Part shown: piece after piece, positions 1 to 64,000 of the stretch
How positions within the stretch are numbered: the first letter of the stretch is position 1
Layout: the number at the start of each line of letters is the position of its first letter
Assembly (NCBI RefSeq): GCF_022513585.1
Contig: NZ_JAKWBF010000014.1
Location: 1-64,000, forward strand
Length of the DNA stretch: 64,000 nucleotides
Source of the DNA: Gordonia gummivorans
Lineage (GTDB): Bacteria; Actinomycetota; Actinomycetes; Mycobacteriales; Mycobacteriaceae
Reading direction: 5' to 3'
The notes under the pieces: generated by a model
The model's input: the letters and a program-made list of their open reading frames with translations, nothing else
Told to the model about the DNA's origin: nothing
Database searches by the model: none
Program-made: the position numbers and the translations under genes

Positions 1-66
1 CCGAACTTCTCGCGGAGGACTCAAGAAGTAGGGGAGGAAGTTCTTCCCCTAGTTTTGTGCGGGACC
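1..66. repeat. Partial copy of inverted-repeat element (cut by window edge)
   Basis: The first 66 bases match the right half of the larger element at 32549-32666. Shared blocks are GGAGGACTC, then TAGGGGAGGAAGTT, then a short loop, then CCCCTAG and TTTTGTG. The TAGGGG/CCCCTA arms can form a hairpin at about 29-51. It lies just past the 3' end of the minus-strand acyl-CoA dehydrogenase gene, so it could act as a transcription terminator. The left half lies outside the window. Confidence 0.6.
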
Positions 67-87
67 CCGCGCCGAAAGCCTGTACGG

Positions 88-1257
88 CTACAGCAACCCG
101 AGCGCGAACGACCCGACGAAGGTGCGTGCGCTGTCGCTGTTCGGCGGATGGAAGGCGCCCGCCCGCACGTCGCGGTAGAGACGTTCGAGCTCGTTGCGTC
201 GGTGCAGCGCTCCGGCCCCGGCGACCTCGAGCGCGAGGTCGGTGACGGTGCGTCCGGTTCGGGTGCCGTTCTCCTTGGCCGCGAACAGCCGCAGCAGCGC
301 GCGGTCACCGAGATCCTCACCCGCGGTGAGCTGGGTGGTCAGCCGGTCGAGCTGTCCCTGGGTGCCTTCGAGAGCGAACTCCGCTTCGGCGACGTGATAC
401 TGGGTGAACGGCTTGTGCGCCACCGATTCTCCCCCGAGGCTCAGCGCGGTGCGCGACGTTGCCGAGGCGATCGCGAGATCCAAAGCACGACGCCCGATTC
501 CGAGGTAGATGTTGCCCAGCAGCGGAAGAACCCAGGGGAAGATACCGGCGACGTAGCCGGTCGGTGGCTCACCAACGGCGTGGACTCCGACGGTGCGCTC
601 ACTCGGGACGAAGACGTCGTCGAGGAGGGTGTCGTGGCTGGCGGTGGCGCGCACGCTGAGCGTGTCCCACGTCTCGACCGTCGACACGCCGATCTCGTCG
701 CGCCGGACGAAAGTGTGCACGATCTTCGGGTTGTCGGGGTCGGAGTTGTCGCGCGCATGCACGCCCAGCCAATCCCACGCCGGCGACAGGGAGGTGAAGA
801 TCTTGTGTCCGGTGATGCGATAGCCACCGTCGACCGGCGTGGCGATGGTCGTGGAGTCGTCGATGACGAGATCGTTGCCCGGTTCGCCGTGGCCGGCGGC
901 GATCACCTTTCCGGCAACGATTTCCTCTGCGAGCCAGAGTAATTCCTTGTTGCCGGCGTTGAGCTGATCGGCCAGCGGGCCGGTCCAGTACAGGTGCATG
1001 TTGACCCCGAGTGCGGTGGCCGGCGCAAACGCAGCCAGGCGACGCTGCTCGAGATTCAGCTGGTGCAGGCTGATGCCGAGTCCGCCGTGCTCGCGGGGGA
1101 GTGCCGCCCGCAGGTAGCCGAGCTCGCGCAGCTCTTCGAGATCCTCTGCGAAGAAACGATTCTCACGGTCGTAGGTGACAGCTCGCTCGCGGAAGCGCTC
1201 GAGGGTGTCCTCGGGGAGGACGAAGTCGGTGGTGGCTTGACTGGTGGTGCTGGTCAT
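88..1257 (-). CDS. Acyl-CoA dehydrogenase family protein
   Basis: A 389-residue flavoprotein of the acyl-CoA dehydrogenase superfamily, about the usual length. The N-terminal helical part (EHGGLG, residues 60-65), the middle beta region (ITGHKIFTSL) and the C-terminal helical domain with EVAGAGALHRRNELERLYRDVRAG are all recognisable. The family oxidises acyl-CoA thioesters or acts as flavin monooxygenases on small organic or sulfur compounds; the substrate cannot be read from sequence. The ATG is preceded by AGGAG at 7-nt spacing. It is the last gene of a three-gene operon behind two AhpD-like genes. That association suggests oxidation of a small xenobiotic or alkyl compound, which is inference. 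Confidence 0.85.
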   Translation of the reverse strand: MTSTTSQATTDFVLPEDTLERFRERAVTYDRENRFFAEDLEELRELGYLRAALPREHGGLGISLHQLNLEQRRLAAFAPATALGVNMHLYWTGPLADQLNAGNKELLWLAEEIVAGKVIAAGHGEPGNDLVIDDSTTIATPVDGGYRITGHKIFTSLSPAWDWLGVHARDNSDPDNPKIVHTFVRRDEIGVSTVETWDTLSVRATASHDTLLDDVFVPSERTVGVHAVGEPPTGYVAGIFPWVLPLLGNIYLGIGRRALDLAIASATSRTALSLGGESVAHKPFTQYHVAEAEFALEGTQGQLDRLTTQLTAGEDLGDRALLRLFAAKENGTRTGRTVTDLALEVAGAGALHRRNELERLYRDVRAGAFHPPNSDSARTFVGSFALGLL

Positions 1258-1270
1258 GGGTTACTCCTGG

Positions 1271-1885
1271 TCACGAATGTGCGGCGGTGTGATCGCCGTC
1301 GAAGATCTCCGGGTCGGGCAGCAACCCGAGAGCGAGGGAGATCCGGTTGGTGGCGTTGAAGATTGCGGTGATCTGGACAGCTTCGAAGATCTCGGCGTCG
1401 GTGAGCCCGAGGCCGCGCAGGCCCTCGATGTCGTCGTCGGAGACGCCACCGGGATCGTCGGTGACCGTCAACGCCAGTTCGATGAGGGAGTGTTCGCGCT
1501 CGGATAGTTCGGGCACTTCCCGGTGGTCGAGCGAAATGCGGTGTGCGAGCCAGGCATCGCCGAGGAACTGGGCGAGTTCATGTACGTGCAGGGCGTGGCA
1601 GTACGCGCAGCCGTTGCGGACCGATACGACGGTCGCAAGGATCTCCCGTTCACGTCGGGTGATCGAACTCGGCACCGACGGGTCGCCCTGGACGAGCGGG
1701 AACAGGTAGGCGTTGAGGCGTTCGAAATGCCCCTCGTCGAGTGCGAAGCCGCGAAGCCAGTTCGGGACGAAGCCGGACTCCTTCTCGGTCTGATCAAAGA
1801 GTGCGGCGACCGAGGGGGAGAGTTGGTCGTCGGTGGGCGTGCGCAGGCGCGAGATGCGAAGCGAGGCTCCGGTGGTGGCCGTCAT
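1271..1885 (-). CDS. AhpD/carboxymuconolactone decarboxylase-like peroxidase-related protein
   Basis: A 204-residue all-helical protein of the AhpD/CMD superfamily. The redox motif is CAYCHALH (CxxC followed by a nearby His), as in AhpD-type alkylhydroperoxidase or disulfide reductases. REREILATVVSVRNG precedes it, as is typical of peroxidase-related enzymes. A strong AAGGAGAT lies 9 nt upstream of the ATG. The gene sits 13 nt upstream of the acyl-CoA dehydrogenase gene and 26 nt downstream of a second, clearly paralogous AhpD-like gene. Tandem pairs of this kind are known as the Avi_7169/Avi_7170-type CMD families, often near flavin enzymes; I make that assignment from memory only. Confidence 0.82.
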   Translation of the reverse strand: MTATTGASLRISRLRTPTDDQLSPSVAALFDQTEKESGFVPNWLRGFALDEGHFERLNAYLFPLVQGDPSVPSSITRREREILATVVSVRNGCAYCHALHVHELAQFLGDAWLAHRISLDHREVPELSEREHSLIELALTVTDDPGGVSDDDIEGLRGLGLTDAEIFEAVQITAIFNATNRISLALGLLPDPEIFDGDHTAAHS

Positions 1886-1911
1886 GAGAGTGGATCTCCT
1901 TGTGTGCCAAG

Positions 1912-2499
1912 TCAGTTGAAGAACTGGTCGTCGGGTGTGACCTGCAGGAAGATGGTGAACCGGTTGGCGGCGGCGAAGGCCGAGATGACGTGCACCGCCT
2001 CGAAGATCTCCTCGTCGTTCAGGCCCAGATCGCGCAGTTCGTCGATGTCGGCGTCCTCGATCTCACCGGGATGCAAGGAGAGTTTGCCTGCGAAGCGAGC
2101 GAGCGTGCGGTGCCGCGGCGAGAGTTCACGCACCTCGCGGTAGTCGATGGCGACTCGGGTGCCGAGCTTGCGGTCACCGAGCGCCTCACCGAGGCTGCCT
2201 GCGTGGTTGAGGCGGCAATAGGAGCACTTGTTCTCGGCAGAACTCACCGTGGCGAGCACCTCACGGTCGACGTAGGGCAGTCGGCCGGTGTTCGGATCGA
2301 GAAGGCCGAGGATGTAATCGTTGAACCGTGCGGCGTGCGCACCACCGAGGCTGAGCGCGCTGGCCCAGTTGGGGATGTAGCCGAGCTGACGTTCGAGCGA
2401 CCCGAGTTGCTGGCGTAGGTTGTCGGGAAGCTCGTGGAGCTCGGGGACGTGCAGCCGAGAAATGGTTGTGGCAGAGGGGGATTCGAGAGTGTCGGTCAT
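1912..2499 (-). CDS. AhpD/CMD-family alkylhydroperoxidase-like protein
   Basis: A 195-residue AhpD/CMD-fold protein, first gene of the operon. The motif CSYCRLNHAGSLGEALG gives the CxxC pair, and VDREVLATVSSAEN lies just before it. It is paralogous to the next gene (shared layout GYIPNWASALSLG versus GFVPNWLRGFALD). The ATG at 2499 is chosen over a GTG 12 nt further upstream because GAGAAG is well placed before it. It probably acts as a thiol peroxidase or disulfide reductase protecting against, or using, peroxides made by the neighbouring flavoenzyme. The substrate is unknown. Confidence 0.82.
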   Translation of the reverse strand: MTDTLESPSATTISRLHVPELHELPDNLRQQLGSLERQLGYIPNWASALSLGGAHAARFNDYILGLLDPNTGRLPYVDREVLATVSSAENKCSYCRLNHAGSLGEALGDRKLGTRVAIDYREVRELSPRHRTLARFAGKLSLHPGEIEDADIDELRDLGLNDEEIFEAVHVISAFAAANRFTIFLQVTPDDQFFN

Positions 2500-2598
2500 G
2501 GCTCTTCTCACGATCGAGGAAGCGATCGGCGGCGTGGCCGGTCGCGGGTGACTCCTCAGACGGTAGAGCCGGCCGCGAGATCGTCACAGAGATGAACT

Positions 2599-2612
2599 TT
2601 GCGTGATCGCAA
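2599..2612. promoter_or_regulatory. Short palindrome upstream of the AhpD-AhpD-ACAD operon
   Basis: TTGCGTGATCGCAA is an inverted repeat (TTGCG/CGCAA, 4-nt centre) about 100 nt upstream of the operon's first start codon, in the 161-bp gap after the amidase gene. Size and position fit a regulator operator, but no cognate regulator lies beside it. A chance palindrome is possible. Confidence 0.25.
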
Positions 2613-2660
2613 CCCGTGAGATGTTCCCCCAGATTCAGTTCAGGGGATCGAATGGACTTG

Positions 2661-4244
2661 TCAGGCGGACGGGACCGGTACCGGATTCGTCGGTGTCGCA
2701 GAAGGCGTCGACTCCGGCGGCTTGACGGACGCACCGCCGGCCAGGCCGCGGATCTGTGCGAGAGCCGAGTAGCCGTGTGTGCCTGGGCAACTCGTGCTGT
2801 TGTAGTCGCGGTGCCCGGCGATCATCGGAAGGGTGGTCTGGGCGCCGGCGGGAAACTTGCTGCCGGAGAAGCCTTCCGAGGTCAGGTTTGCCGTCCCACC
2901 GGGATTGAGCCCGGCCTTGCCGAGGCGCCAGCGCAGGAACCGGGCCACCGCGGCGACCATCGCGCCGGTGGGCGGTGTCTGGTCGAGGTTGCCGATCATC
3001 GACACCCCGACCGTCGACTTGTTGAATCCGCCGGTGTGCGTGCCCTCGACATTGCGGTCCAGTCCGCCGAACGCGCCCTCGAAGATCTGGCCGTACTTGT
3101 CGACGAGCACGTTGTAGCCGATGTCGCACCAGTTGAGGGTGCGGGCGTGGTAGGCGTAGATGCCGCGGACGATCTCCACCGACTGCGCCGCGGTGTACTC
3201 GTTGGAACCGGCGGTGTGATGCAGGATCGCCCCGCGGACCGTCGGCGAGAACGTGGGCTGAGAACAACGAATGGCCTCGTCGGCGCCCCACTGCGCGCGG
3301 GCCACCACCGAGGGGCCGCCGAGTAGCGGTGTTAGCAGCGAAGAGCCAAGGGACAGAATCGATTCCGGGCTGATCAGGGTTGCCTTGATGGCCGACAGTG
3401 CGGTGGTGACGAGCTTGGTGATGATCTCACTGGCCGAGCCCATGGCCAGCTGGGCCGGTCCGCCGCCCTGCGGTTCGGCCGCGGGGATGGCCAGGCCGTT
3501 GTCGGTCGCGGCGATCTGCACCTCGCGTGCGTTGCCGATCCAGATGGGTTCGGTGCCGGCCGGGTGGTCGGGGCTCGCTTCGCTCCCAGCTGCTTGCTCG
3601 AGCGCGGTCCATGCACCCCATCGCCCATTCGGACGCTTGGCGCGAACGAACATGTCGACGTCGACCGGGCGGTCCCAGGTGAAGGCGAGCATCTTGATCG
3701 GGGTGCTCCGACGAAGCGTTGTGACCGCCGCGCCCACGGGCCTGCCGTCGGCCATGCGGGGTTGGGGCGCGCGTGCTCGGGCCGTGGATCGGGGTGTGCC
3801 GGACGTCGTCGAGGTCGTTGTCGTCGTCGAGGTCGAATCCGACGTCGTGGTAGTCGTCGATGTGGAGGTCGAATCCGGAGATGAGGACGTCGTGGTGGTC
3901 GCGGTGGGCGAGCTGCTCGTCGACGTCGAACTGGAATCCGAAGGCGTGGCCGTGGGGACGAGACCGGAAGGGAGCGGCACGGTCAGGTCGGGCAGCGGGA
4001 ACTGGTTCGGGTCGATCTTGGGCAGCTTGATGCCGGCGGCGCCGAGGCCCGACGACGCCATGTCGAGCACGACGGTCGACAGATCGCGCAGTGGTACCTG
4101 CTCGATCGTGGTGTCGGCCACCTTCTTGGTGCGATCCACCAGCTCGGGATCGTGTTTGCTCACACTGACCACGAGCGGACTCGCCACGGCAACGATCGCG
4201 ATCGTGGCCAGCACGATCGACGGTTTCGGTCGGGCATAGCGCAC
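2661..4244 (-). CDS. Secreted N-acetylmuramoyl-L-alanine amidase (PGRP domain)
   Basis: A 527-residue exported peptidoglycan hydrolase. It has an N-terminal hydrophobic signal/anchor (about 9-27), a low-complexity Ser/Thr/Asp linker (about 100-155), a middle beta-rich region (about 170-250) and a C-terminal PGRP/amidase_2 domain (about 315-500). The zinc-site motifs are HHTAG (His342), GYNVLVD (Tyr377) and GHRDYNSTSCPG (His478, Cys486), so the domain looks catalytically intact. It resembles M. tuberculosis Rv3811 in domain type and in lying near glf. The GTG start follows GAGGAG at 7 nt. It should cleave the amide bond between MurNAc and the stem peptide outside the membrane. The divergent neighbour is a SpoIID/LytB protein. 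Confidence 0.88.
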   Translation of the reverse strand: MRYARPKPSIVLATIAIVAVASPLVVSVSKHDPELVDRTKKVADTTIEQVPLRDLSTVVLDMASSGLGAAGIKLPKIDPNQFPLPDLTVPLPSGLVPTATPSDSSSTSTSSSPTATTTTSSSPDSTSTSTTTTTSDSTSTTTTTSTTSGTPRSTARARAPQPRMADGRPVGAAVTTLRRSTPIKMLAFTWDRPVDVDMFVRAKRPNGRWGAWTALEQAAGSEASPDHPAGTEPIWIGNAREVQIAATDNGLAIPAAEPQGGGPAQLAMGSASEIITKLVTTALSAIKATLISPESILSLGSSLLTPLLGGPSVVARAQWGADEAIRCSQPTFSPTVRGAILHHTAGSNEYTAAQSVEIVRGIYAYHARTLNWCDIGYNVLVDKYGQIFEGAFGGLDRNVEGTHTGGFNKSTVGVSMIGNLDQTPPTGAMVAAVARFLRWRLGKAGLNPGGTANLTSEGFSGSKFPAGAQTTLPMIAGHRDYNSTSCPGTHGYSALAQIRGLAGGASVKPPESTPSATPTNPVPVPSA

Positions 4245-4484
4245 AGGGGCTCCTCAAGTGAACGGGGCAGGTGTGTCCGGTTGGTCCGAATGGTCGATCC
4301 GGGAGTCATCGTGGAGGCGAGGATGCCGCGTCTTCGTGCACACACGCCGCGCGTGGCAACTCGTGATGCTGTTGTTATCTTCTGGGGTTGTTGTGAACCG
4401 AGTGAGTTCACTATGGTCACTTAAGTCTCAATCGTCACACCAGTCACAGGCGTTACGTCTGAGGCGAGTGTCCAACTCAGGGAT

Positions 4485-6065
4485 GTGTTTCCGTCAGTGC
4501 AGAAGTTCCGTCCGATGACGTGGTTGTCGGGTATGGCGCCGGGTGTACGGCCTCGCCATGCCCGTCGGCGCACGCTGTCCTGGACGGCCTTCGGATTGGC
4601 GCCGGCGCTGTTGGCCGGCGGGCTGGCGGTCGCGGGATCGACCATGAGTCAGGACGTGGAACTCTCTGTGGGTTCGACGGTGACGCTGATTGGACATGGG
4701 CACGGCCACGGGCGCGGTATGGGTCAGTGGGGTGCCTACGGATACGCACGAAAAGGCTGGCCTGCCAGTCAGATTCTGCGCCACTATTACGGCGGCACCA
4801 CCGCGGGGAAGGTGGACAGGCCCGAGATCACGGTGAGACTCACCGGTCAGAACTCGGTGAATGTGCACGCGGACGCCGGGATGCGAGTCGGTGGCCAGAC
4901 CGTGGCTCCCGGACAAGCGGTCAGCTTGTCCGGGACCACGGCCACCATCATGAGCGGCTGCGGCGGTGGCGCGATTCGGACCGTGCGGCTGACGGCACCG
5001 TTCGTCGAGCCGATCAGCATGGCGCCCTCTCGACCGGCGCGCGACTTCCTCAAATTCTGCGGGTCCAACACGGCCTACCGCGGGGCACTCGGACTCGACG
5101 GCGGCCGCGTCGTCAACCGGCTGCACATCGACGACTACGTCAAGGGCGTCATCCCCAAGGAGAGCGTGCCCGCCTGGGGTGACTCCGGCGGCATGGAGGC
5201 GCTGAAGGCGCAAGCCGTCGTCGCGCGCACCTACGCGCTGGCCGCCATCGCCGGCGGCAAGAAGATCGACGACACCCAGAACTCACAGGTCTACGGCGGC
5301 GTCGCGAGCGAGGATCGTCGGACAAATGTCGCGGCCGACGCGACCACCGGCCAGATCCTGCGTCAGAACGGTCAACCGGCGTTCACCGAATTCTCCGCGT
5401 CGACCGGCGGCTTCACGGCGGGCGGACGATTCCCCGCCGTCGCCGACGAGGGCGACACGGCTTCACCGAACCACAACTGGACGGCGACGGTGAGTGCCGG
5501 GAGCATCGGCTCCGCGTTCGGCGTCGGCGCGCTGCGCAGTTTCGAGGTCGTCGAGGCCAACGGACTCGGCGCCGAGAACGGTCGCGCGCTCAAGGTGCGC
5601 GCGGTCGGTTCCGGCGGCACCAAGGAGGTCACCGGCGAGCAGGCGCGGACGATGCTGCAGCTGAAGTCGTCGTTCTTCTCGGTGCAGGGACAGGCGACGA
5701 AACCGAAGATCGTGCGACCGCCGGTCGGTCCGAGCGGTGGCGCCGGAAGTCTCGATCTGGGCAGCCTCAACGGACTCGCCGACCAGATCATCCCTGGCTC
5801 GTCACAGCTGCTCTCGATCGCGACAACCGCGCTGAGCGGCAAGTTCACCGACCTCGGTGGCGTACTCGGACCGCTGGGCAAGGCGATCGGCGTGCCGACC
5901 CTCACCGCAGACGCGGCCGGCGTCATCCAGGTCTTCGAGAAGGGCATCATGTACTTCAGCCGGCAGACCGGCGCGCATGCCCTCGCCGGCCGCGGACTGC
6001 AGCGCTATCAAGCCCGCGGCGGGATCGCGGTGCTCGGCTTCCCCAAGCGCGACGCCCTGCGCTGA
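4485..6065 (+). CDS. SpoIID/LytB-domain secreted protein with C-terminal LGFP-like segment
   Basis: A 526-residue exported protein. A basic N-terminus plus hydrophobic stretch (about 28-48) looks like a signal peptide. The SpoIID/LytB core (about 70-400) carries GHGHGRGMGQWGAYG and the signature GVIPKESVPAW...EALKAQAVVARTYA. Glu226 of KES aligns with the catalytic Glu of Bacillus SpoIID, a lytic transglycosylase of peptide-free glycan. The C-terminus (about 485-526) has an LGFP-type wall-association unit ending AVLGFPKRDAL. The GTG at 4485 is provisional; ATG 4515 behind AGAAG is the alternative. The divergent amidase would produce the denuded glycan this domain prefers. Confidence 0.82.
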   Translation: MFPSVQKFRPMTWLSGMAPGVRPRHARRRTLSWTAFGLAPALLAGGLAVAGSTMSQDVELSVGSTVTLIGHGHGHGRGMGQWGAYGYARKGWPASQILRHYYGGTTAGKVDRPEITVRLTGQNSVNVHADAGMRVGGQTVAPGQAVSLSGTTATIMSGCGGGAIRTVRLTAPFVEPISMAPSRPARDFLKFCGSNTAYRGALGLDGGRVVNRLHIDDYVKGVIPKESVPAWGDSGGMEALKAQAVVARTYALAAIAGGKKIDDTQNSQVYGGVASEDRRTNVAADATTGQILRQNGQPAFTEFSASTGGFTAGGRFPAVADEGDTASPNHNWTATVSAGSIGSAFGVGALRSFEVVEANGLGAENGRALKVRAVGSGGTKEVTGEQARTMLQLKSSFFSVQGQATKPKIVRPPVGPSGGAGSLDLGSLNGLADQIIPGSSQLLSIATTALSGKFTDLGGVLGPLGKAIGVPTLTADAAGVIQVFEKGIMYFSRQTGAHALAGRGLQRYQARGGIAVLGFPKRDALR

Positions 6066-6090
6066 CCACCTCGCGCCGGGCCGGCGGAAC

Positions 6091-6768
6091 TCAGGCTCCC
6101 GGGCCTGCGTCCACGATCTGCAGTGCGATGTCCACGAGCTTGGTGTTGGTGTCCTGAGAGAGTCGCGCCAGAAGCGAGAACGCGGCCGTGGCATCGATCT
6201 GGTACCGCTCCATCAGCATGCCCTTTGCCTGCCCGATGATGTCGCGTGAACTGAGTGCCGCCCGCAACTGTTCCTTCTCCCGAACCGCACCGAAGGCGGT
6301 CGCTGCGTGAGCGGCAAACAATTCGCCGAGCAGGCGCGAATCCTTGCCGAAGGAATTCGGCTCGGTGCTGTGCAGGTTGAGGGCGCCAAAGTCGTTGCCT
6401 TCGATGTAGAGGCAGAAGCACGCCATCGACCGGATGCCCAGAGCTGCGGCGGCCGGGGCGAAACGCGGCCAGCGGCGCTCGATCCGCATGTCCTCGACCC
6501 AGATCGTCTCGTCATCGACGGCGGCACGTACGCACGGTCCCTCGTCGAACTCGCGCTGGAGCTCATCGGACTTTCCGCCGAGATCGCCGACGATCACCGG
6601 GGATTCGATGACCCCTCCGCGTACCAGGGTGACTGTTGCGTATTCCGCGCCGGGGAGGGTGTCGACCGCGTACTTCGACATCTTGCGCAACACCGCTTCG
6701 GTGTCGTCGCTTTGAGCCCGCAACTCGTTCGCGATCCGGGTCATGTCAGATCGGTCATCTGCCTGCAC
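6091..6768 (-). CDS. GAF and ANTAR domain antitermination regulator
   Basis: About 225 residues. A GAF sensor domain (about 10-160, with AVDDETIWVEDMRIERRWPRFAPAA typical of actinobacterial GAF-ANTAR proteins) is followed by a C-terminal ANTAR RNA-binding domain (about 165-222, RDIIGQAKGMLMERYQIDATAAFSLL). ANTAR proteins bind paired stem-loops in mRNA leaders and relieve termination; the ligand of this GAF domain is unknown. Start choice: AGGAGG directly abuts an ATG at 6774, too close to work, while the GTG at 6768 has ideal 6-nt spacing. It lies convergent to the SpoIID gene and just downstream of the four-gene operon. Confidence 0.85.
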   Translation of the reverse strand: MQADDRSDMTRIANELRAQSDDTEAVLRKMSKYAVDTLPGAEYATVTLVRGGVIESPVIVGDLGGKSDELQREFDEGPCVRAAVDDETIWVEDMRIERRWPRFAPAAAALGIRSMACFCLYIEGNDFGALNLHSTEPNSFGKDSRLLGELFAAHAATAFGAVREKEQLRAALSSRDIIGQAKGMLMERYQIDATAAFSLLARLSQDTNTKLVDIALQIVDAGPGA

Positions 6769-6862
6769 GGTCATCCTCCTTGTATGCCAGGCGGGTCGCA
6801 TCCTCACCGCACCCGATAACCACCCCGTCGGCCAATACATCCTAATGTCGTGCACCAGAAAT

Positions 6863-7525
6863 TCACCACAGGCGCCGGAACTGCGTTCCCACGAGTCCGT
6901 CGCGCTCGGCCACCCATGGAATCCGTTGCGTGTCCCGACGCGTGAACGAGTCGGCCCTGAAGTCGCTGTCGGTGTACGTTGCCCGGCGACTCAGGCCCGG
7001 TGATTCCGAGAGTGCGTCATGTACGGCATCTCCGGACGACGGGTACTCGGCGACGTGATGGCGCCAATGAACCGCGACCAGTTCGCCGCGAGGTGTCAAC
7101 GACTTGGCCAACCGCGCGATCAGCCTCGGCAAGGCCTGTTCATCGTGGTAGTACAGCAATTCGCTGACGACGATGAGGTCGAAGCTGGTCGCCGGCCACT
7201 GCGTGAACGCATCGCCGACCTGCAGACACACATGATCGGCTCCCCGCAGACGTTCGCGTGCGAGGTCGACAGCGCGTTCGCTGACATCGGTACACAACAG
7301 GCGATCGCATCGAGCGGCCAGCGCTTGGCTCAACACGCCGATCGAGCATCCGGGTTCGAATGCCGACTGGTATCGCGGCGACGAGAGCATGGCCAGCGTC
7401 AATCCGTACTTGCGCTGCTCATACCAGCGGCTCGCGAATCCCCACGGATCGTCGCTCGACTCGTACATCGCGTCGAAGTACGAACGCGGCAGATTCCCGC
7501 GCACGTCGGGCCCGGGCGTACTCAT
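6863..7525 (-). CDS. NodS-like SAM-dependent methyltransferase
   Basis: A 220-residue class I methyltransferase. Motif I is FEPGCSIGVLS (about 56-65), followed by LLCTDVSERAVDLARERL (acidic ribose-binding loop) and FDLIVVSELLYY. The N-terminal YESSDDPWGFASRWYEQRKYG is typical of the NodS-type family. NodS N-methylates the deacetylated terminal glucosamine of rhizobial Nod factors; here the acceptor is unknown. It is last in a four-gene operon and its ATG overlaps the stop of the PIG-L deacetylase gene (ATGA), so translation is probably coupled. The deacetylase next door could expose the amine that this enzyme methylates (inference). Confidence 0.85.
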   Translation of the reverse strand: MSTPGPDVRGNLPRSYFDAMYESSDDPWGFASRWYEQRKYGLTLAMLSSPRYQSAFEPGCSIGVLSQALAARCDRLLCTDVSERAVDLARERLRGADHVCLQVGDAFTQWPATSFDLIVVSELLYYHDEQALPRLIARLAKSLTPRGELVAVHWRHHVAEYPSSGDAVHDALSESPGLSRRATYTDSDFRADSFTRRDTQRIPWVAERDGLVGTQFRRLW

Positions 7526-8292
7526 TCGAAGACGAACTCTCGGTCACGCAGCAGGTGAGACAACATGTGCGCGCTCAGGACCGCCCGATCCTCAGCTGCG
7601 TCCGACAACGGTCGCAGCTGGGATTCGAATGCGCGAACCGCCGCCCGCTTCACCTCGAGTACTCCCTCGTCGAGGGGATGGGCCCGCAACCGGTGCCAGG
7701 GAATCGAGGGGTCGCCCGGGCGCGCCCAGTGCCACATCCACACCGGGTACATCCACACCGGGATGCCGCGCTCGGTACCGATTGCCTGGGCGCAGCGGCC
7801 GACCGCTTCGTGATCGGGATGGCCGTCGTGAGCCCACACCGAGAGCAGGCCGACGCGGTTGCTGCGATATTCGTCGAGCAGCGAGCCGACGATGCCGACC
7901 ATCTCCGGTTCCCGATTGTCGAGCCCACCATCGGGCAGTCCGCACCATCGCGGTGGGTCGAGTCCGAGGATGGCGGCTGCCGCGTCGAGCTCGAGGTGCC
8001 GGCGCGCAGCGAGCTGGGGCGGTGACATCGTCGGTGATCCCGGATGAGAGCCGGCCCCGTCGGACAGGCAAACGGTCACCACGTGTACGCCCGCGGCGAT
8101 GGCCGCCGACATCATTCCGCTTGCTCCGAGTACCTCGTCGTCGGGATGGGCAGCCAGCACCACCAGAACCTCGACGTCGAACCGTGGGCGGGCCCACGGG
8201 CCCTGTCGGTCCAGCCACTTCGCCCACTCGGGTTCGGCGGTGCCGGTGTCCGACGGCGGTACCGCGGCGAATCGCGCCGCCGAGACGCTCAC
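7522..8292 (-). CDS. PIG-L family N-deacetylase
   Basis: A 256-residue zinc-dependent deacetylase of the PIG-L/MshB/LmbE superfamily. The signature AAHPDDEVLGASG (His49, Asp51, Asp52) supplies two zinc ligands and the catalytic Asp, and HDGHPDHEAVG supplies the later His. No signal peptide is seen, so it should be cytoplasmic. Relatives remove acetyl groups from GlcNAc-containing lipids or pseudodisaccharides such as GlcNAc-inositol. It is third of four ATGA-overlapping genes, after a GT2 and an acyl-CoA dehydrogenase-like gene and before a NodS-like methyltransferase. It is not clearly MshB or Mca. Confidence 0.85.
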   Translation of the reverse strand: MSVSAARFAAVPPSDTGTAEPEWAKWLDRQGPWARPRFDVEVLVVLAAHPDDEVLGASGMMSAAIAAGVHVVTVCLSDGAGSHPGSPTMSPPQLAARRHLELDAAAAILGLDPPRWCGLPDGGLDNREPEMVGIVGSLLDEYRSNRVGLLSVWAHDGHPDHEAVGRCAQAIGTERGIPVWMYPVWMWHWARPGDPSIPWHRLRAHPLDEGVLEVKRAAVRAFESQLRPLSDAAEDRAVLSAHMLSHLLRDREFVFE

Positions 8293-9278
8293 CGCGCCTG
8301 CCCGTTTCGGGTGGCCGGCAGGACTGTGTCCGGTGTTGTCGCCGTCGGGCCCGGAATGGCTGCCCCGGCCAGTGAACCGAGAACGACGAGGTCACGGTCG
8401 GCGTGCGACTGCCGGATGTACACCATGAGATCGGCGACGGCCTGAGCGTGGTCACCATCGGCGGCCAGCGGTCCGGGACCGAGCGCCCGGCCGGTGCGGT
8501 CGATGACGGTGGTGGCCACCTGCTCGATCGACCAGCGGACCTGGTGGGCCAGGCGTTTGGTGGATTCGTGAGGGTCGGCGTCGATGCGTCGGGCGGCGTC
8601 CTGCAACTGTGCCCAGCCCGCGGCGAGGACCGCGTCGACGGCCCCGAGATGCATCCGCAGCAGGGGGTCGTCGCGACGAATGGCAGCGCGGTAGAGCGGC
8701 GCCGCCACCCGGCGAGCACCACCGAACCAGCACGCCGCCACCCCGATCGCCCCATGCCAGAACCCGGGACGCTCGAGATATGCACCTGGTGGGCCCACCG
8801 GGTGGGCCCGCACACGGTCGAGCATCACCGTGCAGGTGTTCGACCCGCGCATGGCGTCGGTCTTCCACACCGAAGGGTCGGCCCGCACCCCGCCCTGACC
8901 GAGTTCGACGGCGAACAACCGATCCCCGAGCTCCGTGTGCGCGGTGATCAACGCATGGGTGCAGTGCTGCGCTCCGGAACACCACTGTTTGGTGCCGGAC
9001 AGCTCCCATTCGTCGTCGCTGCCCAACGCATTGACTTGGGTGTTGGGTGGGTCGGCCGCCCACACCCCCCAGAATTCTCCCGGCCCGACCGACGCTCCGC
9101 CGATCTCGCCGAGGATCGCGTCGGCGTCCGCATGGGCCTCGATCAGCCGGCCGGTGGCGATGTCGTCCGTGCACGCCCGGGCCAGCGCGGCAAACCGCTC
9201 GCCGGTGTGTCCTGACCCGGGTCGGGGCAGGCCGAACCGGTCGGCTGTGACCGCGGCGAACGCGGCCCCCGCATTCAT
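8289..9278 (-). CDS. Short acyl-CoA dehydrogenase-like protein in glycosyl operon
   Basis: A 329-residue acyl-CoA dehydrogenase-fold protein, shorter than the usual 380 or so. The middle-domain motif WELSGTKQWCSGAQHC and C-terminal helices (LMVYIRQSHADRDLVVLG) are visible; the N-terminal helical domain is short. The frame stays open well upstream, but that part overlaps the glycosyltransferase gene. ATG 9278 forms an ATGA overlap with its stop, as at the other junctions, so it is the preferred start. The substrate is unknown. Its fixed place between a GT2 and a deacetylase suggests it modifies a lipid or acyl part of the same product (inference). Confidence 0.8.
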   Translation of the reverse strand: MNAGAAFAAVTADRFGLPRPGSGHTGERFAALARACTDDIATGRLIEAHADADAILGEIGGASVGPGEFWGVWAADPPNTQVNALGSDDEWELSGTKQWCSGAQHCTHALITAHTELGDRLFAVELGQGGVRADPSVWKTDAMRGSNTCTVMLDRVRAHPVGPPGAYLERPGFWHGAIGVAACWFGGARRVAAPLYRAAIRRDDPLLRMHLGAVDAVLAAGWAQLQDAARRIDADPHESTKRLAHQVRWSIEQVATTVIDRTGRALGPGPLAADGDHAQAVADLMVYIRQSHADRDLVVLGSLAGAAIPGPTATTPDTVLPATRNGQAR

Positions 9279-10003
9279 TGGGCAGCCTCGGTGGCCAGTT
9301 TGCGCAGATAGGCCGCGAATCCCTCGCCCACCCGGCTCGCCACGCGTGTCGACGTGCGCACCGGCGCTGCTGCGCACCGGGTGATCGAGCTGCCGAGTGC
9401 CTGCAGGCGGTCTACGAGATCGACGTCCTCGTGCACCGCCAGCGGTCGAAAACCGCCGACGGCCACATACGACGAGGCGCGCACACCGAGGTTCGCTCCG
9501 TGCACGTGTCGATGTCCGGGGCGGTGCGAATACCGCTCGAGGTAGCGCACCTCGAGGTCGTCGGGCCACTGGCCGAAACCGTCGGGGGTGACCGTGCCGA
9601 CATACGCGTCGGTGCCCGCCTCGGCCGCGTCCAGATGCGTGCAGAGCCAGTCCTCGGGGACGGTGGAATCGGCGTCGGTGGTGGCGAACCACGTGGTGGC
9701 CGTCGGGCCGGATCTCTGAGTCGCGGCAAAACCCGCGCGGCGGGCGGCACCGACGTTGTGAGCGTCGATGCTCACCGCCGTGACACCGGGTCCGAGCACC
9801 GAGGCGGAATCGTCGTCGCAGGCGTCGAGTACGACGATGATCTCGACCGGCACGGGCACCGCCGCCGCGGCCGCGCAGAGCGCGTCGACACACGGTCGCA
9901 GGGTGTGCCGCTCGTTGTGTGCGGGCACCACCACGGTGACGGAGTGGATCGGTTCGGTGCCGAAACGGCGTTGGGAGAGGTCGGCAGGCTGTGAAGGCGT
10001 CAC
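9275..10003 (-). CDS. Family 2 glycosyltransferase
   Basis: A 242-residue GT-A fold glycosyltransferase. VTVVVPAHNERHTL (about 22-35) begins the nucleotide-sugar site, TTDADS (Asp110 and Asp112) is the DxD metal motif, and HEDVDLVDRL is the later acidic motif. No transmembrane segment is evident. A GTG start follows AGGGGA at 5 nt. It is first in an operon of four genes all joined by 4-nt ATGA overlaps, divergent from glf. The operon's products (GT2, ACAD-like, PIG-L, NodS-like) suggest assembly of an N-deacetylated, N-methylated glycoconjugate; this is inference. Confidence 0.85.
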   Translation of the reverse strand: MTPSQPADLSQRRFGTEPIHSVTVVVPAHNERHTLRPCVDALCAAAAAVPVPVEIIVVLDACDDDSASVLGPGVTAVSIDAHNVGAARRAGFAATQRSGPTATTWFATTDADSTVPEDWLCTHLDAAEAGTDAYVGTVTPDGFGQWPDDLEVRYLERYSHRPGHRHVHGANLGVRASSYVAVGGFRPLAVHEDVDLVDRLQALGSSITRCAAAPVRTSTRVASRVGEGFAAYLRKLATEAAQ

Positions 10004-10150
10004 GCGGTCCCCTGATCGAGTGGGATGGGTGTCACGGGCCGCGTGTCTTCAGACCGATGTGTTCCTACCTTACCGGGGGGAGGCGCGACTGGTAGGGCAA
10101 CGTTGTGATCGGGGCCGTGGTGGCTCGGAGAATCCTCAGGTTACGTCCGT

Positions 10151-11367
<1,217 letters not shown>

Positions 11368-13308
11368 ATGAGTCTGAGCCCCGTGACCCAATCCGAGATC
11401 CCGACCGCCGGTTCCGGGCCGTCGAACGCGAAATCCCTTCTGCAGCGGGTGATCTTCCCGCGCGCCGGCGAACCGCTGGACGTGCGCTCGCTGTACCTGG
11501 TGGAGGATGACCGCAACGCCCGGCGCGCGCATGCGCCGAGTCGGACGTCGGTGCTGCTCGGTGCGGAGTCGCAGGTCAGTTTCGAGACCTACTTCAACGC
11601 CTTCGCGGCGTCGTACTGGCGCCGGTGGAGCATCCTGGATTCCGTCGTCCTGCGCGTCGAGGTCATCGGCTCGTGCCGGGTGGATCTCTACCGCTCCAAG
11701 ATCGACGGCTCCCGCATCGGGATCGGCGGCGATCTCATCGCCACCGACGAAACCGGGCGTGGCGTAGCGGAATTCGAGCTCGACCTCGGGCCGTTCGAGG
11801 ACGGCGGCTGGATCTGGTTCGACGTCACCACCGACACCGACACCGAGATCGTCTCGGCGGGCTGGTACGCACCCGTCGATGCGCCCGACGGTCAGGACCG
11901 GGTGGGCGTCACGGTTGGCATCCCGACCTTCAACCGGCCGGACGACGCGGTCGCCGCACTCGCCGCGCTGACCTCCGACCCGCTGGTCGACGACGTCATC
12001 GACGCGGTGCTGATGCCCGATCAGGGCACCCGCAAGGTGGTTGACGAGACCGGTTACACCGAAGCCGCTGCGCGCCTTGGTGATCGCCTGCGGATCTTCG
12101 ATCAGGGCAACCTCGGCGGATCCGGCGGATACGCCCGCATCATGTTCGAGGCATTGCGTCTCACCGACAGCCCGTACGTGCTCTACATGGACGACGACAT
12201 CGCCATCGAGCCCGATTCGATCTTGCGTGCGCTCGCCTTGTCGAGGTTCGCCAAGACGCCGATGCTGGTCGGTGGGCAGATGCTCAACCTGCAAGACCGC
12301 AGCCATCTGCACTGCATGGGTGAGGTCATCGACCGCGACCGGTTCATGTGGACCGCGGCGCCGTTCGTCGAATACGACCACAACTTCTCGAAATACCCTC
12401 TGCGCGACCGGGACAATTCGAAGAACCTGCACCGGCGCATCGATGTCGAGGGCAATGGCTGGTGGATGTGCATGATCCCGCGTGAGTGCGCGGAGACCAT
12501 CGGTCTGCCCATGCCGCTGTTCATCAAGTGGGACGACTGGGAATTCGCCCTGCGCGCAGCCAAAGCCGGATACCCTACGGCGACCGTTCCGGGAATCGCG
12601 ATCTGGCACATGGCCTGGAGCGACAAGGACGACGCAATCGACTGGCAGGCGTACTTCCATCTGCGGAACCGTCTGGTGGTCGCGGCGATCCATCACGACG
12701 GGCCGATCAACGGCATTCTGCGCTCGATGACCAAGGCGGCAGCCAAACATCTTCTGTGTCTGGAGTATTCGACGGTCGCGATCCAGAGCGAAGCGATCCG
12801 CGACTTCCTCGCCGGACCGCATCACATCCGCGAACTGCTGCCGACGGCGCTGCCCAAGGTGGCGCAGATGCGTAAGCAGTTCCCGGACGCCGTCGTACTC
12901 GCCTCGGCAACCGAGTTGCCCCCGACGTCGGGGATGGCGACGGCACTGGGCACCCGTCCGCCGCAGGGCAAACTGGCCAAGGCCAAGGCCCTTCTCGCGA
13001 GCGTGCGGAACAACGCCCGGCCCGCCGACCCGCGGCATCACGAAGTGCCGCAGGCGAATTACCCTCCGATCGAGGCGCGGTGGTTCAGCCTCGGCCGAGT
13101 CGACGGGGTCACCGTCACCACTGCGGACGGGCGTGGCGTCGTCTACCGGCAACGCGACCGGGACAAGATGATCGCGCTCGGACGGGAATACTTCGCGCTG
13201 GTGAAGGAAGTGCGGGAGAGGTTCCCGGAGATGAAGCAACAGTATCGGGCCGCGCACGCGGAACTGACCGGCAAAGAGAGTTGGGCGCGTGTCTTCGGAA
13301 TCGATTGA
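11368..13308 (+). CDS. glfT2: Galactofuranosyltransferase GlfT2
   Basis: A 646-residue bifunctional UDP-Galf transferase that polymerises galactan with alternating beta-1,5 and beta-1,6 links on the decaprenyl-linked acceptor. It has an N-terminal beta-sandwich domain (about 1-180), a GT-A catalytic domain with VGIPTFNRP, the metal-binding YMDDDIAIEP (Asp275-277), WDDWEF (Asp389-390, catalytic-base region) and IWHMAWSDKDDAIDWQAYFHLRN, and a C-terminal helical part. Length and motif order match mycobacterial GlfT2. It starts immediately after the glf stop codon and ends 20 nt inside the next gene. Confidence 0.97.
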   Translation: MSLSPVTQSEIPTAGSGPSNAKSLLQRVIFPRAGEPLDVRSLYLVEDDRNARRAHAPSRTSVLLGAESQVSFETYFNAFAASYWRRWSILDSVVLRVEVIGSCRVDLYRSKIDGSRIGIGGDLIATDETGRGVAEFELDLGPFEDGGWIWFDVTTDTDTEIVSAGWYAPVDAPDGQDRVGVTVGIPTFNRPDDAVAALAALTSDPLVDDVIDAVLMPDQGTRKVVDETGYTEAAARLGDRLRIFDQGNLGGSGGYARIMFEALRLTDSPYVLYMDDDIAIEPDSILRALALSRFAKTPMLVGGQMLNLQDRSHLHCMGEVIDRDRFMWTAAPFVEYDHNFSKYPLRDRDNSKNLHRRIDVEGNGWWMCMIPRECAETIGLPMPLFIKWDDWEFALRAAKAGYPTATVPGIAIWHMAWSDKDDAIDWQAYFHLRNRLVVAAIHHDGPINGILRSMTKAAAKHLLCLEYSTVAIQSEAIRDFLAGPHHIRELLPTALPKVAQMRKQFPDAVVLASATELPPTSGMATALGTRPPQGKLAKAKALLASVRNNARPADPRHHEVPQANYPPIEARWFSLGRVDGVTVTTADGRGVVYRQRDRDKMIALGREYFALVKEVRERFPEMKQQYRAAHAELTGKESWARVFGID

Positions 13309-14032
13309 GCGGGTCGATGGTGCAGAGCTGAGCGAACCGCGGGGCGAGGTCGCCGCACTCGTCGCGATCCAGGACGCGCTCGCCGACTCCCCCGGCGTGC
13401 TGCCCGCCGCGCGGGGACTGTCGCATGTCGGGGAGCACGCTTTCGGCTGGCTGGCGATCAGTGCCGTCGGCTGGGGTCTGGCCGTCCGCCGGGGCGATTC
13501 CGCCGCCGAGCGGCGTTGGGTCGAGGCTGGTGTCGGTGCCTTCGGTGCACACGCCGCGTCGGTCGTCATCAAACGGATCGTGCGGCGCAAGCGCCCGCAC
13601 GACCCGCGGATCGTGGTCGGGGTGTCGACGCCGAGCCGCCTGAGCTTCCCGTCGAGCCACGCCACCTCGACCACCGCCGCAGCGATCCTGATCGGGCGCG
13701 CCGCCGGTTTGCCGAGGTGGCTGCTCCCGGCCGCGCTGGTTCCGCCTATGCTCACCTCGCGGCTCGTTCTCGGTGTGCACTATCCGAGCGACGTCGCGGC
13801 GGGCGCGGTGATCGGTGCACTGAGTGCGGGTGCGATCACCGCGGGCGACGCGCTCATCGAGCGCGCGGCCAACGGTGCGGCGGCCCATCCACGCTCGACG
13901 CGGGCCGCTGCGTTCGCGGTGCGCGCATCTGCGCTTGCCCTGCTGCCCGGGCAGACGGCGCGGGCAGCCGTACCGGCCGTCGCGCGTCAGTTGAGGGCTG
14001 GGCGGGTGTCGAGGAACAGGGAGAACGCATGA
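13289..14032 (+). CDS. PAP2 phosphatase, decaprenylphosphoryl-5-phosphoribose phosphatase candidate
   Basis: A 247-residue membrane phosphatase of the PAP2 family. The three-part motif is complete: KRIVRRKRPHDP (95-106), PSSHATSTT (121-129) and SRLVLGVHYPSD (157-168). It is the positional equivalent of Rv3807c, between glfT2 and ubiA, proposed to dephosphorylate decaprenylphosphoryl-5-phosphoribose before DprE1/DprE2 act. The GTG start lies within the last 20 nt of glfT2, and its stop overlaps the ubiA start (ATGA). The specific substrate rests on synteny, not on residues. Confidence 0.9.
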   Translation: MSSESIERVDGAELSEPRGEVAALVAIQDALADSPGVLPAARGLSHVGEHAFGWLAISAVGWGLAVRRGDSAAERRWVEAGVGAFGAHAASVVIKRIVRRKRPHDPRIVVGVSTPSRLSFPSSHATSTTAAAILIGRAAGLPRWLLPAALVPPMLTSRLVLGVHYPSDVAAGAVIGALSAGAITAGDALIERAANGAAAHPRSTRAAAFAVRASALALLPGQTARAAVPAVARQLRAGRVSRNRENA

Positions 14033-14952
14033 GCGAGGAGCCGATCGAGCACGGCAAGGTCATCGGACCGCCGAAGAATCTGGCGACCGGACTGATCAAG
14101 GCTGTGCGCCCGCGTCAGTGGGTCAAGAACGTGCTGGTTCTCGCCGCGCCACTGGCAGCGGGCACCGACTCCTTGACCAACGGTGCCGCGATGGCACGCG
14201 TTGGGATCGCTTTTGTGGCGTTCTGCCTGGTCGCGTCGTCGATCTACCTGATCAACGACGCACTCGACGTAGAAGCCGATCGCAACCACCCGACCAAACG
14301 GTTCCGTCCGATCGCGGCCGGCGTGGTGCCGCGCAACCTCGCCTTCGCGCTGGCCGTCGTCCTGGCCGCCGCGTCCATCGGAGTGTCGTTCCTGGCCAAC
14401 TGGCAGACCGCCACCACCATCGCGGTCTACCTGGTGATTCAACTCGGCTACTGCTTCGGGCTCAAGCATCAGGCCGTCATCGACATCTGCATCGTGTCGT
14501 CGGGCTTCCTGCTGCGTGCTATCGCCGGTGGTGTGGCCGCCGGGATCGAGCTGTCACAGTGGTTCTTGCTGGTCATGGCCTTCGGCTCGCTGTTCATGGC
14601 GGCAGGCAAGCGGTACGCGGAGTTGCAGCTGGCCGAACGAACCGGGGCAAAGATCCGCAAGTCGCTGGAGTACTACACCACCACCTACCTGCGGTTCATC
14701 TGGACTCTCTCGGCCACGGCGATGGTCGTCTTCTACGGACTGTGGGCCTTCGACAAGGGTTCTCACGACACCAACGTCTGGTACGCGACGTCGATGGTGC
14801 CCGTCACCATCGCCCTTCTCCGCTATGCGGTCGACATCGACGGCGGCGAGGCCGGCGAGCCCGAGGAGATCGTGCTCGGAGACCGGGTTCTGCAACTGCT
14901 GGCGGTCGCGTGGATAGTATGCGTGGGTGTCGCGGTCTATGCAGTCTCCTGA
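14029..14952 (+). CDS. ubiA: Decaprenyl-phosphate phosphoribosyltransferase (UbiA family)
   Basis: A 307-residue polytopic UbiA-type prenyltransferase, Rv3806c-like. It transfers 5-phosphoribose from PRPP to decaprenyl phosphate, the first step toward the arabinan donor DPA. The first Asp-rich motif NDALDVEAD (residues 76-84) binds metal-pyrophosphate. RPRQWVKNVLVLAAP near the N-terminus and YAELQLAERTGAKIRKSLEYYTTTYLRFIW are characteristic of this subfamily. The frame is open further upstream, but ATG 14029 overlaps the preceding stop as ATGA and gives the expected length. The 3' end overlaps the aftB start. Confidence 0.95.
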   Translation: MSEEPIEHGKVIGPPKNLATGLIKAVRPRQWVKNVLVLAAPLAAGTDSLTNGAAMARVGIAFVAFCLVASSIYLINDALDVEADRNHPTKRFRPIAAGVVPRNLAFALAVVLAAASIGVSFLANWQTATTIAVYLVIQLGYCFGLKHQAVIDICIVSSGFLLRAIAGGVAAGIELSQWFLLVMAFGSLFMAAGKRYAELQLAERTGAKIRKSLEYYTTTYLRFIWTLSATAMVVFYGLWAFDKGSHDTNVWYATSMVPVTIALLRYAVDIDGGEAGEPEEIVLGDRVLQLLAVAWIVCVGVAVYAVS

Positions 14953-17167
14953 TCAGCGAGATCTCCAGGATGAAGAGTCCGACGATCTCGTTCTCGACGA
15001 CCAGCCGACCACCCGGATCGACCGGGTAACCGACGAGCACACCGACGACGCTGCCGATTCCGCCGTCGACGAGGTCTCGACGGACGGCAGCCGACGCGGG
15101 ATTCGTGCGTGGGGTTCACGCCAGTGGGTTCCGGTCATCAGTTTTGCCGTCGGCGCGATCGCGGTCAGCACGTTCTTCGCCATCGGCGCCTGGCAGCGGC
15201 GGTGGATCGCCGACGACGGTTTGATCGTCCTACGCACCCTGCGCAATCTGTTCGCGGGCAACGGCCCGGTGTTCAACGCGGGTGAGCGCGTCGAGGCCAA
15301 CACGTCGACCGCCTGGACCTACCTACTGTGGTTCTGGGCGTGGGTCACCGACGGGCAACTCGAATATGTCGCGCTGTGGGTTGCTCTGGTGCTGTCGGTG
15401 TCGGCCATCCCGATCGCCATGTACGGCACTGCGCGCCTTCTGGGTTCGCGACTCGGTGGCCTGACCGGCGACGGCTGGACGCTGCTGCTTCCGCTCGGCT
15501 CGATCGTCTACATCGCCGTTCCGCCCGCCCGCGACTTCGCGACGAGCGGCCTCGAGAACGGCCTCTGCATCTTCTGGGTGGCGGTGCTCTGGTGCCAGGC
15601 GGTGGCCTGGGCCCGGCGAGGTCCGACGGGCACCCGCTCCGCGGCAGCGTTCACTCTCTTGTTGGCATTCACGGCCGGGCTCGCGCCGTTGGTCCGTCCC
15701 GAATTGGCCGTACTCGGCGGCCTGGTCCTGGTTCTGGTCTTCCTCGCGCCGCTGGGCGCGAAAATGCGGGTCGGCGTCGTGGTGGCGGCTGCGATCGTGC
15801 CGGTGAGCTACCAGATCTTCCGGATGGGCTACTACGCGTTGCTGGTGCCCAACCCGGCGGTCGCCAAGGACGCCAGCGGCGCCAAGTGGCATCAGGGCTT
15901 CGTCTACCTCGGCAACCTGTTCGGGCCGTATGTGCTGGTCCTGCCGGTGATCCTGGCCGTGATCGCCGGAGTGCTCCTGACGGTCGGAGCGCGGATGCGC
16001 GAGCGACCCGACACCGAACCCGGCGCCGGACCTGTGTCGCTGAGGACCCGGCTCGGCGGTTGGTCGCGCGGACTGCAGACCCCCAAGGCTGTGGTGATCA
16101 CCGTGGTGATCGCCGGCCTCATCGGCGGCATCTACTGGATCCGCCAAGGTGGCGACTTCATGCACGGGCGCGTGCTGCTGGTGTCTCTGTTCACGCTGCT
16201 GCTGCCGGTGATGGTGGTTCCGGTGACCGTGCCCGCACATGTTCGCGCGGCGTTCCGGCGCACCCCCACCCCCGCTGACGAGGAGGTTCCGCTCCCTGAG
16301 GTGCGAGCGGAGCGAGCCTCGAAGGGCGTTGACGGTGCGTCGGAAAGCGTTGACGGTGCGTCGGAAACCGTTGACCGTGCGCCTGACCGTCGTCGTATCC
16401 GGGCTCAACTGGTCGGGGCGACTCTGATGGCGGCATTGTGGGTGACGACGCTCGTCTGGGCGATCACCTGTCACGAGAACTCCCTGCCGAATGCCGGCAT
16501 CGACATCGGGCGCAGCGGCATCGTCGACGAGCGCCGGTTCTACGTCACCAACATGGGCAACGAGAACCCGGTGACCGCCGAGGACTACCTGAACTATCCC
16601 CGCATGCGGGCGATGGTCGAGATGATCGACAAGTATCGCGAGGAGGGTGGTGTCATCCTGCCGTCGTCGAGTTACGACGAGTGGTACGTCGCCCGGATGC
16701 CGGGCGTGATGCCCAAGGGCGCGGAGCGCAAGGTCACCGTCTACTTCCTCAATCTCGGCATGACCAGCATGAATGCACCGCTCGACGTGCGGGTCATCGA
16801 CCAGATGGGTCTTGCCTATCCGTTGGCCGCCCATACCGAACGTCTCGAGGACGGTCGCATCGGTCACGACAAGATCCTGCCGAGCGAGTGGGTCGTCGCC
16901 GATTCGGGTGCCTATCCCCGACGCCCGGTGCTGCCCGGCTACCTCGACGAGGACACCGTCCGGCAGGCGGAAGTGGCTCTCACCTGCCCGGAGACCAAGG
17001 ACCGCGAGGCCTCCTTCACGGGTCCGTGGACGTGGGCACGGTTCAAGCACAATCTGCGGGAGTCGTTCCGGTTCACCGACTACCGGATCGAACGCAATCC
17101 CGAGTACGAGTTGCAGCGATGCGGATTGCCGATCCCGCCGCCGCTGACGCCGTTGCCACCGAATTGA
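14927..17167 (+). CDS. aftB: Terminal beta-1,2-arabinofuranosyltransferase AftB-like
   Basis: A 746-residue GT-C membrane glycosyltransferase, the positional equivalent of Rv3805c, which caps arabinan with beta-1,2-Araf using DPA. After a hydrophilic N-terminus comes the first membrane segment, then RRWIADDGLIVLRTLRNL with the GT-C Asp pair in the first extracellular loop; about ten hydrophobic segments follow, then a soluble C-terminal domain. It is longer than the mycobacterial enzyme. Part of the excess is an insert at residues about 455-488 encoded by a REP-like repeat plus three 21-bp repeats (VDGASES, VDGASET, VDRAPDR). GTG 14927 overlaps ubiA by 26 nt; ATG 14939 is an alternative. Confidence 0.9.
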   Translation: MSRSMQSPDQRDLQDEESDDLVLDDQPTTRIDRVTDEHTDDAADSAVDEVSTDGSRRGIRAWGSRQWVPVISFAVGAIAVSTFFAIGAWQRRWIADDGLIVLRTLRNLFAGNGPVFNAGERVEANTSTAWTYLLWFWAWVTDGQLEYVALWVALVLSVSAIPIAMYGTARLLGSRLGGLTGDGWTLLLPLGSIVYIAVPPARDFATSGLENGLCIFWVAVLWCQAVAWARRGPTGTRSAAAFTLLLAFTAGLAPLVRPELAVLGGLVLVLVFLAPLGAKMRVGVVVAAAIVPVSYQIFRMGYYALLVPNPAVAKDASGAKWHQGFVYLGNLFGPYVLVLPVILAVIAGVLLTVGARMRERPDTEPGAGPVSLRTRLGGWSRGLQTPKAVVITVVIAGLIGGIYWIRQGGDFMHGRVLLVSLFTLLLPVMVVPVTVPAHVRAAFRRTPTPADEEVPLPEVRAERASKGVDGASESVDGASETVDRAPDRRRIRAQLVGATLMAALWVTTLVWAITCHENSLPNAGIDIGRSGIVDERRFYVTNMGNENPVTAEDYLNYPRMRAMVEMIDKYREEGGVILPSSSYDEWYVARMPGVMPKGAERKVTVYFLNLGMTSMNAPLDVRVIDQMGLAYPLAAHTERLEDGRIGHDKILPSEWVVADSGAYPRRPVLPGYLDEDTVRQAEVALTCPETKDREASFTGPWTWARFKHNLRESFRFTDYRIERNPEYELQRCGLPIPPPLTPLPPN
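16291..16390 (+). repeat. REP-like element and three 21-bp tandem repeats inside aftB
   Basis: Bases 16291-16327 (CTCCCTGAGGTGCGAG through CCTCGAAGGGC) match the intergenic REP family seen at 25.5, 48.6, 55.5 and 57.5 kb. They are followed by three 21-bp units at 16328-16348, 16349-16369 and 16370-16390, starting GTTGACGGTGCGTC or GTTGACCGTGCG. The insert keeps the frame and encodes a charged linker between predicted membrane segments. Confidence 0.85.
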
Positions 17168-17406
17168 GTCGACTCCGCCGCACCCCGTTCGCCCTCCGGG
17201 AATCTGTACGCGGGAGGTCAGTCAAGCGCACGGTGCACCTCGCCGGGTTGAGGCGTACAGCTTTCCTGCGTGGCCTTGACCGCCGACACGAACCTCGTGT
17301 TGCCGAAGCATGTCTCGAATCGGTAACGTTCCCGCGGACCGCGGCGATACTCAGTTCGTCGTCGAGTGGTCTGGTCGAATGACCAGGCCTGCTTCGACGG
17401 CCGCTG

Positions 17407-17422
17407 TGTGACTGCGATCACA
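17407..17422. promoter_or_regulatory. Perfect CRP/GlxR-type binding site
   Basis: TGTGACTGCGATCACA matches the consensus TGTGA-N6-TCACA at every fixed position. It sits directly upstream of a TTGTCT/TAGGCT promoter candidate and about 190 nt before the first mycolyltransferase gene. A cAMP-responsive regulator of the Crp/GlxR type is the expected binder. Confidence 0.65.
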
Positions 17423-17426
17423 CGGT

Positions 17427-17455
17427 TTGTCTGTCCTCTGGGATTGCAATAGGCT
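17427..17455 (+). promoter_or_regulatory. Candidate promoter of first mycolyltransferase gene
   Basis: A -35-like TTGTCT (17427-17432) and a -10-like TAGGCT (17450-17455) are separated by 17 bp. The CRP-type site is centred about 47 nt before the expected start of transcription, compatible with activation. Called by pattern only. Confidence 0.4.
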
Positions 17456-17610
17456 GCCGAAACGGTGAACAAAGCTCAAGAAAGAGCTGAGAATTCTCGT
17501 TTCGCCAGATGCTTTCGGGGGGACGGGCGACTGTGGTCGCTAAACCGATCCGGCTGGCAAGCTGGGGTAGAACCCCAGGTCAGACCGGTTGACGAGGGAG
17601 ATTTGAGTCC

Positions 17611-18606
17611 ATGCGCGAAGCTGTGAACCAGCCGCGAAAGCCCAGCCGGCACCGGTTGGGCAATCGCTTCATCGCCGCCACTGTTGCCCTGATGACCGTT
17701 TTCGGCCTCGCCGGAGTCGTGGTGGGGGCCGGCCAGGCCGACGCCCGGATCGGCGGCACCCAGTTCGGCAAGCAGGAGTTCTACGTCAACGGCTGTGGGA
17801 TGCCCTCGGTCAAAGTGCGTGCCTGGAAGCGTAAGGGCAATTACAAGACCGTCATCATGCTCGACGGTATGCGTGCCCAGTACGACTACAGCGGCTGGGA
17901 GATCAACACCAACGTCCAGGAGATGGTCCGCTCCGGCGTGAACGTCGTCGAGCCGATCGGCGGGCCCGCCAGCTTCTACTCCGACTGGGATGCGCCGAGC
18001 AACTTCAACGGTCAGCGATACCGCTACCGCTGGAACTGCGTCATCAACCGCACCCTGGTGCCCGCGCTGGATCGCAAGGGCTTCCGCGTCGGCGCCAGCC
18101 GCAAGTACGCCATCATGGGCATCTCGTCTGGCGGCAACGCCGCACTGGTGCTCGCCGCCCAGAACCGCGCCGCCTTCGACCGCGCAGGTTCGTTGTCGGG
18201 CTACAACTTCCTGACGGCTCCCGGTATGCGGACCGCGTTGCGTCTCGCGATGCTCGACGTCGACCCCAAGCCGTGGAACATCGACTGCATGTGGGGCCCG
18301 CCGTGGAGCTTCCGCTGGTTCGACAACGACCCGTTCTGGAATCTCAACCGCATGCGCGGCATGAAGCTCTTCGTCGGCTCCGGCAACGGCCTGTTCGGCC
18401 GCTACAACGCACTGCCCAACGTCTTCGACGACCTGTTCAAGGGTTCGACGCTGGAACTGCTCGCGTTCACGCAGGCCAAGGCCTTCGAGGCGGCTGCATT
18501 TGTCCAGGGCATCCCGCTGATGACCTACTACGCCAACGGAACGCACGCGTGGGGTTACTGGCAGGACATGGTCTGGAACGCCAAGAACCGCGGTTTCTTC
18601 CGCTGA
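17611..18606 (+). CDS. Mycolyltransferase (antigen 85-type esterase)
   Basis: A 331-residue exported esterase of the Ag85 family, close to Ag85 length. A signal peptide (about 25-48) ends near GQADAR. Family blocks are MLDGMRAQYDYSGWEINTN, VVEPIGGPASFYSDW and the nucleophile elbow IMGISSGGNAAL (Ser172 in GISSG, versus GLSMG in classical Ag85), with His312 in NGTHAWGYW. It should transfer mycolates between trehalose monomycolate molecules or onto arabinogalactan in the cell envelope. GAGGGAG precedes the ATG. It lies where fbpA is found in mycobacteria, after aftB. A strong terminator follows the gene. Confidence 0.92.
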   Translation: MREAVNQPRKPSRHRLGNRFIAATVALMTVFGLAGVVVGAGQADARIGGTQFGKQEFYVNGCGMPSVKVRAWKRKGNYKTVIMLDGMRAQYDYSGWEINTNVQEMVRSGVNVVEPIGGPASFYSDWDAPSNFNGQRYRYRWNCVINRTLVPALDRKGFRVGASRKYAIMGISSGGNAALVLAAQNRAAFDRAGSLSGYNFLTAPGMRTALRLAMLDVDPKPWNIDCMWGPPWSFRWFDNDPFWNLNRMRGMKLFVGSGNGLFGRYNALPNVFDDLFKGSTLELLAFTQAKAFEAAAFVQGIPLMTYYANGTHAWGYWQDMVWNAKNRGFFR

Positions 18607-18619
18607 TCTGAGCTCATCG

Positions 18620-18660
18620 AACGCCCCGCCCGGGACTACCCCGGGCGGGGCGTTTGTGTT
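18620..18660 (+). terminator. Intrinsic terminator after first mycolyltransferase
   Basis: A perfect 15-bp stem, AACGCCCCGCCCGGG (18620-18634) and its complement (18640-18654), with a 5-nt loop ACTAC, followed by T-rich TGTGTT. It begins 13 nt after the stop codon and should separate the two mycolyltransferase genes into different transcripts. Confidence 0.9.
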
Positions 18661-18851
18661 GCTAGAAACCTCTGAAATCACATTGTTCACTCGTGTCACA
18701 GCGTGGCGCGCGTACATCGACACCCCTCGTCGTGTAAGAAACACCTGAGGCGTTTGTTGTTAGTGATGCTTGTGTGACTGGCGGGGAACCAGTCGGGCTC
18801 CGTATCCGTATCAGAACGCCAACGGACAGGGGCGAAGGAGTTCAGAAGACA

Positions 18852-20282
18852 ATGCGGCGAACGGTGAGAGCTGAGCGGGTGGTCGGCACACGGGGGAACC
18901 GGCCACGCGGACGTGGGACCGTGGCAACGATCGTGGCGGTGTGTGCCGCCACGATCGCGTTGGTCCTCGCGGGCGGGGTCCCCGCCGGAGCGGAACCGGC
19001 ACCGCCTCCCACGACCTCCCAGGAGGCACCTCCACCACCACCGGAGGCGAAGCCGGGCAAGGTCGTCAACACCTACTGGTACACCGACCGTCGCGTCGCG
19101 CTGTGGGTCTATTCACCGTCGATGAACACCAACATCCAGGTGCAGATCCTGCTCGCCCGTGATTGGTATGCGAAGCCGCGCGCCTCGTTCCCGCAGTTGA
19201 CTATGCTCGACGGCCTGCGTGCGCAGGACGACCAGAGCGGGTGGGTGATCAACACCAAGGTCGTCGACTTCTACAAGGACAAGAACGTCAACGTCATCCT
19301 GCCCATCGGCGGTGAGTCGAGCTTCTACACCGACTGGAAAGAACCCGATCGAGGCAAGAACTACAAGTGGGAGACCTTCCTGATCCGCGAGTTGCCGCCG
19401 ATCCTGGAGGGGCAGTGGCGCTCGACCGATGTACGCGGAATCGAGGGGCTCTCTATGGGCGGTTCGGCGGCGATGATGCTCGCCGCCCGCAACCCCGGGT
19501 TCTACAAGTTCGCGGCGTCGTTCTCCGGCATCCTGCAGATGACCTCGTACGGCATGCCGCAGGCAATCCAGTTCGCGCTGCGCGACGGCGGCGGCTACGA
19601 CTCGATGAAGATGTTCGGTCCGCCCAGCGATCCGGCCTGGAAGGAGCACGACCCCTATCTGCTCGCGGAGAAGCTCCAGGGCACGAGTCTCTACATCTCA
19701 TCCGGCAACGGACTCATCGGCGCACACGACAAACCGTCGGACATCCCGATGCTGGCGACCAACTATTCCGGCGTCGGCCTCGAGGTGCTGAGCCGGGTCA
19801 CGTCGCAGCAGTTCGCGATCGAGTTGAACCGCAAGGGGATTCCCGGGCAGGCCGTGTACCGGCCGTCGGGTACCCACACCTGGCCCTATTGGGAGTTCGA
19901 GATGATTCAGGCGTGGCCGCAGGCCGCGAGTGCGCTGGGTCTGGCCGGCGACCGGGTCGCGTGTCGGGTCGGCGGCGCGTTCAAGAAGGTCTACGACCGC
20001 AACCGAGCACAGCTCGGTGGATGCCTCACGCCGGAGTACGGGGTGCCGGGCGGTCGGGCGCAGGACTTCTTCGGCGGACGCGTGTTCAGCGGCCCCAAGG
20101 GACCCAAGATCGTCACCGGAGCCATCGGCGGCGCCTACGCGTCCACCGGCGGCCCAGGCGGGCGTCTCGGCAAGCCGACGAGCGACGAGATGGCGACGCG
20201 CGACGGCAAGGGACGCTTCAACACCTTTGAGCACGGGCGGATCTTCTGGACCGCCAAGGGTGGCACCAAGGTGACGAAGTGA
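18852..20282 (+). CDS. Mycolyltransferase with C-terminal LGFP-repeat region
   Basis: A 476-residue exported Ag85-type esterase. The signal peptide is followed by a Pro-rich stretch (about 50-70), then the catalytic domain with MLDGLRAQDDQSGWVINTK, ILPIGGESSFYTDW, IEGLSMGGSAAMML (Ser201, classical GLSMG) and SGTHTWPYWEFEM (His). A C-terminal extension of about 110 residues carries LGFP-type wall-binding units (AQDFFGGRVFSGPKG, LGKPTSDEM, NTFEHGRIFW). This architecture matches large corynebacterial and Gordonia-type mycolyltransferases. ATG 18852 gives a normal signal peptide and has GAAGGAG 12 nt upstream; an in-frame GTG at 18774 is less likely. Confidence 0.92.
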   Translation: MRRTVRAERVVGTRGNRPRGRGTVATIVAVCAATIALVLAGGVPAGAEPAPPPTTSQEAPPPPPEAKPGKVVNTYWYTDRRVALWVYSPSMNTNIQVQILLARDWYAKPRASFPQLTMLDGLRAQDDQSGWVINTKVVDFYKDKNVNVILPIGGESSFYTDWKEPDRGKNYKWETFLIRELPPILEGQWRSTDVRGIEGLSMGGSAAMMLAARNPGFYKFAASFSGILQMTSYGMPQAIQFALRDGGGYDSMKMFGPPSDPAWKEHDPYLLAEKLQGTSLYISSGNGLIGAHDKPSDIPMLATNYSGVGLEVLSRVTSQQFAIELNRKGIPGQAVYRPSGTHTWPYWEFEMIQAWPQAASALGLAGDRVACRVGGAFKKVYDRNRAQLGGCLTPEYGVPGGRAQDFFGGRVFSGPKGPKIVTGAIGGAYASTGGPGGRLGKPTSDEMATRDGKGRFNTFEHGRIFWTAKGGTKVTK

Positions 20283-20450
20283 TGTGTGCGGGCTGAAACT
20301 TCGCTGAGGAAACGGCGGGTTTCCGCAGGTGGAGCGGGTCGCGTGGCGGATGACCGGCCGCGTGGACGGTAGCCTGACCCGAGGTGGACGCAATGCGGCG
20401 TCCGCCCCGGGCGGGACCCGACCGGGAAGGACACGATCGAGGAAGTGGAG

Positions 20451-20987
20451 ATGACGAGACCATTTGTTTCCACGGCGGTGATGGCCGTCGGACTCGTCCT
20501 GACACTCGGGTCGATCACGGCATGTGGCGACGACTCGACCGCGTCGGCCCCGATAACCGGCAACCCGGTCACGACCACGTCGTTGCTGTCGGGCGCCGAT
20601 TCCAGCACCACCGCGGCGAATCCCTCGGCTTCGGCGACGCTCCCGAACTCGAGTACGCCGGGCGGTCAGCTGCCGGCGACCGGACCGAATCCGAGCACGA
20701 CGGTGCCGTCGAACTATCCGGGTCCCAGTGGTGCGCCCCTCAGCGAGAAGGCCCGCCGGTATCTCGCGGCACTGAAGGCGCAGAACGTGACCTTCATGGG
20801 TGATTCGGACAACTCGGTGGCACTCACGATGGCCGAGTACGTGTGCGGCGCACGGGCCAAGGGCACCGACCCGACGACCGTGAAGGCCTTCGTGACCGCG
20901 TCGGTGGGGCCGGGCACCAAGACCGTCGAAGAAGCAAATGCCAAGGCCGACAAGGTGATTGCGGCCGCCGCGGACAACTACTGCTGA
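20451..20987 (+). CDS. DUF732 lipoprotein
   Basis: A 178-residue predicted lipoprotein. The signal sequence ends in a lipobox-like ITAC with Cys about 25, followed by a Ser/Thr/Pro-rich spacer (to about 90) and a C-terminal DUF732 domain (RYLAALKAQNVTF, LTMAEYVCGARAKG). Two conserved Cys residues could form a disulfide. Function is unknown; DUF732 proteins are small exported proteins common in mycobacteria. GAGGAAG sits 6 nt before ATG 20451; a GTG 6 nt earlier would be too close to it. The next gene begins 4 nt after the stop. Confidence 0.8.
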   Translation: MTRPFVSTAVMAVGLVLTLGSITACGDDSTASAPITGNPVTTTSLLSGADSSTTAANPSASATLPNSSTPGGQLPATGPNPSTTVPSNYPGPSGAPLSEKARRYLAALKAQNVTFMGDSDNSVALTMAEYVCGARAKGTDPTTVKAFVTASVGPGTKTVEEANAKADKVIAAAADNYC

Positions 20988-20991
20988 CCGG

Positions 20992-21999
20992 GTGAACGCA
21001 CGACGAGGATCGTCGACGGGCGGCAGACGCACCCGTCGGCGGATAGGGAAATTGGCGATCGCACTCGGTGCGCTCGCGATCCTCGCGATCATCCTGGTGG
21101 TGATCCTGGTGATCCAGCTGCTCGCACCCGGTCCCCAGCGCGGTCCGACACCGCCGAGGACCCCGACCACGCCGTCGGAGCGCCCGCAGGCTCAGCCCGC
21201 GGACTGCCCCGACGTGCTGACGGTGGTCATCCCCGGCACGTGGGAGTCGTCGCCCGACGACGACACCACCAACCCGAGTTCGAACCCCCGATCGCTGATG
21301 CTTCGGGTGTCCAAGGCCTTGCAGAGTGACTTCGACACCTCGCATTCGGAGGTGTACACCGTGGCCTACCTCGCGCAGTTCCGGAACCCGACCAACCTCG
21401 CCGACCGTCAGGCCGACTACAACGTGTCGCGCACCCAGGGATACAAGCGGGCCGCGGGCAAGATCATCGCCACCAACAAGCGCTGCCCGCTCACCCGATA
21501 CGTCATCACCGGGTTCTCCCAGGGCGCGGTGATCGCCGGCGATCTCGCCAGCAACATCGGCAACGGGCGTGGCGTGCTCAAGGAAGGTGACCAAGACCTG
21601 GTGATCGGCGTCGGACTCATCGCCGACGGTCGACGCGAACCGGGTGAGCAGAACGACATCTCGCCCAGCCCGGACGGCGAAGGTGCCGAGATCGCGCTGG
21701 GCGGATTCGGCGGCCTCGTTCCGGGCATCACGATGACCGGTGCCCGCAATGGCGGCTTCGGCACGCTGCGCGACCGAGTTCAGTCGATCTGTGCCCCCGG
21801 TGATCTGATCTGCGACGCCCCGACGATCACCAATCCGCTGACCGCACTGGGACAACTCGCCAACGCGCAGAACAATCCGGTGCACGCCATGTACGCGACG
21901 ACGCGGTACTGGGATCACGACGGGTCGAGCGCGACGCAGTGGATCTACCGGTGGGCGCACGACCTCATCGCCGACGCGCCCCAGCAGCCCCACGAGTGA
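20992..21999 (+). CDS. culp6: Culp6-like cutinase-family lipase (Rv3802c type)
   Basis: A 335-residue alpha/beta hydrolase of the cutinase family. The N-terminus is basic with a single membrane anchor (about 20-43), then a Pro-rich spacer and the catalytic domain. The nucleophile elbow is VITGFSQGAVIAG (Ser176), with Asp271 in CAPGDLICDAP and His298 in NPVHAMY. Rv3802c, the mycobacterial counterpart next to fadD32, has phospholipase and thioesterase activity and is essential. GTG 20992 is chosen because translation upstream of it would run inside the lipoprotein gene; a clear ribosome site is missing. Probably translated with the upstream lipoprotein. Confidence 0.88.
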   Translation: MNARRGSSTGGRRTRRRIGKLAIALGALAILAIILVVILVIQLLAPGPQRGPTPPRTPTTPSERPQAQPADCPDVLTVVIPGTWESSPDDDTTNPSSNPRSLMLRVSKALQSDFDTSHSEVYTVAYLAQFRNPTNLADRQADYNVSRTQGYKRAAGKIIATNKRCPLTRYVITGFSQGAVIAGDLASNIGNGRGVLKEGDQDLVIGVGLIADGRREPGEQNDISPSPDGEGAEIALGGFGGLVPGITMTGARNGGFGTLRDRVQSICAPGDLICDAPTITNPLTALGQLANAQNNPVHAMYATTRYWDHDGSSATQWIYRWAHDLIADAPQQPHE

Positions 22000-22230
22000 A
22001 CTCGATCGCTGGGACTCGAAAATCCGACCGACGTCACACGCGCGAGGGCTAACGTCTCGCGTATCGGCGACGACGTTCATCCGTACCCCGGGGACTGGTG
22101 GGACCCGATCGAAGACTGTGCGGTTCCTGCCAATCGATGGGCGCGTTTGGGTAGGCCACCTACGCTGCACTAACGTGTTGCCGGGTCGGCCGAACAGCCG
22201 ACACCACCGAACCGACGAGGAGTGAGAGCG

Positions 22231-23232
22231 ATGACGCAACCGGACGCCACATCGGAGCCGGGTCTGCGGAAGTTCCGCTTCGGCGCCGGCGGTGAGGGCA
22301 ACAAGGACGAAGGTGGCGCGCGCAAGTTCGTCAAACTCGCCCAGACCGCCGAAGAGTACGGCTACGACACCTTCGCCATCCCCGATCACCTCGGTAACCA
22401 GGTCGGGCCGCTGGCCGCGCTGGGCGCGTTGACACAGGCCACCAGCACCATCCGGCTGGCCACCTCGGTCCTCGCCAACGGCTTTCGCCACCCCGCCCTG
22501 CTGGCCAAGGAGGCCAACACCATCGACGTGTTGAGCAAGGGTCGTCTCGAGCTCGGCATCGGCGCAGGCTGGATGAAAGACGAGTTCGACAAGGCGGGCA
22601 TCGAGTTCGAGTCGCCGGGCGTGCGCATCCGTCGCCTCGACGAGGCGCTGACCATCCTCGATGGCCTGATGCGCGGTGAGACGGTCGACTTCGACGGCGA
22701 GTTCTACCAGATCAACGGACTCGAAGGCACCCCGCGACCACGCCAGGGACCCCGACCCCCCATCGCCGTCGGTGGTGGCGGACCGAAGATGCTCGCGCTG
22801 GCGGCCAAGCACGCCGACATCATCTCTGTCGCCCCGGGCACCACGCCCGACGGCAAGATGAAGCTCTCCGACATGACGATCGAGAAGACCGCCGAGCGGG
22901 TCGACCGGATCCGCCAGGCAGCGGGAGACCGCTTTCCCGACATCGAACTCAACTGGACCATCGCCGTCATCGTCATCACCGACGACCGTCATGCGACCGC
23001 GGAAATGGCCCTCAAGGCGCTCGACCAGGGCTATCCGCCGAACATCGAGCGCGACACCGAGTTCACCGTCGACGATGTGTTGTCGTCGCCGTACATCGCG
23101 ATCGGCAGCTTCGAGGAGATCGCCGATCAGATCCGCGAGGTGCGGCGTCGGACGTCGATGTCGTATGTCGGGGTGTTCCCGACCCAAATGGATGCGTTTG
23201 CGCCCGTCATCTCTCTCGTCAAGGGAGAGTAA
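22231..23232 (+). CDS. LLM-class F420-dependent oxidoreductase
   Basis: A 333-residue luciferase-like (beta/alpha)8 oxidoreductase. Family features are FRFGAGGEGN at the N-terminus, DTFAIPDHLGNQVGPLAALGALTQAT, TSVLANGFRHPALLAKEANTIDVLS, LELGIGAGWMKDEF and PIAVGGGGPKML. The pattern fits the TIGR03621-type F420-dependent subgroup; the cofactor is inferred from family and not tested. ATG 22231 has GAGGAG at 8 nt, while the GTG at 22222 would be too close. It lies between the cutinase gene and fadD32, a place where M. tuberculosis has no such gene. The role in the cell-wall cluster is unknown. Confidence 0.85.
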   Translation: MTQPDATSEPGLRKFRFGAGGEGNKDEGGARKFVKLAQTAEEYGYDTFAIPDHLGNQVGPLAALGALTQATSTIRLATSVLANGFRHPALLAKEANTIDVLSKGRLELGIGAGWMKDEFDKAGIEFESPGVRIRRLDEALTILDGLMRGETVDFDGEFYQINGLEGTPRPRQGPRPPIAVGGGGPKMLALAAKHADIISVAPGTTPDGKMKLSDMTIEKTAERVDRIRQAAGDRFPDIELNWTIAVIVITDDRHATAEMALKALDQGYPPNIERDTEFTVDDVLSSPYIAIGSFEEIADQIREVRRRTSMSYVGVFPTQMDAFAPVISLVKGE

Positions 23233-23516
23233 GACGCAATCGGATAAAGAGTAGAATGGCCGACGGTCTTGCGAGCGAACTGCGAGGTGAGGGCGATGAC
23301 ACTCGTGGTGGGTGCCGGCCAGAGAACTGCACCACAACGAAGAAATGCTTGACGATCACAAGGACCACAGAACGGGTATTGGACGAGCGCTACCGTGACC
23401 CGGCGGTAGCCATTGGGACGTGGACGCGCAGGGCTGCGGTGGTGTCGTGGGGAACGCCACAAACAGGCTTTGCGCGCATCGGTGGGGGAGTCCACGAGGG
23501 GGCCACAGGAGTATGA
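23233..23516. other. 284-bp intergenic region before fadD32
   Basis: No gene is supported. A small open frame (23256-23516) lacks a ribosome site and recognisable protein features. A 7-bp inverted repeat GCTACCG/CGGTAGC (23390-23396 and 23405-23411) lies about 105 nt upstream of fadD32. The fadD32 promoter must lie here or upstream, but I could not choose one. Confidence 0.4.
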
Positions 23517-25424
23517 ATGCTGAACACTGAATTCGAACAGTTCCTCGACGAGAACGGCAACCTGCACTTCACCGAGGATGCGACGCTGGTCGACTACGTC
23601 GAGCGCAATGTGCGCGACGAGGCCGACACGCTGGCCTACCGCTTCATCGACTACAGCCGCGAACGCGACGGCGAGGCACAGGACCTGACCTGGGCCCAGT
23701 TCGGTAAGCGCCTGCGTGCGGTGGCGGCCCGCCTCCAGCAGGTCACCAAGCCGGGCGACCGCGTCGCCATTCTCGCTCCGCAGTCGCTCGAATACGTGAT
23801 CGGCTTCTTCTCGGCGCTGTACGCGAGCAACATCGCGGTACCGCTGTTTTCCCCCGACGAGCCCGGCCACACCGATCGCCTGCACGCGGTCCTGGCCGAC
23901 TGCAAGCCGTCGGCCATCCTGACCTCCACCAAGTCCGCCGAAGCGGTGCGCGACTTCTTCGCGCCGCTGCCGGCCAAGGAGCGCCCGCGTGTGATCGCGG
24001 TCGACGCCGTGCCCGACTCCGTCGGTTCGAGCTGGGTCGCGCCGGTCGCCGGCAAGGACCACAACCGCGACACCGTCGCCTACCTCCAGTACACCTCCGG
24101 CTCGACGCGCGTCCCCGCCGGCGTGGAGATCACCTACGAGGCGGTCGCCGCGAACGTCCTGCAGATCTACGACTGCATCGAGATCGACCGCAACGCCCGC
24201 GGCGTCACCTGGCTGCCGATGTTCCACGACATGGGTCTGCTCACGGTGATCCTGCCCGCGCTGGGCGGCAAGTACATCACGATCATGAGCCCGCAGGCGT
24301 TCGTCCGCCGGCCGGGACGATGGATCAAGGAACTCGCCGCAGCGTCCGACGGCGCAGAGACCTACGCCGCCGCGCCGAACTTCGCGTTCGAACATGCCGC
24401 GGTCCGCGGCCTTCCGAAGCCCGGCGAGCAACTCGACCTCTCCAACGTCATCGGACTGATCAACGGGTCCGAGCCGGTCACGGTGAGTTCGATGAAGAAG
24501 TTCAACGAGGCCTTCGAGCCCTACGGTCTGCCCAAGACCGCGATCAAGCCGTGCTACGGCATGGCCGAGGCCACTCTGTTCGTCTCGGCGACGCAGCGCA
24601 ACAACGAGGCGAAGATCATCTACGTCGATCGCGACGAACTCAATGCGGGCCGCTTCAAGATCGTCGACGTCGACGCGCCGAACGCCGTCGCGCAGGTGTC
24701 GTGCGGGCAGGTGGCTGTCAGCCAGTGGGCGACCATCGTCGACTCCGACACCGCCACCGAGCAGGCCGACGGGCACGTCGGTGAGATCTGGCTGCACGGC
24801 CTCAACATCGGTGCCGGCTACTGGAACAAGCCCGAGGAAACCGACGAGACCTTCCACAACACCCTCACCCATCCGCTCGCCGAGGGCAGCCATTCCGAGG
24901 GCGCGCCCGCCGATGCGCAATGGATGCGCACCGGCGACTACGGGGTGTGGCTCGACGGTGAGCTCTACATCACCGGCCGCGTGAAGGACCTCGTCATCGT
25001 CGACGGTCGCAATCACTACCCGCAGGACCTCGAGTTCAGCGCGCAGGAAGCCAGCACCGCGCTCCGACCGGGATTCGTCGCCGCGTTCGCGGTGCCCGCC
25101 AACCAGCTGCCCGCAGTGGTCTTCGAACAGGCGACCAGCGGACTGGCCTTCGACGCCGACGACGCCTCCGAACAGTTGGTCATCGTGGCCGAACGTGGGC
25201 CGGGCAAGAAGTCCGATCCACAGGAGATCGCCGACTCGGTCCGCGCCGCCATCGCTGCCCGCCACGGCGTGATGGCACGCGACATCCTGATGGTTCCCGC
25301 CGGCTCGATCCCCCGCACCTCGAGCGGAAAGATCGCGCGTCGGGCCACCAAGGCCGCCTACATCGACGGCAGCCTCCGCGGCGGCTACAAGCAGACCGCC
25401 TTCCCGGATGCGCCCGAGTCCTGA
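23517..25424 (+). CDS. fadD32: Long-chain fatty-acid AMP ligase FadD32
   Basis: A 635-residue fatty acyl-AMP ligase that activates the meromycolic acid and loads it onto the first ACP of Pks13. The P-loop motif is [19 protein letters not shown], then [31 protein letters not shown], the ATP-binding [35 protein letters not shown], and a C-terminal Lys region [11 protein letters not shown]. Length and motifs match mycobacterial FadD32. ATG 23517 follows AGGAG at 6-nt spacing. It precedes pks13 and accD4 as in mycobacteria, but with a 190-bp gap containing two REP copies. Confidence 0.96.
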
Positions 25425-25614
25425 TCCCACGAGCCAAGCCATTGCCGGCCCGAGAGTTGGTGCCGGCCCCCGAGCCATTGCCGGTCCCTGAGGTGCGAGG
25501 AGCGCAAGCGACGAGCCTCGAAGGGCTGGCGGACGGGTAAGCGAAGCGTGACCACCGGTCCCTGAGGTGCGAGCTTGCGCTCCTCGAAGGGCCCCGATCG
25601 TTAGTCTGGAAGCG
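25425..25614. repeat. REP-like repeats between fadD32 and pks13
   Basis: Two copies of the REP family, 25483-25527 and 25557-25593, each running from GGTCCCTGAGGTGCGAG to CTCGAAGGGC with partly self-complementary centres. Before them AGCCATTGCCGG occurs twice (from about 25436 and 25473). A TAGTCT -10-like box at 25602-25607 lies 7 nt before the pks13 ATG and could give pks13 its own promoter. Confidence 0.75.
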
Positions 25615-28600
25615 ATGTCTGAACTGAATACCGACCAGCCCGAAGCCCCCGCCGACACGACGGGGCACACCGACGGTGAGACCGCCGGCGATCTGACCGT
25701 CGCCGAGCTGCGGGACTGGCTGCGCAACTGGGTGTCGGAGGCGACGGGCCTGCCGGTCGACCAGATCTCCGACGACCGGCCGATGGAAGAGTTCGGGCTC
25801 TCGTCGCGCGACGCAGTGGCACTGGCCGCCGACGTCGAGGACAAGACCGGCGTGATCCTGACCGCGACCGCCGCCTACAACCATCCGACGATCGCGATGC
25901 TCGCCAAGCGCATCATCGAGGGCGACCCCGACGAGCTGCTCGACGATGCCGCCGACACCTACTGGCAGCGTGATCGCGACCCGGCAGACGACATCGCCAT
26001 CGTCGGCCTCTCGACCCGGTTCCCCAAGGCCGGCTCCACGCCGGAATCCACCTGGGAAGCGCTGATCGAGGGCCGCGACGGCATCTCCGAGCTCCCCGAC
26101 GACCGCTGGGTCGAGTTCAAATCCGATCCCCGCATGCTCGAGGTGCTCGAGCAGCGCAACCTCCGGGGCGGCTACCTCGACGACGTCAAGGGCTTCGACG
26201 CCGACTTCTTCCAGATGAGCCCGCGCGAGGTCGAGATGGTCGACCCGCAGCAGCGCCTCGCCATGGAACTGACGTGGGAGGCCCTCGAGGACGCCCACAT
26301 CCCGGCCAGCGACCTCAAGGGCGGGCAGGTCGGCGTCTTCGTCGGCACATCCACCAACGACTACCAGCTGATGGCGGCGCTCGGCCTCGGCGAGGGCGCC
26401 GACGAGACCGCCGCCTACGCGCTCACCGGCACCGCCACCTCGATCATCGCCAACCGTGTCTCCTACTTCTTCGACTTCCACGGCCCGTCGGTCGCCATCG
26501 ACACCGCATGTTCGTCGTCGTTGGTGGCGGTCCACCAGGCGGTGCGCAGCCTGCGTTCGGGTGAGTCCGACGTCGCGCTCGCGGGTGGCGTCAACATGAT
26601 CCTCACGCCGGCCGCAACCGTCGGCTTCGACACCATCGGAGCCGTTGCCAAGGACGGCCACATCAAGGCATTCTCCGCAGACGCCGACGGCATGGTGCGT
26701 TCCGAGGGCGGCGGCATGTTCGTGCTCAAGCGCCTGTCCGACGCCCGGAACGACGGCGATGCGGTCCTCGCCGTGATCGCGGGGTCGGCGGTCAACTCCG
26801 ACGGACGCTCCAACGGCATCTTCGCGCCGAATCCCGAGGCGCAGGTGGAGGTGCTCCGCAGCGCCTACACCGACGCGGCGATCTCCCCGCAGTCGGTCGA
26901 CTACGTGGAGGCGCACGGCACCGGCACCATTCTCGGCGACCCCATCGAGGCCGACGCGCTCGGTCGCGTGGTCGGTCGGGGACGCGTGGTCGGCGCGCCC
27001 GCGCTGCTCGGCTCGGCCAAGACCAACTTCGGCCACATGGAGTCCGCCGCCGGTGCGGGTGCACTTGCCAAGGTCGTGCTCGCCTTGCAGCACAACACGA
27101 TTCCCGCGTCGCTGAACTACTCCGGCCCCAACCCGTACATCCAGTTCGGCCCGAACGGCCTCAAGGTGGTCCCCGAGGCCACCGAATGGCCGCGCTACTC
27201 CGGGCACGCCATCGCCGGTGTCTCCGGCTTCGGCTTTGGCGGCACCAACGCGCATCTCGTTGTCCGCGAGGTACTTCCGGGCGATCTTGCCGATGCCGGC
27301 TCCCCGCTCCCCGAGGTGCTCGCCGAGTCCTCTTCGCTCGCCGACATCGACCTCGACGACGACGAGGAAGAGTTCCTCACCGAGGCCGAGCGTGCCGTCC
27401 TGGCCGCGCAGGCCAAGAAGGACGATGCCCCGGCCGAGATCGTCGAGAAGGATCCCGCCGAGGGCTTCGCGCCCTGCGCCGTCGAGGGTTCGGTTGTGCC
27501 GCTGGTGATCTCGGCATTCCTGCCGTCGCGCCGCCGCAAGGCCGCTGCGGACCTGTTGGAATGGCTCGAATCGGAGGCGGGGCAGTCGACTCCGCTCGCC
27601 GACATCGGGCGTGCGCTCGCGCACCGCAACCACGGCCGGTCGCGTGCCGTGGTCATGGCACGTACCCACGAGGACGCCGTCAAGGGCGTGCGGGCAGTCG
27701 CCGAGGGCAAGGCCAATCCGTCTGTCTACGCCTTCGATTCGCCCGACGCCGCGTCGGCGGTGTGGTTGCTGTCCGGGTTCGGCTCGCAGCACCGCAAGAT
27801 GGCCAAACAGCTCTACACCGAGAACCCGGTGTTCAAGAAGTACGTCGACCGTGTCGACGAGTACATCCAGAACGAACTCGGCTACTCGATCGCCGAGATG
27901 TTCCTCGACGACGAGCAGACCTACGGCATCGAGACCTCACAGGTCGGCATCTACACCATCCAGGTCGCGCTGGCCGACACGCTGCGCCACTTCGGGGCGG
28001 AACCCGGTGTGTTGGTACCGCATTCGATGGGCGAGGCGTCGGCCGCCTACATCAGCGGCGGACTGTCGCTGCAGGACGCCACCCGCGTCATCTGTCAGCG
28101 GTCGCGGCTCATGGCCGAGGGCGAGGCAACGCTCACCGGCGACGACATCCGTCTGATGGCGCTGGTCGAGTACAGCGCCGACGACATCGAGGGCGTCCTG
28201 GTCGACTACCCCGACCTGGAGATCTGTGTGTACGCCGCGCCGACCCACACGGTCATCGGCGGTCCGGAGCCTCAGGTCGACGCGATCGTGGCGCGGGCCG
28301 AGGCGGAGGGCAAGCTGGGCCGCAAGCTGCAGACCAAGGGTGCCAGCCACACCTCGCAGGTCGATCCGATCCTGGGTGAGTTGGCCTACGAACTCACCGG
28401 AATCGAACCGCTGCGCCCGACGGTCGGCTTCTACAGTTCGGTCGATCGGGAGGTCTTCTACCGACCGGGGCACGAGCCGGTGCACACCATCGACTACTTC
28501 CTCAAGTGCATGCGGCACAGCGTCTGGTTCTCGCAGGCGGTCGCCAAGTCGGTGGACAACGGTCATCGAACCTTCCTGGAGCTGTCGCCCAATCCTGCGG

Positions 28601-30942
28601 TGCTCATCTCCGTTGCCGCAGTGACCTTCTCGTCCGGACTGCACGACGCGGAGCTGATCGAGACGTTGCGTCGCAAGGAGGACGAGAGCTACGGCCTCGT
28701 CAACGCGCTGATGAAGCTGTACGTGCACGGCCATCCGGTCAACGTCGGATCACTCTTCGGCACAGGCGATTTTGCCGACATCCCGCGAACGCGATTTGAA
28801 CGCAAGGACTATTGGCTGCAGGCATCGGTCAACAGTGGTGGCGGCACGGGTCGTGTTCCGGGCTCCCACGTCGCACTGCCCGACGGCCGTCACGCCTGGG
28901 AGGTCAACGCCTCCGCTGTCACCGATGTGCGCGAACTGGTCCGCGCCGCGGCCGCCGAGGTGCTGTCCGGCGCCACGGTGGGTGTGGCCGTCCCCCACGG
29001 TGAGATTCCGGCGACTGGCACCCTCACCACCACGCTGAGCCCGCATCCGGGCGGTGCGTCGGTGATAGTACATGTCAAGCAGGACAAGAACTTCCGCCTG
29101 CTCTTTGAAGCTGCGGTGACCGGCGATCTCGCCGACGGTGCGGTGGCTGCTTCCCCTCCGCTCCCCGAGGTGCCGGCGGCCGACCGCATCGACCCCACCA
29201 AGGTCGGCTACATCGACAACACCGTCACGGTCGAGGAAGAGATCATCGACGACATCGGGAACAAGTGGAGCCCCGATTCCGGTGAGTCGGTCCAGGATCG
29301 GCTGGCGATCATCGTCGGCGAATCGATGGGCTACGACCCGATGGACCTCCCTCGGGAGATCCCGCTCATCGAACTCGGTCTCGACTCGCTGATGGCGGTG
29401 CGGATCAAGAACCGCGTCGAGTACGAGTTCGACATCCCGCAACTGCAGCTGCAGGCGATGCGGCAGGCGAATCTCGCCGACGTCACCAAGTTCGTCGAGT
29501 TCGCGGTCACCCACCGCGACCAGCTCGACGACCTGGCCTCCAACGCCGCCGGCGGAGGCGAACTCGACACCGCGGCCCTCAACGCCTATATCGACGAGCA
29601 GAACGCCAAGGACACCGCCGCCCCCGCCGCGACGGACTCCACCTCCCCCTCCGCTGGTGATGCCGCCACCCCCTCCGTTGGTGACGCCGCCGCCCCTTCC
29701 GCGACGGACTCCACCCCCGCTGGTCGAGGAGGCACGAGCGAGCGTAGCGAGCCCGAGCCGTCTCGAGACCACCCAGCCGCGCCCGATCAGTCCGCGCCCG
29801 CCGACCTCAGCGACCAGGCCGCCGTCGCTGCGGCTGCCGGCTCCGACGTCCCGCCCCGCGATGCTGCGGAGCGTCTCACGTTCGGTGTCTACGCGGTGGT
29901 GACCAAGCGTTCGGCGGGCGGCATCTTCAACAAGTTGCCGGTGCTCGAAGAGGAAGTCGCACAAGAACTCACGGACCGTCTGAACGAGCGGACCGGCGGC
30001 GACATCGACCTCGAGGACATCCTCGACTCGGAGACCATCGAGGAGATGTCGGATTACGTCCGCCAGTACCTCGACGCAGCCGCCGACACCGACGGCTTCG
30101 TCAGGTACCTGCGCCTGATCGACGGCAAGAAGTCCTACGACCCGTCGGCCGGAGACCCCGTGCCCGCGTTGCTGTTCCATCCCGCGGGCGGCAACACGTC
30201 GGCCTACGAGGCTTTGCTCAAGCGGCTTCCGGACAGTGTGCCGGTGATCGGCTTCGACCGGGTCGAGGGCACCATCGAGGAGCGTGTGCGCCAGTACATG
30301 CCGCGTCTGCGTGAAGTGCAACCGCACGGACCTTACGTCCTCATCGGCTGGTCGCTGGGTGGTGCTCTGGCCTACGGATGCGCGCAGGTGCTGACCGATG
30401 AGGGTGAGGACGTGTCGTTCGTCGGTCTCATCGACGTCGTGCGACCGTCGAAGCCGGTGATCGAGACGCCGGACACCAAGCGTGAGCGGCTCGAACGCTG
30501 GAAGGATTTCGCGATCCGCAACTACGATCTCGACGCCGACATCCCGATCCCGATGGACCGGCTCGTCGAGGCCGACGACGAGGGGCAGTTCGCGATCATC
30601 ATGGAGATGATGTCGATGTCGGGCACCAAGATCCCCGGCGGCATCATCGAGCATCAGCGCACTTCCTTCCTCGACAACCGTGCGCTCACCAACATCGAGC
30701 CGACCCCTTACGGCGGCAAGGTGGTGCTCTACCGGGCCGACAAGATGCACGACGGGGCTGTCGAACTCGAGCCGCAGTGGGCCGAGATCGACGAGGACGG
30801 ACGTTGGGGCGAGGTGGTCGACGATCTGGAGATCATCCACATCGGCGGTGATCACCTGTCTATCGTGGACGAGCCGTTCATCGGTCAGATCGGGGCCGAT
30901 CTGACTCGACGCCTCGGCGAGGTCGAGAAGGAAGTGAAGTGA
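25615..30942 (+). CDS. pks13: Mycolate-condensing polyketide synthase Pks13
   Basis: A 1775-residue type I PKS that condenses the meromycoloyl chain with a carboxylated acyl chain to form the mycolate backbone. Domain order is ACP1 (EFGLSSRD, Ser63/64), KS ([13 protein letters not shown], Cys299; [19 protein letters not shown]), AT ([12 protein letters not shown], Ser804), ACP2 ([11 protein letters not shown], Ser1258) and a C-terminal thioesterase ([12 protein letters not shown], Ser1580). This matches mycobacterial Pks13 exactly. The ACP2-TE linker (about 1320-1420) is long, with Ser/Thr/Ala repeats and an in-frame REP-like insert. GGAAG lies just before ATG 25615. The stop overlaps the accD4 start. 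Confidence 0.97.
29720..29772. repeat. REP-like inverted repeat inside pks13
   Basis: A palindromic insert beginning TGGTCGAGGAGG and ending GTCTCGAGACCA, with an inner GAGCGAGCG...CGAGC repeat. It stays in frame and encodes a charged linker ([13 protein letters not shown]) at about residues 1369-1386, between ACP2 and the thioesterase. It follows an Ala/Ser/Thr tandem stretch ([21 protein letters not shown]). Confidence 0.75.
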
Positions 30943-32495
30943 CCGTGACCGACAGCACCGCAGCCAAGCTCGCAGACCTCCGGCAAAAGCTGGAGGCGGC
31001 GCGGGAACCGGGTGGTGAGAAGGCGCTCGCGAAGCGGGCCGCAAAGGGGATCTGTTCGCCGCGTGAGCGACTGAACATGCTCTTCGATCCGGGGACCTTC
31101 GTCGAGATCGGCGCGTTGGCCAAGATGCCGGGTGCCGCGCATTCGGGTTACGGCGACGGTGTGGTGACCGGGCACGGGCTGGTTCACGGCCGTCCGGTCG
31201 CGGCCTTCTCCCACGATCAGACCGTCTTCGGTGGCACGGTCGGAGAGATGTTCGGCCGCAAGGTATCCGCGTTGATGGAGTGGGCGGGCAAGATCGGCTG
31301 CCCGATGGTCGGGATCAACGACTCGGCCGGTGCCCGCATCCAGGACGCGGTGACCTCGCTGGCGTGGTACGCGGAGATGGGCCGACGCAACGATCTGCTG
31401 TCTGGTCTCGCGCCGCAGGTCTCGGTGATCCTCGGAAAGTGCGCGGGCGGTGCGGTGTACACGCCCGCCAACACCGACATCCTGGTGGCGGTAGAGGACA
31501 AGAGCTACATGTTCGTCACCGGACCCGACGTCCTGAAACAGGTCAACGGCGAGGACATCTCGGCCGAAGACCTGGGCAGCGCCCACAATCAGGCGCGGTG
31601 GGGCAACATCCATCACGTCGCCCCCGACGAGAAGTCGGCCTTCGAGTGGGTGCGCGAGTACCTGCAGTACATGCCGTCGAGTTGCTACGAGCGGCCGCCG
31701 GTGATCAACCCCGGACTTGAGCCGGAGATCACCGAGACCGATCTCGCGCTGAACAGCTTCATGCCCGACAACGACAACGCGGGCTACGACATGCACGACA
31801 TCATCATCAAACTCTTCGACGACGGCGCCTTCCACGAGGTGGGAGAGTTGTTCGCGCCCAACCTGATCACCGGGTACGCCCGCGTCGACGGGCACAGCGT
31901 GGGCGTCGTGGCCAATCAGCCGAGCGTCATGTCGGGTGTACTCGACACGGACAGCTCCGAGAAGGCCACGCGATTCGTGCGTATCTGCAACGCCTTTAGC
32001 ATCCCACTGGTCTTCCTCGTGGACACACCCGGCATCCTGCCGGGTCTCGCGGAGGAGCAGAAGGGCACCATCCGTCGCTCCGGCAAGTTCCTGTTCGCCT
32101 ACGTGGAGGCCGATGTCCCCAAGGTCACCGTCGTGCTGCGCAAGGCGTATGGCGGGGCGTATGCGGTGATGGGCTGCAAGCAGCTCGGCGCCGACATCAA
32201 CTTCGCCTGGCCCACAGCGAAGATCGCGGTGATGGGTGCGGAGTCGGCGGCCGCTGTGCTCACCCGGCGTCAGACCGAGGGTCTCTCTGCTCGGGATGCC
32301 GACAAGGTCCGACGCGACTTCATCGACTTCTACAACGAGCACATGGCCACGCCGTACCTGGCAGCCGAGCGCGGCTACATCGACGCCGTCATCGAACCCG
32401 CCGAGACACGTCTGCAACTCCGAAAGGCGTTGGCGCAGTTGCGCGACAAAGAAATGCTGCGCACCCCGCGCAAGCACTTCCTGATGCCCATCTGA
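30939..32495 (+). CDS. accD4: Acyl-CoA carboxylase carboxyltransferase beta subunit AccD4
   Basis: A 518-residue biotin-dependent carboxyltransferase beta subunit of the AccD/PccB family. It should carboxylate the C22-C26 acyl-CoA that Pks13 uses as extender, together with AccA3 and other subunits encoded elsewhere. It has two crotonase-like halves: N-terminal with [14 protein letters not shown] and a GGAVYTPAN oxyanion region, and C-terminal with [16 protein letters not shown] and [18 protein letters not shown]. The GTG start overlaps the pks13 stop (GTGA), so the two are translationally linked; a second GTG 6 nt later is possible. Transcription then runs into a large inverted repeat. Confidence 0.95.
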
Positions 32496-32869
32496 TCCGA
32501 AGAGTACTGTCTCAGGCCTCCTGACCTGCGGAAACATGCAAAGTGCCTGCCCGCAAAATCTAGGGGAAGAAGTCTCTTCCGCGAGGTTCGGAGTCGTCCC
32601 CCAGAAGTTTCTGGGGGAGGACTCCAACGGTAGGGGAGGAAGTTTCGTCCCCTAGATTTTGTGGGCGCAGGTGCCTGGCGTCGCGTTCGGGGGAACGCGA
32701 CGCCCGACGACCGATGACCGGTGACTGAGATCGGGCCCGTCAGCGTTCGCTTCCGGGACATACCCGGACGACCACCGTCAGGGGCCCGATCCTGGCCACC
32801 GGCCCCTGACCCCAACCTTCCCGCCGCCACGATCGCCGACGACGTCGGCGGGTGCGTCGCTGACTCGAT
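32496..32869. other. 374-bp gap between convergent accD4 and EAL-DICT genes
   Basis: This holds the inverted-repeat element at 32549-32666 and then about 200 bp with no feature I can support. The flanking genes converge here, so a bidirectional terminator is expected. Confidence 0.6.
32549..32666. repeat. Nested inverted-repeat element, possible bidirectional terminator
   Basis: The outer arms AAAATCTAGGGGA (32555-32567) and TCCCCTAGATTTT (32648-32660) are perfect complements, extendable to GCCCGC/GTGGGC with one mismatch. Inside is a second hairpin: GGAGTCGTCCCCCAG and CTGGGGGAGGACTCC, at about 32590-32625, with one mismatch. A third possible hairpin uses TAGGGG/CCCCTA (32631-32654). A partial second copy is at the window's left edge. 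Both copies lie just past gene 3' ends. Confidence 0.8.
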
Positions 32870-34078
32870 TCAGGCGAAACGACGAAGGATAGAATGCACC
32901 GCCTGCGTGACGGTGAGCCGGTCGTAGCTCTGGACGAAGTCGAAGCCGCGCTGCAGATCCGGGCCGCCGGTGTGGCAATCGCGGGCCGAGAGCAGTGCAG
33001 CGAAATGTGGTCCCAGAACTGCGACGTTCCACTCTTCGATCAGCTCGTCGTCGGGCTGCAGCGGCGCGCGATGCACGTTGCCGTCCCGGACGTCGGGCAG
33101 TCCGACGCCGTACACGCCGGCCAGCCCGGTGCGTTCGGACATGTCGCGCCATCGGGTCGCGGTGCGGGCGGTGAAGTGTTCGGCATATTGGAAGGTGCCC
33201 AACACAATTGACGCTCCGCCCACCGCCGCTTGATGTTCGAGCGCCTTGCTCATCTCGATGAGGAGTCGCTTGTCGCCACGTCGGGGTGTGTTGGCGGCCG
33301 ATGCGATGGCGTAGGGCGTGGAGTGGTCGGAGTCGGGGGTCGACCAGACCGGCATCTCCGGTAGCGGCACAACGGTTCCGGACGCCAGGACGGTCGGGTC
33401 CTCCACCGCTGGGAACAGTGCTCCGATACCGAATTCGGCGCCCATCGTGAGTGCGGTCACGCGTCGAGCCTCGTCGTCGACACCCTCGGCGATGATCACG
33501 GCATGACTGCGTTCACGATGCGCCGCCAACGAATGCGCCAGATGTGCGGCGTCTGCGGTGGCAGGCGTTCGCAACACGTCGGGTCCGGTGACGATGATGT
33601 CGGGCTCCACCAGTGACAGCAGGGTGGCAGCGTGATCGTTGCGGGTCAGCCCGTCTACGCAGATGATCTTGCCGGCGGCCCGAGCCCGGGCGACTCGCGC
33701 GAGCGTCCGCTGCGGGCAGCGGGTCACCGCGTCCGGCATGACCACCATGACGTGGCGCTCCAGCGTCGCCGCGGTGGTGTCGTCGAGGTCGCCGATGAGG
33801 TCGAGATCGAGAGACACCAGCATGGGCAGCAGTTTGGCGACAGACTGCGCGCGAGCAGACTGCGACATCTGGTGTTTGCGCTGGTCGAGCACGGCGTGCT
33901 CCTCGACGACGCGCGCGGCCCGACGCAGCGCTTCGGGAGTCCCCAGCCGGGTTCCGGACGGCCCCCGCACCTGCAACTCGACCGCGGCCAGGGCGCCGTC
34001 GGACAGCCGGCAGACCGGCGCGAACTGCATGTGGAGCTCCAGATCGTCGAACAGGGTGAAGCCTCGGGTGTCGGTCAC
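32870..34078 (-). CDS. Degenerate EAL domain plus DICT sensory domain protein
   Basis: A 402-residue cytoplasmic protein. The N-terminal half (about 10-240) has an EAL phosphodiesterase fold: MQFAPVCRLSDGALAAVELQVRG stands where EALLRW is expected, and ICVDGLTRND and IIAEGVDDEARRV are also family features. The usual Asn, second Glu and KIDxxDDFG residues are missing (PDIIVTGPDVL where IKID should be), so c-di-GMP hydrolysis is unlikely. The C-terminal half (about 255-400) matches the DICT domain (LGTFQYAEHFTARTATRWRDMSERT, VLGPHFAALLSARD). Likely a signalling or light/redox-responsive regulator rather than an enzyme. The pathway is unknown. Confidence 0.75.
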   Translation of the reverse strand: MTDTRGFTLFDDLELHMQFAPVCRLSDGALAAVELQVRGPSGTRLGTPEALRRAARVVEEHAVLDQRKHQMSQSARAQSVAKLLPMLVSLDLDLIGDLDDTTAATLERHVMVVMPDAVTRCPQRTLARVARARAAGKIICVDGLTRNDHAATLLSLVEPDIIVTGPDVLRTPATADAAHLAHSLAAHRERSHAVIIAEGVDDEARRVTALTMGAEFGIGALFPAVEDPTVLASGTVVPLPEMPVWSTPDSDHSTPYAIASAANTPRRGDKRLLIEMSKALEHQAAVGGASIVLGTFQYAEHFTARTATRWRDMSERTGLAGVYGVGLPDVRDGNVHRAPLQPDDELIEEWNVAVLGPHFAALLSARDCHTGGPDLQRGFDFVQSYDRLTVTQAVHSILRRFA

Positions 34079-34137
34079 GAGAACCTCCCGTCAGAGCGGG
34101 AGTGCGCTCCGATCGATGCGACGGACGCGCCTCGGCT

Positions 34138-34368
34138 TCACATCCTGGACAGGGCGACAAAACCGCCCGTAGCCAGGCTAACAAAAACTCCGACAACTGT
34201 GACGGCGAGCCAGATCGAGCCCAGCAGGCCGACGGCGACGAGCAGCGCCCATACGGTGAAGGCGATGGCCAGGAGAATCCCGGCAGTACTGCCCTCCTCG
34301 TCGATCTCGGGGGTCGGCGATGCCGGGGGAGCCGACACCCCGGCATCACCTGCGATATGGCTTGTCAT
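34138..34368 (-). CDS. Small membrane protein downstream of dps
   Basis: A 76-residue protein with an acidic/Pro-rich N-terminus (about 1-26) and a C-terminal hydrophobic region (about 29-74, AGILLAIAFTVWALLVAVG and a second stretch) that could form two membrane helices. Its ATG overlaps the dps stop codon as ATGA, which supports it as a real, coupled gene. I do not recognise the family. Confidence 0.6.
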   Translation of the reverse strand: MTSHIAGDAGVSAPPASPTPEIDEEGSTAGILLAIAFTVWALLVAVGLLGSIWLAVTVVGVFVSLATGGFVALSRM

Positions 34369-34922
34369 GAGTCTGCGCCGGCCGTGCGTGCGGCGTCGGC
34401 AGCGGCGGATTCGGAGGTGGCGCCGGCATTCGCGAGTTCGCCGGAGTAGCTCTCCAGGTGTGCGCGCACGAACCATTGGAACTTCTCGAGTTCGGCGGTC
34501 TGCCCGATGAGGATGTCCTCGGTGATCGGGTCCAGGTCGCCGGTCTTGGCGATGGCATCGCGATGAGAGCCGACGAAGCCGTCGTAGACGAGATCCAGCG
34601 CCCCGAGATGAGCTTGCGCGGTGTCGCGTCCGATCGAGTAGTCGCTCCAGCTACGGTCGTCCTCGATGGCCTTGGCCGTGCCGTTGGGCGAGGCACCGAG
34701 GGTGGCGATGCGCTCGGCGACGGTGTCGGCGTAGCCGCGCACCAGTTCGACCTGCGGATCGATCATCTCGTGCACGCCGATGAAGTTGGCGCCCACCACA
34801 TTCCAGTGGATGTGCTTGAGTGTGAGATGGAGGTCGTTGAGCGCGCTGAGGCGTTCCTGCAGGATGCTCGTCACCTCGGTGGCGGCGTCGGCGGACAGTC
34901 CGGGTGCGGTGAATGACGTCAT
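34365..34922 (-). CDS. dps: Dps-family ferritin-like DNA-protection protein
   Basis: A 185-residue Dps protein. The ferroxidase signature spans LKHIHWNVVGANFIGVHEMIDPQVELVRGYAD in overlapping blocks, with His39, His51, Asp55 and Glu59 in the expected positions. The family forms 12-subunit shells that oxidise and store iron with hydrogen peroxide and may bind DNA. A Ser/Ala-rich C-terminal tail of about 25 residues resembles mycobacterial Dps tails. It heads a two-gene unit with a small membrane protein. It points away from the embB stop at 35039 with little space between. Confidence 0.92.
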   Translation of the reverse strand: MTSFTAPGLSADAATEVTSILQERLSALNDLHLTLKHIHWNVVGANFIGVHEMIDPQVELVRGYADTVAERIATLGASPNGTAKAIEDDRSWSDYSIGRDTAQAHLGALDLVYDGFVGSHRDAIAKTGDLDPITEDILIGQTAELEKFQWFVRAHLESYSGELANAGATSESAAADAARTAGADS

Positions 34923-35038
34923 GGTTCGACGCTAAGCCGCCGACGCTCCTGGACCCCATGCCCGCAGCACGACGGCAACTCAACCGAGACGCTGATAACG
35001 GCGGGGTAACGGCCCCGCCGTCAGCGAGTGGTCGGGGG

Positions 35039-38000
35039 TCAGTACCCGCTCGACCGCATCGGTGCCGGGTCGTACATGCCCGACCGTCGGGCGGTGCCGA
35101 TCTCCAACTGCGCCGGTGGTGCCGGTGCGATCTCGGTGAAGCGTTGCAGCCCACCCCAATCGCGGCCCCAGTTGTTGCGCAGGTACGTGGGCAGCAGCGT
35201 CGGATACAGCATCGCCTCGGTGATACCCAGTGGGCCACCGGCCTTTCCGGACATCCAGGTCTGGCTGTTCTTCCGGGTGGCCTCGGCGTCGGGCATGATG
35301 CGCCACTTGGGCACCTCGAGGACACCGTTGGCGACCTTCATCGGCTGCTGGCACGGGAACACGAATCCGGGCAGCCAGTCGATGAAGACCGGATCGGTGG
35401 TCCCGACAACCTCGTTGAGGGTGCCGAGTCGGCTCACCCGGGGTGGAGTGATGGCCACCCACTCGGCGGGTGCGGCTGACGTGTCCTCGACGACGACACG
35501 TACAACTGTCGCTCCACCCGGCGCGTCCGACAACGGGTATCGGAGGTTGCGCCAGATCGGGGCCTCGGCAACGTCGATCGGGGTCCGGATGCCCACGGGG
35601 ATCACCTTGCCCGACGCGTCGACGCGACCGTATTGGACCACCACCTTCTGGCCCGGATGGACGACGCCGATACCGTCGACGGCCTCGACCGATCCGGCCA
35701 CCGCGACGGTGAGGAGCGGGGCGTCGGCATCGCGGGGCGGCAGTTGATACCAGTCGGTGGTCAACGACGCTGTGCCCGAAGGAGATCCGTACGAGCCGAG
35801 CACCGGGGTCTTTGCCGGGTCGAGCCCGAAAGGCAGTCGGACGGTGGAGCCGTTGACGCCGCGGACACCACCCTTGCCGCCCTCGGTGCCGCCCTGCGCG
35901 GACGCGTTCTCCTCGTCGGAGGCTTCATCGGCGCCTGCGCCGGTCTGCGCGGTGTTCTGCGCCGAGGTGGTCGAATCCTGACCCTCGGTGGCGTCGACGG
36001 ACAACCGGTCGGGCACGCCGTCGGGTGTGAAACCGGTTGCGCGCGGACCGGATAGCGCTGCGGAGACGGTAGGCGGTTGCCGACCGTCGACCGCCGCGGG
36101 TGCGAGCACCCCGGCGGTGGGGTCGGCCTCGACGAGCACGTCGTTGGCGAGTCCGCACGAATTTCCGGTCAGTGCACGGGCATTCGACTTTGCCCACGAC
36201 CAGGAGTCGCGCTGCTCGTAGGCGCCCTTGATGAACGAGGCGACCATGAACAGCACCACGAAGCCGGCGATCACCGGCAGCGGTGAGAACTTGAGCTTCG
36301 AGTACCAGTGTTGGGAGTGGCCGGTCTTGGTCTGTTCGTCGACGTAGTCGTCGCGGAAGTGGAACCACAGGCCAACCAGGGCCGTGATCACCGCGAACAC
36401 CAGGAAGGTCCAGCCCAGCTTGATCGGACCGATCGACGGCGGACGATCCCACCACGGCACGCCGAAACTGCCGACGAACCACCACCCGTTGGTCCCGGCG
36501 AAGGACATGCCGGTGACCGCGAGTACCGCCGCGGCGAAGAAGGTGCGGTTGCGTCGCGAGCGCAGGATCGCCGGCGCCATCATCGCACCGGCCGCCGCGG
36601 CCAGGCCGGCCGCGATGCCCGCGTACACGCCGAAGTGGTGAGTCCACTTGGTCGGGGTGAACGAGATGAAGAACATGGTGCCCAGCGTGACCGCGACGAG
36701 CCGCCAGATCGGGGCGCGCGCAACGCCGTTCGGATGTTCGCGACGCAGCAGTCGCAGCAGCACGACCACCAGGCACAGGATCATCGTCAGCACGCCGAAG
36801 CGTCGTGCGAGGGTGCCGTCGGCGGTCGGCAGGATGAGGTAGTAGTAGCGCACCGGCTCTTGCCACCATTCCAGCGTCGGACCGACGTCGGTGGCCACCT
36901 GGTTACCCGCGACCAAGGGCATCAACGGTTGGTCGGCGAAGATCTGGAAGAGCACGGCCGTTCCGGCGGCCAGGATCGGTGCGAGCATGGGCAGCAACCC
37001 ATCACGACGCCGTCGGCTCACCAGGGTCTTGATGATCGGACGGATGCCCGCCAGCAGTGCGGCCACCGCCATCAGGCCGCCGGGTGCCAGTGCGAGGGTG
37101 AACGCGGCCGCGACCACCGCCACCGCGTAGGGGAGCAGTCGCCGCGTGGCGATGGCACGTTCGACGCAGCACCACGTCAGCAGCGCGCCGACGGCCTCGG
37201 CGGGTTCGGGACGCAGACCGTTGTTGTACGGCAACCAGATTGCGAGGAAAACGAATGCCGCCGACCACACCGCGGGTGTGCTGTTGCGTACGGCCCGGCC
37301 CAGCCGGGGAATGACCTCACGGCTGATCAGCCACCAGCCCAACAGCCCCAGCAGGAACGCGGGGAGCCGCATCCAGGGTGCCGACAGGCTGACGTGACTC
37401 ATCGCCGAGATCACCTGGAAATGCCAGCCGAACGGGTCCTGTGGGACGCCGAAGTACCGGAAATAGTTGTCGGCGTAGCCTGCTCCGCCGGTGATCCGCC
37501 CGACGATGAAGTTGTATCCGTCGTCGGACGTGTTGGCCCCCATGAACCACCAGAAGGCGAGAATCAGGAACACTGCGACGTCCGGACCGCGGATGGTCCA
37601 CCAACCCGACGGCAGGAATCGCCGGTGTCCCCGACCATCCCGTTGGTCGAGCATGCCGAGAGCCACCAGCGATCCGATGGTCATGAGGATGCCGAGGATG
37701 ATCACCGTCAGCTTGAGTGCCGTTGGCGTGCTCACGTATCGGGTGTCGATGGTGGCGTGCAGCGACAGTCCATCGCGCGCGGCGTCGGCCGGCAGATCGC
37801 TGTAGATGCCGACGATCTGCGGTCGCATCTCCTGGTCGGGGATCGAGAAGGTCACCTGGCCGTTGGCCGGGGTGGCGGCGACATTGTCGAATCGTGCGGT
37901 GACGCCGCTGCCGTCGGCGTGGAAGACGATGCGGCATTGCGGGTTCGACTGCGCAGCTGCCCGCGGGGTGTTGAGGATGACGACGTCGCGGTCGGTGACC

Positions 38001-38359
38001 GTGAGGGTATCGGCGGTGGCCCGGACGAACAGACCCCGGGCAGCGGAATCCTGGCCCTGTTCGGGGATGGTCGACAGCAGCACACCGCCGGCCGCCGGCA
38101 ACCGGGTGGCCAACGAACACGGAACCGTCACGTCCATGTCGATCGGCACATAGGACACCAGCGGAGCGGCGACATCCGAGACGGTGTCACCCTGCGGCCA
38201 GTTGAGTTCCGCGGTGGTCTGATTCACCGGAAGCAGCGGGGTCACGATCGCCATCAGGAATCCCAGCAGACCGGTGAGGACTGCGGCGATCTTGATGTTG
38301 CGGTAGTTGCGCGGCTTCGCGTCTTCGGTGGACCCCATGGTCGTGGTTGGCTCACTCAT
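35039..38359 (-). CDS. embB: Emb-type arabinosyltransferase, EmbB-like
   Basis: A 1106-residue GT-C arabinosyltransferase that extends or branches cell-wall arabinan from decaprenylphosphoryl-arabinose. First membrane helix at about 22-45, then a periplasmic jelly-roll domain (Cys81 and Cys142), the catalytic loop TSDDGYNF (Asp279-280), many helices, ISFTPTKWTHHFG, and a C-terminal carbohydrate-binding domain ending GTARRSGMYDPAPM. EmbB character: RYYYLILPTADGTLARRFG. The residue aligned with EmbB Met306 (M. tuberculosis, from memory) is Val. Its ATG lies 8 nt inside the preceding embA-like gene (ATGAGTGA), so it is translated with it. Confidence 0.93.
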   Translation of the reverse strand: MSEPTTTMGSTEDAKPRNYRNIKIAAVLTGLLGFLMAIVTPLLPVNQTTAELNWPQGDTVSDVAAPLVSYVPIDMDVTVPCSLATRLPAAGGVLLSTIPEQGQDSAARGLFVRATADTLTVTDRDVVILNTPRAAAQSNPQCRIVFHADGSGVTARFDNVAATPANGQVTFSIPDQEMRPQIVGIYSDLPADAARDGLSLHATIDTRYVSTPTALKLTVIILGILMTIGSLVALGMLDQRDGRGHRRFLPSGWWTIRGPDVAVFLILAFWWFMGANTSDDGYNFIVGRITGGAGYADNYFRYFGVPQDPFGWHFQVISAMSHVSLSAPWMRLPAFLLGLLGWWLISREVIPRLGRAVRNSTPAVWSAAFVFLAIWLPYNNGLRPEPAEAVGALLTWCCVERAIATRRLLPYAVAVVAAAFTLALAPGGLMAVAALLAGIRPIIKTLVSRRRRDGLLPMLAPILAAGTAVLFQIFADQPLMPLVAGNQVATDVGPTLEWWQEPVRYYYLILPTADGTLARRFGVLTMILCLVVVLLRLLRREHPNGVARAPIWRLVAVTLGTMFFISFTPTKWTHHFGVYAGIAAGLAAAAGAMMAPAILRSRRNRTFFAAAVLAVTGMSFAGTNGWWFVGSFGVPWWDRPPSIGPIKLGWTFLVFAVITALVGLWFHFRDDYVDEQTKTGHSQHWYSKLKFSPLPVIAGFVVLFMVASFIKGAYEQRDSWSWAKSNARALTGNSCGLANDVLVEADPTAGVLAPAAVDGRQPPTVSAALSGPRATGFTPDGVPDRLSVDATEGQDSTTSAQNTAQTGAGADEASDEENASAQGGTEGGKGGVRGVNGSTVRLPFGLDPAKTPVLGSYGSPSGTASLTTDWYQLPPRDADAPLLTVAVAGSVEAVDGIGVVHPGQKVVVQYGRVDASGKVIPVGIRTPIDVAEAPIWRNLRYPLSDAPGGATVVRVVVEDTSAAPAEWVAITPPRVSRLGTLNEVVGTTDPVFIDWLPGFVFPCQQPMKVANGVLEVPKWRIMPDAEATRKNSQTWMSGKAGGPLGITEAMLYPTLLPTYLRNNWGRDWGGLQRFTEIAPAPPAQLEIGTARRSGMYDPAPMRSSGY

Positions 38360-41300
38360 CCGCCTGCGGCTCCACCCTGATCGAACTGCTTCGCGACCAA
38401 CCCCATTGCGTCATCTGCGTTGTCTCCACACGTGCCGGCGGTGCCCCCGTCGCCAGCGGGGTGAGTCGTTCCAGCGCACCCCAGTCGCGCGCCCAGTCGT
38501 CCTTCAGATAGGTCGAGACCGCCTGCGGTGTGGTCATGGACTCCGAGATCGACAGCAGGCCACCGTCTCTCGCGGCCTGCCACGTCTTGGACTGAGAGTT
38601 GGCGAGCGGGTAGTCGGGCAGGATGCGCCACTGCGGCACCTCGGCGACGCCGTGCGACACCTGCATCGGTCGCTGACATGGGAAGTGCGCGGCCGCGCTG
38701 AAGTCGATCAGGGTCGGCGCCGCGGACCCGACGACGGCCTGCAGACTTTGCAGTCGTGGCGCGCGCGGCGGCGTGATGCCGATGAACTGGTACTGCCCGA
38801 GGTTGTTGTCCAGCAACGACAGTCGCAGCAACGACGCGGCGGGCGGTGCCGCGGCCATCGGCACTCGGAGATTGCGCCACGACCGGTTGGTGATCACCGG
38901 TCCCGGATCGATCGGCAGCACGTCGGGGCCGACCTGGACGAAGGTGCCACCGGGTCCCGGCCTGCCGAACTGCACAACGAGTTTCTGGCCGAAGTTGCGC
39001 ACCCCGAAGGTGTCGATGGTCGACACCGCACCCGCGGTGCTGAACACCAGGAGCGGCGAAACCGCTCTGTTGGTGGGCAATTCGTAGGCACCGGTGGTCA
39101 GTCGCGCTTCACCGACGTGGCCGTAGCTACCCAGCACCGGAGTCGTCTTGGGGTCGAGCCCGAAGGGCAGCAACACATTCGAGCCGTTGACGGTCGTCGG
39201 GCCGACGCCGCCGGTGGTGCCCGCGCCCAGGCCGCCGGTGATCGAGAACGGTTTGGCGAAACTGGCCGCCACATTCATCTGACCCGGACGTTGACTACCC
39301 GGTTCGGGCGACAGGTTCAGCGGAATCCCGTCGGGGGTGAACCCCACCGAACCGGTGCCGGTGAGCGCAGCGGTCGCCGACAATCCGCCGGCCGGCGTCA
39401 GCATGCCCGCATTCGGATCCTGTTCCACCAGAACCTCGTCGGCCATTGCACAGCTGTTGCCCCGCAGTGCGTCGACGTTCTCGGAGAACACGGTGACCGC
39501 GGGATAGCGCGTCACCGCGGCCTTGGCGAACACAAGCAGTTCGGCGACCACCATGAGTCCGGCGATCACCGCGATCGGCGACGACGCGAGGAACAGGCGG
39601 CGGCGGTCGGCTTTGCTCTCGCCCGGCCCGTCGGTGGTGTGTGCCAGGCCCTTGTTCTCGACGTAGTCGAGTCGCAGGTGCTGCCAGACCGCGATCGCGG
39701 CGGTGATGATCGCGAGAATCAGGAACATCGTCGACGCCCCGTATCCGGCGATGACCGGCGCGCGGTCGAACCAGGAGATGCCGTACTCGTAGACGAACGG
39801 CCACGCGTTGTAGCCGGCGAGCGCCGCGGCGAGGGCGAAGCACAGGCCGGACACGAACACGGTGAGGTTTCGCGCCGAACGCGCGGCCGACTGGGCGACC
39901 GCCAGCGTTGCGGTCGCCGCGATCGCCGCCGCGAGACCGGCCAGCACACCGAACTGGACCGTCCACTTGGTCGGGGTGAACGCGAACAGCAGCAGCGTGA
40001 CGCCGATGGCGCCGACGAGGCGCCACGCCGGACCGGGCGTGACACCACGGATGCGGCCGCGCCGCAGCATCACCGCGACGGTCACGATCAGACCGGCCAA
40101 CAGCAGCAGCAACGGCACCCGGCGGGTGAGTGCGCCGTCCTCGGTGGGAACGGTGATGAAGTAGTACCGCAGGAACTCCTGATGCCAGCCGATCACCGGC
40201 CCGATCTGGTAGCGCAGCTTCATCGCCTCGGCGACCGTCGCCAGTGTCTGATCGCGGAAGACGACCACCATGACCAGCATCCCGGCGGCTGCGATCGGAG
40301 CGATGAGCGCCAGGGTGCCGGTGATGCCGCCACCCGCCTCCCGGCGCCGGGAGCGAAGCGAGCGGGCCGAATCACGACGGTCCAGCAGGATGTGCAGCAG
40401 CGGGCGTGCAGCGACCAGCAGGATGGCCACGCCGATCACGCCATGCGGCGCGAGAGCCAGGGTGAACGTCGCCGCGATCGCGGCGAGTGCCGCCGGGAGG
40501 AGGCGTCGTGTGTCGATGGCCTGCTCGGCGGCCCACCAGGTGAGCAGCGACCCGAGCACGATGATGCCCTCGCTGCGCAGGCCGCTGCAGTAGGGCAGCC
40601 AGAACGCGGTGAACGTCAACGCGGCCGCCCAGAGTGCCCAACCGCTCGACCGAACCGTCGCACCGAGCCGGGGCAGCAGCACGCGACTCAGGATGAACCA
40701 CGACGCCAGCCCCGCGATCAAGGCCGGGATGTGCATCCACAGGATCGACGGCGACACCGCCGCCCAATGGGCGAGGAAGCTGTAATACCAGTCGAACGGC
40801 GCTTCGGGGATGCCATAGAAGCGGTAGTAGTTGGCGAGGTAGCCGAATCCGTCGGCCGTGCGGCCCATGTTGAGGATGTAGCCGTCGTCGGGGCTGCCGG
40901 CGCCCAGGAGGAGCCAGATCAGAAGCACTGCGGTAACTACGACGTCGGTCAGCCGAGGACGCAGGGACGACCACCACGGGCCGGTGCGATGCGGTCGGCG
41001 AACGGTCGGCGCGTCGAACCGATCGAGCAGGTAGAGCGCAACGAGGGCGACGAGCACGCACAGCACCGCGAGCACCATCACGATCAGCTTCAGCACCGAC
41101 GGCGAGCTCTCGTAGCGGTTGTCGATCTGTACGTGCACTGCCAGCCCTGTGGCGGCCCGTACCGCGGCGGTGGGTACTGCGGTGAACACACCGTCGACCT
41201 GCGGGCGTTTGTCGGGCGGCAGACCCGTCGGGCGCGCTTGCCCGAGTCCGACGAACTGCGCACCGACGCCGGTGGCCGACCAGATGCGCAGTTCACTGCA

Positions 41301-41759
41301 TCGCGCCAGGTCGGCGCGGGAGGCCGTCGCGGCGACGGTGTTGCGGAAGGTCACGGTCACCGCGTCTGCGGTCGCCGTGACGAACAAGGCCGACGCCTTG
41401 GCCTTGGGGGCGTTCGCCGGCATGGTCGCCAGGATCACGCCGCCCTCGCGAGGCAGCGCCGGAAGGATGGTCGACCTCAGCGTCGTACAGGGAATGGTGA
41501 CGTCCAGGCTCCGCGGCGTCTGGGCGATCAGTGGGGCCGTCACCGAGGCGGTATCGGCGGAAAGCGGCTGGTTGCGCGGCCAGTCGAAGGATGCGTCGGT
41601 GGCTTTCACCGGCAGCAGCGGGGTCAGCGCGCACAGGATCACACCGAGTACACCGGCGACGATGGCCACGGTTGCGGCCGTGCCCACCGAGACCCGACCG
41701 GAATCGGTGCCGGTCGGTTGATCTGCTGCTGACGCAGAGGTCGGGGCTGTCACAGGCAC
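38352..41759 (-). CDS. embA: Emb-type arabinosyltransferase, EmbA-like
   Basis: A 1135-residue GT-C arabinosyltransferase with the family layout: periplasmic jelly-roll with Cys91 and Cys154, catalytic SPDDGYILNM (Asp291-292), FTPTKWTVQFG, and a C-terminal carbohydrate-binding domain. EmbA character: VVFRDQTLATVAEAMKLRY and WHQEFLRYYFI. The frame is open upstream (ATG 41801 and beyond) without a ribosome site. GTG 41759 is chosen because TACCAT lies exactly 8 nt before it, as at embC. It is first gene of the embA-embB pair and divergent from a second pair. A short Arg/Ser-rich stretch (about residue 555) has REP-like base composition. Confidence 0.92.
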   Translation of the reverse strand: MPVTAPTSASAADQPTGTDSGRVSVGTAATVAIVAGVLGVILCALTPLLPVKATDASFDWPRNQPLSADTASVTAPLIAQTPRSLDVTIPCTTLRSTILPALPREGGVILATMPANAPKAKASALFVTATADAVTVTFRNTVAATASRADLARCSELRIWSATGVGAQFVGLGQARPTGLPPDKRPQVDGVFTAVPTAAVRAATGLAVHVQIDNRYESSPSVLKLIVMVLAVLCVLVALVALYLLDRFDAPTVRRPHRTGPWWSSLRPRLTDVVVTAVLLIWLLLGAGSPDDGYILNMGRTADGFGYLANYYRFYGIPEAPFDWYYSFLAHWAAVSPSILWMHIPALIAGLASWFILSRVLLPRLGATVRSSGWALWAAALTFTAFWLPYCSGLRSEGIIVLGSLLTWWAAEQAIDTRRLLPAALAAIAATFTLALAPHGVIGVAILLVAARPLLHILLDRRDSARSLRSRRREAGGGITGTLALIAPIAAAGMLVMVVVFRDQTLATVAEAMKLRYQIGPVIGWHQEFLRYYFITVPTEDGALTRRVPLLLLLAGLIVTVAVMLRRGRIRGVTPGPAWRLVGAIGVTLLLFAFTPTKWTVQFGVLAGLAAAIAATATLAVAQSAARSARNLTVFVSGLCFALAAALAGYNAWPFVYEYGISWFDRAPVIAGYGASTMFLILAIITAAIAVWQHLRLDYVENKGLAHTTDGPGESKADRRRLFLASSPIAVIAGLMVVAELLVFAKAAVTRYPAVTVFSENVDALRGNSCAMADEVLVEQDPNAGMLTPAGGLSATAALTGTGSVGFTPDGIPLNLSPEPGSQRPGQMNVAASFAKPFSITGGLGAGTTGGVGPTTVNGSNVLLPFGLDPKTTPVLGSYGHVGEARLTTGAYELPTNRAVSPLLVFSTAGAVSTIDTFGVRNFGQKLVVQFGRPGPGGTFVQVGPDVLPIDPGPVITNRSWRNLRVPMAAAPPAASLLRLSLLDNNLGQYQFIGITPPRAPRLQSLQAVVGSAAPTLIDFSAAAHFPCQRPMQVSHGVAEVPQWRILPDYPLANSQSKTWQAARDGGLLSISESMTTPQAVSTYLKDDWARDWGALERLTPLATGAPPARVETTQMTQWGWSRSSSIRVEPQADE

Positions 41760-41894
41760 GATGTCTGATGGTAAGCGAGATGCCTGAGAGCACCTACTCA
41801 TGTAGGTCAGATGGCCGTGAGAGGGCGAGCGCAGCGACGAGGTTTGCCACCGGTACCGATCGAGCGTTCCGCTCTCCACTAGGGTCACCAACTG
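41760..41894. promoter_or_regulatory. 135-bp divergent promoter region between two embAB pairs
   Basis: On the minus strand TACCAT (complement of 41768-41773) ends 8 nt before the GTG of embA. On the plus strand TAGGGT (41880-41885) ends 9 nt before the ATG of the second embA-like gene. Neither gene has a Shine-Dalgarno sequence, so both may be leaderless. Any operator here could control both pairs at once. Confidence 0.5.
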
Positions 41895-44800
41895 ATGACC
41901 ACCGATTCTGCCGCCGCTGCCGACACCCCGGCAACGCCAACCGATGGCGCCACCTCGACGAGCCGCCGCTGGGCGCTGACCGCCGTGGTCGCGGGGATCG
42001 TCGCGGTCGCGGCGGCGATCCTGACGCCCCTGCTGCCGGTCACCGAGCACACGGCAAGTATCAGCTGGCCGCAGGAGACCGACTCGTCGGTGGTGTCACC
42101 CCTGGTGACGCAGACCCCGGCAGGTCTCGACATCACCATCGGCGGTACCACGCTGCGTCGGGCCGTCGAGAACGGCGAGACCACCCCCAGGGCGGGTACC
42201 GCACGGTTTGTGCTGGTGTCGACGATGCCTGTGCAGGCGCCCGGCGCCATGGACAAGGGTCTGTTCGTGACCACCGGCCCCGACGGCGTCCTGGTGAGCT
42301 TGCGGGGCAAAGAACTGCTGCGTGTGCCGCGCGCCGACCTGGCGCGCACCGAGCGGCTGCACGTGTGGTCGACCGCGACCATGATCGACGCGCGGGCGGT
42401 TGGGGCCGGACGCACCGGTTCGGCCGGCCCATCGGATCTGCCGCAGGTGTCCGGGGTGTTCACGGACATGGAGCCGATCGGGGTCCGCAACTCCGTGCGC
42501 GACGGTCTCGCGGTCCGCGTCGACATCGACAACCGATTCGACACCAGCCCCACCGTGCTCAAACTGCTGGTGATGATCCTCGGCATCCTGGCCGCCGTTC
42601 TGGCCTTCGTCGCCACCGCCGTCCTCGACGTCCGGGGCGGCTACCACCGCCGCGTCGGCCGGATCGACTGGCGTCGTCTCTTCCGCCCCCGCGTCGCCGA
42701 CCTCGCGGTCACCGCGGTCCTCGTGGTGTGGCACTTCCTGGGTGCCGGGTCGTCGGACGACGGTTACATCCTGAACATGGGCCGCAACGGGTCCGACGCC
42801 GGTTTCCTGGCCAACTACTACCGATTCCACGGCATCCCCGAGGCACCGTTCGACTGGTACTACAGCTTTCTCGCCCAGTGGTCGACGATCTCCACCGCCG
42901 GCATCTGGATGCGGCTGCCCGCGCTGGTGGGCGGTCTGGTGTCGTGGTTCATCCTGAGCCGGGTGCTGCTGCCGCGGCTCGGTGGTGCGGTGCGTCGCTC
43001 CCAGTGGGCAATGCTGACGGCGGCCGCGGTCTTTGTGGCGTTCTGGATGCCGTTGTGCAGCGGCCTGCGCAGCGAGGGCATCATCGTGCTGGGTTCGTTG
43101 CTCACCTGGTGGGGGGTCGAGCAGGCGATCGCGACGCGCCGCATGCTGCCGGCGGCGAGCGCCGCCCTGGCGGCGCTGGCCACCGTGGCGCTGGCACCCC
43201 ATGGCGTCATCGCCATTGCCCTGCTGATCGCCGGGTCGCGTCCGATGCTGCGGATCATTCGCCGCCGACGCGGCGAGCACGGCGTCGCGCCGCTGGTGGC
43301 CGGGATCGCTGCAGCGGCAGCCGTCGTGGTGATCGTGGTGTTCCGCGACCAGACCCTCGGATCGATGGCCGAGGCACTGCGCATCCGGTACACGGTCGGT
43401 CCGACGCTGGCCTGGTACCAGGAACTGCTCCGGTACTACTTCCTGTCGCTCACCACGCCCGACGGCAGTCTCGTCCGCCGCGTCCCGCTCCTGTTGTTCC
43501 TCGCTGCGCTGTTCGTCACGATGGCAGTGCTGTTGCGCCGCAAGCATATTCGGGGGGTCGACCGCGGACCGGTGTGGCGGCTGATCGGCGCTGTGCTGCT
43601 CACGGTGCTGCTGCTGTCGTTCACGCCGACCAAGTGGACGGTTCAGTTCGGCATCTACGCCGGGGTTGCGGCCGCGATGACGGCGGTCGCGACGGTGGCC
43701 GTGGCGTCGGCCGCCCGACGCTCGCCGCGCAACCTGTGGATGTACATCGCCGTGTTGCTGTTTGCCAGCGCGGTGGCCGCGGCCGGCAAGAACGCGTGGG
43801 GTTGGGCCTACGACTTCGGCATCGCCTGGTTCGACAAGGCGCCGACCATCGCCGGCATCCAGCTCTCGTCGATCCTGTTGGTGCTCACCGTGATTGCGCT
43901 TGCAGTGGCGGTCTGGTTCCACGTCCGCATCGACGTGGACGCCGAACGCGGCGTCGTCCGCGACGCACGAGAATCGCGGTGGCAGACGGCGATCGCGTCG
44001 TCGCCGATGCTGGTGATCGCCACCGCACTCGTGCTCGTCGAACTCTTGCTGTTCGCCAAGGCCGCCGCGACCCGGCTCGACACCTACACGACGTTCAGCG
44101 CGAACATTCACGCGCTGGCCGGCAACACCTGCGGCATGGCCGACGATGTGCTCGTCGAGGACGACCCGAATCGCGGTGCGCTGCAACCCGTCGGGACCAC
44201 CGACATCTCCAAGGCCCTCGCCGGTGAATCCACCGGCTTCACGCCCGACGGCGTTGCCCCCGACCTGCTGCCCGATCCGACATCACTGGGTGCGGGCACC
44301 ATCAACACCTCCGGCGACCTGTCTCGGCCGTTCGTGGTGTCCGGTGGCCCGCCGGGAACCATCGGCGGCTCCGGGCCGGTCGGCGTCAACGGCAGCCGAG
44401 TGAAACTGCCGTTCGGTCTGAAGCCCGAAACCACGCCCGTGCTGGGCAGTTACGGACACGACAACGAGACCGCCGAACTCACCTCCGACTGGTACCGGCT
44501 GCCGCCCAAGGATTCGTCGCCACTGCTGGTGATCACCGCTGCGGGTCCGGTGTTCTCGGTCGACCAGGACGGGGTTCCGCAGGCGGGGCGGTCGTTGAAG
44601 GTGCAGTTCGGTCGGGCCGAGGGGAATTCGTTCGTCCCGATGGGTCCCGGCTATGTACCGATCGATCCGGGACCGGTCCGGCCCAACCGCCCGTGGCGCA
44701 ACCTGCGTATCCCGATGGACGCGGTGCCCGCCGGGGCGACCGCCATGCGGATCGTCGCGGAGGACAACAACGTGAGCCCCGACGAGTGGCTCGCGTTCAC

Positions 44801-45212
44801 ACCGCCCCGGGCCCCGCAGGTGAAGACGTTGCAAGACGTCGTCGGCTCGGAAATGCCGGTGCTGCTCGACCTTTCGGTGGGCAGCCAGTTCCCGTGCCAG
44901 CGTCCGATGGCGACCCGCAACGGCGTGATGGAGGTGCCGTCCTGGCGGATCGTGCCCGATCAGGTCACCACCAACTCGAAGTCCAAGACCTGGCAGGCGG
45001 CGATCAACGGCGGCATCCTCACCACCTCCGAGGCGCTGACCACCGCCGACACCGTGGCGACCTACTTGGACAACGACTGGTATCGGGATTGGGGTGGGCT
45101 GCAGCGGCTGACCCCGCTGGAGATGTCGCCGGCTCGGGTGACGACGGGGGAGAAGACGACGTGGGGCGTGAGCCGCTCGGGACCGATCAGGGTGGTGCCG
45201 CAGGATGACTGA
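41895..45212 (+). CDS. Emb-type arabinosyltransferase, second EmbA-like paralogue
   Basis: A 1105-residue GT-C arabinosyltransferase, paralogous to the gene at 38352-41759. Shared EmbA-type blocks include SDDGYILNMGR (Asp288-289), NYYRFHGIPEAPFDWYYSFLAQW, VVFRDQTLGSMAEALRIRY and FTPTKWTVQFG; the C-terminal domain ends WGVSRSGPIRVVP. Oddity: the two N-terminal cysteines kept by all four other Emb proteins here are both gone (VTIPC to ITIGG at 80-84, ARCSEL to ARTERL at 150-155), so the jelly-roll disulfide is lost. The ATG probably begins a leaderless transcript. The stop overlaps the next gene by 8 nt. Confidence 0.92.
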   Translation: MTTDSAAAADTPATPTDGATSTSRRWALTAVVAGIVAVAAAILTPLLPVTEHTASISWPQETDSSVVSPLVTQTPAGLDITIGGTTLRRAVENGETTPRAGTARFVLVSTMPVQAPGAMDKGLFVTTGPDGVLVSLRGKELLRVPRADLARTERLHVWSTATMIDARAVGAGRTGSAGPSDLPQVSGVFTDMEPIGVRNSVRDGLAVRVDIDNRFDTSPTVLKLLVMILGILAAVLAFVATAVLDVRGGYHRRVGRIDWRRLFRPRVADLAVTAVLVVWHFLGAGSSDDGYILNMGRNGSDAGFLANYYRFHGIPEAPFDWYYSFLAQWSTISTAGIWMRLPALVGGLVSWFILSRVLLPRLGGAVRRSQWAMLTAAAVFVAFWMPLCSGLRSEGIIVLGSLLTWWGVEQAIATRRMLPAASAALAALATVALAPHGVIAIALLIAGSRPMLRIIRRRRGEHGVAPLVAGIAAAAAVVVIVVFRDQTLGSMAEALRIRYTVGPTLAWYQELLRYYFLSLTTPDGSLVRRVPLLLFLAALFVTMAVLLRRKHIRGVDRGPVWRLIGAVLLTVLLLSFTPTKWTVQFGIYAGVAAAMTAVATVAVASAARRSPRNLWMYIAVLLFASAVAAAGKNAWGWAYDFGIAWFDKAPTIAGIQLSSILLVLTVIALAVAVWFHVRIDVDAERGVVRDARESRWQTAIASSPMLVIATALVLVELLLFAKAAATRLDTYTTFSANIHALAGNTCGMADDVLVEDDPNRGALQPVGTTDISKALAGESTGFTPDGVAPDLLPDPTSLGAGTINTSGDLSRPFVVSGGPPGTIGGSGPVGVNGSRVKLPFGLKPETTPVLGSYGHDNETAELTSDWYRLPPKDSSPLLVITAAGPVFSVDQDGVPQAGRSLKVQFGRAEGNSFVPMGPGYVPIDPGPVRPNRPWRNLRIPMDAVPAGATAMRIVAEDNNVSPDEWLAFTPPRAPQVKTLQDVVGSEMPVLLDLSVGSQFPCQRPMATRNGVMEVPSWRIVPDQVTTNSKSKTWQAAINGGILTTSEALTTADTVATYLDNDWYRDWGGLQRLTPLEMSPARVTTGEKTTWGVSRSGPIRVVPQDD

Positions 45213-48200
45213 CCAACGTCTCCGAATTGCACGCATTGTCGCGGTCGTCGCCGGACTTCTCGGTGTGCTGCTTGCCTTCTCCGCGCCGTTCCTCCCGGTG
45301 TCCTATACCAAGGCCGAACTCAACTGGCCGCAAGAGGACGCGGCCGGTAATCCCGTGGTGCGCAACGTCGCCGCGCCCAACGTCGCGTATGTGCCGGTGT
45401 CGATGGACATCTCGGTGCCCTGTGCGCTCGGTGCGCAACTACCGGCCGCGGGCGGCGTGCTGTTGTCGACGGTGCCAGAGAACGGCGCCGAGGCAGGCAC
45501 CGTCGGACTGTTCGTCCGGGCGACCGCAGAGCGACTCAACGTCACCCAGCGCAACGCCGTACTGCTCAGTGTTCCGCGCGCGCAGGCGCAGCAGAACCCG
45601 CAGTGTCGCATCGTCATTCATTCCGACACCAGCGGCACGCGCGGCGCGGTCGAGGGGATGACGTCCGACGCCGGGGTGACGAGTTTCGACCTCGCCGATC
45701 CCAATGCGCGCCCGCAGATCATCGGCGTGTACACCGACCTCCCGAGAACCGCGTCGACCGAAGGGCTTTCCTACCGGTCGACGATCGACACCCGGTTCAG
45801 CACGAGCCCCACCACCCTCAAGGGTCTTGCGCTCATCGCCGGCATCCTCTGCACGCTTGCGTCGTTGATCGCACTCGCCGTGCTCGACGCGCGAGACGGC
45901 CGTCGACTGCGAAAGCTGCTGCCCGCGCGGTGGTGGCGCCCACGGCTGGTCGACGTCGTGGTCGGTGGAGTTCTGCTGGTCTGGATGTTCATCGGCGGCA
46001 ACACCGCCGACGACGGTTACCAGGTCACCGTCGGACGTGTGGCGCCCGGGGCGGGGTATCTCGACAACTACTACCGCTACTTCGGTGCGCCACAGGACCC
46101 GTTCGGTTGGCACTACCAGTACCTGTCCCTCTGGATGCAGGTCAGCACCGCGACACCGTGGCTTCGGCTGCTGCCGTTCCTGTTTGCGCTGGCGGGCTGG
46201 TTCCTCATCAGCCGTGCCGCGATCCCCCGGCTCGGCCGGGCGGTGAGTACCTCCAACGCCGCGATCTGGGCCGCCGGCCTCGGCTTCCTCGCGGTGTGGC
46301 TGCCGTTCAACAACGGTCTGCGGGTCGAACCCGCACTGTCGGTGGGCATCCTGCTGACCTGGGTCCTGGTGGAGCGGGCCGTCGCCACCGGCCGCCTGTT
46401 CCCGTTGAGCCTTGGCATTATCTCCGCCGCCTTCACTCTCACGATTCATCCGGCCGGCGCCATCGCGGTGCTGCCACTGCTGGCGGCACTGCGCCCGATC
46501 CTCAAGCGCCTCCGCGAACGAGGCCGACGCGACGGATATCTGCCGACCCTGGTGCCACTGCTGGCGGCCGGATTCGCGGTGCTGTTCGAGATCTTCGCCG
46601 ACCAGTCGCTCGCGTCGATCATGGAGGGCGTCGAGGTACAGGGCATCGTGGGCCCCACCAACAAATGGTGGACCGAGGCGATGCGCTACTACATCCTGTT
46701 GAACCCGACGCCGGACGGTTCGATCGCACGCCGGGTGGGCATCTTCGTCACGATCCTCGCGGTGATCATCATCGTGCTCACGCTGTTGAGCAAACGTCGC
46801 GTGTCGCGGATTGCCAGCGCACCGCTGTGGCGTCTGGTCGCGGTGACCTCGGGTGCGGTGGCGGTGCTCGCGTTCGTGCCCACCAAGGCGACCCACCAGA
46901 TGGGTGCCTTCGCCTGTCTCACCGGTGTTCTGGCGGCTGCGGCGACCGCTCTGCTGGAGCCCTCGGTGATGCGACGACGCTGCAATCGCACGTTTGTCGC
47001 GGCGGCAGCCGCGTACGCGCTCGCAGTGACCTTCGCCGGGCGCAACCAATGGTGGTACGTCGGCAGCTACGGCATCCCGTGGGGTGACGACACGCCCAAC
47101 GTGCGCGGCATAGGACTATATGTGCCGATCCTTCTGGTTGCCGTCGGACTGACCCTGTACGGAGCCTGGCAGTACTACCGCGACGACCGGCTGGCCGAAC
47201 GCGGTGAGGTGCCCGCCTTCTCGGTGCACGATGCGGGGCGCACCCATCGGCTGCTCCGTCGCGTACCGACGTACTCGCTGGCGATCATCTCCGCCGTCGT
47301 ACTCGCCTTCACCTTCGTGTCGTTCGCGAAAGCCATCTCCACCCAGCGTGATTCGTGGTCGTGGGCGAGTTCCAACGTCGACGCGATGCGCGGGAACCCA
47401 TGCGCCCTGGCCGACGCGGTCCTCGTCGAGAAGGACCCCAACACGGGTCTGCTGGCACCGGCTCGCGTTGCAGGGCAGAACAATCCGTCTCCCGGTGCAG
47501 CGCTGGCCGGACGTGGCATGGTCGGGTTCGACCCCAATGGCGTGTCGTCGCACCTGGAAAGCGACTCGGAGGGCGACGACAACGAGAACACCGAGGTCGA
47601 CCGCACCCAGACCGATCCGAATGCGGCACAGCAGGAACCCAGCGGCACCGCCGGTTCCGCCGACACCGGCGGCGGGACAACCACGTCCAAGGGCGTGAAC
47701 GGGTCGATGGTCAAACTTCCGTTCGGCCTCAACCCGCAACTGGTCCCGGTGCTGGGAACCTACGGGACCCCAACGGGTCTCGGCCACCTGCAGTCCGACT
47801 GGTACCAACTCCCGGCGCGGGGCGCGGACCGTCCGCTTGTCACCATGTCGGTGGCCGGAAAAGTCGAGTACATCGACGAACTCGCCGTGCGCCATCCGGG
47901 TCAGAAGCTGCGGCTCGAGTTCGGCCGGGTCGAGCCGGACGGTCGGGTCACCACCGTTGCATCGATGATCCCGCTCGACCTCGACGCCGCACCCGAGTGG
48001 CGCAACCTGCGCTTCCCGCTGGACCAGGCGCCGCCGCGCGCGACGGTGGTGCGCGTCGTCGCCGACGACACCTCGGCCGACCAAGCGCAGTGGCTGGCCG
48101 TCACACCGCCCCGGGTGTCGAACCTGGTGACGCTGAATTCGCTTGTCGGTGGCGAAGATCCGGTGCTGCTCGACTGGGAGGTGGCCTTCGCCTTCCCGTG

Positions 48201-48513
48201 CCAGCGTCCGGCGTCGGTCCACAACGGGGTTCTGGAGACCCCGATGTGGCGCATCACCCCCGACGCCGAAGGCGAGCGCGTGAACTCGCGCCGCTGGATG
48301 GCCGGTGACTACGGCGGCCCGCTCGGCATCGTGGAGAACGAATTGCGCCCGACCGTCCTGCCGGCCTATCTCCGCAACGACTGGGCCAAGGACTGGGGCA
48401 GTCTGCAGCAACTGACTCCGCTGAAACCGCAAGTGCCCGCCCAGATCGACCTCACCGAGGACGTCCACTGGGGCTGGTGGACACCCGGACCGATGCGCGC
48501 GGTCAAGAACTGA
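45205..48513 (+). CDS. Emb-type arabinosyltransferase, second EmbB-like paralogue
   Basis: A 1102-residue GT-C arabinosyltransferase. It has a first helix, a jelly-roll domain with Cys73 and Cys134, catalytic NTADDGYQVTV (Asp269-270), NYYRYFGAPQDPFGWHYQ, RYYILLNPTPDGSIARR, and the more divergent FVPTKATHQMG where relatives have FTPTKW. An acidic Thr/Asn-rich insert (about 785-830) precedes the C-terminal carbohydrate-binding domain, which ends HWGWWTPGPMRAV. It pairs with the EmbB-like gene at 35039 and likewise has Val at the Met306-equivalent site. The 8-nt overlap ATGACTGA with the upstream gene mirrors the other pair. Confidence 0.92.
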   Translation: MTDQRLRIARIVAVVAGLLGVLLAFSAPFLPVSYTKAELNWPQEDAAGNPVVRNVAAPNVAYVPVSMDISVPCALGAQLPAAGGVLLSTVPENGAEAGTVGLFVRATAERLNVTQRNAVLLSVPRAQAQQNPQCRIVIHSDTSGTRGAVEGMTSDAGVTSFDLADPNARPQIIGVYTDLPRTASTEGLSYRSTIDTRFSTSPTTLKGLALIAGILCTLASLIALAVLDARDGRRLRKLLPARWWRPRLVDVVVGGVLLVWMFIGGNTADDGYQVTVGRVAPGAGYLDNYYRYFGAPQDPFGWHYQYLSLWMQVSTATPWLRLLPFLFALAGWFLISRAAIPRLGRAVSTSNAAIWAAGLGFLAVWLPFNNGLRVEPALSVGILLTWVLVERAVATGRLFPLSLGIISAAFTLTIHPAGAIAVLPLLAALRPILKRLRERGRRDGYLPTLVPLLAAGFAVLFEIFADQSLASIMEGVEVQGIVGPTNKWWTEAMRYYILLNPTPDGSIARRVGIFVTILAVIIIVLTLLSKRRVSRIASAPLWRLVAVTSGAVAVLAFVPTKATHQMGAFACLTGVLAAAATALLEPSVMRRRCNRTFVAAAAAYALAVTFAGRNQWWYVGSYGIPWGDDTPNVRGIGLYVPILLVAVGLTLYGAWQYYRDDRLAERGEVPAFSVHDAGRTHRLLRRVPTYSLAIISAVVLAFTFVSFAKAISTQRDSWSWASSNVDAMRGNPCALADAVLVEKDPNTGLLAPARVAGQNNPSPGAALAGRGMVGFDPNGVSSHLESDSEGDDNENTEVDRTQTDPNAAQQEPSGTAGSADTGGGTTTSKGVNGSMVKLPFGLNPQLVPVLGTYGTPTGLGHLQSDWYQLPARGADRPLVTMSVAGKVEYIDELAVRHPGQKLRLEFGRVEPDGRVTTVASMIPLDLDAAPEWRNLRFPLDQAPPRATVVRVVADDTSADQAQWLAVTPPRVSNLVTLNSLVGGEDPVLLDWEVAFAFPCQRPASVHNGVLETPMWRITPDAEGERVNSRRWMAGDYGGPLGIVENELRPTVLPAYLRNDWAKDWGSLQQLTPLKPQVPAQIDLTEDVHWGWWTPGPMRAVKN

Positions 48514-49031
48514 CCTCAACCTTGTTGATCGTGCGTCCCCAACCGTTGATCGTGCGTCCCCAACTGTTGACCGTGCAGCGCCACCCGCTCCCTGAGGTGC
48601 GAGGAGCGCAAGCGACGAGCCTCGAAGGGCCTGGTGAGACAACCATATTCATGTCACCAAGGGCTTCGAGGCTCGCAGGCTCGCACCCTTCGAGACGCTC
48701 GCAAGCTCGCTCCTCAGGGCGACGCCTCAGCCGGCGGAAGGGGACCTGGGCTCCCTGGCTCGCTCCCTTCGTGAAGCTCGCTCCTCAGCCCGGATCCGTG
48801 GAAGCGTGTCGAACGATGACCGCAAGGACGCAGACCGGCCCAACTCCGCTCCCTGAGGTGCTCGAGGCGCTAGCCGAGAGCCTCGAAGGGCTGGTGAGAC
48901 AAGGCAATTCGGCGACCATGTAACGACGGTCACCAGGCCTTCGAGGCTCCTCGCTAGCGCTCGTCGCACCTCAGGCAGCGGAATTTCGGGCCCAGCTCTG
49001 CCTTCCACGGATCCAAGCTCAGGACGGCGCC
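48514..49031. repeat. REP cluster with three 21-bp tandem repeats (518-bp intergenic)
   Basis: No gene is supported between embB2 and the convergent ctpJ-like gene. Three 21-bp units (48524-48544, 48545-48565, 48566-48586), starting GTTGATCGTGCGTCC or GTTGACCGTGC, are followed by a REP copy at 48587-48631. Inverted and direct REP copies then follow to about 48985. The facing pair GCTCCCTGAGGTGCTCGAGG (48848) and CGCACCTCAGGCAGCGG (48964-48980) could form a long hairpin. The same REP plus 21-bp x 3 combination, in the opposite order, occurs inside aftB. Confidence 0.85.
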
Positions 49032-50999
49032 TCAACCAACAGGAGCCGGGCGGTCACGGGTCGGCCACGCCCGCGGTGACAGCAGGCGAAGTCCGTTGAG
49101 TGCGACCAGGATTGTCGAGCCCTCGTGTCCGGCCACGCCGAGTGGCAACGGTAGATGGCCGACGAGATCCCAGGTAACCAGGACCGCGATGAAGGTCGCG
49201 GCGATGGCGAGGTTGGCGATGACCACCCGCCGTGCGCGTCGGGCAAGGGCCAGCAGTGCGGGTACGGCGTCGAGGTCGTCGCGGACGATCACCACGTCGG
49301 CGGTGGCCAGAGCGAGGTCGGCGCCCATGTGGCCCATGGCGATTCCGATGTCCGCGGTGGCGAGGGCAGGTGCGTCGTTGATGCCGTCGCCGACCACAGC
49401 AACTCGGGATCCCCGGCCCTGGAGGTCGCGGACCGCGTCGACCTTGTGCTGCGGCAAGAGATCGGCGCGGACTTCGTCGATACCGACTGCCGGCGAAATG
49501 GATTGAGCGGCCGCCTTGTTGTCGCCGGTCACCATGATCGGGGTGCTGCCGGTCACCGAGGTCAGTGTGGAGATGGCGGACGCGGCTTCGGGCCGGATTC
49601 GATCGTGCAAGCCGATGACACCGATCGGGTGTCCGTCATCGAGGACTGCCACGCTGGTTCCGCCGGCGTCGTCGATGCGCACGCGCGAGCGGCTGACGCG
49701 CGAGTCTCCGAAAATCTGTGTGGCGTTGAGGACTTCGACCGTCCGGCCATCGAGTGACGCACGCACCCCTCGCCCCGGTAGCGCAGCGAAGTCGGCGACC
49801 GCGGCCACCCTGATCTCCCGTTGAGCTGCGGCTTCGACGATGGCGCGACCCAGCGGATGCTCACTGTCGTTCTCGGCGGCGGCAGCGATTGCGAGGACCT
49901 GGTCGGGGTCGTGGGTTTCGTCGAGGGCGACGATGTCGGTCACGACGGGCTGTCCGGTCGTGATGGTGCCGGTCTTGTCCAGGGCGACCAGATCGATGTC
50001 GGCCAGCTTTTCCATGGCCACAGCGGATTTCACCAGGACGCCGCGTCGGCCTGCGGTGGCGATCGCCGAGAGCAGCGGCGGCATGGTGGCCAGCACGACG
50101 GCGCATGGCGACGCGACGATCATGAAGGTCATGGCGCGCAACAGAGTTGGCTGTAGCTCGGCGCCCGTGGCCAGTGGGATCGCGAACAGCGCCACGGTGG
50201 CGGCAACGACCGCGATCGAGTAGACGCGCTCGACCTTCTCGATGAACAGTTGCGTTGTCGCTTTGGTCGCACTTGCCTCGCCGACCATCGCGACGATACG
50301 TGCAACCACGGTGGCCTCGGGGTCGGTTCCCACCTGCGCGCGTAATGCGCCGGTGCCGTTGAGGGTTCCGGCGTAGACGGTGTCGCCGATCGCCTTTGCC
50401 ACCGGGAGTGGCTCGCCGGTGATGGAGGACTGGTCGACGTCGCTGGCGCCGTCGAGGACCGTGGCGTCGGCCGCGATCCGCTCTCCCGGCCGGATGACGA
50501 TCACTTCGCCAACCGTCAACCTTGCTGCGTCGACCGTGGTCTCGGTGCCATCGGCATCGATTCGGGTGGCCTGATCGGGTGCGAGGTCGAGCAGGTTGCG
50601 TACGGAGTCCTCGGTGCGCCGGGTGGCCACGTCCTCGAGGGCGCCCGACGTGGCGAAGATGACGATCAGCAGCGCGCCGTCGAAGATCTGTCCGATCGCG
50701 GCGGCGCCGATGGCAGCGACGATCATCAGCAGGTCGACATCGATTATCCGGTGACGAAGCGCGGTCAGACCGTCGCGCGCGGACTGCCATCCGCCCGTGG
50801 CGTAACACGCCAGGTAGAGCGTCCACATCAGCCAGTTCGGCCCGCCGGCCACCTGCATCACCAGTCCGCAGACGAACAGGACGGTCGCGGCCGTCGCCCA
50901 CCGCACCGAGCGCACCGCCCAGACGTCCGACCACCAGCGGCGTCCCGAGTCGCCGGTGGTGACAGCTCGCGAGGGGGACAGGAGTGTCGCCTCAGACAT
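49032..50999 (-). CDS. ctpJ: P1B-4-type metal-exporting ATPase, CtpJ-like
   Basis: A 655-residue heavy-metal P-type ATPase. There is no N-terminal metal-binding domain; helices start at about residue 30. The actuator TGEP loop (SSITGEPLPVAK) is at about 192, the intramembrane metal motif is SPC (297-299) and the phosphorylation site is DKTGTITTG (Asp341). The C-terminal helix carries AGHEGSTILVALNGLRLL; SPC plus HEGST marks the P1B-4 group, exporters of cobalt, with ferrous iron or nickel also reported. ATG 50999 is 60 bp from the divergent NmtR-type gene, the arrangement expected for the nmtR-ctpJ system. TATTCT lies 7 nt before the ATG, so translation may be leaderless. Confidence 0.88.
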   Translation of the reverse strand: MSEATLLSPSRAVTTGDSGRRWWSDVWAVRSVRWATAATVLFVCGLVMQVAGGPNWLMWTLYLACYATGGWQSARDGLTALRHRIIDVDLLMIVAAIGAAAIGQIFDGALLIVIFATSGALEDVATRRTEDSVRNLLDLAPDQATRIDADGTETTVDAARLTVGEVIVIRPGERIAADATVLDGASDVDQSSITGEPLPVAKAIGDTVYAGTLNGTGALRAQVGTDPEATVVARIVAMVGEASATKATTQLFIEKVERVYSIAVVAATVALFAIPLATGAELQPTLLRAMTFMIVASPCAVVLATMPPLLSAIATAGRRGVLVKSAVAMEKLADIDLVALDKTGTITTGQPVVTDIVALDETHDPDQVLAIAAAAENDSEHPLGRAIVEAAAQREIRVAAVADFAALPGRGVRASLDGRTVEVLNATQIFGDSRVSRSRVRIDDAGGTSVAVLDDGHPIGVIGLHDRIRPEAASAISTLTSVTGSTPIMVTGDNKAAAQSISPAVGIDEVRADLLPQHKVDAVRDLQGRGSRVAVVGDGINDAPALATADIGIAMGHMGADLALATADVVIVRDDLDAVPALLALARRARRVVIANLAIAATFIAVLVTWDLVGHLPLPLGVAGHEGSTILVALNGLRLLSPRAWPTRDRPAPVG

Positions 51000-51036
51000 A
51001 TGTAGAAGAATACACATGTAGATATGTACATATATT
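50996..51036. promoter_or_regulatory. Palindromic NmtR-type operator overlapping both promoters
   Basis: ATATGTACATAT (51022-51033) is a perfect 12-bp palindrome overlapping a TATATT -10-like box (51031-51036) for the regulator gene. ACATGT (51014-51019) and ACATATGT (50996-51003) are further A/T-rich palindromes on the side of the ATPase gene, whose own -10-like TATTCT is the complement of 51007-51012. A/T-rich ATATG/CATAT half-sites suit ArsR-SmtB regulators. One dimer or several could repress both genes. Confidence 0.65.
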
Positions 51037-51058
51037 AGGGATGTGGTTGACTGCATTC

Positions 51059-51415
51059 ATGGGCCATGGAGTGCAGGGAAGGTCGACGCCGAGCGGCCCA
51101 CTCGACCCTGCGGCCGCGGCCACCGTCGCCGAGACGCTGCAGGCGCTGGCGTCGCCGAATCGCTTGCTGATTCTCACGCAGTTGCGGCAAGAGCCCTGCT
51201 CGGTGACCGATCTGGCCGAGGCGGTCGGAATGGAACAGCCGGCCGTCTCGCATCAACTGCGTCTGTTGCGAGCGCTCGGTCTGGTGGTGGGGACCCGTCA
51301 GGGGCGCAGCATCATCTACAGCCTGTACGACTCACACGTTGCGTCGCTGCTCGACGAGGCGATCTACCATATCGAACATCTCCGCCTCGGCGAGCGCGGC
51401 GACGACACCGCGTGA
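51059..51415 (+). CDS. nmtR: NmtR-type ArsR/SmtB nickel-cobalt sensor
   Basis: A 118-residue winged-helix repressor closely resembling M. tuberculosis NmtR. ATG 51059 is chosen because it yields the N-terminus MGHGVQGR, where Gly2 and His3 are metal ligands in NmtR; ATG 51041 is the alternative. The recognition helix is VTDLAEAVGMEQPAVSHQLRLL. The alpha5 ligands fall at identical numbers: Asp91, His93, His104 and His107. His109 of NmtR is Arg here and the C-terminal His116 is absent. Metal binding should release the operator and turn on the divergent P1B-4 ATPase. REP sequence follows the gene. Confidence 0.92.
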   Translation: MGHGVQGRSTPSGPLDPAAAATVAETLQALASPNRLLILTQLRQEPCSVTDLAEAVGMEQPAVSHQLRLLRALGLVVGTRQGRSIIYSLYDSHVASLLDEAIYHIEHLRLGERGDDTA

Positions 51416-51436
51416 GCTGGCGAGTCCAGTCGTCGC

Positions 51437-51515
51437 CTCGCCAGGGGCTTCGAGGCTCGTCGCTAGCGCTCCTCATACCTCAGCCAGCGGGAGGTCGCTC
51501 CTCGCACCACAGCCG
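51437..51515. repeat. REP-like repeat after nmtR
   Basis: A REP copy in inverted orientation (GGGGCTTCGAGGCTCGTC...GCTCCTCATACCTCAGCC) followed by a fragment (GCTCCTCGCACCACAGCC). It lies in the 112-bp convergent gap between nmtR and embC. Confidence 0.75.
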
Positions 51516-51527
51516 GCGGGGAAGCCG

Positions 51528-54500
51528 CTACTGCCGGATCGGCGCCGGGCTCCACAGCCCGCTGCGGACCGCGGTACCGGTCTGGATGTCGGCTTCGGTC
51601 GTGACGCCGCCGTACGGGTCGTAGCGTTCGAGCGCTCCCCAATCGCGTCCGATGTCGCCCTGTAGGTAGGTGGCAAGCGCCGTCGGCTTCTGGGACACCT
51701 CGAGCCAGCCGAGCGGTCCGCCGCCGAACGAGTCCTGCCACGCCGAGACGGCGGCGGCGAGGTCGGCGCCCGGCTTGATCCGCCACTGCGGAATCTCCGC
51801 CACGCCCACATTGTGGGAGAACGGACGCTGACACGGGAACGCCAGACCCGACGTCCAGTCCACCTGGACCGGATCCTCACGCCCGACGACGTCTTGCAGG
51901 GTCTTCATCTTCGGCAGGCGAGGCGGGGTGACGACGATGAACCGGTCCTCGGACAGATTGTCGTCGGTCGCGACGATGCGCACGGCAGTGGTGTCGGGCG
52001 GGAGTTCGTCGGTGTTGTAGCGCAGGTTTCGCCACGACGGGCGCGGTCCCGGATCGATGAGTTCGGTGTCGCCTGCAGGCTTGAGGTCGGCGTCGCGGGT
52101 GGCCGGTCCGATCGGGTCGGAGGTGTACTGCAGCGTGAGATTGGGGTTGTCGTATTCGCCGGCCACCGACATCGTCAACAGTGGTCGGTCACGCCAATTC
52201 GGTGGCAGCGCATACCATCCCGAGGTGAGTCGGGCCGGGACCTGATCGGTGAGCGAGTAACTGCCCATCACCGGGGTCCGCGCGCGGTCGAGGAAGAACG
52301 GCAGCGGCACATGGCTTCCGTTGACCCCCGCGACCGGTAGCGGATCGCCGCCGCCGGTGGCGCCGGGGTTGGAGTTGAGGACGTCGGGCGAGCCCGCCAC
52401 GTTGCCGGCCAGCACGCCGAGCGAGCCCTCACTTGCGGTGCTCGACAGGTCGTCGGGGACGCCGTCGGGGGAGAAGCCGACGGTGCCCGGCGCGAGATTG
52501 GTACCCGGCGCCGGTGAGGGACCACCGAGTGGATTGGCCAGGGTGGCGTCGACGGGCGTGAGCATGTCGCGGCTGGGGTCTTCCTCGACCCACACCATGT
52601 CGGCCATGCCGCATTCGTGGCCGGCGAGCGCCTCGAGGTTCGACCGCGGCGTCGAGAACGAACTGCTCTGGTGAATCCCGGAGAACACCGCGGTGATGAT
52701 CTCGAAGACGACCACGGCCGCGGCGACGTAGGCCAGGGGCGCTGCCGCCATCGAGCTGCCAAGACGTCGGTACGCGCGTGCATGTGTGGGGGCCGCGGTC
52801 TCGTCCGCCGGATCGGTCCCGGTGAACGGTTCGCGGAAGTGGAACCACAGGGCAACCAAGAGCAACAGCAGCGATGCGTAGAGCAGCAGCTGCCCCAGCA
52901 TGAGCCCGCCGATGGTGACCTGGCTGATGCCCCACGGCATGCCCCAGGACGAGTAGTAGTAATACGAGTTCGGCGCGGTGAAGGCGACGCCGGTGATGAA
53001 CAGCACGAGTGCGGCGAACAGCGTGCGATTGCGCCGCGAATGCATGGCCTGGTGGCTCGCCGCGATGGCGGCGATCGCGGCCAAAGCGGCGGCGAGCCCA
53101 GCGAACACACCGAAGTGATGGGTCCACTTGGTCGGCGTGAACATCAGGAAGACGAGCGACGCGAAGGTGATGCCGACGATCCGGCGCGACGGACCCAAAG
53201 CCGTTCCCGGGATGCGCGATTTGCGGATCAGCACGGCCGCGGACACGACCATCGCGATGATCATCGTCAGAACCGCGAAGCGACGCGCGATCGAGCCGTC
53301 GGCGGAGAACGCGAACAGCGCGCTGTAGCGGTCGATCTCGCTGAACCAGTGTCGGGACGGTCCAATCGCACTCTTCATCGTCGACGCCTCGAGGAATGAT
53401 CGCAGCGTCAGATTGGAGAACACGACGAAGACGACGAAGGTCCCGGCGGCCACGATCGGCGCGATCAACGCGACATACGACCACGCCCCGTTGCCGATGG
53501 CGCGGGCCCGTTTGATGAGCGCCATGATCATCGGCCGTGCGCCGGCGATCAGGGCGGCCACCGCGAGCACGCCGGTCGGCCCGGCCGCCAGGCTGAACGC
53601 GCCGATGAGACAGGCCACCGCAGCCGGGAGCAGTCGGCCCGTGGCGATGGCTCGTTCCACCGAGCACCAGGTGAGCAGTGCGCCGAGGCAGATGATGGGC
53701 TCGGGCCGCAGGCCGTTGTTGAACGGGAACCAGAACGCGAGGAAGACGAAGGCGGCGGTCCAGTTCACCGACGTCCGGGTGAGTGCCGCACGTCCGAGGC
53801 GCGGCAGGACCTCGTGGCTGACGATGAGCCACACCAAGATGCCGCAGATCAGCGCGGGCAGCCGCATCCACGGGCTGGCAACGGAGACATGGCTGAGCAG
53901 CCCGAACACCTGGTAGTACCAGCCAAACGGTGCCTCTGGTGCACCGAACCAACGGAAGTAGTTCGCGGTGTAATCCGTGTGCTGGGCGACCCGCGACATC
54001 GTCAGCAGGTACCCGTCGTCGGACGTGTTGGGGCCGATCATGTGCCAGACGACGAGCGCGCCGATCACCACATAGTCGCGCGCGTTGAGGTGCCACCATC
54101 GGGCCGGCAGGAAGCGCCGATGGCGCCGGCCGTCGGTGGAGTCGAGCACGGCCAGTGCAGCCAACGACAACAGCGTCGCGATGACGCCGACGATCACGAC
54201 CAGCCACTTCAGCACCGTCGGCGCCGTGTTGTATCGGGAATCGATGGTGACGTGCGCGCTGAGTCCGGCGACGTCGGCGGCCGGGCCCGACAGATCGGTG
54301 AACAGGCCGGTCACCTGCGGTCGCTGGTCGGGGAAGTACTCGTACTGGTCCTTGGTGGACGTCGACCCCATGAGCGGCTGCCCGTCGGGGCCGCGCATGC
54401 CGACGAACTCCGCCGACACGTCGTCGGCGTCCGCGTGCACCACGATCTCCCGGCAGTCCTGCGACCGGACGTCGGCCAGGGTCGCCGACGCCAGCGGCAC

Positions 54501-54863
54501 ATTGCGGTTGACGACTTCCACGGTGCGACGATCGGCGGGCTGATCCGGCGTCCCGGTGACGCGGATGAACAGGCCGCGCTCGCCGCTCTTCTCGGCCTGT
54601 TTCGGCGTGGTCGACAGCAGTACCGACTGGTCGCCGGAAAGACGGTCGACGGCCGAGCAGGGCACCGAGAAGTCCAGGTCGATCGGGACATAGCTGATCA
54701 GGGGGGCCGACACCGACCCGATCTGCCCCTCTTGCGGCCAGCTGATCTCGGCGGTCGTCTGCTTGACCGGCATCAGCGGGGTGGCGAGCGCCATGAACAG
54801 CCCGAGCAGACCGGTGACGATCGCGACGAGTTTGGCTCGTCTCACGGTCGGGGCTGATGGCAC
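51528..54863 (-). CDS. embC: Emb-type arabinosyltransferase, EmbC-like
   Basis: A 1111-residue GT-C arabinosyltransferase. It has a first helix at about 10-32, a jelly-roll domain (Cys69, Cys137), catalytic NTSDDGYLLTMSR (Asp282-283), NYFRWFGAPEAPFGWYYQ, FTPTKWTHHFGVFAGLA and a C-terminal domain ending GTAVRSGLWSPAPIR. EmbC character: LTWCSVERAIATGRLLPAAVACLIGAF and RYSALFAFSADGSIARRFAVL. EmbC elongates arabinan, especially that of lipoarabinomannan. The frame is open upstream; GTG 54863 is preferred because TACCAT lies 8 nt before it, as at embA (ATG 54890 is the alternative). Unlike in M. tuberculosis it is not next to aftA; it stands alone, divergent from aroQ. Confidence 0.92.
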   Translation of the reverse strand: MPSAPTVRRAKLVAIVTGLLGLFMALATPLMPVKQTTAEISWPQEGQIGSVSAPLISYVPIDLDFSVPCSAVDRLSGDQSVLLSTTPKQAEKSGERGLFIRVTGTPDQPADRRTVEVVNRNVPLASATLADVRSQDCREIVVHADADDVSAEFVGMRGPDGQPLMGSTSTKDQYEYFPDQRPQVTGLFTDLSGPAADVAGLSAHVTIDSRYNTAPTVLKWLVVIVGVIATLLSLAALAVLDSTDGRRHRRFLPARWWHLNARDYVVIGALVVWHMIGPNTSDDGYLLTMSRVAQHTDYTANYFRWFGAPEAPFGWYYQVFGLLSHVSVASPWMRLPALICGILVWLIVSHEVLPRLGRAALTRTSVNWTAAFVFLAFWFPFNNGLRPEPIICLGALLTWCSVERAIATGRLLPAAVACLIGAFSLAAGPTGVLAVAALIAGARPMIMALIKRARAIGNGAWSYVALIAPIVAAGTFVVFVVFSNLTLRSFLEASTMKSAIGPSRHWFSEIDRYSALFAFSADGSIARRFAVLTMIIAMVVSAAVLIRKSRIPGTALGPSRRIVGITFASLVFLMFTPTKWTHHFGVFAGLAAALAAIAAIAASHQAMHSRRNRTLFAALVLFITGVAFTAPNSYYYYSSWGMPWGISQVTIGGLMLGQLLLYASLLLLLVALWFHFREPFTGTDPADETAAPTHARAYRRLGSSMAAAPLAYVAAAVVVFEIITAVFSGIHQSSSFSTPRSNLEALAGHECGMADMVWVEEDPSRDMLTPVDATLANPLGGPSPAPGTNLAPGTVGFSPDGVPDDLSSTASEGSLGVLAGNVAGSPDVLNSNPGATGGGDPLPVAGVNGSHVPLPFFLDRARTPVMGSYSLTDQVPARLTSGWYALPPNWRDRPLLTMSVAGEYDNPNLTLQYTSDPIGPATRDADLKPAGDTELIDPGPRPSWRNLRYNTDELPPDTTAVRIVATDDNLSEDRFIVVTPPRLPKMKTLQDVVGREDPVQVDWTSGLAFPCQRPFSHNVGVAEIPQWRIKPGADLAAAVSAWQDSFGGGPLGWLEVSQKPTALATYLQGDIGRDWGALERYDPYGGVTTEADIQTGTAVRSGLWSPAPIRQ

Positions 54864-54877
54864 AAAGAGAGATGGTA
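54864..54877 (-). promoter_or_regulatory. Putative -10 element for leaderless embC transcript
   Basis: TACCAT on the minus strand (complement of 54872-54877) is separated by 8 nt from the GTG of embC, and no Shine-Dalgarno sequence lies between. Hexamer, spacing and start codon are identical to those at embA. Confidence 0.5.
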
Positions 54878-54948
54878 GCCCCGCGCTCATGCCGGACCTG
54901 CCGGGACGGGTGCGCCCGGATGTCTCGCGGGCAACTACGCTTGGTGCC

Positions 54949-55428
54949 ATGTCCGACGACGTCGACGCCGACCGTACTGCGGAGAATGCCGAGCCGCTCC
55001 CGATTCTGCTGCTCAACGGGCCGAACCTGAACACCCTGGGCATCCGTGATCCGGAGGTCTATGGCGCCTCGACGCTGGCCGACGTCGTCGACCTCGCCGA
55101 GCGCACCGCCGCCGACCTCGGTTTCGGTCTGCGCGCCGCCCAGACCAATCACGAGGGTCAGATGATCGACTGGATTCACGAATCCGTCGGCCAGATCTGC
55201 GGCATCGTGATCAACCCGGGCGGGTGGACGCACACCTCGGTCGCGCTGGCGGATGCGCTGGTCATCCCCGAGGTCCCGGTCATGGAGGTCCATATCAGCA
55301 ACGTCGGCGCCCGCGAACCCTTCCGCCACCACTCCTACGTGTCGCCGATCGCGTCCGGCGTCATCGCCGGCTACGGCATTCGCGGCTATGAGTTCGCCGT
55401 TCGACGTCTGGCCGATCTGGTCGCCTGA
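54949..55428 (+). CDS. aroQ: Type II 3-dehydroquinate dehydratase
   Basis: A 159-residue enzyme converting 3-dehydroquinate to 3-dehydroshikimate in the shikimate pathway. Motifs are LLNGPNLNTLGIRDPEVYG with the catalytic Tyr38, TNHEGQMIDWIHE, INPGGWTHTSVALADAL and EVHISNVGAREPFRHHS with His115. The N-terminus is about 12 residues longer than usual and acidic. TACGCT ends 7 nt before the ATG without a Shine-Dalgarno, so the transcript may be leaderless. It is divergent from embC and not linked to other aro genes here. Confidence 0.95.
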   Translation: MSDDVDADRTAENAEPLPILLLNGPNLNTLGIRDPEVYGASTLADVVDLAERTAADLGFGLRAAQTNHEGQMIDWIHESVGQICGIVINPGGWTHTSVALADALVIPEVPVMEVHISNVGAREPFRHHSYVSPIASGVIAGYGIRGYEFAVRRLADLVA

Positions 55429-55458
55429 CGACCCTTGCCGCTGCGTCGTGAGTCCGAT

Positions 55459-55568
55459 TCCGGTGGCTGAGGTGTGAGGAGCGCAAGCCGCCGGGCTGAG
55501 GAGCCCATGCGAGGTACGAGCATGGGGCGTCTCGAAGTCGACGAGCCTCGAAGCCCTTGGTGAGACAC
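55459..55568. repeat. REP-like repeats after aroQ
   Basis: Two imperfect REP segments (GGTGGCTGAGGTGTGAGG at 55463-55480 and GACGAGCCTCGAAGCCCTTGGTGAGAC at about 55538-55565) flank an inner inverted stretch, GAGGAGCCCATGC...GCATGGGGCGTCTC. They lie in the gap between aroQ and the SRPBCC-arsR pair. Confidence 0.7.
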
Positions 55569-55589
55569 GACGACTAACTGCAATCAAGG

Positions 55590-55630
55590 GGTTGCACTTC
55601 ATGTGCGATGGTGCAACCATGGAGTTGCAC
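55590..55630. promoter_or_regulatory. Inverted repeat, candidate operator of SRPBCC-arsR unit
   Basis: GGTTGCAC (55590-55597) and GTGCAACC (55611-55618) are a perfect inverted repeat with a 13-nt spacer. A third half-site, GTTGCAC, follows at 55624-55630. They lie 25-65 nt before the SRPBCC start, a good position for autorepression by the ArsR-type product. Confidence 0.5.
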
Positions 55631-55654
55631 ATGAATCCACGACGAGGAGTTCTC

Positions 55655-56107
55655 ATGACGACCGCCGATTACGACCGCATCGAACGAGAGATCAGCATCG
55701 ACGCCCCGCCGGAACGCGTCTGGGAGCTGGTGTCCGAACCGGGCTGGTACATCAACGACAAGGAGATCACCGAGCACCGGATCGAGGTGCGCGGCGAGGT
55801 CACGGTCGTCCACGATCCGACGCATGGTTCGTTCGCGATGCGAGTCGTCGAACTCGACGAACCGCGGTACGCCGCATTCCAGTGGCTCATCGACGCCGAC
55901 AACCCGCAGAGCACCTCGACAGTCGTCGAATTCTGGATCACCCCAACGGATTCTGGCGTGATACTGAAGGTCGCCGAGAGCGGGTTCGACTCCCTCGACG
56001 ACACGGAGGCCGATCGACGCTCCCGGTTCGACGACCACACGGACGGCTGGCGCATCGAACTCGAGCTCGCCCGGGACTACCTCACCCGGCAGGAGTCCCG
56101 TGCCTGA
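55655..56107 (+). CDS. SRPBCC/AHSA1-family protein
   Basis: A 150-residue START-like ligand-binding protein (SRPBCC, AHSA1 branch). It begins with RIEREISIDAPPERVWELVSEPGWYI, the usual first strand and helix, and ends in a long helix (DDHTDGWRIELELARDYL). ATG 55655 has GAGGAG at 6 nt. No catalytic function can be assigned. Its 3' end overlaps the next gene by 8 nt; SRPBCC-ArsR pairs are common and usually autoregulated. Confidence 0.82.
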   Translation: MTTADYDRIEREISIDAPPERVWELVSEPGWYINDKEITEHRIEVRGEVTVVHDPTHGSFAMRVVELDEPRYAAFQWLIDADNPQSTSTVVEFWITPTDSGVILKVAESGFDSLDDTEADRRSRFDDHTDGWRIELELARDYLTRQESRA

Positions 56108-56459
56108 GAGCGACGCCGCCACGGTCGAGGTCTTCGCCGCGCTCGCCGACGACAGCCGCTGGGAGATCCTGGTGCGCCTCGGCCGCGAGCCCGCGTCGGC
56201 CTCGACCCTGGCCACCGAACTCCCGATCTCCCGCCAGGCGATCGCGAAACACATCCGTGTGCTCACCGATGCCGGACTGGTCACGCCCGTCCGGGTCGGG
56301 CGGGAGATCCGACACGAGGCGGTCGGGTCTCGCCTGTCGGGAGTAGCCCGGCGTCTCGACGATATCGCCCGCGGCTGGGATCGCCGACTGAACCGGATCA
56401 AGACGATGGCCGAGAGTGCTGTTGACACCGACCCGGCTCGGCACACGTCGAAAGAGTGA
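56100..56459 (+). CDS. ArsR-family transcriptional regulator
   Basis: A 119-residue winged-helix repressor. VFAALADDSRWEILVRLGREPASASTLATELPISRQAIAKHIRVL is the DNA-binding part, with the recognition helix around ISRQAIAKH. No Cys or His metal cluster is seen, so it is probably not a metal sensor. The GTG lies 8 nt inside the SRPBCC gene, so the two are translated together. The likely target is the inverted repeat at 55590-55630. Confidence 0.85.
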   Translation: MPESDAATVEVFAALADDSRWEILVRLGREPASASTLATELPISRQAIAKHIRVLTDAGLVTPVRVGREIRHEAVGSRLSGVARRLDDIARGWDRRLNRIKTMAESAVDTDPARHTSKE

Positions 56460-56480
56460 GGGACGCGGCACAATACAGAC

Positions 56481-57443
56481 GTGCTGCATCTCGAACTGTC
56501 CTGCCCCGGTCACCTCACCGACGGCGTTCTCGAACTCGTGACCGACGACGAAGCGGTCAGTTCGATCGCCGTCGTGCGGGGGGCGTCGTTGCGTCCGGTG
56601 GGCGACCTGGTGAAGGTCGACGTCGCTCGCGAGGCCGCCGACGATCTCATCGCCGCGATCCGTGAACTCGGCGTCGACAGCGACGGGTGTCTCCGGGTCG
56701 AAGAAGTCGAGGCGTTCATCTCGCGGCAGGCACTCGAGGCCGACCGTCGCGCACCCGGCTTCGGGTCGGATGCTGTGGTGTGGCCGCAAGTGGGCCTGCG
56801 CGCCTACGGCGACTCCGAACTCAATTTCACCTACCTCGGGTTCATGATCCTGGCGACGACCCTCGCGGCCATCGCGGTGGTTCTCGACTCGCAGATCCTC
56901 ACCATCGGCGCGATGGTGCTGGGTCCGGAATTCGGGGTGATCATCGCGATGTGCGTGGGCGTGGTGCTCCGCCGCCCAAACCTGTTCTGGATGGCCACCC
57001 GCACACTGACGATCGGGTTCGCCGTCGCGATGGTGGCGACGCTGGCACTATCCGCGATCGCGCGCGGCCTGGGCTGGATCAGCATCGACGACATCACTCA
57101 TCACCCCGAGACAGACTTCATCTACTCGCCGGACAAGTGGTCGTTCATCGTCGCGATCGTGGCTGCGGTAGCCGGCGTGCTGTCGATCACCTCCGCGCGA
57201 ACCGGCGGCCTTGCCGGAGTGTTCATCTCGGTCACCACGATTCCGGCGGCCGGCAATCTCGCGCTCGCCGCGGCGTTCGCCGAGTGGTCCGAAGTACGCG
57301 GCTCCGCACTGCAACTCGTGGTCAACATCGTCGGCATGACGATGGCCGGCTGCCTGACGTTCTGGCTTCAGAAGCGACTGTGGAAACCGTTCTCGAACCG
57401 TCGCGCGGCGCGTGTTCGGGAGATCAACGACGAGTTGTCCTGA
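56481..57443 (+). CDS. DUF389 membrane protein
   Basis: A 320-residue protein with a soluble N-terminal ACT-like part (about 1-110) and a membrane part with six hydrophobic segments. It carries the DUF389 hallmarks [23 protein letters not shown] and [35 protein letters not shown]. The function of the family is unknown. GTG start 21 nt after the arsR stop. The C-terminus is basic. No link to the cell-wall genes is visible beyond position. Confidence 0.82.
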
Positions 57444-57749
57444 GCGAGCGTCGGCCTTACAGCAACCGGATGTCTCCCTCCGCTGGCTCGAGGCGCTGGC
57501 CTTTCTACCGCCGCCTGAGGTCCGACGAGCGCTGCCTCTACCGCTGCCTGAGGTGCGACGAGCGCTAGCGAGGAGCCTCGAAGGCCTGGTGACCTTTGCT
57601 ACCGGGATGCCCAATTGCCGTGTCTCACCAGGGCTTCGAGGCTCTCGGCTAGCGCCTCGAGCACCTCAGCCGGCGGAAGGGGACTCAAGGAGCGGGGGCA
57701 GCGGGCGTTGTTCGGCTCAATTTCTCGAGGTTCTGCTACAGATCCGGGC
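57444..57749. repeat. REP cluster between DUF389 and MBL genes (306 bp)
   Basis: No gene is supported. Facing REP copies run from about 57500 to 57685: GCCTGAGGTGCGACGAGCGCTAGCGAGG...CTCGAAGGCCTGGTGA and, inverted, TCTCACCAGGGCTTCGAGG...GCGCCTCGAGCACCTCAGC. The pair could form a long hairpin between the convergent genes and serve as a terminator. Confidence 0.8.
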
Positions 57750-58496
57750 TCAGATGTCGAGCGCTCGTCTCGCCGCGTCGGCCACGCTGCCGCGGTGGAC
57801 GGGTCCGTGGCCGGGGTACAGGACGGTCGCGTCGAGTCGGGTGAAGTCGCCGACCGTGCGCCGGGCCTCGTCGACGTCGTGCTGGAAGGCGTCGGCGATG
57901 CATTGGGGTCCGGCGATCGCGGAGATCGGGTGTCCGGAGACCAGCGCGTCGCCCGAGACCAGCACCTGCTCGTCGGCGACGAGGTAGGCGCTGTGCCCGT
58001 CGGTGTGGCCATGGGCAGCAACGGGTTTCGGACGTCCGGGAAGATCCAACGGTTCGGGGAACGGTTGCGCGTCGGGCAGTCCGGTGCGACTGAGGACGCC
58101 GAGCGGTGTCACCGTCGCCAGCCATCGCAATACCCGTGGTCGGTAGGCGATCGGTGCGATGTCGCGGACGTCGGCTTGCTGCAAATACTCACGCCGCGCG
58201 TGCGCGACCTCGACCGGGTCCATGAACACGTCGAATCCGTAGCGCTTCTGCAGCTTTGCGAGTCCGCCGAGGTGATCGACGTGCGCGTGGGTGAGTAGGG
58301 CACCACGGATGTCCTCAGGTCGCGCGCCGATGGCGCGAATCGATTCGACCACCGCGTCGGCCTGTCCCGGATATCCACCGTCGATCAAGGTCAGATCGGA
58401 ACCCTCTTGGAGGACAACCCAATTGACTGGACCGGTCCCGACGAGATATGCGGTGCCGGCGTCGCCGTCCACACGCTCGATCGTGAACCCGCTCAT
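57750..58496 (-). CDS. MBL-fold metallo-hydrolase
   Basis: A 248-residue metallo-beta-lactamase-fold hydrolase. The zinc motif LLTHAHVDHLGG supplies His70, His72, Asp74 and His75; later ligands lie in AAHGHTDGHSAY and YPGHGPVHRG. The substrate is unknown; relatives include glyoxalase II-like thioesterases. Its ATG overlaps the aftA stop (ATGA), so it is translationally tied to the dprE1-dprE2-aftA line and occupies the place where embC follows aftA in M. tuberculosis. Confidence 0.88.
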   Translation of the reverse strand: MSGFTIERVDGDAGTAYLVGTGPVNWVVLQEGSDLTLIDGGYPGQADAVVESIRAIGARPEDIRGALLTHAHVDHLGGLAKLQKRYGFDVFMDPVEVAHARREYLQQADVRDIAPIAYRPRVLRWLATVTPLGVLSRTGLPDAQPFPEPLDLPGRPKPVAAHGHTDGHSAYLVADEQVLVSGDALVSGHPISAIAGPQCIADAFQHDVDEARRTVGDFTRLDATVLYPGHGPVHRGSVADAARRALDI

Positions 58497-60460
58497 CGGG
58501 CAACCGCTTTGCGAACCACCAGCACGAACGGCCCGATGCCGTCGGAGGTGACGGTGAAGCGGGGGTCGGCGAACAACGCGGGATCGAAGGTCACGGTGTA
58601 GCGCTTCACATTCGGATCATTCGGGTACACGTCCTCGGCGAGGCGCAGGGTGTAGCCGTCGGGGCTGTAGCGGAACAGGAAGACGTTGGGCGCGGGCCAC
58701 GGCGAGCCGTTCAGCTTCTCGATCAGTTCCTGCGGGGTCTCTGCCTTCGACCAGCGCTCGATCGCGGCCGCCCGCTTGTCGAACTCGGCCAATGGATTCG
58801 CGTAGTGCGAGGTGAGGCCCTGGAATCCCCAGTATGGATAGATCGACAGGAAGCCGTAGTCGGCGGTCAGCACGATGTTGTCGGTCGGCGCGCGTCCGGT
58901 CTGCGCCCGGATGAGTGTGTCAAGTTTGGGATAGTACGACTCGGCACCGGGCGGTCGATGATCGCCGCGTTCCCCGTAGCCATCGGTGTCGGTGTAGGCA
59001 GTGGTGATCTCGGTGCTCAGATGCGCCGGAATGCCTTGCGCCATCGCGATCGCCGCGATCGTCGCGAGGGCACCGACGACGAACCTGACGTCGCCGAACC
59101 GCCGAACCGCCCAGTGCGCCAACTCGACCACTCCGAAGACGCCCGCCGCCGACAACACCACCGCGAGAATCGGGTCGAGGCGGAAGGAGAGCAGCGTCGA
59201 CCCGGCCGCCGTCATCAGCAACGACAACAGGCAGAACAGGTAGACCGCCACCACCGTCGCGCCGAACGCGAGGGCGGCGGTGCGCTGCCGGAACCGCAGC
59301 AGGATCCACACCAGTCCGATCATGGTGATGACGCCGACGAGGCTCCACTGGAACATCGGCACCGGCAGGATCGAACCCCGCTCCGGCAGATAGTGTTCGG
59401 CGGTTCCGCCGCTGGCCGGCTGGTTGGTCACACGCGCCCACAGATAGGGTGCCCAGACGGTCAGTGCGACGAGTCCGGTGATCGCACCGATGGCGACGAG
59501 GCGACCACCCACCGCGACGAGGATGGTGCGGCGTTCACTGCGCAGTTGGTCGGTCGCGACCGTCTTGTTGGCAACGCTGCGCCAGCCCTGCACGGCGAAG
59601 TACAGCGAGAGCAGGATCGCGACGATCGCGAACAGGCCTATGAAGAGTGTGTACATCGTCGCGCACAGCCCGACGAACAGGCCGGCTGCGATCACCGCGG
59701 GCCAACTCGTCGCACGCACCGGTCCGTCGGCCGCCCGCGATCGACCTCGCAACGCATAGGTCAGCACGATCACCATCGGCACGGCGAGCAGAACCAGCAC
59801 GCCCGCATAGGGTTCCGGTGCGGCGTAGAGCAGTGCAACCGTGGTGACCGCCAGTGCGATCGCGCCCCCGCGATCGGCGCCGTACATCCGGTTGAGCAGG
59901 ATCGCGGTGATCGCGGCGGCGATGGCCAGTGAGACGATCGCCCACGGCTTGTAGGCCTCCCAGCCGGGTTGCCCCATCACATTCGCGAATCGTCCACCCC
60001 ACCAGAACCATCCGGCCGGATAGTAGGGCGGCAGGTCGACGTAGGTCATGTCCGCGAGATGTGGACTCGACGTCATGCGGGTGAGGTACTCGGTCCGGAA
60101 CTCCTGGTCGACGGAGAGTCCGAACAGATAGAGCCGGGTCGCACCGAGCGGCATGCCGAGGGTGACGGTGACGAACCCCGCCATCGCCGCTGCCGACAGG
60201 AACGGAATCGCCACGCGCGCACGGCCGTAGCGATACAACAGCGCAGTCGCCACGACCACCGCGATCGCGATGATCTGACCCGCCGTGGTGAGTGCGCGCG
60301 TGACGTTCGACGCGTTGTAGGCGGGCCAGTCGACGACGTCGATCACCTTGAGGCCGGCCATCGAGACGACGGCCCCGACGACGACCGCGATCGCAATGGT
60401 GAGCGCGTCACGTCCGAGTCTCGACAGACCTGCGGTGGAAGAACCTGCGGGCGCGGTCAT
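58493..60460 (-). CDS. aftA: Galactan 5-O-arabinofuranosyltransferase AftA
   Basis: A 655-residue GT-C membrane glycosyltransferase that adds the first arabinofuranose residues to galactan. It has about eleven or more hydrophobic segments, the loop LFGLSVDQEFRTEYLTRMTSSPHLADMTYVDLPPYYPAGWFWWGGR in overlapping blocks (acidic DQE motif in the first periplasmic loop), and a soluble C-terminal domain (GLTSHYANPLAEFDKRAAAIERW). Family and position match Rv3792. It follows dprE2 with only 3 nt between and overlaps the MBL gene at its end. Confidence 0.94.
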   Translation of the reverse strand: MTAPAGSSTAGLSRLGRDALTIAIAVVVGAVVSMAGLKVIDVVDWPAYNASNVTRALTTAGQIIAIAVVVATALLYRYGRARVAIPFLSAAAMAGFVTVTLGMPLGATRLYLFGLSVDQEFRTEYLTRMTSSPHLADMTYVDLPPYYPAGWFWWGGRFANVMGQPGWEAYKPWAIVSLAIAAAITAILLNRMYGADRGGAIALAVTTVALLYAAPEPYAGVLVLLAVPMVIVLTYALRGRSRAADGPVRATSWPAVIAAGLFVGLCATMYTLFIGLFAIVAILLSLYFAVQGWRSVANKTVATDQLRSERRTILVAVGGRLVAIGAITGLVALTVWAPYLWARVTNQPASGGTAEHYLPERGSILPVPMFQWSLVGVITMIGLVWILLRFRQRTAALAFGATVVAVYLFCLLSLLMTAAGSTLLSFRLDPILAVVLSAAGVFGVVELAHWAVRRFGDVRFVVGALATIAAIAMAQGIPAHLSTEITTAYTDTDGYGERGDHRPPGAESYYPKLDTLIRAQTGRAPTDNIVLTADYGFLSIYPYWGFQGLTSHYANPLAEFDKRAAAIERWSKAETPQELIEKLNGSPWPAPNVFLFRYSPDGYTLRLAEDVYPNDPNVKRYTVTFDPALFADPRFTVTSDGIGPFVLVVRKAVAR

Positions 60461-60463
60461 TTC

Positions 60464-61222
60464 TCAGATGGGCAGCTTACGGAAGACGGGCCTCGGGATA
60501 TGCCGCAGGACCATCATCACGAACCGGAATTGTCCCGGCACCCAGACGATCTCCTTGCCCTTGGTCGCGGCGGCGACCGCAAGCCGGCCGACGTCTTCCT
60601 TCTCCACCGTCATCGGTGCTTCCTTCACATGCGCCGACAGGCGGGTGCGGACCTGTCCGGGCCGGATCACGAGAACCCGGGGACCGAACGGCCGCAGGGC
60701 CTCACCGAGGCCGAGGTAGAAGCCGTCGAGGCCCGCCTTCGTGGAGCCGTAGACGAAGTTGCTGCGTCGAACACGTTCGCCGGCAACCGAACTCATCGCG
60801 ATGATCTGTCCGTGGCCCTGCTCGCGCATCTTCTCGCCGAGCAGCACACCGACGGAAACGGCTGCGGTGTAATTGATCTCGGCCTCGGTGACCGCGAGCT
60901 TGTGGTCCTGCCACGCCTGCTCGTCGTCGCCCTGGATGCCGAAGGCGACGATCGCGACGTCCACATCGCCGCCGGCGAAGGCCTTGTCGATCACGTCGCG
61001 GTGGGTGTCGGTGGCCCGGGCATCGAAGTCGATGAGCTCGACGCTTCTAGCGCCGGCCTGCTTGGCCTTGGCCTCGGCCGCCTCGGCGGTGGGGTCGCCG
61101 GGAACGGTCGCCAGGATGACGCGGGCCGGTCCCTTCTTGAGGTATTCGGCGGTGATGGCCAGCCCGATCTCGGAGCTGCCACCGAGTACCAGGATGGATT
61201 GGGGAGCGCCGACGGCGTTCAT
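60464..61222 (-). CDS. dprE2: Decaprenylphosphoryl-2-keto-ribose reductase DprE2
   Basis: A 252-residue short-chain dehydrogenase that uses NAD(P)H to reduce DPX to decaprenylphosphoryl-arabinose, the second half of the epimerisation begun by DprE1. [18 protein letters not shown] is the nucleotide motif; [25 protein letters not shown] carries Ser, Tyr and Lys of the active site; [22 protein letters not shown] follows. Two adjacent ATGs exist; 61222 has GAAG at a better distance than 61225. A roughly 100-bp gap with a degenerate REP separates it from dprE1. Confidence 0.95.
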
Positions 61223-61258
61223 CATGTCTTCACATCTCGCTTTCGATAGTTCGTGGTC

Positions 61259-61297
61259 TGGTGCCCGCCTCTTCGAAGCTCGCACCTCAGTGAGCGG
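61259..61297. repeat. Degenerate REP-like sequence between dprE2 and dprE1
   Basis: GCCTCTTCGAAGCTCGCACCTCAG resembles the end of the REP family (CTTCGAGGCTCG...GCACCTCAG). It is the only clear repeat inside the dprE1-dprE2-aftA unit. Confidence 0.5.
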
Positions 61298-61320
61298 TGG
61301 TGGGCTACTCCGTGGTGGCG

Positions 61321-62745
61321 TCAGCCGAGTTCGAAACGACGGCCCATGTCGGACATGAACACCCCGTTCGGGTCGACGCGGCGTCGAACGGCGAGCCACT
61401 CGTCGATGCGCGGATACATCTTGTGGAAGCTCTCGGCCGAGGTGCGCGAGTCCTTGGCGGTGTAGAGCCGACCCCCCATCGCCATGACCCGACGATCGAG
61501 TTCGTTGAGGAACTCGGCCAGGCCGTCCTTCACCGGGAAGTCCAGGCAGACGTTCCAGCCCTTGAAGGGGAAGCTGAGCGGTGCCTTGTTGCCCCCGCCG
61601 AACAGCTTGATGACGTTGAGGAAGCTGACGTGGCCCGACGCCTGGATGTCCTCGATGAGCTTGGTGAACTCGCCCTCGTTACCGGTCGGCACGATGAACT
61701 GGTACTGGGCAAAGCCGCCGCCGCGCCCGTAGGCGTTGTTCCAGTTCCCGAACACGTCGAGCATGTGATAGAACTGCGCGAGATTTTTCACCTTGCCCTC
61801 GCTTGGCGGGCCGATTCGGTAGTACGCCTCGCCGACCAGCGAGAAGCTGAGCTTGTTGGCCAGCCCGCGCGGGAAGACGTCGGGGAAGGTGATCAGCGGC
61901 TTGTTGTTGAAGCTCAGCGGGTCCTTGCGGTATTTCTCCGGCAGTTCGTCGAGCTTGGCCAGGTTGCCGCGGGAGAACGTGCCGCGCCCCAGCTTGGGGG
62001 GTGCGCTGATCGTGTCGAACCAGCCCGACGCGTATTCGTAACCGTCCTCGAAGCCGTCCTGAAGGTGCAGGTCGATGGTCTCCTGCAGCGTCGCGGTCTG
62101 GGCGGTGTCGGCGATGAAGTAGGCGCTCTCGGTGCGCTTCATCTGGATCTTGGCCCGCAGCACGATGCCGGTCAGGCCGATGCCGGCGACCGTCGCCCAG
62201 AAGATCGAACCGTCCGGGTCGTCGTCGGAGCCCGCCGGCTTCAGTGTCAACACCCGACCGTCTGCGACCAGCAGATGCATTTCGACGACGTGGTTGCCGA
62301 AGCTGCCCTGGCTGTGATGGTTCTTGCCGTGGATGTCGTGGGCGATGGCCCCGCCGACGGTGACCTGCCGGGTGCCCGGGAGCACCGGAACCCACAGCCC
62401 GTGTGGCAGCGCGACCTGCATCAATGCGTCGAGGCTCAGTCCGGCGTCGACGTCGACGATGCCCGTCTCGTCGTCGATCGAGTAGACGCGGGTCAACGGT
62501 GTCATATCGACGGTGAGGCCACCGCTGTTCTGACCGGACTCGTTGTACGACCGCCCGAGACCGCGCGCGATCACACCGCGCTTGAGGTAGTCGGGCTTGT
62601 CGGCGTTGTCGTCGGCGACGCGTGCCACCGCTTCGGCGATGACCTCGGGATACGGGGTGGAGAGCACGTGCCCTTCGGTGGGTGTCGTGCGGGACCACCC
62701 GACCAGGTGGCGGGTAGTGATCGGCAGCAACTCTTCAGTAGACAT
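61321..62745 (-). CDS. dprE1: Decaprenylphosphoryl-beta-D-ribose oxidase DprE1
   Basis: A 474-residue FAD-dependent oxidase of the VAO family that oxidises the 2'-OH of decaprenylphosphoryl-ribose. The FAD domain has [42 protein letters not shown] and [10 protein letters not shown]; the C-terminal domain has [32 protein letters not shown] and ends near [11 protein letters not shown]. Cys400 aligns with Cys387 of M. tuberculosis DprE1, the residue trapped by benzothiazinones. ATG 62745 lies 8 nt behind TACCCT with no ribosome site, so the transcript is probably leaderless. Confidence 0.96.
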
Positions 62746-62759
62746 CGCACATGAGGGTA
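62746..62759 (-). promoter_or_regulatory. Putative -10 element for leaderless dprE1 transcript
   Basis: TACCCT on the minus strand (complement of 62754-62759) lies 8 nt before the dprE1 ATG. Hexamer and spacing are identical to those at glf. Confidence 0.5.
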
Positions 62760-62809
62760 CTCGGGTGATCCTGACGGGCGTATAAGCACGCTGTTCTCAT
62801 GTGCGACCT

Positions 62810-63232
62810 TCAGTCACCGACCAGTTTCTCGGTCTCATCCGTCGGCGACGCGGTGGGAAAATTGAGGTCCGCGCATCCGTCCAGCAGGCGTTTGTCGTAC
62901 GCGACGAGGGCGGTGAGGTGGTCACCCAGTTGCGCCGCGGACGCAAGGTGGATGGCATCCAGGGAACGCAGCGTCGGCGCTCCGATGGTCTCGGCCAGTT
63001 CCATCACGGTGTCGGTGAGGACGAGTACATCGATGCTGTCGAGTAGTTCGCGGGCACGTTCGACGATCCCTCTACTCGCGTCGCGCGCCGCGGTTCGCAT
63101 CAACTCCACGCGCCCGAGTGCGCTTGTTGCCACCGCCTCGTCAGGGTGCTGTCCGAGCCAGGCGACCAGCGCAGGCGTTTCGGTCTCGCGCACAATGAGT
63201 TTCGTCATCGCCGAGGTGTCGAGGTAGATCAT
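62810..63232 (-). CDS. PIN-domain toxin, VapC-like
   Basis: A 140-residue PIN-domain ribonuclease. Acidic residues of the metal site are present: Asp5 ([11 protein letters not shown]), Glu43 (GRVELMRTA), Asp92 ([10 protein letters not shown]) and Asp113 (AYDKRLLDG). Its ATG overlaps the upstream antitoxin stop (ATGA), the usual order antitoxin then toxin. The RNA target is unknown. It lies 64 nt downstream of the divergent dprE1 start. Confidence 0.9.
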
Positions 63233-63501
63233 CGCTCGTCGCGAATGCTGTCGAGAGTTGCCGAGAGGTCGCGAGAAGGAAGAGCGTCGGGATCGATTGC
63301 GCGCAATCGCTGCGGCGTGCGCGACGGCACCAGCACGCCGGCCTCGATCAATGACTCGCGACTGCGCTCATCCGCGCTGACAGGAACGAGCTTGGCCACG
63401 GTCCGACCGCGATTCGTGATGGAAACCTCCTCGCCGGCTTCCACTTGTGCAAGATAGCGAGACGCGTGCTGACGTAGTTCGCGAATTCCGATGACTGCCA
63501 T
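63229..63501 (-). CDS. Phd/YefM-type antitoxin (VapB-like)
   Basis: A 90-residue antitoxin. The N-terminus [41 protein letters not shown] in overlapping blocks is the Phd/YefM DNA-binding fold; the C-terminal part (about 55-90) should wrap the toxin. ATG 63501 is directly downstream of a perfect palindrome. It overlaps the toxin gene by 4 nt. Confidence 0.9.
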
Positions 63502-63508
63502 GGCCAAA

Positions 63509-63529
63509 GGTAGCACATATTGTGCTACC
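63509..63529. promoter_or_regulatory. Palindromic operator of the toxin-antitoxin pair
   Basis: GGTAGCACA (63509-63517) and TGTGCTACC (63521-63529) form a perfect 9-bp inverted repeat around TAT, ending 7 nt before the antitoxin start. This is the expected place for autorepression by the antitoxin-toxin complex. Confidence 0.75.
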
Positions 63530-63562
63530 CGAGACGATCGTTTGGCCGCCGGCCCTGTCGCA

Positions 63563-64000
63563 TCAGGGCAGCTTGTTGCCGTAGACCAGCACATATCCCG
63601 ACGCCGTGGTGCTGCCGGTCAGGGACACCACGGTCTGCCCCTTGCTCAGCGTGGCAGTGCGGGGGTCCGAGCCGGGCGGGTCGACGGTGGTCACGGGCGA
63701 AAAGCCCGCGCCTTGCAGTTGGGTGAGCGCCGAGTCGAAGGCGCTCGGTCCCAGGCCGCGCACCTCGAGGATTCCGGCGCCGGTCTGCCCGTGCTGGTAC
63801 CGGTAGGTGCCTCCACTCACGACGGGGATGTCCGACGGCCACTCCTGGGGCACCTGCGTCGACCCGGCCTCGGTGGTCCTCGTTGTCGGAACCGGGACCG
63901 TCGACGTCGTGGTCGACATGCTCGTGGTGGTCGACGCGGCGGAGTCCTCGCTCGCGTCGTCCCCGCATCCGGTGAGCAGAGCGATCGCGGCTGCGACGCC
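63563..64000 (-). CDS. Lipoprotein, 5' end outside window
   Basis: At least 145 residues are visible and the frame stays open to the window edge. The visible N-terminal part reads AAAIALLTGCGDDASE, a signal peptide end with lipobox LTGC, so a start upstream of position 64000 is expected. A Thr/Ser/Pro linker follows, then a globular part (IPVVSGGTYRYQHGQTGAGILEVRGLG ... FSPVTTVDPP) ending YVLVYGNKLP. I do not recognise the family. An internal ATG at 63919 is not the true start. Confidence 0.7.
   Translation of the reverse strand, partial: GVAAAIALLTGCGDDASEDSAASTTTSMSTTTSTVPVPTTRTTEAGSTQVPQEWPSDIPVVSGGTYRYQHGQTGAGILEVRGLGPSAFDSALTQLQGAGFSPVTTVDPPGSDPRTATLSKGQTVVSLTGSTTASGYVLVYGNKLP

Follow-up and report, generated by a model that had tools for sequence, protein, structure and literature searches.

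A deeply diverged second EmbA–EmbB arabinosyltransferase pair in Gordonia, probably exchanged between species

Introduction

Why should a single Gordonia genome carry two embA–embB pairs lying head to head, and would both make the same arabinan? Arabinan assembly by the Emb proteins is the target of ethambutol in tuberculosis, and the sites at which EmbA and EmbB act have been under debate; direct evidence for the site of action of EmbA and EmbB is said to have been lacking (PMC6053596). The locus considered here lies in a 64,000-nt stretch of the Gordonia gummivorans genome (the window), for which an earlier note, made from the sequence alone, had proposed a local duplication of an embAB unit. 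A second, accessory EmbAB pair in Gordonia has apparently not been described previously, since no description of one was found in the literature listings searched.

Five intact emb genes in the window

A PF04602 profile search of the whole 5.31-Mb genome returned five matches, every one within the window and in an open frame, covering the full domain with scores of 570–683 bits against a cut-off of 25; no Emb model matched in the NCBIfam search. None of the five translations contains an internal stop, and each has a DDGY motif followed by a later PTK motif (Table 1), which bears out the earlier report of five intact Emb genes including two back-to-back embA–embB pairs.

Table 1. Features of the emb locus, with positions in the window
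Feature	Position	Strand	Description
embB1	35039..38359	-	Core EmbB-type arabinosyltransferase, 1106 aa; groups with Williamsia EmbB
embA1	38352..41759	-	Core EmbA-type arabinosyltransferase, 1135 aa, GTG start
-10-like hexamer TACCAT	41768..41773	-	8 nt before embA1 start, leaderless type
-10-like hexamer TAGGGT	41880..41885	+	9 nt before embA2 start, leaderless type
embA2	41895..45212	+	Accessory EmbA-type protein, 1105 aa
embB2	45205..48513	+	Accessory EmbB-type protein, 1102 aa; H581Q and W578A (numbered as in M. smegmatis EmbB)
embC	51528..54863	-	EmbC-type protein, 1111 aa, GTG start
-10-like hexamer TACCAT	54872..54877	-	8 nt before embC start
aftA	58493..60460	-	Priming arabinofuranosyltransferase upstream of embC, in the core-cluster neighbourhood; PF12250, PF12249

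Solved relatives match the window proteins over nearly their full length. EmbA1 and EmbA2 scored best against EmbA structures (918 and 862 bits, against 719 and 754 for the best non-EmbA), with 7bvc_A/7bvf_A as best matches, and both fall inside the A clade of the trees; the EmbC of the window scored 1056 bits against EmbC and 824 against EmbB, with 7bve_A/7bvh_A as best structures. For both EmbB-like proteins, M. smegmatis EmbC scored slightly above EmbB (951/924 and 797/784 bits), so that their designation as EmbB is based on operon position and on the trees. In the FastTree phylogeny, built from 296 of 297 rows after removal of an incomplete duplicate of a G013 gene that came from overlapping loci, B1 and B2 fall in a single clade together with the genes at the embB position in Williamsia and G065, and each Emb type forms one Gordonia clade, with support of 0.77 for A1 and at least 0.999 for the others. 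The C proteins of Gordonia and Williamsia form one clade in a tree built without named mycobacterial EmbC. The reading of the five proteins in the earlier note, as a pair each of EmbA and EmbB type in two separate A–B units plus a single protein of EmbC type, is supported. Emb frames with fewer than 900 aligned residues were excluded from the trees; the A, B and A+B trees are a selection of 48, 49 and 43 chosen rows, respectively, and the g58 and g59 B rows are present in the B-only tree alone.

Distribution and layouts of the second pair

The A2B2 pair is present in 49 of the 59 Gordonia genomes, always as a single pair, and the number of emb genes per genome is three or five, never four or six. 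Six genomes with six matches actually hold five genes with split matches; in G003 the sixth match piece lies on another contig and was taken as the remainder of embB1. By placement, the pair is inverted beside embA1 in 17 genomes, downstream of embB1 in 15, elsewhere in 17 and absent in 10. The window layout, with embA2 head to head with embA1, is no assembly fault, because it is shared by 17 of the 59 genomes, four of them in a single contig (G025, G027, G028, G036); in another of the 17, G052, embC sits on a different contig. A second pair was absent from all 10 Williamsia-type/G. jinhuaensis genomes examined.

A–B junctions and the 135-bp intergenic region

The 8-nt overlap ATGASTGA was confirmed at both A–B junctions of the window, where it had been taken as a trace of duplication. 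It cannot be read in that way, because Williamsia (G067) and G. jinhuaensis (G064), each with a single embAB, have the same overlap; on this distribution the overlap is ancestral. The 135 bp between the embA1 and embA2 start codons, previously regarded as one shared promoter, look like two separate predicted elements instead, with distinct -10-like hexamers each directly preceding its own embA start; an ordinary sigma-70 scan of this region found nothing. The element before embA1 recurs in 58 of the 59 genomes, which supports the GTG start of that gene. At leaderless spacing, a -10-like element was found before A2 in 44 of 48 cases and before B2 in none of 49. At the gene level, embA2 and embB2 are adjacent, co-inherited and free of an internal -10 element before B2, as would be expected for the two partners of a heterodimer.

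Catalytic and donor-pocket residues

Pocket residues were numbered after PMC7341804 and transferred by alignment, by which the EmbB2 changes were also located. The catalytic D285/D286 and the pocket residues R389 and E391 are present in all five window proteins; among the 269 Gordonia rows, D286, R389 and E391 are invariant and D285 is missing from a single A2 row. E313, the acidic residue that faces the donor arabinose and is expected of an EmbB, is replaced by Gln in EmbB1 (58/58), EmbB2 (47/47), the B proteins of the Williamsia-type/G. jinhuaensis genomes (10/10) and that of g12 (1/1), and in no other of the 346 rows; the Gordonia donor pocket therefore differs from that of mycobacterial EmbB. 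EmbB2 always carries H581Q, beside the donor-pocket histidine, and retains the catalytic DD and the acceptor tryptophans W504, W972 and W1012. W578A, considered as a mark of all EmbB2, distinguishes only one of the two pair lineages described below (29/29 in lineage II, 0/18 in lineage I). Nine species pairs of our choosing gave dN/dS values between 0.03 and 0.12 for both A2 and B2, which indicates strong purifying selection.

These substitutions could be taken to mean that EmbA2–EmbB2 mainly confers tolerance to ethambutol-like inhibitors from competitors instead of a new arabinan structure. At the M292 site, equivalent to M. tuberculosis M306, where ethambutol-resistance changes are most frequent (PMC7305291), EmbB2 has Val, and it is also altered next to H580. 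The core EmbB1, however, already has the same Val and Gln, so that the second pair would add little tolerance, and we regard this role as very unlikely.

Depth and origin of the second pair

The split between A1B1 and A2B2 precedes the separation of Gordonia and Williamsia. The concatenated A+B trees join Gordonia A1B1 to Williamsia embAB and place A2B2 outside the two; A1 is nearer to Williamsia A than to A2, and the same holds for B1 with respect to Williamsia B and B2. A duplication confined to Gordonia was rejected by A+B (AU p = 0.00014) and by B alone (p = 0.018), though not by A alone (p = 0.10). A recent in-place duplication in the window lineage, with a later inversion about a common promoter, would leave two near-redundant pairs serving dosage, and the adjacency of the pairs in the window, with their identical gene order and A–B overlap, would fit it. 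Within genomes, however, A1 and A2 are just 54% identical (mean of 47) and B1 and B2 51% (mean of 46), compared with mean identities of 62% for the window A1 and 67% for B1 to ten Williamsia-type proteins; the pair also has three placements in the genus and the overlap is ancestral. The A+B trees, the AU test and these identities rule the duplication out as a recent event, and the history proposed earlier is extremely improbable.

A distant donor, which the earlier note had named as evidence against duplication, is likewise unsupported, because EmbB2 shares Gln at E313 only with the EmbB of Gordonia, Williamsia and one related genus. The shared EmbB substitutions favour a close origin, and the best non-Gordonia match to EmbB2 is 55% identical, among the matches listed (401 family genomes, two candidates scored in each). 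A nearer source is conceivable, in which case A2B2 would be a xenolog derived from some poorly sampled relative of g12 (G069) and not a paralog that Gordonia had kept: the IQ-TREE runs place g12 A and B with A2B2 (SH-aLRT 85, 94 and 97), g12 EmbC instead branches outside Gordonia and Williamsia, and none of the 10 Williamsia-type/G. jinhuaensis genomes examined has a second pair. On the other hand, g12 is one genome on a long branch (0.67–0.71) for which attraction is possible, FastTree places its B on the B1 side (0.41) and joins its A to A2 at just 0.30, and its embAB lies in an ordinary embC–embA–embB cluster. The program also warned of joined long branches among the outgroups of the A, B and A+B trees. 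The placement of A2B2 relative to g12 depends on this single long-branched genome, and we hold the xenolog to be somewhat unlikely.

Probable exchange between Gordonia species

Two A2B2 lineages (I and II) occur in Gordonia, in conflict with four unlinked housekeeping proteins. The pair tree (46 of the 49 carriers; G032, G047 and G048, without a full A2 or B2 frame, were omitted) rejects the inverted, tandem and sputi-group holders as one clade (p = 1.9e-9), which the housekeeping proteins (27 of the 59 Gordonia; gyrB missing for G064) accept (p = 0.60). The housekeeping set rejects monophyly for the inverted holders (p = 0.005) as well as for carriers of lineage I (p = 0.012), and the core C+A1+B1 set (56 of the 59 Gordonia and two outgroups; G003, G016 and G041 omitted) also rejects the lineage-I holders as a clade (p = 0.00046). 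A local duplication followed by inversion finds no support here either: the inverted placement is one of three in the genus, and the species that have it do not form one housekeeping clade.

In each of the 46 carriers for which the tree contains both proteins, A2 and B2 belong to one lineage, and lineage I is found in at least three contexts. Tandem-type species nested among the inverted-type carry the other pair lineage, downstream of embB1, and those of their embC–embA1 spacers long enough to search contained no Emb remnant. The two tandem groups are sisters in one but not the other of the housekeeping and core trees, and rpoB alone is weakly resolved. As would be expected of a laterally exchanged module, the gene tree conflicts significantly with unlinked genes; because of the conflict of the two lineages with the four housekeeping proteins, A2B2 has probably been exchanged between Gordonia species. 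When 19 neighbouring proteins were compared with Pfam, one IS110-type transposase (beside embB1, G036) and one DUF222/HNH nuclease (between embB2 and embC, G034) were found; the other 17 were metabolic, regulatory, transport or nuclease proteins or had no family, and none of the 19 was an arabinan-related partner.

Two ancient A2B2 paralogs combined with many losses could give a similar tree conflict. Under such purely vertical descent, the duplication would predate Gordonia and Williamsia, both paralogs would have been present in the Gordonia ancestor, and differential loss and rearrangement would have led to the three layouts; two lineages and a split of this depth would be expected here too. 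It would nevertheless require many exact losses of the complementary pair, and both lineages occur together in none of the 49 genomes. The several contexts of lineage I and the remnant-free spacers also argue against it, and we consider it unlikely.

Proposed role of EmbA2–EmbB2

The reading we find reasonably probable is that A2B2 is a functional, dispensable, laterally exchanged second EmbA–EmbB arabinosyltransferase, older than the Gordonia–Williamsia split, that alters arabinan structure. The pair would have diverged from the core pair before the two genera separated and, in the set of genomes examined, been kept or gained by Gordonia only; it would since have moved between species as a two-gene unit, with one pair per genome. 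In the window lineage it lies inverted in the embC–embA1 spacer. Regarded as an accessory operon that stands on its own, under a separate leaderless-type promoter, embA2–embB2 would supply a second working heterodimer, of the kind seen in structures from M. smegmatis and M. tuberculosis (PMC7341804, PMC7305291), that uses decaprenyl-phosphoryl-arabinose alongside the core embC–embA1–embB1 set. Because its changes lie next to the donor-pocket histidine while the catalytic DD and acceptor tryptophans are kept, EmbB2 most likely differs from the core pair in the site, frequency or acceptor of the arabinan addition or branching that it carries out; arabinogalactan or LAM arabinan would be changed in the species that hold the pair. 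We infer the heterodimer, its activity, the altered arabinan, the use of the promoter and the transfer with its mechanism, and use of the two pairs for different arabinan structures, as suggested earlier, is plausible.

A further, rather doubtful idea is that A2B2 acts as an exchangeable "arabinan-type" cassette, by which alternative versions of a core cell-wall polymer are swapped between Gordonia species like surface serotypes, perhaps under pressure from phages and bacterial predators with D-arabinanases that degrade Gordonia arabinan. An endo-D-arabinanase from Gordonia phage GMA6 acts on mycobacterial arabinogalactan, and D-arabinanase genes also occur in the Gordonia predator Mycosynbacter amalyticus (PMC10115798). 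Tools that read arabinan and work on Gordonia phages would be affected by arabinan that varies through gene exchange; cross-reaction with Gordonia bronchialis is reported for some LAM antibody pairs (PMC6258851). For the debate on the acting sites of EmbA and EmbB, the second pair amounts to an experiment made by nature: it is a complete EmbAB with fixed pocket changes, some relatives have it and others do not, and it could be deleted with the core pair left in place.

Comparison with known systems

The Mycobacterium embCAB system, with its EmbA–EmbB heterodimer and EmbC homodimer, belongs to the same full-length family as the Gordonia proteins and shares their DDGY and PTK motifs and C-terminal-domain tryptophans, and aftA lies near embC in both. 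Gordonia differs in having an additional, deeply diverged embAB operon and EmbB proteins in which E313 is replaced by Gln, M292 by Val and W308 by Tyr, to which EmbB2 adds H581Q and, in lineage II, W578A. Corynebacterium glutamicum has a single Emb of the same family, compared with three or five in Gordonia; it is reported to polymerise alpha(1-5) arabinan and to be closer to embC (PMC6053596). The embCAB of Williamsia and G. jinhuaensis are the closest relatives of the core Gordonia A1B1, with the same EmbB substitutions and, in the two tested (G064, G067), the same 8-nt overlap; they differ in the lack of a second pair in the 10 genomes examined. O-antigen and capsule loci offer one slot per genome that is filled by alternative, laterally exchanged versions, whereas in Gordonia an enzyme pair that serves a core cell-wall polymer is exchanged, and its place varies. 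The Gordonia case suggests that a core cell-wall polymer, beyond the outer antigens, can vary by gene exchange.

The five emb genes of the window

A profile scan of the whole 5.31-Mb genome (111 contigs, with the window on contig 18) returned five matches to the Emb domain PF04602, all of them within the window, and the five reading frames are intact, which confirms the five full-length Emb proteins claimed in the earlier note. Among solved structures, EmbA was the best match for the embA1 and embA2 products and EmbC for the embC product, bearing out these three of the types that the note had assigned. EmbB1 and EmbB2 scored slightly higher against M. smegmatis EmbC than against EmbB, and the two are therefore named from their tree and operon position rather than from the best hit. 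The position of aftA is also that seen in mycobacterial clusters.

Coordinates of the emb genes, aftA and the predicted -10-like hexamers in the window
Feature	Positions	Strand	Remarks
embB1	35039-38359	minus	intact frame, 1106 aa
embA1	38352-41759	minus	intact frame, 1135 aa
embA2	41895-45212	plus	intact frame, 1105 aa
embB2	45205-48513	plus	intact frame, 1102 aa
embC	51528-54863	minus	intact frame, 1111 aa
aftA	58493-60460		upstream of embC
-10-like hexamer at embA1	41768-41773	minus	
-10-like hexamer at embA2	41880-41885	plus	
-10-like hexamer at embC	54872-54877	minus	

Occurrence and placement across Gordonia

The accessory embA2-embB2 pair (A2B2) is present in 49 of the 59 Gordonia genomes and absent in 10, and none of the 59 has four emb genes. 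Placement, sorted by hand from match positions, was inverted in 17 genomes (the window's arrangement, with embA1 and embA2 head to head), tandem in 15 (downstream of embB1, same strand) and remote in 17 (on a different contig, or at a distance of tens of kilobases to megabases). In 16 of the 17 inverted genomes embC is visible on the far side of A2B2; in G052 it lies on another contig. The gap between embB1 and a tandem A2B2 is about 2.2-2.6 kb in 12 genomes, being filled by Dps-like and DICT-domain genes in two loci read gene by gene; the pair follows embB1 directly in G020 and G033 and lies a further 3 kb away in G026. Genomes without A2B2 measure 3.0-4.5 Mb and carriers 3.3-6.6 Mb. Six emb genes in six Gordonia genomes were considered and rejected, each having five genes with split matches.

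The window has a heavy-metal P-type ATPase gene (49032-51056, minus) between embB2 and embC, which is absent from the eight other inverted-type loci examined gene by gene with both ends; the interval is a short gap in most of these and contains a DUF222/HNH gene in G034. In draft genome G016, embA1 appears as two pieces in different frames (contig 53), and embA2 of G047 is split across two frames (contig 1, about 360196-363689). embC and embA1 are 8-9 kb apart in G024 and G050, with dehydrogenase and other unrelated genes in between.

Across 401 genomes of the family, with two candidates scored per genome, the closest non-Gordonia match to EmbB2 among the matches listed was 55% identical. Three other genera (g59, g51 and g4) carry additional Emb genes well away from the main cluster; compared by blastp with the five window proteins, these find their best match outside A2B2. 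A Williamsia-type embB, 52% identical to EmbB2 as in Williamsia records, also occurs under the title Kitasatospora arboriphila NRRL B-24581, and that title or the culture is probably wrong.

Age and origin of the accessory pair

In a FastTree of 296 Emb proteins, Gordonia A1, A2, B1, B2 and C each form one clade (support 0.77 for A1 and 0.999-1.0 for the others). There and in separate A and B trees, EmbA of Williamsia and G. jinhuaensis joins Gordonia A1 with A2 outside, and B follows the same pattern. The concatenated A+B tree (43 rows) sets pair 2 together with g12, a genus of the same family (97), apart from Gordonia pair 1 with Williamsia (90). The earlier note had proposed that embAB was duplicated locally; a tree constrained to unite all Gordonia copies is rejected by A+B (p-AU 0.00014), with values of 0.018 for B alone and 0.10 for A alone. 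The note's argument from the 8-nt ATGASTGA overlap does not signal duplication, since the overlap also occurs in G. jinhuaensis and one Williamsia and is thus ancestral. The position of g12 is tentative: it is represented by one long-branched genome, and FastTree groups g12 B with B1 instead (support 0.41).

Within genomes, mean identity is 54% for A1/A2 (47 genomes) and 51% for B1/B2 (46 genomes); ten Williamsia-type proteins are on average 62% identical to window A1 and 67% to window B1. Gln at E313, Tyr at W308 and loss of M292 (M. smegmatis EmbB numbering, via alignment) are shared by all 58 EmbB1, all 47 EmbB2, 10/10 Williamsia-type/G. jinhuaensis B and the one g12 B. None of the other rows among 346 Emb proteins has Gln at E313, including three B proteins of genus g58 and two of g59, and on this confinement distant import of A2B2 was rejected. 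The shared substitutions argue for a near origin of A2B2, either as a paralog arising from this EmbB stem or as a xenolog out of a closely related lineage, g12 for example.

Probable exchange between Gordonia species

The A2B2 tree of the 46 carriers with both genes separates fully into lineage I (11 and 3 tandem genomes plus 3 of the sputi group) and lineage II (13 remote and 16 inverted). A2 and B2 belong to the same lineage in each genome; gene by gene, A2 divides into 18 and 30 and B2 into 18 and 29. A clade of inverted, tandem and sputi-group holders is rejected by A2B2 (p=1.9e-9) and accepted by rpoB+ileS+gyrB+leuS (27 Gordonia and 3 outgroups; p=0.60), a set that rejects both the inverted holders (p=0.005) and the lineage-I holders (p=0.012) as one clade. 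The core embC+embA1+embB1 set likewise rejects a lineage-I clade (p=0.00046), and its tree has the tandem groups branching from among inverted genomes.

The simplest account of these trees would be exchange of A2B2 between Gordonia species, with replacement; how many swaps it would take depends on a sister relationship of the two tandem groups, over which the core and four-protein sets conflict. The main rival, hidden paralogy of A2B2, would call for exact reciprocal losses. Measured from aligned starts, the embC-embA1 spacers of the 42 non-inverted genomes fall into 31 of 42-255 bp and 11 of 1.3-8.7 kb. Those that were searched (150 bp to 9 kb) contained no Emb remnant, the sole strong match being the broken embA1 of G016 itself. 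Among 19 neighbour proteins classified by Pfam, one was an IS110-type transposase (G036) and one a DUF222/HNH nuclease (G034), the latter encoded between embB2 and embC. The transposase gene (L008 516-1556) lies about 330 bp past the end of embB1.

Promoter-like elements

An ordinary sigma-70 scan of the 135 bp between embA1 and embA2 found nothing. A TANNNT hexamer followed after 6-9 nt by ATG or GTG, no more than 60 nt from the aligned start, precedes embA1 in 58/59, embA2 in 44/48 and embC in 59/59 genomes, and embB1 in 0/58 and embB2 in 0/49 (shuffled controls, means 1.5-3.6). The distribution is consistent with leaderless transcription and with embC, embA1B1 and embA2B2 as three separate units. 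As A2B2 carries its own element, the interval is predicted to be two promoters back to back, not the one shared promoter suggested in the earlier note. Because embC too has the hexamer in every genome, leaderless emb transcription could be a general feature of Gordonia.

Function and comparison with known arabinosyltransferases

The catalytic D285/D286, R389 and E391 are kept in 47/47 EmbB2, as are acceptor-path W504, W972 and W1012 (the last two placed by hand past the end of the printed alignment); W505 is kept in 46/47. The roles of these residues are described in the available parts of PMC7341804 and PMC7305291. H581Q occurs in 47/47 EmbB2 versus 0/58 EmbB1, and the adjoining H580 is reported to shift upon ethambutol binding (PMC7305291, in part). 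The second difference, W578A, is confined to lineage II (Ala in 29/29; Trp in 18/18 of lineage I). Comparison of nine close species pairs gave dN/dS values of 0.03-0.12 for A2 and B2, similar to those of the core genes (0.02-0.18). The low dN/dS and the kept catalytic residues suggest that A2B2 is being maintained and is probably an active enzyme pair with a modified pocket; it could form a second EmbA-EmbB heterodimer giving a different arabinan.

Among the titles and abstract openings listed, with subscription papers mostly outside scope, no description of a second embAB pair in Gordonia was found, nor any paper treating Gordonia with embC, embA and embB. The parts of two papers that were available report a D-arabinanase of a Gordonia phage, with such genes also in a predator of Gordonia (PMC10115798), and a role of arabinogalactan synthesis/modification genes in phage infection of Corynebacterium glutamicum (PMC9671496). 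By analogy with these findings, phage or predator pressure on arabinan is possible in Gordonia and might lie behind A2B2 variation. Both window EmbBs and Williamsia EmbB naturally have Val at the M. smegmatis M292 site (M. tuberculosis M306) and Gln at E313; how EmbB of Gordonia and Williamsia responds to drugs merits a look in the literature.
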